From Eriocheir sinensis (lineage: Eukaryota > Arthropoda > Malacostraca > Decapoda > Varunidae): a DNA stretch of 64,000 bases. Of the stretch, positions 1 through 64,000 are shown piece by piece; position 1 is the first letter of the stretch, and each line of letters starts with the position of its first letter. The DNA is taken from NCBI RefSeq assembly GCF_024679095.1, contig NW_026111618.1, positions 251,501-315,500 of the forward strand. The letters are read 5' to 3'. The notes under the pieces are model-generated. The model ran no database searches. It saw nothing but the letters and a program-made list of their open reading frames with translations, and had not been told where the DNA came from. A program made the position numbers and the translations under genes.

Positions 1-455
1 TTTATGTTTATTTGTATATATATTTTTATATAAATTTACATTATTTTATGTGTATTTTGTACATATATTTTTTTACAAATCTACCTTATTTTATGTTTAT
101 TTTGTATGTGTAATTTTTGTATATTTATATTTATCCAAATACACATTCTTTTATTGGTATTTTGTTTATTTATTTTAATTCGAATTTACATTATTTTGTG
201 TATTTTGTATACATTTTTTTATACGTATTTACTTAATTTTAAGTGTATTTTGTATATATATTTTTATAGAAATCTACGTTTTTTTATTTGTATTCGTATA
301 TATATTTTGAAACAAATTTACATTGTTTTATATGTATTTTTGCATATCTCTTTCAATACAAATTTACCTTATTGTATGTGCATTTTGTATATTTATTTCA
401 ATGCAAATTTAAATATTTTATGTGTATTTTGGTATAGATATTTTTATAAGATTAC
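1..455 (+). repeat. Block 1: sense monomers, end of a J2 superunit
   Basis: T-rich orientation. Two or three type II/III monomers lead to P (CACATTC near 143), then A (with the AATTCGAATTTAC variant), B, C, D, E, F and G. It ends at J2 (ATAAGATTAC). The same stretch recurs almost base for base at 2,684-3,135 and 38,470-38,928. Confidence 0.8.
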
Positions 456-1700
456 AAAAATTTGAATAAAAATATATACAAAAAAAACAAAAAAATAAAT
501 TTCAATTTGTATGAAAATAGATATACAAAATACACATATAATTAGTTAAATTTGTATTTAAATACATGTACAAAATACACATAAAATAATGTAAATTTGT
601 ATGAAATGAAAACAAATTCACATAAAATTCACGTCAAAATAAATAAACAAAATATCAATAAAAGAATGTGTATTTGTATGAAAATAGATATACAAAATAC
701 ACATAAAATAGCCTAAATTTGTATCAAACTATATAAGAAAATACACAAAAATATTTTAAATTTGTATGAAAATAAATATACAAAATACACATAAAATTAG
801 GTAAATTTGTATTGAAATACATACACAAAATACACATAAAATAATGTAAATTTGAATGAAAATACATAAACAAATACACTTAAAATAATGTAAATTTGTA
901 TAAAAAAATATGTACAAAACACAAATAGAATAATGTAAAATCGTATCAAAATAAATACACAGAATATTAATAAAATAATGTAAATTTGTATGAAAATAAA
1001 GAAGCAAAATACCCATAAAATAACGCATTTTTTTTGTTTATAAAAATATATATACCAAAATACACATCAAAAAATTAAATTTGTATTAAAATAAATATAC
1101 AAAAAACACATACAATAAGGTAAATTTGTATTGAAATAGATATGCAAAATACATATAAAACAATGTAAATTTGTTTCAAAATATATATACGAATACACAT
1201 AAAATAACGTAGATTTCTATAAAAATATATATACAAAATACACATAAAATGAAGTAAATACGTATAAAAAAATGTATACAAAATACAAATAAAATAATGT
1301 AAATTCGAATCAAAATAAATAAACAAAATACCAATAAAAGAATGTGTATTTGTATAAATATAAATATACAAAATACACATAAAATAACGTAAATTTATAT
1401 AAAACTATATACAAAAATACACAGAAGTAGTTAAATTTGTATGAAAATATATACAAAATACACACAAAATAAGCTAAATTTGAATTGAAATATATATACA
1501 AAATACATGAAATAAAGTAAATTTGTATCATAATATTTATACAAATACAGATATAATAACGTAAATTTGTATGAAAATATATAAACAAAATACACATTAA
1601 ATAATGTAAATACGTATAAAATATGTACAAAATACATATAATCATGTAATTGTATCAAAATAAACAAAATACCAATAAAATAATATAAATTTGTATGAGT
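456..1700 (-). repeat. Block 2: antisense monomers with a 15-mer HOR
   Basis: A-rich orientation from J2 to J1. Begins with an A-run segment and AATTAGTTAAATTTG monomers, then a full 15-mer HOR between two GAATG landmarks (664 and 1,340; 676 bp) with a J/K hybrid monomer near 900. Type II monomers with AGCTAAATTTGAATTG follow to J1. Confidence 0.8.
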
Positions 1701-1970
1701 AAACGTGTATGTTGCATATTTTTTCAATACAAATTTATCTTATTATATACGCATTTTGTATATTAATTTAAATACAAATTTAATTATTCGATGTGTATTT
1801 TTGTATCAGTATTTTTATAAACATATGCTTTATTTGATGGGTATTTTGCATATTTATTTTCATAGAAATTTACTTTATTTTAATGATATTCTGCTCATTC
1901 ATTTTGATACGAGTTGACTTTATTCTATGTGTATTTTGTATATTTTTCATACTAGTTTACTTTATTTTAT
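1701..1970 (+). repeat. Block 3: short sense block between J1 and J8
   Basis: Six monomers starting with the E-like core TGCATATTTTTTCAATAC, then F-like (CGCATTTTGTATATTAAT), G-, H- and I-like copies. Ends where ATTTTATG joins TTTAAAATATGTAC (J8). Blocks 3 and 4 form a mini-unit of about 368 bp that recurs inverted at 15,536-15,900 and 60,771-61,130. Confidence 0.75.
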
Positions 1971-2068
1971 GTTTAAAATATGTACAAAATACACATATCA
2001 TCATGTAATTCGTATCAAAATAAATAAACAAAATACCAATAAAATAATATAAATTTGTATGAGTAAAC
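1971..2068 (-). repeat. Block 4: two antisense monomers
   Basis: Only about two A-rich monomers, with the type II marker CATGTAATTCGTATC, lying between J8 and the second J1 copy. Reverse-complement counterpart of 15,536-15,632 and 60,771-60,868. Confidence 0.72.
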
Positions 2069-3135
2069 GTGTATGTTGCATATTTTTTCAATACACATTT
2101 ACCTTATATACGTATTTTGTATATTAATTTTAATACAAATCTAATTATTCGATGTGTATTTTGTATCTGTATTTTTATAAACATCTGCTTTATTTTTGTG
2201 TATTTTGCATCTTTATTTTCATACAAATTTACATTATTTTATTGATATTCTGCTCATTCATTTTGATACGAATTGACATTATTCTATGTGTATTTTGTAT
2301 ATATTTTTCATACAAATTTACGTTATTTTATGTGTATTTGTTTATTTATTTTGACACAAATTTACAATATTTTATGGGTATTTTGTATATACATTTCAAA
2401 AGAAATTTACCTAGTTTTATGTGTATTTTGTATATCTATTTTCATACAAACTCAAATTATTTCTATGTATTTTTGTATATATTTTAATACAAATTTTAGT
2501 TATGTTATGTGTATTTTGTAAATTTATTTTCATTCAAATATATATTATTTTATTGGTGTTTTGTTGATTTATATTGATACGAATTTACATTATTTTATAT
2601 GTACTTTGTATATATATTTTTATACGCTTTTACATTATTTAATTTTTATTTTGAATATATATTTTTATACAAATTCATGGTATTTTATGTGTATTTGTAT
2701 ATATATTTTTATATAAATTTACATTATTTTATGTGTATTTTGTACATATATATTTTTACAAATCTACCTTATTTTATGTTTATTTTGTATGTGTATTTTG
2801 TATATTTATATTTATCCAAATACACATTCTTTTATTGGTATCTTGTTTATTTATTTTAATTCGAATTTACATTATTTTATGTGTATTTTGTATACATTTT
2901 TTTATACGTATTTACTTAATTTTAAGTGTATTTTGTATATATATTTTTATAGAAATCTACGTTTTTTTATTTGTATTCGTATCTATATTTTGAAACAAAT
3001 TTACATTGTTTTATATGTATTTTTGCATATCTCTTTCAGTACAAATTTACCTTATTGTATGTGCATTTTGTATATTTATTTCAATGCAAATTTAAATATT
3101 TTATGTGTATTTTGGTATATATATTTTTATAAGAT
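2069..3135 (+). repeat. Block 5: sense monomers, J1 to J2
   Basis: Starts with the E-like J1 flank and runs through F-, G-, H- and I-like monomers, then copies marked GACACAAATTTACAA, AAAAGAAATTTACC and ACGCTTTTACATT. The last 450 bp (from about 2,684) repeat the window's first 455 bp. Ends at J2 (ATAAGATTACG). Confidence 0.8.
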
Positions 3136-6500
<3,365 letters not shown>

Positions 6501-7129
6501 ACACACGTATATCTATTTCAATACAAATTTTCTTTATTGTATGTGCCTTTTGTATATTTATTTTGATGCAAATTTAATTATTTTATGTGCATTTTTGTAT
6601 ATATATTTTTAAACAAATATGCGTTATTATATGGGTATTTTGCATCTTTATTTTCATACAAATTTACATTATTTTTTTGATTGTCTGTTTATTTATTTTG
6701 ATACGATTTTACGTTATTCTGTGTATTTTGTATATATATTTTTAGACATATATACATTATTTAATGTATATTTTGTACATATATTTTATGGAAATTTACG
6801 TTATCTTATGTGTATTTGTTTATATATGTTCATACAAAGTTACATTATTTTATGTGTATTTTGTATATGTATTCCAATAAAAATTTGCGTAATTTCATTT
6901 GTATTTTGCATATCTATTTTCAAACAAATTTAAATTATTTTTGTGTATTTTTGTATTATTTTTATACAATTTTTTTTTTTTTTTGTATTTTGTATATATA
7001 TTTTCCTACACATATACATTCTTTTAGAGGAAATTTTGTTTATTTATTTTGATACGAATTTACATTATTTTATGTGTATTTTGTATATATATTTTTATAT
7101 GTATTTACATTATTTTATGTGTATTTTGT

Positions 7130-8478
<1,349 letters not shown>

Positions 8479-8499
8479 CAAGTAAACATTCTTTTATTG

Positions 8500-9730
8500 G
8501 CATTTAGTTTATTTATTTTGATACGAATTTACTTCATTTTATGTGTATTTTGTATATATATTTTATAGAAATCTACGTTATTTTATGTGTATTCGTATGT
8601 ATATTTTGAAACAAATTTACATTGTTTTATATGTATTTTGCATATCTATTTCAATACAAATTTACCTTATTGTATGTGCATTTTGTATATTTATTGTAAT
8701 ACAAATTTAAATATTTTATGTGCATTTTGGTATATATATTTTCATAAAAAATGCGTTGTTTTATGGGTATTTTGCATCTTTATTTTCATACAAATTTACA
8801 TTATTTTATTAATATTCTGTGTATTTATTTTGATACTATTTTACATTATTCTTTTTGTGTTATGTATATATTTTTTTATACATATTTACATTATTTAATG
8901 TGTATTTTCTATATATATATTTCATACAAATTTTCGTTATTTTAAGTGTATTTGTTTATATATTTTTATTCAAATTTACATTATTTTATGTGTATTTTGT
9001 ATATGTATTTCAATAGAAATTTACTTAATTCGCATCAAAATAAATAAACAAAATATCAATAAAAGAACGTGTATTTGTATGAAAATAGATATACAAAATA
9101 CACATAAAATATTGTAAATTTGTATAAAACTCTATTAAAAAAATACACAAATTTTTTTTAAATTTGTATAAAAATATATATACAAAATACACATAAAACT
9201 AGTTAAATTTCTATTGAAATACATATACAAAATACACATAAAATAATGTAAATTTGAATGAAAATATATAAACAAATACACTTAAAATAACGTAAATTTG
9301 TGTGAAATATATATAGAAAATACACATTATATAATGTAAATATGTATAAAAAAATATATACAAAACACAAATAGAATAATGTAAAATAGTATCAAAATAA
9401 ATACACAGAATATTAATAAAATAATGTAAATTTGTATGAAAATAAAGATGCAAAATACCCATAAGACAACGCATTTTTTATGAAAATATATATTACAATA
9501 AATATACCAAGTGCACATACAATAAGGTAAATTTGTATTGAGATAGATATGAAAAATACACATAAAACAATGTAAATTTGTTTCAAAATATATATACGAA
9601 TACACATAAAATAACGTAGATTTCTATAAAAATATATATACAAAATACACATAAAATGAAGTAAATACGTATAGGAAAATGTATACAAAATACACATAAA
9701 ATAATGTAAACTCGTATCAAAATAAATAAA
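8500..9730. repeat. Inverted repeat, ~510-bp arms, ~200-bp spacer
   Basis: Sense monomers A-M at about 8,500-9,010 are mirrored by antisense monomers at about 9,215-9,730. The G-H boundary ATGCGTTGTTTTATGGG at 8,751 pairs with its complement ending at 9,474, and GATACGAATTTAC near 8,520 pairs with its complement near 9,715. Both place the centre near 9,115. Confidence 0.75.
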
Positions 9731-9940
9731 CTAAATGACAAAAATAATTAAATTTGTATGAAAATAGATATACAAAAGACACATAAAATAAGCTAAATTT
9801 GAATTGAAATAAATATAGAAAATACATAAAATAATGTAAATTTGTATCAAAATATATATTCAAATACACATATATTAAAATTAATATACAAAATGCGTAT
9901 ATAATAAGGTAAATTTGTATTGAAAAAATATGCAACATGC
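9028..9940 (-). repeat. Block 8: antisense, copy of 58.6-59.6 kb
   Basis: A-rich orientation, order P, O, N, M, L, K, J, I, H, G/F, E, D, C, B, A, then type II monomers to J1. Colinear with 58,560-59,585 but with two deletions: about one monomer inside G-F near 9,495, and about 110 bp near 9,735 that removes the A-P boundary. Confidence 0.8.
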
Positions 9941-11210
9941 AACGTTTACTCATACAAATTTATATTATTTTATTGGTATTTTGTTTATTTATTTTGATAC
10001 GAATTACATGATTATATGTGTATTTTGTACATATTTTTTATACGTATTTACATTATTTAATGTGTATTTTGTTTATATATTTTCATACAAATTTACGTTA
10101 TTATATGTGTATTTGTATAAATATTTTGATACAAATTTACTTTATTTCATGTATTTTGTATATATATTTCAATTCAAATTTAGCTTATTTCGTGTGTATT
10201 TTGTATATATTTTCATTCAAATTTAATTACTTCTGTGTATTTTTGTATATAGTTTTATATAAATTTACGTTATTTTATGTGTATTTTGTATATTTATATT
10301 TATACAAATACACATTCTTTTATTGGTATTTTGTTTATTTATTTTGACACGAATTTACATTATTTTATGTGTATTTTGTATACATTTTTTTATACGTATT
10401 TACTTCATTTTATGTGTATTTTGTATATATATTTTTATAGAAATCTACGTTATTATATGTGTATTCGTATATATATTTTGAAACAAATTTACATTTTTTT
10501 TATATGTATTTTGCATATCTATTTCAATACAAATTTACCTTATTGTATGTGTTTTTTGTATATTTATTTTAATACAAATTTAATTTTTTGATGTGTATTT
10601 TGGTATATATATTTTTATAAATAAAAAAATGCGTTATTTTATGGGTATTTTGCTTCTTTATTTTCATACAAATCTACATTATTTTATTAATATTCTGTGT
10701 ATTTATTTTGATACGATTTTACATTATTCTATTTGTGTTTTGTACATATTTTTTATACAAATTTACGTTATTTTAAGTGTACTTGTTTATGTATTTTCAT
10801 TCAAATTTACATTATTTTATGTGAATTTTGTGTATGTATTTCAATACAAATTTACCTAATTTTATGTGTATTTTGTATATTTATTTTCATACAATTTTTT
10901 AAAAAAATTTTGTGTATTTTTGTATATAGTTTGATACAAATTTAGGTTATTTTATGTGTATTTTGTATATCTATTTTCATACAAATACACATTCTTTTAT
11001 TGATATTTTGTTTATTTATTTTGACGCGAATTTTATGTGAATTTGTTTTCATTTCATACAAATTTACATTATTTTATGTGTATTTTGTACATGTATTTAA
11101 ATACAAATTTAACTAATTATATGTGTATTTTATATATCTATTTTCATACAAATTGAAATTTATTTTTTTGTTTTTTTGTATATATTTTTATTCAAATTTT
11201 CGTAATCTTA
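9941..11210 (+). repeat. Block 9: sense half of superunit copy 1
   Basis: J1 in complement form (CAACGTTTACTCATAC), then type II monomers (GAATTACATGATTATATGTG, AATTTAGCTTATTTCG, TTACTTCTGTG), P at 10,311, a 15-mer HOR to the next P at 10,988 (677 bp), then A with GACGCGAATTTTATGTG, and J2 (TTTTCGTAATCTTATAAAAA). Confidence 0.82.
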
Positions 11211-11785
11211 TAAAAATATATATACCAAAATACACATAAAATATTTAAATTTGCGTTGAAATAAATAATTATACAAAATGCACATACAATAAGGTAAATT
11301 TGTATTGAAAGAGATATGTAAAAATACATATAAAACAATGTAAATTTGTTTCAAAATATATATACGAATACATATAAAAAAACGTAGATTTCTATAAAAA
11401 TATATATACAAAATACACATAAAATTAAGTAAATACGTATAAAAATGTATACAAAATACACATAAAATAATGTAAATTCAATTAAATAAATAAACAAAAT
11501 ACCAATAAAAGAATGTGTATTTGGATAAATATAAATATACAAAATACACATACAAAATAAACATAAAATAAGGTAGATTTGTAAAAATATATGTAATACA
11601 CATAAATAATGTAAATTTATATAAAAATATATATACAAATACACATAAAATACCATGAATTTGTATAAAAATATATATTCAAAATAAATATTAAATAATG
11701 TAAAAGCGTATAAAAATATATATACAAATACAGATACAAAAATACACATCGAATAATTAAATTTGTATTAAAAAAATATGCAACA
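11211..11785 (-). repeat. Block 10: antisense half of superunit copy 1
   Basis: G, F (with ATAAATAATTATAC insertion near 11,262), E, D, C, B, A, P, then monomers marked AAGGTAGATTTGTAAAAA, CCATGAATTTGTATAAAA and GTAAAAGCGTATAAAA, ending in a shortened J1 near 11,785. Confidence 0.8.
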
Positions 11786-13005
11786 TACACGTTTACTCAT
11801 ACAAATTTATATTATTTTATTGGTATTTTGTTTATTTATTTTGATACGAGTTACATGATTATATGTGTATTTTTTACATATTTTTTATACGTATTTACAT
11901 TATTTAATGTGTATTTTGTTTATATATTTTCATACAAATTTACGTTATTATATGTGTATTTGTATCAATATTTTGATACAAATTTACTTTATTTCATGTA
12001 TTTTGTATATATATTTCAATTCAAATTTAGCTTATTTTGTGTGTATTTTGTATATATTTTCATACAAATTTAATTACTTCTGTGTATTTTTGTATATAGT
12101 TTTATATAAATTTACGTTATTTTATGTGTATTTTGTATATTTATATTTATACAAATACACATTCTTTTATTGGTATTTTGTTTATTTTTTTTGATTAGAA
12201 TTTACATTATTTTATGTGTTTTTTGTATACATTTTTTTATACGTATTTACTTCATTTTCTGTGTTTTTTGTATATATATTTTTATAGAAATCTACGTTAT
12301 TTTATGTGTATTCGTATATATATTTTGAAACAAATTTACATTGTTCTATATGAATTTTGCATATCTATTTCAATACAAATTTACCTTATTGTATGTGTTT
12401 TTTGTATATTTATTTTAACACAAATTTAATTTTTTGATGTGTATTTTGGTATATATATTTTTATAAATAAAAAAATGCGTTATTTTATGGGTATTTTGCT
12501 TCTTTATTTTCATACAAATTTACATTATTTTATTAATATTCTGTGTATTTATTTTGATACGATTTTACATTATTCTATTTGTGTTTTGTACATATTTTTT
12601 TATACAAATTTACGTTATTTTAAGTGTATTTGTTTATGTATTTTCATTCAAATTTACATTATTTTATGTGTATTTTGTATATGTATTTCAATACAAATTT
12701 ACCTAATTTTATGTGTATTTTTGTATATAGTTTGATACAAATTTAGGTTATTTTATGTGTATTTTGTATATCTATTTTCATACAAATACACATTCTTTTA
12801 TTGATATTTTGTTTATTTATTTTGACGCGAATTTTATGTGAATTTGTTTTCATTTCATACAAATTTACATTATTTTATGTGTATTTTGTACATGTATTTA
12901 TATACAAATTTAACGAATTATATGTGTATTTTGTATATCTATTTTCATACAAATTGAAATTTATTTTTTTTGTTTTTTCTATATATTTTTATTCAAATTT
13001 TCGTA
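11786..13005 (+). repeat. Block 11: sense half of superunit copy 2
   Basis: Same order as block 9. The distance between P landmarks is 631 bp (12,160 to 12,791), 46 bp shorter than in copy 1, because monomer N is missing: M (CCTAATTTTATGTG) is followed directly by O (TATATAGTTTGATAC). Confidence 0.82.
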
Positions 13006-13640
13006 ATCTTATAAAAATATATATACCAAAATACACATAAAATATTTAAATTTGCATTGAAATAAATATACAAAATGCACATACAATAAGGTAAATTTGT
13101 ATTGAAAGAGATATGCAAAAATACATATAAAACAATGTAAATTTGTTTCAAAATATATATACGAATACAAAAAAAAAAAACGTAGATTTATATAAAAATA
13201 TATATACAAAATACACATAAAATTAAGTAAATACGTATAAAAAAATGTATACAAAATACACATAAAATAATGTAAATTCGAATTAAAATAAATAAACAAA
13301 ATACCAATAAAAGAATGTGTATTTGGATAAATATAAATATACAAAATACACATACAAAATAAACATAAAATAAGGTAGATTTGTAAAAAAATATATGTAC
13401 AAAATACACATAAAATAATGTAAATTTATATAAAAATATATATACAAATACACATAAAATACCATGAATTGGTATAAAAATATATATTCAAAATAAATAT
13501 TAAATAATGTAAAAGCGTAATAAAATATATATACAAATACAGATACAAAAATACACATCGAATAATTAAATTTTTATTAAAATTAATATACAAAATGCGT
13601 ATATAATAAGGTAAATTTGTATTGAACAAATATGCAACAT
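13006..13640 (-). repeat. Block 12: antisense half of superunit copy 2
   Basis: From J2 to J1. Same monomer order as block 10, with an A-run replacing the usual ACACATAAAATAACG of monomer D near 13,170. J1 here reads GCAACATACAATTTTACTC, a diverged copy. Confidence 0.8.
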
Positions 13641-14897
13641 ACAATTTTACTCATACAAATTTATATTATTTTATTGGTATTTTGTTTATTTATTTTGATA
13701 CGAATTACATGATTATATGTATTTTTACATATTTGATACGTATTTACATTATTTAATGTGTATTTTGTTTATATATTTTCATACAAATTTACGTTATTAT
13801 ATGTGTATTTGTATCAATATTTTGATACAAATTTACTTTATTTCATGTATTTTGTATATATATTTCAATTCAAATTTAGCTTATTTTGTGTGCATTTTGT
13901 ATATATTTTCATACAAATTTAATTTCTTCTGTGTATTTTTGTATATAGTTTTATATAAATTTACGTTATTTTATGTGTATTTTGTATATTTATATTTATA
14001 CAAATACACATTCTTTTATTGGTATTTTGTTTATTTATTTTGATACGAATTTACATTATTTTATGTGTTTTTTGTATACATTTTTTTATACGTATTTACT
14101 TCATTTTCTGTGTATTTTGTATGTATATTTTTATAGAAATCTACGTTATTTTATGTGTATTCGTATATATATTTTGAACCAAATTTACATTGTTCTATAT
14201 GTATTTTGCATATCTATTTCAATACAAATTTACCTTATTGTATGTGTTTTTTGTATATTTATTTTAACACAAATTTAATTTTTTGATGTGTATTTTGGTA
14301 TATATATTTTTAAAATAAAAAAAATGCGTTATTTTATGGGTATTTTGCTTCTTTATTTTCATACAAATTTACATTATTTTATTAATATTCTGTGTATTTA
14401 TTTTGATACGATTTTACATTATTCTATTTGTGTTTTGTACATATTTTTTTATACAAATTTACGTTATTTTAGGTGTATTTGTTTATGTATTTTCATTCAA
14501 ATTTACATTATTTTATGTGTATTTTGTGTATGTATTTCAATACAAATTTACCTAATTTTATGTATTTTGTATATTTATTTTCATACAAATTTAAAATATT
14601 TTTGTGTATTTTTGTATATAGTTTGATACAAATTTAGGTTATTTTATGTGTATTTTCTATATCTATTTTCATACAAATACACATTCTTTTATTGATATTT
14701 TGTTTATTTATTTTGACGCGAATTTTATGTGAATTTGTTTTCATTTCATACAAATTTACATTATTTGATGTGTATTTTGTACATGTATTTAAATACAAAT
14801 TTAACTAATTATATGTGTATTTTGTATATCTATTTTCATACAAATTGAAATTTATTTTTTTTGTTTTTTTCTATATATTTTTATTCAAATTATCGTA
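13641..14897 (+). repeat. Block 13: sense half of superunit copy 3
   Basis: Type II monomers, then a 15-mer HOR between P landmarks at 14,009 and 14,682 (673 bp), with N present and a J/K hybrid near 14,445. Ends at J2, here with ATTATCGTAATCTTATTAAA. Confidence 0.82.
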
Positions 14898-15535
14898 ATC
14901 TTATTAAAATATATATACCAAAATACACATAAGATATTTAAATTTGCATTGAAATAAATATACAAAATGCACATACAATAAGGTAAATTTGTATTGAAAG
15001 AGATATGCAAAAATACATATAAAACAATGTAAATTTGTTTCAAAATATATATACGAATACAAATAAAAAAACGTAGATTTCTATAAAAATATATATACAA
15101 AATACACTTAAAATTAAATAAATACGTATAAAAAAAAAAAAATACAAAATACACATAAAATAATGTAAATTCGAATTAAAATAAATAAACAAAATACCAA
15201 TAAAAGAATGTGTATTTGGATAAATATAAATATACAAAATACACATACAAAATAAACATAAAATAAGGTAGATTTGTAAAAAAAATATATGTACAAAATA
15301 CACATAAAATAATGTAAATTTATATAAAAATATATATACAAATACACATAAAATACCATGAATTTGTATAAAAATATATATTCAAAATAAATATTAAATA
15401 ATGTAAAAGAGTATAAAAATATATATACAAATACAGATTCAAAAATACACATCGAATAATTAAATTTGTATTAAAATTAATATACAAAATGCGTATATAA
15501 TAAGGTAAATTTGTATTGAAAAAATATGCAACATA
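14898..15535 (-). repeat. Block 14: antisense half of superunit copy 3
   Basis: Same order as blocks 10 and 12, with a longer A-run in monomer B near 15,135. Ends in a clean J1 (GCAACATACACGTTTACTC). Confidence 0.8.
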
Positions 15536-15632
15536 CACGTTTACTCATACAAATTTATATTATTTTATTGGTATTTTGTTTATTTATTTTGATACGAATT
15601 ACATGATTATATGTGTATTTTGTACATATTTT
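15536..15632 (+). repeat. Block 15: two sense monomers between J1 and J8
   Basis: A-like and GAATTACATGATTATATGTG monomers only, then J8 (ACATATTTTTAAACATAAAA). First part of a mini-unit of about 365 bp shared with 1,701-2,068 (inverted) and 60,771-61,130. Confidence 0.74.
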
Positions 15633-15900
15633 TAAACATAAAATAACGTAAATTTGTATGAAAAATATCTACAAAATACACATAGAATAATGTCAATTCG
15701 TATCAAAATGAATGAGCAGAATATCAATAAAATAATGTTAATTTGTATGAAAATAAAGATGCAAAATACACAAATAATAAAGCATATGTTTATAAAAATA
15801 CAGATACAAAAATGCACATCGAATAATTAAATTTGTATTAAAATTAATATACAAAATGCGTATATAATAAGGTAAATTTGTATTGAAAAAATATGCAACA
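15633..15900 (-). repeat. Block 16: six antisense monomers, J8 to J1
   Basis: Includes the marker GAATGAGCAGAATATC and the F-like ATGCGTATATAATAAGG, ending in J1 with a single change (CGTTTAGTCATAC). Near-identical to 60,869-61,130. Confidence 0.75.
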
Positions 15901-16922
15901 TACACGTTTAGTCATACAAATTTATATTATTTTATTGGTATTTTGTTTATTTATTTTGATACGAATTACATGATTATATGTGTATTTATGTGTATTCGTA
16001 TATATATTTTAAAACAAATTTACATTGTTTTATATGTATTTTGCATATCTATTTCAATACAAATTTACCTTATTGTATGTGTTTTTTGTATATTTATTTT
16101 AATACAAATTAAATTTTTTTATGTGTATTTGGGATATATATTTAAAAAAAATGCGTTATTTTATGGGTATTTTACTTCTTTATTTTCATACATATTTACA
16201 TTATTTTATTAATATTCTGTGTATTTATTTTGATACGATTTTACATTATTCTATTTGTGTTTTGTACATATTTTTTTTATACAAATTTACGTTATTTTAA
16301 GTGTATTTGTTTATGTATTTTCATTCAAATTTACATTATTTTATGTGTATTTTGTGTATTTATTTCAATACAAATTTACCTAATTTTATGTGAATTTTGT
16401 ATATTTATTTTCATACAAATTTAAAATATTTTTGTGTATTTTTGTATATAGTTTGATACAAATCTAAGTTATTTTATGTGTATTTTGTATATCTATTTTC
16501 TTACAAATACACATTCTTTTATTGATATTTTGTTTATTTATTTTGACGCGAATTTACATTATTTAATGTGTATTTTGTATATATATTTTTATACGTATTT
16601 ACATCATTTCATGTGTATTTTGTATAGTTTTAAACAAATTTATACTATTTAATGTGTATTTTGTATATATATATTTATACAAATACACATTCTTTTATTG
16701 GTATTTTGTTTATTTATTTTGATACTAATTTACATTATTTTATGTGTATTTTGTGTACATTTTTATACGTATTTACTTAATTTTATGTGTATTTTGTATA
16801 TATATTTTTATAGAAATCTACCTTATTTCATGTGTATTCTTATATATATTTTGAAACAAATTTATATTGTTTATATGTATTTTGCATATCTTTTTTTGTG
16901 TATTCTGTATTTATTTTTGTTA
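15901..16922 (+). repeat. Block 17: sense, J1 to J3, with an internal deletion
   Basis: After the GAATTACATGATTATATGTG monomer the array jumps straight to D (ATTTATGTGTATTCG near 15,983), skipping the rest of type II and P, A, B and C found in blocks 9, 11 and 13. Then E-O, P near 16,511, a few monomers, a second P near 16,690, A-E, and J3. Confidence 0.8.
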
Positions 16923-17860
16923 TACATAGAATAATGTAAAATCGTATCAAAATAAGTACACAGAATATCAATAAAATAATTTAAATTTGTATGAAAATAA
17001 AGATGCAAAATACCCATCAGATAAAGCATTTTTTTTTTTAAATACATATACAAAAATACACATTGAATAATTAAATTTGTATTAAAATTAATATACAAAA
17101 TGCACATATACAATAAGGTAAATTTGCATTGAAAAAAAACGCAAAACACAAATAAAACAGTGTAAATTTGTTTCAAAATGTATATACGAATACACATAAA
17201 ATAACGTAGATTTCTATAGAAATATATATACAAAATACACATGAAATTATGTAAATACGTATAAAAATAAATATATAAAATACATATTAAGTAATGTAAA
17301 TTCGTGACAAAATAAATAAACCAAATATCATGAAAAGAATGTGTATTTGTATGAAAATAAATAATAGATAATAAATTTGTATGTAATATATATGCAAAAT
17401 ACATTTAAATAATGTAAATATGTATAAAAAAATATATACAAAAAACAAATAGAATAATGTAAAATCGTATCAAAATAAATACACCGAATATTAATAAAAT
17501 ATTGTAAATTTGTATGAAAATAAAGATGCAAAATTCCCATCAAATAGCGCATTTCTTATAAAAATATATATACCAAAATACACATAAAATATTTAAATTT
17601 GTATTGAAATAAATATACAAAATGCACATACAATAAGGTAAACTTCTATTGAAAGAGATATGCAAAAATACATATAAAACAATGTAAATTTGTTTCAAAA
17701 TATATATACGAATACACAAAATAACGTAGATTTCTATAAAAATATATATACAAAATACACATAAAATTAAGTAAATACGTTTAAAAAAATGTAAACAATA
17801 TACACATAAAATAATGTAAATTCGAAACAAAGTAAATAAACAAAATACCTATAAAAGAAT
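16923..17860 (-). repeat. Block 18: antisense, begins at J3
   Basis: I, H, G, F, E, D, C, B, A with the private marker ATATCATGAAAAGAATG, then AATAATAGATAATAAATTTG, J-A again and a break at CAATAAAAGAATGTATATC. The same combination recurs at 48,469-49,400. Confidence 0.78.
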
Positions 17861-18912
17861 GTATATCTATTTATTTTAATACAAAATCAAATATTTTATG
17901 TTTTTTTCGTATATATATTTTTATAAAAAAAAGCGTTATTTTATGGGTATTTTGCATCTTAATTTTCATTCAAATTTACATTATTTTATTAATATTTTCT
18001 GTATTTATTTTGATACGATTTTACATTATTTTATTTATGTTTTGAATATATTTTTTTATACATATTTACATTATTTAATGTGTTTTTTGTATATATATTT
18101 GATACATATTTACGTTTTTTTAAGTTATTTTATGTGTATTTGTTTATATATTTTGACACAAATTTACAATTTTTTATGGGTATTTTGTATATATATTTCA
18201 AAAGAAATTTACCTAATCTTATATGTATTTTGAATATCTATTTTCATACAAACTCAAATTATTTTTATGTATTTTTGTATATATTTCAATACAAATTTTA
18301 GTTATGTTATGTGTATTTTGCAAAATTATTTTCATTCAAATATATATTATTTTATTGGTATTTTGTTGATTTATATTGATACGAGTTTACATTATTTTAT
18401 ATGTACTTTGTATATATATTTTTATACGCATTTATATTATTTAATATTTATTTTGAATATATAATTTTATACAAATTCATGGTATTTTATGTGTATTTGT
18501 ATATATATTTTCATATAAATTTACATTATTTTATGTGTATTTTGTACAAATATTTCATTACAAATTTACCTTATTTTATGTTTATTTTGTATGTGTATTT
18601 TGTACATTTATATTTATACAAATACACATTCTTTTATTGGTATTTTGTTTATTTATTTTGTTTCGAGTTTACATTATTTTATGTGTATTTTGTTTACATT
18701 TTTTTATACGTATTTACTTAGTTTTATGTGTATTTTGTATATATATTTTTATAGAAATCTACCTTATTTTATGTGTATTCGTATATATATTTTGAAACAA
18801 ATTTACATTGTTTTAAATGTATTTATGCATATCTCTTTCAATAGAAGTTTACCTTATTGTATGTGCATTTTGTATATTTATTTCAATACAAATTTAAATA
18901 TTTTATGTGTAT
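17861..18912 (+). repeat. Block 19: sense, ends at J7
   Basis: F, G, H, I and J monomers, then copies marked TTTGATACATATTTACG, GACACAAATTTACAA and TCATACAAACTCAAATT, followed by P, A, B, C, D, E, F. Ends at GTGTATACATGTACAAA (J7). From about 18,050 it is colinear with 61,371-62,235. Confidence 0.8.
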
Positions 18913-21018
18913 ACATGTACAAAATATACATAAAATAATGTAGATTTGTATGAAATGAAAACAAATACATTTTATATAAAATATATATACAAAATACACA
19001 TAGAATAATGTAAAATCATATTAAAATAAATACACAGAATATCAATAAAATAATGTAAATTTGTATGAAATTAAAGATGCAAAATACCCATAAAATAAAG
19101 CATATTTTTATAAAAATACATATACAAAAATACACATAGATTAATCAAATTTGTATTAAAATTAATATACAAAATGCACATACAATAAGGTAAATTTGTA
19201 TTGATAAAATATGCAAAATACACATAAAACAATGAAATTTTTTTTCAAAATATATATACGAATACACATAAAATAACGCAGATTTCTAAAGAAATATATA
19301 TACAAAATACACTTGAAATAATGTAAATACGTATAAATATATATATACAAAATACACATTAAATAATGTTAATTCAAAATAAATAAAAAAACAAAATATC
19401 ATGAAAAGAATGTGTATTTGTATGAAAATAGATATACAAAATACACATAAAATAACCTAAATTTGTATAAAACTATAAACAAAAATACACAAAAATAATT
19501 TAAACTTGTATGAAAATAAATATACAAAAAACATATAAAATTAGGTAAATTTTTATTGAAATACATATACAAAATACACATAAAATAATGTAAATTTGAA
19601 TGAAAATATATAAACATATAGACTTAAAATAACGTAAATTTGTATCAAATATATATACAAAAAACACATTAAATAATGTAAATATGTATAAAAAAAATAT
19701 ATACAAAACACAAATAAAATAATGTAAAATCGTATCAAAATAAATACACAGAATATCAATAAAATAATGTAATTTTGTATGAAAATAAAGATGCAAAATA
19801 CCCACAAAATAAAGCATTTTTTTTTTTTAAATACATATACAAAAATACACATAGAATAATTAAATTTGTGTTAAAATTAATATAAAAAATGCACGTACAA
19901 TAAGGTAAATTTGTATTGAAAAAATATACAAAATGCACTTTAAAGCGTAAATTTGTTTAAAAATCTATATACGAATACACATAAAATAACGTAGATTTCT
20001 ATAGAAACATATATACAAAATACACATGAAATGATGTAAATACGTATAAAAATATATATATACAAAATACACATTAAATAATTTAAATTCTCGTCAAAAT
20101 AAATGAACAAAATATCAATAAAAGAATGTGTATGTGTATGAAAATAGATATACAAAATACTCATAAAATAACCTAAGTTTGTATAAAACTATATACAAAA
20201 AAACACAAAAATAATTTAAATTTGTATGGAAATAAATATACAAAATACACATAAAATTAGGTAAATTTGTATTGAAATACATATACAAAATACACATAAA
20301 ATATTGGAAATTTGAATGAAAATATATAAACAAATACATATAAAATAACGTAGAGTTGTATAAAATATATATACAAAATACATATGAAATTATGTAAATA
20401 TGTATAAAAATAATATATACAAAATACAATTAAGATATTGTAAAATCGAATAAAAACAAAACACAGAATATCAATTAAATAATGTAGATTTGTATGAAAT
20501 TAAAGATGCAAAATACCCATAAAATAACGCATATTTTTTATAAAAATATATATACAAAAAATACTAATAAATTATTAAAATTTGTATTTAAATTAATATA
20601 AAATATTCAAATAATTTAAGGTAAATTTGTATTGAAATAGATATTCAAAATACATATATTACAATGTAAATTTGTTTCAAATATATACGAATACACATAA
20701 AATAACGTTGATTTCTATAAAACATATACAAATACATTGAAATAGATATGCAAAATACATATAAAACAATGTAAATTTGTTTCAAAATATATATACGAAT
20801 ACACATAAAATAACGTTGATTTCTATAAAAATATATACAAAATACACATAAAATGAAGTAAATACGTATTAAAAAATGAATACAAAATACACATAAAAAT
20901 CGTATCAAAATAAATAAACAAAATACCATTAAAAGAATGTGTATTTTTATAAATATATATATACAAATTACACTTAAAATATCGTAAATTTGTATAAAAC
21001 TATAAACAAAAATACACA
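18913..21018 (-). repeat. Block 20: antisense, J7 onward
   Basis: Monomers I, H, G, F, E, D, C, B, A with ATATCATGAAAAGAATG, then P-I, then a shorter second run. Colinear with 62,236-63,080 up to about 19,760 at a constant offset near 43,322. Holds a private E-D-C duplication at 20,631-20,830. Ends where ACACAGAACAAATAC joins the next block. Confidence 0.8.
20631..20830 (-). repeat. Local E-D-C duplication, ~105-bp offset
   Basis: ATTGAAATAG occurs at 20,631 and 20,736 and CGTTGATTTCT at 20,706 and 20,814. Other C monomers I checked have CGTAGATTTCT, so the shared GTTG variant marks this as a recent local duplication. Confidence 0.8.
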
Positions 21019-21945
21019 GAACAAATACACATTCTTTTATTGGTATTTTGTTTATTTATTTTGTTTGGAATTTATATTATTTTATGTGTATTTTGTTTAC
21101 ATTTTTATACGTATTTTGTATATATATTTTATGTATTATTTTATGTGAATTGTATATATATATTTTGAAACAAATTACAATTTTATATATATTTTGCATA
21201 TCTCTTTCAACAGAAGTTTACTTTATTCAATGTGCATTTTGTATATTTAATTCAATACAAATTTAAATATTTTATGTGTATTTTGGTATATATATTTATA
21301 TAAGAAATCCGCTATTTGATTGGAGTTTAGCATCTTTATTTTCATACAAATTTACATTATTTTATTAATATTCGGTGTATTTATTTTCATACGATTATAC
21401 ATTATTCTATTTGTTTTTTGAATATATTTTTTTTTTATACATATTTACATTATTTAATGTGTATCTTGCATATATATTACATACAAATTTATTATCTATT
21501 ATTTATTTTCATACAAATACACATTCTTTTCATGATATTTTGTTTATTTATTTTGTCACGAATTTACATTACTTAATATGTATTTTATATATATATATAT
21601 TTTTATACGTATTTACATAATTTCATGTGTATTTTGTATATATATTTCTATAGAAATCTACGTTATTATATGAGTATTCGTATATATATTTTGAAACAAA
21701 TTTACACTGTTTTATTTGTATTTTGCGTTTTTTTTTCAATACAAATTTACCTTATTGTATGTGTGCATTTTGTATATTAATTTTAATACAAATTTAATTA
21801 TTTTATGTGTATTTTTGTATATGTATTTTTAAAAAAAAATATGCTTTTTCTTATGGGTATTTTGCATCTTTATTTTCATACAAATTTAAATTATTTTATT
21901 GATATTCTGTGTACCTATTTTGATACGATTTTACATTATTCTATG
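21019..21945 (+). repeat. Block 21: degenerate sense block, ends at J3
   Basis: P, A, B, then shortened C and D copies (several 30-40 bp), E, F, G, H, I, J, K and a second A-I run. More small deletions than in neighbouring blocks. The second half resembles 36,450-36,828 in order and in the J3 ending (TGTATAACAAAAATAAA). Confidence 0.76.
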
Positions 21946-23342
21946 TATAACAAAAATAAATTCAGAATACACAAAAATAGATATGCAAAATACATGTAAA
22001 CAATGTAAATTTGTTTCAAAATATATATACGAATACACATGAAATAAGGTAGATTTTTATAAAAATATATATACAAAATACACAAAAAATTAAAACAAAC
22101 AAATAAACAAAATACCAATAAAAGAATGTGTATTTGTATAAATATATATATATACAAAATACACATTAAATAATATAAATTTCTTTAAAACTATACAAAA
22201 TACACATGAAATGATGTAAATACGTATAAAAATATATATATACAAAATACACATTAAATAATGTAAATTCGCGTCAAAATATATAAACAAAATATCAATA
22301 AAAGAATGTGTATTTGTATGAAAATAGATATACAAAATACACATAAAATAACCTAAATTTGTATCAAACTATATACAAAAATACACAAAAATATTTTAAA
22401 TTTGTATGAAAATAAATATACAAAATACACATAAAATTAGGTAAATTTGTATTGAAATACATACACAAAATACACATAAAATAATGTAAATTTGAATGAA
22501 AATACATAAGCAAATACTCTTAAAATAACGTAAATTTGTATAAAAAAATATGTACAAAACACAAATAGAATAATGTAAAATCGTATCAAAATAAATACAC
22601 AGAATATTAATAAAATAATGTAAATTTGTTTGAAAATAAAGAGGCAAAATACCCATAAAATAACGCATTTTTTTATTTATAAAAATATATATACCAAAAT
22701 ACACATCAAAAAACTAGATTTGTATTAAAATAAATATATAAAAAACACATACAATAAGGTAAATTTGTATTGAAATAGATATGCAAAATACATATAAAAC
22801 AATGTAAATTTGTTTCAAAATATATATACGAATACACATAAAATAACGTAGATTTCTATAAAAATATATATACAAAATACACATAAAATGAAGTAAATAC
22901 GTATAAAAAAATGTATACAAATACACATTAAATAATGTAAATTCGCATCAAATTAATAAAGAAAATTCCAATAAAAGAATGTGTATTTGTATAAATATAA
23001 ATATAAAATACACATAAAATAACGTAAATTTATATAAAACTATATACAAAATACACAGAAGTAATTAAATTTGTATGAAAATATATACAAAATACACAAA
23101 ATAAGCTAAATTTGAATTGAAATATATATACAAAAGACATGAAATAAAGTAAATTTGTATCAAAATATTTATACAAATACACATATAATAACGTAAATTT
23201 GTATGAAAATATATAAACAAAATACACATTAAATAATGTAAATACGTATAAAAAAATATGTACAAAATACACATATAATCATGTAACTCGTATCAAAATA
23301 AATAAACAAAATACCAATAAAATAATATAAATTTGTATAAGC
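21946..23342 (-). repeat. Block 22: antisense, J3 to J1, 15-mer HOR
   Basis: Starts with E, D, C copies and a run of shortened monomers, then a 15-mer HOR of 673 bp (GAATG at 22,304 and 22,977), then type II monomers to J1 (GTATAAGCAAACATGTATG, diverged). Colinear with 36,829-38,278. Confidence 0.8.
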
Positions 23343-24755
23343 AAACATGTATGTTGCATATTTTTTCAGTACAAATTTACCTTATTATATACGCATTTTG
23401 TATATTAATTTTAATATATGTGTATTTGAATATATATTTTGATACAAATTTACATTATTTTATATATTTTCTATATGTATTTCAATTCAAATTTATTATT
23501 TTATGTGTATATCTATTTTCATACAAATTTAATTATTTCTATTTATTTTGTATATATTTTTATACAATTTTACGTTATTTTATGTATTTTGAATATTTAT
23601 ATTTATACAAGTAAACATTATTTTATTTTCATTTAGTTTATTTATTTTGATACTATTTTACATTATTCTATTTGTGTTTTGTATATATTTTTTATACATT
23701 TACATTATTTAATGTGTATTTTATATATATTTCATACAAAATTTTGTTATTTTTAAATTGTGTTTATATATTTTCATTCAAATTTCAATTTTGTATATGC
23801 ATTTCAATAGAAATTTAACTAGTTTTATGTGTATTTTGTATATATATTTTTATACAAATTTAAATTATTTTTGTGTATTTTTTTAATAGAGTTTTATACA
23901 AATTTACAATATTTTATGTGTATTTTGTATATCTATTTTCATACAAATACACATTCTTTTATTGATATTTTGTTTATTTATTTTGATGCGAATTTACATT
24001 ATTTAATGTGTATTGTGTATATATATTTTTATACGTATTTACGTCATTTCATGTGTATTTTGTATATATATTTCTATAGAAATATACGTTATTTTATGTG
24101 TATTCGTATATATATTTTGAAACAAATATACATTGTTTTATGTGCATTTTGTATATTTTTTCAATACAAATTTCCCTTATTGTACGTGCATTTTGTATAT
24201 TAATTTTAATACAAATTGAATTATTCTATGTGTATTCTTGTATATGTATTTTTAAAAAAATATGCTTTATTATATGGGTATTTTGCATCTTTATTTTCAT
24301 ACAAAATTACATTATTTTATTGATATTCTGTGTATTTATTTTGATACGATTTTACATTATTCTATGTATATTTTGTATATCTATTTTATACGAATGTACG
24401 TTATTTTATGTGAATTTGTTTTCATTTCATACAAATTTACATTATTTTATGTGTATTTTGTACATGTATTTAAATACAAATTTAACTAATTATATGTGTA
24501 TTTTGTATATCTATTTTCATACAAATTGAAAAATTTTTTTTTGTTTTTTTTATATACTTTTTTTCGAATTTTCGTAATTTTATGTTTATTTTGTATATTT
24601 ATTTTCCTATAAATATACGTTCTTTTATCGGAATTTTGTTTATTTTGATACGTATTTTCATTTTTTTTAGGTGTATTTGATATATATATTTTTATACTTA
24701 TTTACATAATTTTATATGTATCTTGAATACATATTTTCATAGAAATTTACTCTAT
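23343..24755 (+). repeat. Block 23: sense, J1 to J4
   Basis: E and F cores, type II monomers, I-O, P, A, B, C, D, E, F, G, H, I and K, then an unswitched J2-type monomer (TTTTCGTAATTTTATG near 24,570) that continues in the same orientation. Ends at J4 (AAATTTACTCTATATGTATA). Counterparts: 41,891-43,640 (same strand) and 57,786-59,585 (inverted). Confidence 0.8.
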
Positions 24756-26640
24756 ATGTATATACCAAAAAACACAAAAATAATTTAAATTTGTATGAAA
24801 ATAAATATACAAAATACACATAAAATTAGGTAAATTTGTATTGAAATACATATACAAAATAAACTTAAAATAATGTGAATTTGAATGAAATTCTATAAAC
24901 AAATACACTTAAAATGACGTTAATTTGTATAAAATATATATAAAAAATACACATTAAATAATGAAAATATGTATAAAAAATATATACAAAACACAAATAG
25001 TATAATATAAAATCGTATCAAAATATATACAGAATATTCATAAAATAATGTACATTTGTATGAAAACTAAGATGCAAAATACCTATAAAATAACGCATTT
25101 TTATAAAATTATATATACCAAAATACACATAAAATATTTGAATTTTATTAAAATAAATATACAAATGCAAATACAATAAGGTAAATTTGTATTGAAATAG
25201 ATATGCAAAACAATATAAAACAACGTAAATTTGTTTCAAAATATATATACGAATACACATAAAATAACGTAGATTTCAATAAATATATATATACAAAATA
25301 CAAATAAAATTAAGTAAATACGAATCAAAAATGTATACAAAATACATAAAATAATGTAAATTCGTATAAATATAAATAAACAAAATACCAATAAGAGAAT
25401 GTGTATTTGTATAAATATAAATATACAAAATGCACATAAAATAACGTAAATTTGTATAAAACTATGTATGAAAATAGATATACAAAATACACACAAAATA
25501 AGCTAAATTTGAATTGAAATATATATACAAAATACATAAAATAAAGTAAATTCGTTTCAAAATATTTTTAACAAATACACATATAATAACGTAAATTTGT
25601 AAAAAAAATATATAAACAAAATACACATTAAGTAATGTAAATACGTATAAAAAAAATATTTACAAAATACACCAATAATCAAGTCATTCGTATCAAAATA
25701 AATAAACAAAAAACTAATTAAATAATGTAAATTTGTATGAGAAAACATATACAAAATACACATAAAATAACGTTTTAAGTTTCTATAAAAATATATGTAC
25801 AAAATTGCACATAAAATTAGTTTGAATAAAATATATATACAAAACACATTAGATAATGTAAATGAGTATAAAAATATGTATACAAAATACCTATGAAATA
25901 ATCTAAATTCGTATCGAGTTAAATTAAGAAAATAACAATAAAATAATGTAATTTTGGATGAAAATATATATAGAAAACACACATAAAATAACCTAAATAC
26001 AAATACAAATATACACATTAAATAATTTAAAATTGAATGAAATAAATATACAAAATAAACATAAAATAAGGTAAATTTGTAATAAAATATATGTAAGAAT
26101 ACACAAAATAATATAAATTGTATGAAAATATATATACAAATACTCATAAAATAACATGAATTTGTATAAAATGTTTCAAAATATATACGAATACACACAA
26201 TAAAATAACGTAAATTTTTATGAAAATGTATATATAAAATACACATAAAATAGTTTAAATACGTAGAAAAATATATATACAAAATACACATAAAATAATG
26301 TAAATTCGTAAAAAAATCAATACACAAAATTGCAATAAAAGAATGTATATTTGTAGGAAAATATATATACAAAAAACAAATAAAATAACTAAAATTTGTA
26401 TAAAAATATATACAAATATACACAAAAATAATTTAAATTTGTTTGAAAATAGATATGCAAAATACACATAAGGTTAGGCAAATTTGTATTGAAATACATA
26501 TACAAAACTCACATAAAATTATGAAATTTGTATGAAAATATATAAACAAATACATATAAAATCACGTAAATTTGGATAAAATATATATATACAAAATATA
26601 CATTAAATATTTTAAATATGTATAAAAATATATTATATTA
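24756..26640 (-). repeat. Block 24: antisense J4-J5 unit with type III monomers
   Basis: O, N, M, L, K, J, I, H, G, F, E, D, C, B, A and type II monomers, then a type III run (about 25,700-26,110; markers AACGTTTTAAGTTTC and GTAATTTTGGATG), ending at J5 (ATATTATATTATATATA). The inverted equivalents are 51,851-53,692 and 55,896-57,785. A 288-codon frame at 25,557-26,423 is an echo of the monomer, not a gene. Confidence 0.8.
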
Positions 26641-30872
<4,232 letters not shown>

Positions 30873-31952
30873 TCGTATCAAAATAAATAAACAAAATAGC
30901 AATAAAATAATGTAAATTTGTATGAGAAAACATATGCAAATACACATAAAATAACGCAAATTTTTAAAAAAATATATGTACAAAAATGCACATAAAATAA
31001 AGTAAATTTGCTTAAAAATATATATACAAAACACACTTTAAATAATGTAAATGCGTATATAAAATAACCTAAATTTGTATAAAACTATATACAAAAATAC
31101 ACAAAAATTTTTAAAATTTGTATGAAAAGAAATATACAAAATACACATAAAATTTGGTAAATTTGTATTGAAATACATATACAAAATACACATAAAAAAT
31201 GTAAATTTGAATGAAAATATATAAACAAATACACTTAAAATAACGTAAATTTTAAAAAATATATGCAAGATACACATTAAATAATGTAAATGTGTATAAA
31301 AAATATATACAAAAAAAAATAGAATAATGTAAAATCCTATCAATATAAATACACAGAATATCAATAAAATAATGTAAATTTGTATGAAAAGAAAGATGCA
31401 AAATTCCCATAAAATAGCGCATTTTTTATAAAAATATATATACCAAAATACACATAAAATATTTAAATTTGTATTGAAACAAATATACAAAATGCATATA
31501 CAGTAAGGTAAATATGTATTGAAAGAGATATTCAAAAATACATATAAAACAAAGTTAATTTGTTTCAAAATATATATACGAATACACATAAAATAACGTA
31601 GATTTCTATAGAAATATATATTCAAAATACACATGAAATTATGTAAATACGTATAAAAATATATATAAAAAATACATATCTTGGTAAATTCGTGTCAAAA
31701 TAAATAAACAAAATATCATGAAAAGAATGTGTATTTGCATGAAAATAAATAATAGATAATAAATTTGGATGAAATATATATGCAAGATACACATTAAATA
31801 ATGTAAATATGTAAAAAAAATATATATACAAAAAACAAATAGAATAATGTGAAATCGTAACAAAATAAATACACCGAATATTAATAAAATAATGTAAATT
31901 TGTATGAAAATAAAGATGCAAAATTCCCATCTAATAGCCCATTTCGTATAAA

Positions 31953-32053
<101 letters not shown>

Positions 32054-32078
32054 CATCAAATGATGTAAACACGTATAA

Positions 32079-32214
<136 letters not shown>

Positions 32215-32302
32215 CACATTAAATAATGTAAATTCGCGTTAAAATAAATAAACAAAATATCAATAAAAGAATGTGTATTTGTATGAAAATAGATATACAA
32301 TA

Positions 32303-32838
32303 TTTTCTTATACGTATTTACTTCATTTTATGTGTATTTTGTATATATATTTTTATACAAATCTACGTTATTTTATGTGTATTCGTATATATATTTTGAA
32401 ACAAATTTACATTGTTTTATATGTATTTTGCATATCTATTTCAATACAGATTTACCTTATTGTATGTGTATTTTGTATATTTATTTTAATACAAATTAAT
32501 TTTTTCATGTGTATTTTGGTATATATATTTTTATAAAAAATGCGTTATTTAATGGGTATTTTGCATCCTTATTTTCATACAAATTTACATTGTTTTATTA
32601 ATATTCTGTGTATTTATTTTGATACGATTTTACATTATTCTATTTGAGTTTTGTATATATTTTTTTTATATATATTTACATTATTTAATGTGTATTTTGT
32701 ATATTTTAAAACAAATTTACGTTATTTTATGCGCGTTAAAATATTTTGATACAAATTTACATTATTTTATGTATTTTGTATATATATTTCAAAACAAATT
32801 TACTTTATTTTATGTATATTTTGTATATCTATTTTCAT
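32303..32838 (+). repeat. Block 27: sense, second copy of 30,337-30,872
   Basis: Starts mid-B (TTATACGTATTTACTTC), then C with the ACAAATCTACG variant, D, E, F, G, H, I, J and a shortened K with TTTTAAAACAAATTTACG. Ends at J6 (TTTTCATTCGTATCAAAAT). Confidence 0.8.
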
Positions 32839-35467
<2,629 letters not shown>

Positions 35468-36828
35468 ATGTGTATTTTGTATATTTATTCTCATACAAAT
35501 TGTAATTATTGTTTATTTTTATATATTTTCAAACAAATTTTAGTTATTTTATGTGTATTTGAATATTTATTTTCTAAATATACTTTCTTTTATCTGAATT
35601 TTGTTTATTGAATTTGAAACAATTTAACTTATTTTGTATATCTATTTTCATACAAATTAAAATACTTCTGTGTATTTTTGTATATAGTTTTATATAAATT
35701 TACGTTATTTTATGTATATTTTGTATATTTATATTTATACAAATACACATTCTTTTATTGGTATTTTGTATATTTATTTTGATACGAATTTACATTATTT
35801 TATGTGTAATTTGTATACATTTTTTTTATACGTATTTACATCATTTTATGTGTATTTTGTATATATATTTTTATAGAAATCTACGTTATTTTATGTGTAT
35901 ATATATATTTTGAAACAAATTTACATTATTTTATGTATTTTGTATATATATTTCAATACAAATTTACCTTATTGTATGTGTTTTTTATATATTTATTTTA
36001 ATTCAAATTTAATTTTTTTATGTGTATTTTGGTATATATATTTTTATAAATAAAAAAAATGCGTTATTTTATGGGTATTTTGCCTTTTTATTTTCATACA
36101 AATTTACCTTCTTTTATTAATATTCTGTGTATTTATTTTGATACGATTTTACATTATTCTATTTGTGTTTTGTATATATTTTTTTATACAAGTTTACGTT
36201 ATTTTAAGTGTATTTGTCTATGTCTTTTCACTCAAATTTACATTATTTTATGTGTATTTTGTATATGTATTTCAATACAAATCTACCTAATTTTATGTGT
36301 ATTTTGTATATTTATTTTCATACAAATTTAAAATATTTTTGTGTATTTTTGTATATAGTTTGATACAAATTTAGGTTATTTTATGTGTATTTTGTATATC
36401 TATTTTCATACAAATACACATTCTTTTATTGATATTTTGTTTATTTATTTTGACGACTTTACAGTATTTAATGTGTATTTTGTATATATATTTTTATACG
36501 TATCTACATCATTTCATGTGTATTTTGTATATATATTCCTATAGAAATCAACCGTATTTTATGTGTATTCGTATATATTTTGAAACAAATTTACACTGTT
36601 TTAGTGTATTTTGCGTTTTTTTCAATACAAATTTACCTTATTGTATGTGCATTTTGTATATTAATTTTGATACGAATTTAATTATTCTAAGTGTATTTTT
36701 GAATATGTATTTTTAAAAAAAAAAATGCTTTATTTTATGGGTATTTTGCATCTTTATTTTCATACAAATTTAAATTATTTTATTGATATTCTGTGTACTT
36801 ATTTTGATACGATTTTACATTATTCTAT
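35468..36828 (+). repeat. Block 29: sense, ends at J3
   Basis: Begins with two irregular monomers (TTCTCATACAAATTGTAATT, TTTTATCTGAATTTTG), then type II, P near 35,750, A-I, a J/K hybrid near 36,180, L-P near 36,418, a shortened A with TTGACGACTTTACAG, C-I and J3. Confidence 0.78.
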
Positions 36829-38278
36829 GTATAACAAAAATAAATACAGAATACACAAAAATAGATATGCAAAATACATATAAACAATGTAAATTTGTTT
36901 CAAAATATATATACGAATACACATGAAATAAGGTAGATTTCTATAAAAATACATATACAAAATACCCATAAAATTAAGTAAAACGTATATAACATGTATA
37001 CAAAAGACAGTTAAAATAATGCAAATTAGTATCAAATAAATAAACAAAATACCAATAAAAGAATGTGTATTTGTATAAATATATATATACAAAATACACA
37101 TTAAATAATATAAATTTGTTTAAAACTATAAAAATTACACATGAAATGATGTAAATACGTATAAAAATATATATACAAAATACACATTAAATAATGTAAA
37201 TTCGCTTCAGATTAAATAAACAAAATATCAATAAAAGAATGTGTATTTGTATGAAAATATATAAACAAAATAAACATTAAATAACCTAAATTTGTATGAA
37301 ACTATACACAAAAATACACAAAATATTTTAAATTTGTATGAAAATAAATATACAAAATACACATAAAATTAGGTAAATTTGTATTGAAATATATACACAA
37401 AATACACATAAAATAATGTAAATTTGAATGAAAATACATAAACAAATACACTTAAAATAACGTAAATTTGTATAAAAAATATGTACAAAACACAAATAGA
37501 ATAATGTAAAATCGTATCAAAATAAATACAGAATTTTAATAAAATAATGTAAATTTGTATGAAAATAAAGAAGCAAAATACCCATAAAATAACGCATTTT
37601 TTATTTATAAAATATATATACCAAAATACACATCAAAAATTTAATTTGTATTGAAATAAATATACAAAAAACTCGTACAATAAGGTAAATTTGTATTGAA
37701 ATAGATATGCAAAATACATATAAAACAATGTAAATTTGTTTCAAAATATATATACGAATACACATAAAATAACGTAGATTTCTATAAAAATATATATACA
37801 AAATACACATAAAATGAAGTAAATACGTATAAAAAAATGTATACAAAATACACATAAAATAATGTAAATTCGTATCAAAATAAATAAACAAAATACCAAT
37901 AAAAGAATGTGTATTTGTATGAATATAAATATACAAAATACACATAAAATAACGTAAATTTATATAAAACTATATCAAAAAATACACAAAAGTAATTAAA
38001 TTTGTATGAAAATATATACAAAATTCACACGAAATAAGCTAAATTTGAATTGAAATATATAAACAAAATACATGAAATAAAGTAAATTTGTATCAAAATA
38101 TTTATACAAATACACATATAATAACGTAAATTTGTATGAAAATATATAAACAAAATACACATTAAATAATGTAAATACATATAAAAAAATATGTACAAAA
38201 TACACATATAATCATGTAAATCGTATCAAAATAAATAAACAAAATATCAATAAAATAATATAAATTTGTATGAGTAAA
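36829..38278 (-). repeat. Block 30: antisense, J3 to J1, 15-mer HOR
   Basis: E, D, C, B, A, then a 15-mer HOR of 668 bp (GAATG at 37,237 and 37,905), then type II monomers (TAGTTTTATATAAATTTACG and AATAAGCTAAATTTGAATTG reading the appropriate strands) to a clean J1. Colinear with block 22. Confidence 0.8.
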
Positions 38279-38928
38279 CGTGTATGTTGCATATTTTTTC
38301 AATACAAATTTACCTTATTATATACGCATTTTGTATATTAATTTTAATACAAATTTAATTATTCGATGTATATTTTTGTATCTGTATTTGTATATATATT
38401 TTTATACGCTTTTACATTATTTAATATTTATTTTGAATATATATTTTTATACAAATTCATGGTATTTTATGTGTATTTGTATATATATTTTTATATAAAT
38501 TTACATTATTTTATGTGTATTTTGTACATATATTTTTTTTACAAATCTACCTTATTTTATGTTTATTTTGTATGTGTATTTTGTATATTTATATTTATCC
38601 AAATACACATTCTTTTATTGGTATTTTGTTTATTTATTTTAATTCGAATTTATATTATTTTATGTGTATTTTGTATACATTTTTTTATACGTATTTACTT
38701 AATTTTATGTGTATTTTGTATATATATTTTTATAGAAATCTACGTTTTTTTATTTGTATTCGTATATATATTTTGAAACAAATTTACATTGTTTTATATG
38801 TATTTTTGCATAGCTCTTTCAATACAAATTTACCTTATTGTATGTGCATTTTGTATATTTATTTGAATGCAAATTTAAATATTTTATGTGTATTTTGGTA
38901 TATATATTTTTTATAAGATTACGAAAAT
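38279..38928 (+). repeat. Block 31: sense half of reverse superunit copy 1
   Basis: J1 to J2: E and F cores, then ACGCTTTTACATT, CATGGTATTTTATGTG and AATCTACCTTATTTTATG monomers, P, A, B, C, D, E, F, G. The reverse complement of blocks 10, 12 and 14. Confidence 0.82.
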
Positions 38929-40170
38929 TTGAATAAAAATATACAAAAAAAAAAAAATAAATTTCAATTTATATGAAAATAGATATACAAAATACACATA
39001 TAATTAGTTAAATTTGTATTTAAATACATGTACAAAATATACATAAAATAATGTAAATTTGTATGAAATGAAAACATATTCACATAAAATTTGCGTCAAA
39101 ATAAATAAACAAAATATCAATAAAAGAATGTGTATTTGTATGAAAATAGATATACAAAATACACATAAAATAACGTAAATTTGTATCAAACTATATACAT
39201 AAATACACAAAAATATTTTAAATTTGTATGAAAATAAATATACAAAATACACATAAAATTAGCTAAATTTGTATTGAAAAACATACACAAAATACACATA
39301 AAATAATGTAAATTTGAATGAAAATACATAAACAAATACACTTAAAATAACGTAAATTTGTATAAAAAAATATGTACAAAACACAAATTGAATAATGTAA
39401 AATCGTATCAAAATAAATACACAGAATATTAATAAAATAATGTAAATTTGTATAAAAATAAAGAAGCAAAATACCCATAAAATAACGCATTTATTTTATT
39501 TATAAAAATATATATACCAAAATACACATCAAAAAATTAAATTTGTATTAATATAAATATACAAAAAACACATACAATAAGGTAAATTTGTATTGAAATA
39601 GATATGCAAAATACATATAAAACTATGTAAATTTGTTTCAAAATATATATACGACTACACATAAAATAACGTAGATTTCTATAAAAAATATATACAAAAT
39701 ACACATACAATGAAGTAAATACGTATAAAAAAATGTATACAAAAAACACATAAAATAAAGTAAATTCGTATCAAAATAAATAAACAAAATACCAATAAAA
39801 CAATGTGTATTTGTATAAATATAAATATACAAAATACACATAAAATAACGTAAATTTATATAAAACTATATACAAAAATACACAGAAGTAATTAAATTTC
39901 TATGAAAATAAATACAAAATACACAAAATAACCTAAATTTGAATTGAAATATATATACAAAATACATGAAATAAAGTAAATTTGTATCAAAATATTGATA
40001 CAAATACACATATAATAACGTAAATTTGTATGAAAATATATAAACAAAATACACATTAAATAATGTAAATACGTATAAAAAATATGTACAAAATACACAT
40101 ATAATCATGTAATTCGTATCAAAATAAATAAACAAAATACCATTCATATAATATAAATTTGTATGAGTAA
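38929..40170 (-). repeat. Block 32: antisense half of reverse superunit copy 1
   Basis: J2 to J1, with a 15-mer HOR of 675 bp (landmarks 39,126 and 39,801; the second reads CAATG instead of GAATG) and type II monomers. The reverse complement of blocks 9, 11 and 13. Confidence 0.82.
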
Positions 40171-40785
40171 ACGTGTATGTTGCGTATTTTTCAATACAAA
40201 TTTACATTATTATATACATTTGTATATTAATTTTAATACAAATTTAATTATTCGATGTGTATTTTTGTATCTGTATTGTATATATATTTTTATACGCTTT
40301 TACATTATTTAATATTTATTTTGAATATATATTTTTATACAAACTCATGGTATTTTATGTGTATTTGTATATATATTTTATATAAATTTATTTATGTGTA
40401 TTTTATATATATTTTTACAAATCTACCTTATTTTATGTTTATTTTGTATGTGTATTTTGTATATTTATCCAAATACACATTCTTTTATTGGTATTTTGTT
40501 TATTTATTTTAATTCGAATTTACATTATTTTATGTGTATTTTGTATACATTTTTTTATACGTATTTACTTATTTTTGTATATATATTTTATAGAAATCTA
40601 CGTTTTTTATTTGTATTCGTATATATATTTTGAAACAAATTTACATTGTTTTATATGTATTTTGCATATCTCTTTCAATACAAATTTACCTTATTATGTG
40701 CATTTTGTATATTTATTTCAATGCAAATTTAAATATTTTATGTGTATTTTGGTATCTATATTTTTATATGATTACGAAAATTTGA
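40171..40785 (+). repeat. Block 33: sense half of reverse superunit copy 2
   Basis: Same order as block 31 but about 35 bp shorter, through many 1-6 bp losses in homopolymers and AT cores (for example TGTATTTTATATATATTTTTAC near 40,395 lacks bases present near 38,515). Confidence 0.8.
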
Positions 40786-41890
40786 ATAAAAATATATACA
40801 AAAAAACAAAAAAATAAATTTCAATTTGTATGAAAATAGATATACAAAATACACATATAATTATTTAAATTTGTATTTAAATACATGTACAAAATACACA
40901 TAAAATAATGTAAATTTGTATGAAATGAAAACAAATTCACATAAAATTTCCGTCAAAATAAATAAACAAAATATCAATAAAAGAATGTGTATTTGTATGA
41001 AAATAGATATACAAAATACACATAAAATAACCTAAATTTGTATCAAACTATATACAAAAATACACAAAAATATTTTAAATTTGTATGAAAATAAATATAC
41101 AAAATACATATGAAATTAGGTAAATTTGTATTGAAATACATACACAAAATACACATAAAATAATGTAAGTTTGAATGAAAATACATAAACAAATACACTT
41201 AAAATAACGTAAATTTGTATAAAAAAATATGTACAAAACACAAATAGAATAATGTAAAATCGTATCAAAATAAATACACAGAATATTAATAAAATAATGT
41301 AAATTTGTATTGAAATAGATATGCAAAATACATATAAAACAATGTAAATTTGTTTCAAAATATATATACGAATACACATATAATAACGTAGATTTCAATA
41401 AAAATATATATACAAAATACACATAAAATGAAGTAAATACGTATAAAAAAATGTATACAAAATACACATAAAATAATGTAAATTCGTATCAAAATAAATA
41501 AACAAAATACCAATAAAAGAATGTGTATTTGTATAAATATAAATATACAAAATACACATAAAATAACGTAAATTTATATAAAACTATATACAAAAATACA
41601 CAGAAGTAATTAAATTTGTATGAAAATATATACAAAATACACACAAAATAAGCTAAATTTGAATTGAAATATATATACAAAATACATGAAATAAAGTAGT
41701 TTTGTATCAAAATATTTATACAAATACACATATAATAACGTAAATTTGTATGAAAATATATAAACAAAATACACATTAAATAATGTAAATACGTATAAAA
41801 AATATGTACAAAATAAGCATATAATCATGTAATTCGTATCAAAATAAATAAACAAAATACCAATAAAATAATATAAATTTGTATGAGTAA
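40786..41890 (-). repeat. Block 34: antisense half of reverse superunit copy 2, 12-mer
   Basis: P-landmark spacing is 536 bp (40,983 to 41,519) instead of about 675. At about 41,305 monomer H passes directly into E (TGTATTGAAATAGATATGC), so G, F and one further monomer length (139 bp in all) are deleted. Type II monomers then run to J1. Confidence 0.82.
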
Positions 41891-43640
41891 ACGTGTATGT
41901 TGCATATTTTTTCAATACAAATTTACCTTATTATATAGGCATTTTGTATATCAATTTTAATATATGTATTTGAATATATATTTTGATACAAATTACATTA
42001 TTTTATGTTTTTTATATATTTCAATTCAAATTTAGCTTATTTTATGTCTTTTATATCTATTTTCATAAATTTAATTATTTTGTTTATTGTATATAGTTTT
42101 ATACAATTTTACCTTATTTTATTTGTATTAAGTATATATATTTATACAAGTAAACATTCTTTTATTGGCATTTAGTTTATTTATTTTGATACGAGTTTAC
42201 ATTATTTTATGTGTATTCTGTATACATTTCTTATACGTATTTTCTTCATTTATGTGTATTTTGTATATATATTTTTAGAAATCTACGTTATTTATGTGTA
42301 TTCGTATATATATTTTGAAACAAATTTACATTGTTTTTGTGTATTTTCATATCTATTTTTATACCATTTCAATGTATTTATTGTAATCAAATTAAATATT
42401 TTATGTGCATTTTGGAATATATGTTTTCAAAAAAAATGCGTTGTTTTATGGGTATTTTGCATCTTTATTTTCATACAAATTTACATTATTTTATTAATAT
42501 TCTGTGTATTTATTTTGATACTATTTTACATTATTCTATTTGTGTTTTGTATATATTTTTTATACATATTTACATTATTTAATGTATATTTTCTATATAT
42601 ATTTCATACAAATTTTCGTTCTCTTAAGTGTATTTGTTTATATATTTTTATTCAAATTTACATTATTTTATGTGTATTTTGTATATGTATTTCAATAGAA
42701 ATTTACCTAATTTCATGTGTATTTTGTATATATATTTTCTACAAATTTCAATTTTTTTTGTGTATTTTTGTATAGAGTTTTATTCAAATTTACAATATTT
42801 TATGTGTATTTTGTATATCTATTTTCATACAAATACACATTCTTTTATTGATATTCTGTTTATTTATTTTGATGCGAATTTATATTATTTAATGTGTATT
42901 GTGTATATATTTTTTATGTATTTACATCATTTCATATGTATTTTGTATATATTTCTATAGAAATATACGTTATTTTATGTGTATTCGTATATATATTTTG
43001 AAACAAATATACATTGTTTTATGTGCATTTTGCATATTTTTTCAATACAAATTTACCTTATTGTACGTGCATTTTGTATATTAATTTTAATACAAATTTT
43101 GCTATTCTATGTGTATTTTTGTAGATGTATTTTTATAAAGATATGCTTTATTTTATGGGTATTTTGCATCTTTATTTTCATACAAAATTACATTATTTTA
43201 TTGATATTCTGTGTATTTATTTTGATACGATTTTACATTATTCTATGTATATTTTGTATATCTATTTCATACCAATGTATGTTATTTTATGTGAATTTGT
43301 TTTCATTTCATACAAATTTACATTATTTTATGTGAATTTTGTACATGTATTTAAATACAAATTTAACTAATTATATGTGTATTTTGTATATCTATTTTCA
43401 TACAAATTGAAATTAATTGTGTATGTTTGTATATATTTTTATTCAAATTTTCGTAATTTTATGTGTATTTTGTATATTTATTTTCCTACAAATATACGTT
43501 CTTTTATCGGAATTTTATTTATTTATTTTGATACGAATTTTAATTTTTTTTAGGTGTATTTGATATATATATTTTTATACTTATTTACATAATTTTATAT
43601 GTATTTTGAATATATATTTTCATAGAAATTTACTCTATAT
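41891..43640 (+). repeat. Block 35: sense, J1 to J4
   Basis: First 550 bp are rich in small deletions (monomers of 35-42 bp near 41,960-42,380). Then G-P, A, C, D, E, F, G, H, I, K and the unswitched J2-type monomer (TTTTCGTAATTTTATG near 43,450), ending at J4 (TTTACTCTATATGGATATG). Same plan as block 23. Confidence 0.8.
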
Positions 43641-46600
43641 GGATATGTATAGAAAATACACATGATATAACTTAAATTCGTATCGAAATAAATGAACAAA
43701 ATACCGATAAAATAATGTAATTTTAAATGAAAATATATATAGAAAATACACATAAAATAACGTAAATACAAATAAATATATAAACATAAAATGATTTGAA
43801 TTTGAATGAAAATAGATATAAAAATAAACTTAAAATAAGGCAAATTTATAATGAAATATATATACAAAATACACATAAAATAATGTAGATTTGTTTCAAA
43901 ATATATATACGAATACACATAAAATAACGTAGATTTCTATAGAAATATATATACAAAATACACATGAAATGTTGTAAATACGTATAAAAATATATATACA
44001 AAATACACATTAAATAATGTAAATTCGTGTCAAAATAAATAATTAAAATATCAATAAAAGAATGTGTATTTGTGTGAATATACATATACAAAATACACAT
44101 AAAATAACGTAAATTTGTATAAAACTATATATAAAAATACACAAAAATAAGTTAAATTTGTATGAAAATAAATATACAAAATACACATAAAATTAGGTAA
44201 AATTGTAAAGAAATACATATACAAAATACACATAAAATAATGTAAATTTGAATGAAAATATATAAACAAATACACTTAAATTAACATAAATTTGTATAAA
44301 ATATATATAAAAAATACTCATTAAATAATGTAAATATGTATAAAAAATATATATACAAAACACAAATAGAATAATGTAAAATCGTATTAAAATAAATACA
44401 CAAAATGTAAATAAAATAATGTAAATTTGTATGAAAATAAAGATGCAAAATACCCATAAAATAACGCATTTTTTATAAATATACAAAATACACATAAAAG
44501 GATGTAAATACGTATAAAAATATATATACAAAATACACATTAAATAATGTAAAATCGCGTCAAAATAAATAAACAAAATGTCAATAAAAGAATGTGCATT
44601 TGTATGAAAATAAATATACAAAATACACATAAGATAACATAAACTTGTATAAAACTATATACAAAAATACACAAAAATAATTTATATTTGTATGAAAATA
44701 AATATACAAAATACACGTAAAATTAGGTAAATTTGTATTGAAATACATATACAAAATACACATAAAATACTGTAAATTTGAATGAAAATACATAAACAAA
44801 TACACTTAAAATAACGTAAATTTGTATAAAAAAATATATACAAAACAAAAATAGAATAATGTAAAATCGTATCAAAATAAATACACAGAATATTAATAAA
44901 ATAATGTAAATTTGTGTGAAAATAAAGAAGCAAAATACCCATAAAATAACGCTTTTTTTTTTTAAATATATATACAAAAATACACATAAAAAAATTTATT
45001 TGTATTAAAATAAATATACAAAATACACATACAATAAGGTAAATCTGTATTGAAATAGATATGCAAAATACATATAAAACAATGTAAATTTGTTTCAAAA
45101 TATATATACGAATACACATAAAATAACGTAGATTTGTATAAAAATATATATACAAAATACACGTAAAATGAAGTAAATACGTATAAAAAAATGTATACAA
45201 AATACACATAAAATAATGTAAATTCGTATCAAAATAAATAAACAAAATACCAATAAAAGAATGTGTATTTGTATAAATATAAATATACAAAATACACATA
45301 AAATAACGTAAATTTGTATAAAACTATATACAAAAATACACAGAAGTAATTAAATTCGTATGAAAATAGATATACAAAATACAGATAAAATAAGCTAAAT
45401 TTGAATTGAAATGTATATACAAAATACATAAAATAATGTAAATTTGTATCAAAATATTTATAAAATACATATAATAACGTAAATTTGTTTAAAAATATAT
45501 AAACAAAATACATATTAAGTAATGTAAATACGTATAAAAAATATGTACAAAATACACATATAATCATGTAATTTGTATCAAACTAAATAAACAAAATAGC
45601 AATAAAATAATGTAAATTTGTATGAGAAAACATATACAAATACATATAAATTAACGCTAATTTCTATAAAAATATATGTCCAAAATGAACGTAAAATAAA
45701 TTAACTTTGGATAAAAATATATATACAAAACACACATTAAATAATGTAAATGCGTACATAAAATAACCTAAATTTATATAAAACTATATACAAAAATACA
45801 AAAAAATAATTTAAATTTGTATGAAAAGAAATATACAAAATACACATAAAATTAGGTTAATTTCTATAGAAATACATATACAAAATACACATAAAATAAT
45901 GTAAATTTGAAAGAAAATATATAAACAAATACACATATAATAACGTAAATTTGTATGAAATATATATAAAAATACACATTAATCAATGTAAATATGTATT
46001 AAAAAATATATACAAAACACAAATAGAATAATGTAAAATCGTATTAAAATATATATACAGAATATTAATAAAATAATGTAAATTTGTATGAAAATTAAGA
46101 TGCAAAATACCTATAAAATAACGCATTTTTTATAAAATTATTGATACCAAAATACACATAAAATATTTGAATTTGTATCAAAATAAATATACAAAATGCA
46201 TATACAATAAGGTAAATTTGTATTGAAATAGATATGCAAAATACATATAAAATAATGTAAATTTGTTTCAAAATATATATGAGAATACACATAAAATAAC
46301 TTAGATTTCTATAAAAATACATATACAAAATACACATAAAATTAAGTAAATACGTATAAAAAAATGTATACAAAATACACATAAAATAATGAAAATTCGT
46401 ATAAATATAAATGAACAATATAGCAATAAAATAATGTGTATTTGTATAAAAATAAATATACAAAATGCACATAAAATAACGTAAATTTATATAAAACTAT
46501 ACATAAAATAACGCAAATTTCTATAAAAATATATGTACAAAAATGAACATAAAATAAATTTGCATAAAAATATATATACAAAACACACATTAGATAATGT

Positions 46601-48368
46601 AAATGAGTATAAAAATATGTATACAAAATACCTATGAAATAATCTAAACTCGTATCGAATTAAATTAAGAAAATACCATTATAATAATGTAATTTTGGAT
46701 GAAAATATATATACAAAATACACATAAAATAACCTAAATACAAATACAAATATACACATAAAATAATTTAAAATTGAATGAAATAAATATACAAAATAAA
46801 CATAAAATAAGGTAAATTTGTAATGAAATATATGAAAAAATACACATAAAATAATATAAATTTGTATGAAATATATATACAAATACACATTAAATAACAT
46901 GAATTTGTATAGAATTTGTATCAAAATATATACGAATACACACAATAAAATAACGTAATTTTTTTTATGAAAATGTATATACAAAATACACATGAAATAA
47001 TGTAAATTTGTATAAAATATATATAAACAAATACACATAAAATAATGTAAATTTGGATAAAATATATATACAAAATAAACCTTAAATAATGTAAATATGT
47101 ATAAAAAATATATAAAAAATACACATAGAATAATGTTAAATCGTATCAAAATAAATAAAGAGAATATCAGTAAAATTATGTAAATTTGTATGAAAATAAA
47201 GCTGCAAAATATCTATATAATAACGCATATTTGCATAAAAATATATATGCACAAATACATATAAAATAATTAAATTTGTATTAAAATAAATATACAAAAT
47301 GCACGTACAATAAAGAAAATTTGTATTGAAATAGATCTGCAAAATACACATCAATAATGTAAATTTGTATCAAAATATATATACGAATACTCATAAAATA
47401 GAGTAAAATTCTATGAAAATATACATACAAAATAGATATACAAAATACACATATAACTAGTTAAATTTGTATTTAAATACATGTACAAAAAACACATAAA
47501 ATAATGTAGATTTGTATGAAATGAAAACAAATACATTTTATATAAAATATATATACAAAGTACACATAGAATTATGTAAAATCAAACCAAATAAATACAC
47601 AGAATATCAATAAAATAATGTAAATTTGTATGAAAATAAAGATGCAAAATACCCATAAAATAAAGCATATTTTTATAAAAATACATACACAAAAATACAC
47701 ATAGATTAATCAAATTTGTATTAAAATTAATATACAAAATGCACATACAATAATGTAAATTTGTATTGAAAAAATATGCAAAATACACATAAAACAATGT
47801 AAATTTGTTTCAAAATATATATACGAAAATATATAAAATAGCGTAGATTTCTATAGAAATATATATACAAAATACACTTGAAATAATGTAAATACGTATA
47901 AAAATATATATACAAAATACACATTAAATAATGTTAATTCGTGTCAAAATAAATAAAAAAAATATCATGAAAAGAATGTGTATTTGTATGAATATAGATA
48001 TACAAAACACACATAAAATAACCTAAATTTGTATAAAACTATATACAAAAATAAACAAAAATAATTTAAACTTGTATGAAAATGAATATACAAAAAATAT
48101 AAAATTAGGTAAATTTGTATTGAAATACATATACAAAATACACATAAAATAATGTAAATTTCAATGAAAATATATAAACATATAGACTTAAAATAACGTA
48201 AATTTGTATCAAATATGTATACAAAAAACACATTAAATAATGTAAATATGTATAAAAAAAATATATACAAAACACAAATAAAATAATGTAAAATCGTATC
48301 AAAATAAATAAAGAAAATATTAATAAAATAATGTAAATTTGTATGAAAATTAAGATTCAAAATACCCA
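43641..48368 (-). repeat. Block 36: longest antisense block
   Basis: Type III and A-type monomers near J4, D-A, P near 44,060, O-H, a jump to B at about 44,480, P at 44,590, a 15-mer HOR to 45,259 (about 670 bp), type II, partial type III near 45,590-45,770, O-A with P near 46,440, fuller type III at about 46,490-46,920, then I-A runs to a break at CCCATGTCATGTG. A 205-codon frame at 44,682-45,299 is a monomer echo. Confidence 0.8.
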
Positions 48369-48468
48369 TGTCATGTGTATTCCTATATATATTTTGAAAC
48401 AAATTTACATTGTTTATATGTATTTTGCATATCTATTTCTGTGTATTCTGTTTTTATTTTTGTTATAC
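48369..48468 (+). repeat. Block 37: D-E fragment before J3
   Basis: About 100 bp: monomer D (TTGAAACAAATTTAC), a shortened E and the J3 sequence TATTTTTGTTATACATAG. It matches the end of block 17 near 16,830-16,922. Confidence 0.72.
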
Positions 48469-50633
<2,165 letters not shown>

Positions 50634-50765
50634 TATTTTGTATATCTATTTTATACAAATGTACGTTATTTTATATGAATTTGTTTTCATTTCATACAAA
50701 TTTACATTATTTTATATGTATATTGTAAATGTATTCAAATACAAATTTAACTAATTACATATTTT
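50634..50765 (+). repeat. Block 39: three sense monomers
   Basis: A K-like monomer (TATACAAATGTACG), one with TTTTCATTTCATACAAATTT, and one with ATTCAAATACAAATTTAAC. This set is shared with 24,380-24,490 and 43,255-43,375. Enters at AAAATTATTTTGTATATC and leaves at ATTTTTATAAAAATAATA. Confidence 0.72.
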
Positions 50766-51850
50766 TATAAAAATAATATACAAAAATACACATAGATTAA
50801 TCAAATTTGTATTAAAATTAATATACAAAATGCACATACAATAAGGTAAATTTGTATTGAAAAAATATGCAAAATACACATAAAACAATGTAAATTTGTT
50901 TCAAAATATATATTCGAATACACATAAAATAACGCAGATTTCTATAGAAATATATATACAAAATACACTTGAAATACTGTAAATACGTATAAAAATATAT
51001 ATACAAAATACACATTAAATAATGTTAATTCGTGTCAAAATAAATAAACAAAATATCATGAAAAGAATGTGTATTTTTATGAAAATAGATATACAAAATA
51101 CACATAAAATAACCTAAATTTGTATAAAACTATATACACAAATACACAAAAATAATTTAAACATGTATGAAAATAAATATACAAAAAACATATAAAAATA
51201 GGTAGATTTGTATTGAAATACATATACAAAATACACATAAAGTAATGTAAATTTGAATGAAAATATATAAACATATAGACTTAAAATAACGTAAATTTGT
51301 ATCAAATATATATACAAAAAAAACATTAAATAATGTAAATATGTATAAAAAAATATATACAAAACACAAATAAAATAATGTAAAATCGTATCAAAATAAA
51401 TACAGAAAATATTAATAAAATAATGTAGATTTCTATGAAAATTAAGATGCAAAATACCCATAAAATAACGGATTTTTTATAAAAATATATATACGAAAAA
51501 ACATAAAATATTTGATTTTGTATTAAAATAAATAGATATACAAAATACACATAAAATAAGCTAAATTTGAATTGAAATATATATACAAAATACATCAAAT
51601 AATGTAAATTTGTATCAAAATACCTATACAAATACACATATAATAACGTAAATTTGTATAAAAATATATAAACAAAATACACATTAAATAATGTAAATAC
51701 GTATAAAAAATGTAAAAAATACACAAATAATCATGTAATTCGTATCAAAATAAATAGACAAAATACCAATAAAATAATGTAAAATTCTATGAGAAAACAT
51801 ATACAAAATACACATAAATAACGCAAATATCAATAAAAATATATATAATA
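50766..51850 (-). repeat. Block 40: antisense, ends at J5
   Basis: F, E, D, C, B, A with ATATCATGAAAAGAATG, P-G, type II, then a type III terminal monomer and J5. From about 51,000 it is colinear with 55,060-55,895. Confidence 0.78.
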
Positions 51851-53692
<1,842 letters not shown>

Positions 53693-55895
53693 ATAGAGTA
53701 AATTTCTATGAAAATATATATTCAAAATACATATAAAATTATGTAAATAAGTATAAAAATATATATATCAAATACACCTAAAAAAATGAAAATTCGTATC
53801 AAAATAAATAAACAAAATTCCGATAAAAGAACGTATATTTGTAGGAAAATAAATATACAAAATACACATAAAATTACGAAAATTTGAATAAAAATATATA
53901 CAAAAAAAAAAAATATCAATTTGTATGAAAATAGATATACAAAATACACATATAATTAGTTAAATTTGTATTTAAATACATGTACAAAATACACATAAAA
54001 TAATGTAAATTTGTATGAAATGAAAACAAATTCACATAAAATAACGTACATTTGTATAAAATAGATATACAAAATATACATAGAATAATGTAAAATCGTA
54101 TCAAAATAAATACACAGAATATCAATAAAATAATGTAATTTTGTATGAAAATAAAGATGCAAAATACCCATAAAATAAAGCCTATTTTTTTTTAAATATA
54201 TATACAAGAATACACATAGAATAATTAAATTTGTATTAAAAAAATATACAAAATGCACGTACAATAAGGGAAATTTGTATTGAAAAAATATACAAAATGC
54301 GCATAAAACAATGTATATTTGTTTCAAAATATATATACGAATACACATAAAATAGCGTATATTTCTAAAGAAATATATATAAAAAATACATATGAAATGA
54401 CGTAAATACGTATAAAAATATATATACACAATACACATTAAATAATGTAAATTCGCATCAAAATAAATAAACAATATATCAATAAAAGAATGTGTATTTG
54501 TATGAAAATAGATATACAAAATACTCATAAAATAACCTAAGTTTGTATAAAACTCTATTACAAAAAATACACGAAAATAATTTAAATTTGTATAAAAATA
54601 TATATACAAAATACACATAAAACTAGTTAAATTTCTATTGAAATACATATACAAAATACATATAAAATAATGTAAATTTGAATGAAAATATATAAACAAA
54701 TACACTTAAAATAACGTAAATTTGTATGAAATATATATAGAAAATTCACATTAAATAATGTAAATATGTATAAAAAAATATATACAAAACACAAATAGAA
54801 TAATGTAAAATAGTATCAAAATAAATACACAGAATATTAATAAAATAATGTAAATTTGTATGAAAATAAAGATGCAAAATACAAATAAAACAACGCATTT
54901 TTTATGAAAATATATATACCAAAATACACATAAAATATTTAAATTTGTATTACAATAAATATACAAAATGCACATACAGTAAGGTAAATTTGTATTGAAA
55001 TAGATATGCAAAATACACTTAAAATAATGTAAATACGTATAAAAATATATATACAAAAATTCACATTAAATAATGTTAATTCGTGTCAAAATAAATAAAC
55101 AAAATATCATGAAAAGAATGTGTATTTGTATGAAAATAGATATACAAAATACACATAAAATAACCTTAATTTGTATAAAACTATATACAAAAATACACAA
55201 AAATAATTTAAACTTGTATGAAAATAAATATACAAAAAACATATAAGAATAGGTAGATTTGTATTGAAATACATATACAAAATACACATAAAATAATGTA
55301 AATTTGAATGAAAATATATAAACATATAGACTTAAAATAACGTAAATTTGTGTCAAATATATATACAAAAAAAACATTAAATAATGTAAATATGTATAAA
55401 AAAATATATACAAAACACAAATAAAATAATGTAAAATCGTATCAAAATAAATACAGAAAATATTAATAAAATAATGTAGATTTCTATGAAAATTAAGATG
55501 CAAAATACCCATAAAATAACGGATTTTTTATAAAAATATATATACGAAAAAAAATAAAATATTTGATTTTGTATTAAAATAAATAGATATACAAAATACA
55601 CATCAAATAAGCTAAATTTGAATTGAAATATATACAAAATACATAAAATAATGTAAATTTGTATCAAAATACCTATACAAATACACATATAATAACGTAA
55701 ATTTGTATAAAAATATATAAACAAAATACACATTAAATAATGTAAATACGTATAAAAAAAATGTAAAAAATACACAATTAATCATGTAATTCGTATCAAA
55801 ATAAATAGACAAAATACCAATAAAATAATGTAAATTTCTATGAGAAAACATATACAAAATACACATAAATAACGCAAATATCAATAAAAATATAT
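53693..55895 (-). repeat. Block 42: antisense, J4 to J5
   Basis: Unswitched J2-type monomer (ATTACGAAAATTTGAATAAA near 53,875), I-A with P near 54,490, O-C, then ATATCATGAAAAGAATG near 55,108, P-G, type II and J5. A 249-codon frame at 53,956-54,705 is a monomer echo. Confidence 0.8.
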
Positions 55896-57785
55896 AATAT
55901 AATATATTTTTATACATATTTAAAATATTTAATGTATATTTTGTATATATATATTTTATCCAAATTTACGTGATTTTATATGTATTTGTTTATATATTTT
56001 CATACAAATTTACATTATTTTATGTGAGTTTTGTATATGTATCTCAATACAAATTTGCCTAACTTCATGAGTATTTTGCATATCTATTTTCAAACAAATT
56101 TAAATTATTTTTGTGTATATTTGTATATATTTTATATAAATTTTAGTTATTTTATTTTTTATATATATATTTTACTAAAAATATACTTTATTTTATTTGA
56201 ATTTTTTTTATTTAATTTTTTAAGAATTTACATTATTTTATATGTATTTTGTATATATATTCTACTTATTTAAACTATTTTATGTGTATTATATATATTA
56301 ATTTTCATAACAATTTACGTTATTTTATTGTGTGTATTCGTATATATTTTGAAACATTTTATACAAATTCATGTTATTTTATGTGTATTTGTATATATAT
56401 TTTCATACAAATTTATATTATTTTATGTGTATTCTTACATATATTTTATTACCAATTTACCTTATTTTATGTTTATTTTGTATATTTATTTCATTCAGTT
56501 TTAAATTATTTAATGTGTATATTTGTATTTGTATTTAGGTTATTTTATGTGTTTTCTATATATATTTTCATCCAAAATTACATTATTTTATTGTTATTTT
56601 CTTAATTTAACTCGATACGAATTTAGATTATTTCATAGGTATTTTGTATACATATTTTTATACTCATTTACATTATCTAATGTGTGTTTTGTATATATTT
56701 TTTTATGCAAACTAGTTTTATGTTTATTTTTGTACATATATTTTTATAGAAACTTAAAACGTTATTTTATGTGTATTTTGTATATGTTTTCTCATACAAA
56801 TTTATATTATTTAATTAGTTTTTTGTTTATTTACTTTGATAAGAATGACTTGATTATTGGTGTATTTTGTAAATATTTTTTTATACATATTTACATTACT
56901 TAATGTGTATTTTGTTTATATATTTTTTTTACAAATATACGTTATTATATGTGTATTTGTTAAAAATATTTTGAAACGAATTTACTTTATTTTATGTATT
57001 TTGTATATATATTTCAATTCAAATTTAGCTTATTTTGTGTGTATTTTGTATATCTATTTTCATGCAAATTTAATTACTTCTGTGTATTTTTGTATATAGT
57101 TTTATACAAATTTACGTTATGTTATGTGCATTTTGTATATTTATATTTATACAAATACACATTCTCTTATTGGTATTTTGTTTATTTATATTTTGCATAC
57201 ATTTTTTATTCGTATTTACTTAATTTCATTTGTATTTTGTATATATATATATTTATAGATATCTACGTTATTTTATGTGTATTCGTACATATATTTTGAA
57301 ACAAATTCACATTGTTTTATATGTTTTTTGCATATCTATTTCAATACAAATTTACCTTATTGTATGTGCATTTTGTATATTTATTTTAATACAAATTCAA
57401 ATATTTTATGTGTATTTTGGTATATATAATTTTATAAAAAATGCGTTATTTTATAGGTATTTTGCATCTTAGTTTTCATACAAATGTACATTATTTTCTT
57501 AATATTCTGTGTATATATTTTGATACGATTTTATATTATACTATTTGTGTTTTGTATATATTTTTTTATACATATTTTCATTATTTAATGTGTATTTTTT
57601 TATACATATTTTATACAAATTAACGTCATTTTAAGTGTATTTGTTTATATAATTTCATTCAAATTTACATTATTTTAAGTGTATTTTGTATATGTATTTC
57701 AATACAAATTTACGTAATTTTATGTGTATTTTGTATATTTATTTTCATACAAATTTAAATTATTTTGTGTTTTTTTGTATATACA
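55896..57785 (+). repeat. Block 43: sense J5-J4 unit, copy 2
   Basis: Same order as block 41, including type III monomers at about 56,330-56,820. Offset is about 4,200 before the (AT)n position and about 4,093 after it, which fits the absence of the 106-bp tract. An extra J-, K- and M-like run lies at 55,896-56,080. Confidence 0.82.
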
Positions 57786-59585
57786 TATAGAGTAAATTTC
57801 TATGAAAATATATATTCAAAATACATATATATATAATTATGTAAATAAGTATAAAAATATATATATCAAATACACCTAAAAAAATGAAAATTCGTATCAA
57901 AATAAATAAACAAAATTCCGATAAAAGAACGTATATTTGTAGGAAAATAAATATACAAAATACACATAAAATTACGAAAATTTGAATAAAAATATATACA
58001 AAAAACAAACAAAAAATTTCAATTTGTATGAAAATAGATATACAAAATACACATATAATTAGTTAAAATTGTATTTAAATACATGTACAAAATACACATA
58101 AATTAATGTAAATTTGTTTGAAATGAAAACAAAGTCACATTAAATAACGTACATTTGTATAAAATAGAAATACAAAATATACATAGAATAATGTAAAATC
58201 GTATCAAAATAAATACACAGAATATCAATAAAATAATGTAATTTTGTATGAAAATAAAGATGCAAAATACCCATAAAATAAAGCCTATTTTTTTAAAAAT
58301 ACATATACAAGAATACACATAGAATAATTAAATTTGTATTAAAAAAATATACAAAATGCACGTACAATAAGGGAAATTTGTATTGAAAAAATATACAAAA
58401 TGCACAAAAAACAATGTATATTTGTTTCAAAATATATATACGAATACACATAAAATAGCGTATATTTCTAAAGAAATATATATATAAAATACACATGAAA
58501 TGACGTAAATACGTATAAAAATATATATACACAATACACATTAAATAATGTAAATTCGCATCAAAATAAATAAACAAAATATCAATAAAAGAATGTGTAT
58601 TTGTATGAAAACAGATATACAAAATACACATAAAATATTGTAAATTTGTATAAAACTCTAAAAAAAAATACACAAAAATAATTTAAATTTGTATAAAAAT
58701 ATATATACAAAATACACATAAAAATAGTTAAATTTCTATTGAAATACATATACAAAATACACATAAAATAATGTAAATTTGAATGAAAATATATAAACAA
58801 ATACACTTAAAATAACGTAAATTTGTATGAAATATATATAGAAAATACACATTAAATAATGTAAATATGTATAAAAAAATATATACAAAACACAAATAGA
58901 ATAATGTAAAATAGTATCAAAATAAATACACAGAATATTAATAAAATAATGTAAATTTGTATGAAAATAAAGATGCAAAATACCCATAAAACAACGCATT
59001 TTTTATGAAAATATATATACCAAAATACACATAAAATATTTAAATTTGTATTACAATAAATATACAAAATGCACATACAATAAGGTAAATTTGTATTGAA
59101 ATAGATATGCAAAATACACATAAAACAATGTAAATTTGTTTCAAAATATATATACGAATACACATAAAATAACGTAGATTTCTATAAAAATATATATACA
59201 AAATACACATAAAATGAAGTAAATACGTATAAGAAAATGTATACAAAATACACATAAAATAATGTAAATTCGTATCAAAATAAATAAACAAAATACCAAT
59301 AAAAGAATGTGTATTTGTATAAATATAAATATACAAAATACACACAAAATAACGTAAAATTGTATAAAACTATATACAAAAATAAACAAAAATAATTAAA
59401 TTTGCATAAAAATAGATATACAAAAGACACATAAAATTAGCTAAATTTGAATTGAAATAAAAATAGAAAATACATAAAATAATGTAAATTTGTATCAAAA
59501 TATATATTCAAATACACATATATTAAAATTAATATACAAAATGCATATATAATAAGGTAAATGTATTGAAAAAATATGCAACATA
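57786..59585 (-). repeat. Block 44: antisense, J4 to J1, reference 16-mer HOR
   Basis: J4, the unswitched J2-type monomer near 57,975, I-A, P, then the clearest complete HOR in the window, between GAATG at 58,591 and 59,305 (714 bp). All 16 monomers P through A can be read there in order. Type II monomers then lead to J1. Confidence 0.85.
58591..59305 (-). repeat. Reference 16-monomer higher-order repeat unit
   Basis: Read left to right on + as P, O, N, M, L, K, J, I, H, G, F, E, D, C, B, A, each 44-46 bp. J (TATATACAAAACACAAATAG) and K (TGAAATATATATAGAAAAT) are separate monomers here, unlike in the 15-mer form. Another 16-mer is at 34,632-35,345. Confidence 0.88.
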
Positions 59586-59912
59586 CACGTTTACTCATAC
59601 AAATTTATATTATTTTATTGGTATTTTGTTTATTTATTTTGATACGAATTACATGATTATATGTGTATTTTGGACATATTTTTTATACGTATTTACATTA
59701 TTTAATGTGTATTTTGTTTATATATTTTCATACAAATTTACGTTATTATATGTGTATTTGTATAAATATTTTGATACAAATTTACTTTATTTCATGTATT
59801 TTGTATATATATTTCAATTCAAATTTAGCTTATTTTGTGTGTATTTTGTATATATTTTCATACAAATTTAATTACTTCTGTGTATTTTTGTATATAGCTT
59901 TATATAAATATT
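59586..59912 (+). repeat. Block 45: sense, type II monomers only
   Basis: J1, then A-like, GAATTACATGATTATATGTG, B-like, K-like, TAGCTTATTTTGTGTG and TAATTACTTCTGTG monomers. Ends at a unique switch inside TTTATATAAATATTTTATA, where TTATATAA repeats on both sides. Confidence 0.78.
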
Positions 59913-60770
59913 TTATATAAATACGTATAAAAAAATGTATACAAAATACACATAAAATAATGTAAATTCGAATTAAAATAAATAAACAAAATACCAATAA
60001 AAGAATGTGTATTCGGATAGATATAAATATACAAAATACACATACAAAATAAACATAAAATAAGGTAGATTTGTAAAAAAATATATGTACAAAATACACA
60101 TAAAATAATGTAAATTTATATAAAAATATATATACAAATACACATAAAATACAATGAATTTGTATAAAAATATATATTCAAAATAAATATTAAATAATGT
60201 AAAAGCGTATAAAAATATATATACAAAGTACATATAAAATAATGTAAATTCGTATCAATATAAATCAACAAAACACCAATAAAATAATATATATTTGAAT
60301 GAAAATAAATTTACAAAATACACATAACATAACTAAAATTTGTATTAAAATATATAAAAAAATACATAGAAATAATTTGAGTTTGAATGAAAATAGATAT
60401 ACAAAATACACATAAGACTAAGTAAATTTCTTTTGAAATGTATATACAAAATCCCCATTAAATATTGTAAATTTGTGTCAAAATATATAAACAAATACAC
60501 ATAAAATAACGTAAATTTGTATGAAAAATATATACAAAATACACATAGAATAATGTCAATTCGTATCAAAATGAATGAGCAGAATATCAATAAAATAATG
60601 TAAATTTGTATGAAAATAAAGATGCAAAATACCCAAAAAATAAAGCATATGTTTATATAAATACAGATACAAAAATACACATCGAATAATTAAATTTGTA
60701 TTAAAATTAATATACAAAATGCATATATAATAAGGTAAATTTGTATTGAAAAAAAATGCAACATACACAT
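59913..60770 (-). repeat. Block 46: antisense, ends at J1
   Basis: B, A, P, then AAGGTAGATTTG, CAATGAATTTGTATA, ATATCAATATAAATCAAC-like, TCTTTTGAAATGTATA and GAATGAGCAGAATATC monomers, H, G, F, E and J1. The reverse complement of 2,069-2,900. Confidence 0.78.
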
Positions 60771-60868
60771 TTACTCATACAAATTTATATTATTTTATTG
60801 GTATTTTATTTATTTATTTTGATACGAATTACATGATTATATGTGTATTTTTTACATATTTTTAAACG
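60771..60868 (+). repeat. Block 47: two sense monomers between J1 and J8
   Basis: Near-identical to block 15: an A-like monomer, then GAATTACATGATTATATGTG and ATATTTTTAAACGTAAAA. Confidence 0.74.
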
Positions 60869-61130
60869 TAAAATAACGTAAATTTGTATGAAAAATATAT
60901 ACAAAATACACATAGAATAATGTCAATTCGTATCAAAATGAATGAGCAGAATATCAATAAAATAATGTAAATTTGTATGAAAATAAATTTGCAAAATACC
61001 CAAAAAATACAACATATGTTTATAAAAATACAGATACAAAAATACACATCGAATAATTAAATTTGTATTAAAATTAATATACAAAGTGCGTATATAATAA
61101 GGTAAATTTGTAATGAAAAAATATGCAACA
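60869..61130 (-). repeat. Block 48: antisense, J8 to J1
   Basis: Near-identical to block 16, with the GAATGAGCAGAATATC marker and the F-like GTGCGTATATAATAAGG. Completes the second tandem J1-to-J1 mini-unit in this region. Confidence 0.74.
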
Positions 61131-61165
61131 TACACGTTTACTCTTACAAATTTATATTTATATTA
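61131..61165 (+). repeat. Block 49: single partial sense monomer
   Basis: About 35 bp after J1: CTCTTACAAATTTATATTTA, then an immediate return to A-rich orientation at ATATTATATTTTGCAAAA. Possibly a remnant of a longer block. Confidence 0.6.
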
Positions 61166-61370
61166 TATTTTGCAAAAATACATATAAAACAATGTAAATT
61201 TGTTTCAAAATATATATACGAATACACATAAAATAACGAAGATTTCTATAAAAATATATATACAAAATACACATAAAATTAAGTAAATACGTATAAAAAA
61301 ATGTAAACAAAATACACGTAAAATAATGTAAATTCGAAACAAAATAAATAAACAAAATACCAATAAAAGA
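61166..61370 (-). repeat. Block 50: five antisense monomers
   Basis: E, D, C, B and A (ATTCGAAACAAAATAAAT), then a break immediately after CAATAAAAGAAT. The break is at the same position of the A-P boundary as the switch near 17,860. Confidence 0.72.
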
Positions 61371-62235
61371 ATTTTTTTATACATATTTACATTATTTAAT
61401 GTGTTTTTTGTATATATATTTGATACATATTTACGTTATTTAAGTTATTTTATGTGTATTTGTTTATATATTTTGACACAAATTTACAATATTTTATGGG
61501 AATTTTGTATATATATTTCAAAAGAAATTTACCTAGTTTTATATGTATTTTGAATATCTATTTTCATACAAACTCAAATTATTTTTATGTTTTTTTGTAC
61601 ATATTTCAATACAAGTTTTAGTTATGTTATGTGTATTTTGTAAATCTATTTTCATTCAAATATATATTATTTTATTGGTATTTTGTTGATTTATATTGAT
61701 ACGAATTTACATTATTTTATATGTACTTTGTATATATATTTTTATACGCATTTACATTATTTAATATTTATTTTGAATATATAATTTTATACAAATTCAT
61801 GGTATTTTATGTGTATTTGTATATATATTTTCATATAAATTTACATTATTTTATGTGTATTTTGTACATATATTTCATTAAAAAATTGCCTTATTTTATG
61901 TTTATTTTGTATGTATATTGTGTAGATTTATATTTATACAAATACACATTCCTTTAATGGTATTTTGTTTATTTATTTTGTTTCGAATTTACATTATTTT
62001 ATGTGTATTTTGTTTACATTTTTTTATACGTATATACTTAATTTTATGTGTATTTTGTATATATATTTTTATAGAAATCTACCTTATTTTATGTGTATTC
62101 GTATATATATTTTGAAACAAATTTACATTGTTTTATATGTATTTTTGCATATCTCTTTCAATAGAAGTTTACCTTATTGTATGTGCATTTTGAATATTTA
62201 TTTCAATACAAATTTAAATATTTTATGTGTATACA
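61371..62235 (+). repeat. Block 51: sense, copy of 18,050-18,912
   Basis: Opens mid-J (TTTTTTTATACATATTTAC) and follows block 19 monomer for monomer, including TTTGATACATATTTACG and TCATACAAACTCAAATT, to J7 (GTGTATACATGTACAAA). Confidence 0.83.
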
Positions 62236-64000
62236 TGTACAAAAAATACATAAAATAATGTAGATTTGTATGAAATGAAAACAAATACATTTTATATAAA
62301 ATATATATACAAAATACACATAGAATAATGTAAAATCATATTAAAATAAATACACAGAATATCAATAAATTAATGTAAATTTGTATGAAAATAAAGATGC
62401 AAAATACCCATAAAATAAAGCATATTTTCATAAAAAATACATATACAAAAATACACATAGATTAATCAAATTTGTAATAAAATTAATATACAAAATGCAC
62501 ATACAATAAGGTAAATTTGTATTGATAAAATATGCAAAATACACATAAAACAATGTAAATTTGTTTCAAAATATATATACAAATACACATAAAATAACGC
62601 AGATTTCTATAGAAATATATATACAAAATACACTTGAAATAATGTAAATACGTATAAAAATATATATACAAAATACACATTAAATAATGTTAATTCGTGT
62701 CAAAATAAATAAACAAAATATCATGAAAAGAATGTGTATTTGTATGAAAATAGATATACAAAATACACATAAAATAACCTAAATTTGTAAAAAACTATAA
62801 ACAAAAATACACAAAAATAATTTAAACTTGTATGAAAATAAATATACAAAAAACATATAAAATTAGGTAAATTTGTATTGAAATACATATACAAAATACA
62901 CATAAAATAATGTAAATTTGAATAAAAATATATAAACATATAGACTTAAAATAACGTAAATTTGTATCAAATATATATACAAAAAACACATTAAATAATG
63001 TAAATATGTATAAAAAAATATATGCAAAACACAAATAAAATAATGTAAAATCGTATCAAAATAAATACAGAAAATATTAATAAAATAATGTAAATTTGTA
63101 TGAAAATTAAGATGCAAAATACCCATAAAATAATGCATTTTTTTATAAAAATATATATACGAAAAAACATAGAATATTTGATTTTGTATTAAAATAAATA
63201 GATATACAAAATACACATAAAATAAGCTAAATTAAATGAAAAATATATACAAAATACACATAGAATAATGTAAAATCGTATCAAAATAAATACACAGAAT
63301 ATCAATAAAATAATGTAATTTTGTATGAAAATAAAGATGCAAAATACCCATAAAATAAAGCATATTTTTTTCAAAATAAATATACAAAAATACACATAGA
63401 ATAATTAAATTTGTGTTAAAATTAATATACAAAATGCACGTACAATAAGGTACATTTGTATTGAAAAAATATACAAAATGCACTTTAAAGCGTAAATTTG
63501 TTTAAAAATCTATATACGAATACACATAAAATAACGTAGATTTCTATAGAAATATATATACAAAATACACATGAAATGATGTAAATACGTATACAAATAT
63601 ATATATACAAAATACACATTAAATCATTTAAATTATCTTCAAAATAAATAAACAAAATATCAATAAAAGAATGTGTATTTGTATGAAAATAGATATACAA
63701 AATACTCATAAAATAACCTAAGTTTGTATAAAACTATATACAAAAATACACAAAAATAATTTAAATTTGTATGAAAATAAATATACAAATTACACATAAA
63801 ATTAGGTAAATTTGTATTGAAATACATATACAAAATACACATAAAATAATGGAAATTTGAATTAAAATATATAAACATAAACACTTAAAATAACGTAAAT
63901 TTGTATCAAATATATATACAAAATACTAATTAAATAATGTAAATATGTATAAAAATTTTTATACAAAACACAAATAGAATAATGTAAAATCGTGTCAAAA
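62236..64000 (-). repeat. Block 52: antisense, copy of 18,913-20,480, runs off the end
   Basis: Colinear with block 20 at an offset near 43,322 until about 63,080, then with about 223 bp extra (an additional G, type II and I-G run near 63,130-63,370) before matching 19,940-20,450 again at an offset near 43,545. The array continues past the window edge. Confidence 0.83.

Follow-up and report, generated by a model that had tools for sequence, protein, structure and literature searches.

Frequent orientation switches in an Eriocheir sinensis satellite array are consistent with copying of kilobase patches in either orientation

The window analysed here, a 64,000-bp stretch of Eriocheir sinensis DNA, consists of one short satellite whose frequent changes of orientation are, for the most part, copies of a limited set of inverted joins that recurs in the genome; the array therefore seems to grow by the pasting of kilobase pieces in either direction. 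We consider it probable (roughly 0.6) that an old satellite has been reshaped by largely orientation-blind copying of patches of about 0.3–9 kb that bear inverted joins.

A satellite array that changes orientation every ~1.2 kb

The entire window is made up of a ~45-bp repeat (1,378 full monomers) at 16% GC, which varies little along its length (14–19% per kb), and as a long head-to-tail array of a single monomer it fits the definition of a satellite. A 35-base core of the monomer had 213 matches at up to 3 mismatches versus 0.00 expected from shuffles. The genome to which the window belongs measures 1.77 Gb. Adjacent monomers were 73.7% identical, compared with 73.9% for random pairs, and monomer pairs compared at lags of 1–20 showed no clear period, at most 3.6% of them reaching 90% identity at any lag. 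A multi-monomer period with near-identical copies, as in a conventional higher-order repeat, was thus not found. The best reading of these comparisons is that the satellite is probably old and bears no sign of recent monomer-by-monomer homogenisation.

Coding capacity was considered and rejected, as the 81 open frames of at least 100 aa go with the 45-base (15-codon) period; three of them (288, 249 and 182 aa) had no match in Pfam. The window contained no Rfam family at gathering score and no tRNA. An exact 35-mer of the satellite was absent from viral contigs and an exact 30-mer from genome contigs, while a 4-kb piece had no match among plasmids and a 5.7-kb piece none among phages.

Two segmentation methods gave 49–51 orientation switches. 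A self-trained two-state k-mer model, run at four penalties, returned 51 switches at the loosest and 49 at the three stricter ones (at penalty 6, all 50 blocks scored at least 39). A monomer-phase Viterbi path had 57 raw changes, reduced to 51 once blips of less than 20 bp were merged, with 26 running from T-rich to A-rich and 25 from A-rich to T-rich. The resulting blocks measured 39–4,728 bp (median 1,084, mean 1,231). The first-pass annotation had described one satellite with about 51 switches, in blocks of 35 bp to over 4.7 kb at a spacing of 1.25 kb, and these figures are in close agreement with it. Its description of a region dense in inverted repeats is likewise borne out, with 1,516 inverted and 1,663 direct self-alignments of at least 300 bp in the window.

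Switches group into junction families

When junctions were clustered by their flanking sequence, the 51 switches formed about 21 families, eight of which are multi-copy and together hold 38 junctions (Table 1). Family number depended on threshold: 100-bp flanks gave 20–24 families at thresholds of 0.80–0.90 and 13 at 0.78, and flanks of 60–250 bp gave 18–31 at 0.80–0.90. Because the flanks group them in this way, 51 switches do not amount to 51 events; the satellite, switch count and inverted repeats of the earlier interpretation stand, but it is incomplete in counting every switch as a separate event. Junction copies occurred in both orientations, as in the largest family, F1, with 36 direct and 42 inverted pairs. 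The 12 other F1 copies were 82–94% identical to the first. An inverted self-match of 4 kb at 80% identity has its centre 13 bp from one F3 copy (36833).

Table 1. Coordinates of the satellite, junction families and repeated units in the window
Feature	Position	Strand	Basis or remark
Satellite, 52 blocks of alternating orientation	1..64000	.	A-rich-strand consensus AAATTTGTATAAAAATATATATACAAAATACACATAAAATAATGT
F1, A-to-T, 13 copies: 1702, 2066, 9945, 11792, 13637, 15540, 15907, 23348, 38277, 40170, 41890, 59590, 60770	1602..1802	.	flank clustering
F2, T-to-A, 7 copies: 456, 3138, 11201, 13002, 14891, 38911, 40775	356..556	.	flank clustering
F3, T-to-A, 4 copies: 16920, 21949, 36833, 48468	16820..17020	.	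flank clustering
F4, T-to-A, 4 copies: 24761, 43642, 53686, 57780	24661..24861	.	flank clustering
F5, T-to-A, 3 copies: 1972, 15635, 60868	1872..2072	.	flank clustering
F6, A-to-T, 3 copies: 26637, 51855, 55897	26537..26737	.	threshold 0.82; 51855 lost at 0.85
F7, T-to-A, 2 copies: 18912, 62232	18812..19012	.	flank clustering
F8, T-to-A, 2 copies: 30871, 32837	30771..30971	.	flank clustering
Junctions single in the window (13): 6506, 9027, 17867, 21018, 32300, 35467, 48370, 50633, 50760, 59917, 61135, 61174, 61371	6406..61471	.	flank clustering
127-bp inverted block between junctions 50633 and 50760	50634..50760	-	probe over both junctions
Longest (TA)n run, of 10 pure runs within the satellite	8317..8472	.	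runs no closer to junctions than random
Three successive 1.85–1.9 kb units, each T-rich ~1.25 kb plus A-rich ~0.6 kb	9940..15540	.	self-alignment
Reverse-oriented copy of preceding array; 3,039 bp at 95% identity, including 4 junctions; ~82% overall	36830..41890	.	self-alignment
Longest single-orientation block, 4,728 bp	43643..48370	+	part matches 28409-30727 inverted, 94.6%

The switches could instead reflect repeated independent local inversions at hotspots within the monomer. In line with this, the 10 T-to-A families show weak clustering of monomer register (P 0.04); however, the 11 A-to-T families show no such clustering (P 0.69), and together these values are too weak for a fixed junction register. 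Moreover, the 38 of 51 junctions whose flanks are common to other copies in the window therefore look like copies and not new events. Among the paralogues of 17 blocks shorter than 700 bp, neither a block-free nor a turned-back copy was found at 90% or above; the best empty site reached 89.6% (for a 39-bp block) and the best turned-back copy 85.0%, so that simple inversion was not supported and the ancestral state is not clearly seen. Independent inversion is thus disfavoured, and we give it only a slight chance of being right.

Patches occur in both orientations within the window

Partners of at least 90% identity elsewhere in the window were found for 176 of 213 300-bp tiles, 91 inverted and 85 direct, where a random partner would be inverted in 48.7% of cases, and collinear tile runs were likewise balanced (62 inverted, 61 direct). 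Among partners at 95% or above, the median distance was 23 kb for inverted ones but 4 kb for direct ones, and copying is therefore not orientation-blind at every distance. Since each unit of the local tandem triplet (Table 1) comprises a T-rich and an A-rich block, the inverted join belongs to the repeated unit.

The same joins recur on other contigs

Two junction-bearing probes, one at the F1 copy at 2066 and the other over the two junctions of the 127-bp block, matched at full or near full length and 96–100% identity in 40 of 40 scored places each (window included), on 34 contigs; the latter probe reached 98–100% in its 39 other scored places. At least six of the contigs with matched joins are multi-megabase (C1, C2, C7, C17, C26 and C1181). 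On one of these, the 45-Mb contig C1, the satellite block is internal, and samples at 12.864 and 13.164 Mb were non-satellite.

In about 135 kb of other contigs, a sample selected by the two probes, 42 of the 51 window junctions were found at 90% or above. These include six of the 13 window-single junctions (9027, 17867, 21018, 35467, 50633 and 50760), the recurrences of the last two lying partly in loci fetched since the probe over them matched. The sampled contigs carried 0.35–1.05 switches per kb, with mean blocks of 0.9–2.7 kb across seven regions. Over five contigs (224 kb), 140 junctions formed 34 families, and 70 of the 91 junctions outside the window belonged to families present in it; 17 families occurred once, so this sample does not exhaust the set of joins.

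Four other contigs contained stretches that were mosaics of window pieces (45 direct, 34 inverted); the longest shared piece measured 9,030 bp, was 98.5% identical and included 6 junctions. Pieces broken from the array, or circular and extrachromosomal, could have been amplified and reinserted in random orientation (rolling circle plus reintegration). Such a process is consistent with the near 1:1 orientation of copies and with the tandem triplet of the 1.85-kb unit with its joins, but few local tandem runs of that kind occur in the window and the pieces common to other contigs mostly lie in different surroundings. We regard it as unlikely.

Satellites are difficult to assemble, and fold-back chimeras or mis-scaffolding might produce inverted joins. 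Fold-back predicts near-identical arms, yet the arms were at least 97% identical at only one of 51 junctions (6506, at 98.7%) and at least 90% at 13 (median 0.867; 60 random comparisons gave a median of 0.81, a 90th percentile of 0.917 and a maximum of 0.98). Since diverged copies of these joins are found inside the window, and the joins also recur across many further contigs, an assembly or amplification artefact appears very unlikely from the sequence.

Anatomy of the joins

Alignments ended at the junctions in 89% of cases pooled, a share of 99% for the 13 window-single junctions and 84% for the 38 in multi-copy families, compared with 25% at random interior points. Same-orientation joins were also present, as 57 interior stop points. 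Of the 78 monomer-register jumps counted, at least one lay no more than 60 bp away from 35 of these stop points, so many joins ignore register. There was weak evidence for microhomology, with a mean over 17 families of 2.6 bases, falling to 1.9 when an outlier of 13 was excluded, versus 1.04 at random joins. One value was hand-picked per family (for F2, the value of 1 seen in most copies, not the 0 of the first); F1, where two copies gave ties of 20 and 24 bases, and three parentless singles were left out. The search for parents was not junction-specific, both kinds of hit being obtained about as often at random points (67%) as at junctions (65%). The (TA)n runs, counted at 20 bp or more, were rejected as break sites, as they were not closer to junctions than random (median distance 585 bp versus 414).

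It has to be weighed whether the joins might be selected elements that shape centromeric or pericentromeric chromatin via hairpins or cruciforms, as has been proposed for the inverted subarrays and conserved inversion sites of Tribolium, the junction families being kept for that reason. The recurrence of both probes' joins at every scored place would agree with this, as would the F1 alignment, in which columns near the join were more uniform across all 13 copies (0.94–0.99) than those further out (0.74–0.90). This uniform core was also seen in six copies, one of them later judged not to be a co-duplicate. However, in four F1 copies with a common flank of more than 1 kb to one side of the join, the two 50-bp segments adjoining the join (0.92–0.97) were no more alike than that flank (0.96–0.98), and past 100 bp on the opposite side, at the end of the copies, similarity had dropped to background; a specially conserved core was not supported among these flank-sharing copies. 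Segments free of switches were equally alike (for example, 2,335 bp at 94.6%).

Folding covered monomer stretches. Of two real stretches, one folded better than shuffles as single-stranded DNA (z -2.8), as did the consensus dimer (z -2.6), but the second stretch did not (z -0.9, with 40 of 200 shuffles equally good). A quasi-palindromic monomer was rejected as the cause, its self-complementarity at best rotation (26/45) matching that of shuffles (mean 25.2, P 0.50), and block lengths showed no departure from an exponential distribution (n=50, P 0.14). On this analysis, selection of the joins seems distinctly unlikely.

A proposed model of largely orientation-blind patch copying

Under the preferred reading of orientation-blind patch copying, patches would be copied from one site in the array, or from another array in the same genome, and pasted elsewhere with little regard to orientation. 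Each new inverted join may have a single origin, in which an end that had broken or stalled became attached to an oppositely oriented array copy, or primed synthesis on it, with minimal homology or none; candidate mechanisms are break-induced replication with template switching and end joining of broken segments. Larger patches already containing the join would later have been copied many times, and the dense inversions would be a by-product of such copying in an AT-rich array. We infer this origin of founding joins; the switches, junction families, roughly equal direct and inverted copies and joins on other contigs are seen directly. Much the same outcome would be expected from ectopic gene conversion or from the reintegration of circles. 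More tentatively, the evolving unit might be the orientation-blind kilobase patch in place of the monomer or a fixed higher-order repeat, with a limited vocabulary of joins circulating genome-wide.

Satellites are conventionally modelled as evolving by unequal crossing over among direct copies, a process that preserves a single orientation. Near orientation-blind copying and amplified inverted joins would instead point to break repair and template switching as the main engine, with joins as countable markers of those events. They are also relevant to whether selection maintains the inverted organisation of satellites, as has been suggested in Tribolium, or whether this organisation is a by-product. 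On the more tentative reading, with the patch as the evolving unit, inversions would be as frequent as direct duplications in the turnover of the satellite, and the junctions would allow that turnover to be dated and counted.

Comparison with known systems

The first-pass annotation regarded the switch density as unusual, and it does exceed that of the small set of published cases compared. In yeast, microhomology-mediated template switching has been proposed for inverted templated insertions at DNA breaks, distant sources included (PMC11724301); that work is experimental and its local fold-back events mostly measure 5–34 bp, in contrast to the kilobase patches here, for which the mechanism is inferred.

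In Tribolium madens, TmSat1 and TmSat2 are reported to form macro-dyad symmetries, kilobase-long inverted subarrays within satellite arrays, with inversion sites INV_1a in 2,044 copies at 98.9% and INV_1b in 3,486 at 98.2%; arrays comprise predominantly two subarrays, with ~110-bp subunits and two intermingled satellites (Veseljak et al. 2026, PMC13081366). Similarly, the window contains kilobase-long inverted subarrays formed by orientation changes, and a few types of inversion site recur genome-wide at high similarity, although here half of the 34 families are single. Unlike the predominantly two subarrays (one large palindrome) of Tribolium, the 64-kb window comprises 52 blocks, and 34 families were counted over 224 kb; the window holds one satellite with a 45-bp monomer and no detectable recent monomer homogenisation. 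Arrays of the Tribolium type are further characterised by a (peri)centromeric location and by hairpin-forming inverted subunits at the inversion site; here the block on contig C1 is internal, the stretches folded were monomer stretches, and the arms at the junctions were mostly not near-identical.

CUS-TR24 heterochromatin of Cuscuta europaea shows simple-repeat expansions within the satellite, along with segmental duplications and inversions, and AT-rich sequences are suggested by the authors as fragile sites; its neighbourhood is predominantly of one orientation (40–45% same, 10–15% opposite) and is broken up by LINEs (PMC8091179). Simple-repeat expansion (the 10 (TA)n runs), duplication and inversion in an AT-rich satellite are shared by the window, whereas its copies are near 1:1 in orientation. 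Among the published cases compared, the Tribolium macro-dyad satellites and Cuscuta CUS-TR24 are the closest known systems to the array described here.

A single satellite in alternating orientation

The entire window is made up of one satellite. Tandem Repeats Finder gave a 45-bp period on alternating strands (among 150 of the 329 repeats reported, reaching to about 31 kb), and GC content per kb was 14–19%. A k-mer model of orientation, self-trained on the window, placed 51 switches at a penalty of 4 and 49 at penalties of 6, 8 and 12. Wrap-around alignment of the monomer gave 57 raw orientation changes, of which 51 were left once blips of <20 bp had been merged. Of these, 26 pass from T-rich into A-rich sequence and 25 in the reverse direction; they bound blocks of 39–4,728 bp (mean 1,231 bp). 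The two methods together bear out, to within a few bases, the switch count and block sizes of the first-pass annotation.

Ten (TA)n runs of 30–156 bp are embedded in the satellite (see table), no closer to the junctions in the window than expected by chance. Open frames of at least 100 aa number 81, mostly on the T-rich strand; as the 45-base period equals 15 codons, long frames with a 15-residue repeat can arise without coding, and the three frames examined had no Pfam match. Junction 6506, which is flanked by an inverted duplication, has the highest arm identity of the 51 junctions, and a 4-kb inverted self-match centred near junction 36833 forms a large palindrome-like structure. At junction 1702 and other copies of F1, an A-to-T junction family, about 20 bases around GAGTAAACGTGTATGTTGCATA look by eye unlike the monomer; most of the 13 copies carry a similar version of them.

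(TA)n runs and inverted self-matches, in window coordinates
Feature	Position	Identity
(TA)n run	4602-4693	
(TA)n run	7643-7726	
(TA)n run	8317-8472	
(TA)n run	27173-27284	
(TA)n run	31962-32047	
(TA)n run	32088-32209	
(TA)n run	34481-34572	
(TA)n run	50251-50332	
(TA)n run	50335-50364	
(TA)n run	53056-53159	
Inverted duplication flanking junction 6506	4423-5833 vs 7907-6509	95.8%
Palindrome-like self-match	34783-38909	80%

Junctions recur within the window

Junctions were compared over 100 bp per side, within each type and in both orientations. This yielded 13 families at a threshold of 0.78 and 20, 21, 22 and 24 at 0.80, 0.82, 0.85 and 0.90, respectively, with a range of 18 to 31 across flanks of 60–250 bp and thresholds of 0.80–0.90. 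At 0.82, eight multi-copy families (13, 7, 4, 4, 3, 3, 2 and 2 copies) held 38 of the 51 junctions, and 13 were single. Pairs in both relative orientations were found in all six families with at least three copies, while both two-copy families were direct pairs. Junctions are carried within longer duplications, including one in opposite orientation (3,039 bp at 95%) that contains four of them; at 9.9–15.5 kb, three consecutive units of 1.85–1.9 kb each comprise one T-rich and one A-rich block. Judged by their sequences, most junctions of the window appear to be copies, not separate events.

If the switches were produced by assembly fold-back, the arms should be near-identical; yet arm identity reached at least 97% at only one junction (6506, 98.7%) and at least 90% at 13 of 51, with a junction median of 0.867 (60 random comparisons: median 0.81, 90th percentile 0.917, maximum 0.98). 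Together with the presence of the joins as diverged copies in the window and as copies on many contigs, these identities make such an artefact highly improbable.

Across all 13 F1 copies the join region is the most uniform part, as it is in a six-copy comparison that includes one copy that is not a co-duplicate, which favours inverted joins being selected elements. However, among four F1 copies with >1 kb common to one side, identity in that flank was 0.96–0.98. It was 0.97 and 0.92 for the two 50-bp stretches that border the join and 0.93 at 50–100 bp past it, and dropped to 0.73–0.79 farther out, where the shared copies end. The join is thus no more conserved than the sequence copied along with it, and we regard selection as unlikely.

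The same joins occur across the genome

The window (G000:C1392:251501-315500) comes from a 1.765-Gb genome of 2,158 contigs. A probe over junction 2066 (window:2000-2600) had full-length or near full-length matches of 96–100% at 40 of 40 scored places, window included (34 contigs, from 3,962 first-look candidates). A second probe (window:50480-50910), spanning junctions 50633 and 50760, both single in the window, matched at full length and 98–100% at 40 of 40 (again on 34 contigs with the window included, at least six of them multi-megabase, from 4,085 candidates). Its 100% match at G000:C1289:303905-304335 could reflect either recent duplication or the alternative haplotype.

With at least 178 of 200 junction bases aligned, 42 of the 51 junctions recurred on other contigs at ≥90% and 40 at ≥95%, a share (42/51) that is biased upwards since nearly all of the 149,724 bases searched (about 135 kb without locus overlaps) had been picked for matching the two probes or adjoining such a match. 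Junctions 6506, 11792, 32300, 48370, 51855, 59917, 61135, 61174 and 61371 did not recur in the ~135 kb sampled.

Switch rates were 0.35–1.05 per kb in seven regions that total 224 kb on five contigs and include the window, which ranks second highest at 0.77. The 140 junctions in these regions formed 34 families at 0.85, 17 of them seen once and 20 confined to one contig of the five; outside the window, 70 of 91 junctions fell in families also present in it. Sampled stretches of four other contigs were mosaics of pieces of C1392, the contig carrying the window (≥92%; 45 direct, 34 inverted), which covered 34.3/40, 31.9/40, 18.5/20 and 16.0/20 kb; the longest piece (9,030 bp, 98.5%) carried six junctions.

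Within the 45-Mb contig C1 the satellite occupies an internal position: it was present in samples at 12.964 and 13.034–13.074 Mb and absent at 12.864 Mb, at 13.164 Mb and from seven further samples of the contig. C1392 samples were satellite from the contig start to 401 kb; a sample close to the contig end, one-third N, was non-satellite. Of eighteen samples from other contigs, 15 were ordinary sequence and one was clearly this satellite; the remaining two were an AT-rich sequence of another kind and a sample that is almost entirely N. Locus L057 (G000:C1700:20000-21199; 24% GC) is AT-rich and resembles the satellite only in part.

Proposed turnover by copied patches

Adjacent monomers were no more alike than random ones (73.7% and 73.9%; highest mean over lags 1 to 20, 75.8% at lag 8), giving no sign of recent monomer-scale unequal crossing over. 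At a larger scale, 176 of 213 300-bp tiles had a partner of ≥90% elsewhere in the window, 91 inverted and 85 direct (random-partner expectation, 48.7% inverted), and collinear runs were 62 inverted and 61 direct. Partners of ≥95% lay at a median distance of 23 kb when inverted versus 4 kb when direct, so copying cannot be called wholly orientation-blind. Alignments ended at junctions in 89% of cases (99% at the 13 singles, 84% at the other 38), compared with 25% at random interior points. Among 57 interior same-orientation stop points, 35 lay ≤60 bp from one of 78 register jumps, indicating that many same-orientation joins, too, disregard monomer register.

Joins are common to several places, patches occur in both orientations and joins lie out of register. 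We infer that an occasional joining event, or a template switch, between opposite strands would have come first, and that patches already containing a join would then have been copied onward. Overlap at joins averaged 2.6 bases, or 1.9 without one outlier, versus 1.04 in random joins (P = 0.009 without the outlier), hinting at a slight excess over chance in 17 hand-picked values, one per family, with parents taken by best score; the set leaves out F1, whose ties were 20 and 24 bases, along with three singles for which there were no parents, and enters F2, a seven-copy T-to-A family whose first copy has 0, as 1. Both kinds of parent match were found at 65% of junctions versus 67% of random points, and for none of the 17 blocks tested did an empty site or a turned-back copy reach 90%. 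The frequent switching in one satellite reported by the first-pass annotation holds; it is probably explained by a patchwork spread across the genome, with a limited number of inverted joins being copied within the satellite.

Comparison with known systems

Microhomology-mediated template switching has been proposed as a source of inverted insertions in yeast (PMC11724301). In the open-access library searched we found no closer published parallel to the array than this and the two systems below, including in passages of PMC7004042 and PMC9180572 and in two reference-list matches in PMC13427858. A Cuscuta europaea satellite is described, in passages of PMC8091179, as having simple-repeat expansions, segmental duplications and inversions, with same-orientation neighbours predominating. 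For Tribolium madens, passages of PMC13081366 describe inverted subarrays and conserved inversion sites, symmetries that its authors state are documented exclusively in Tribolium. The window array likewise has inverted subarrays and recurrent joins, but lacks the two-subarray plan described in those passages.
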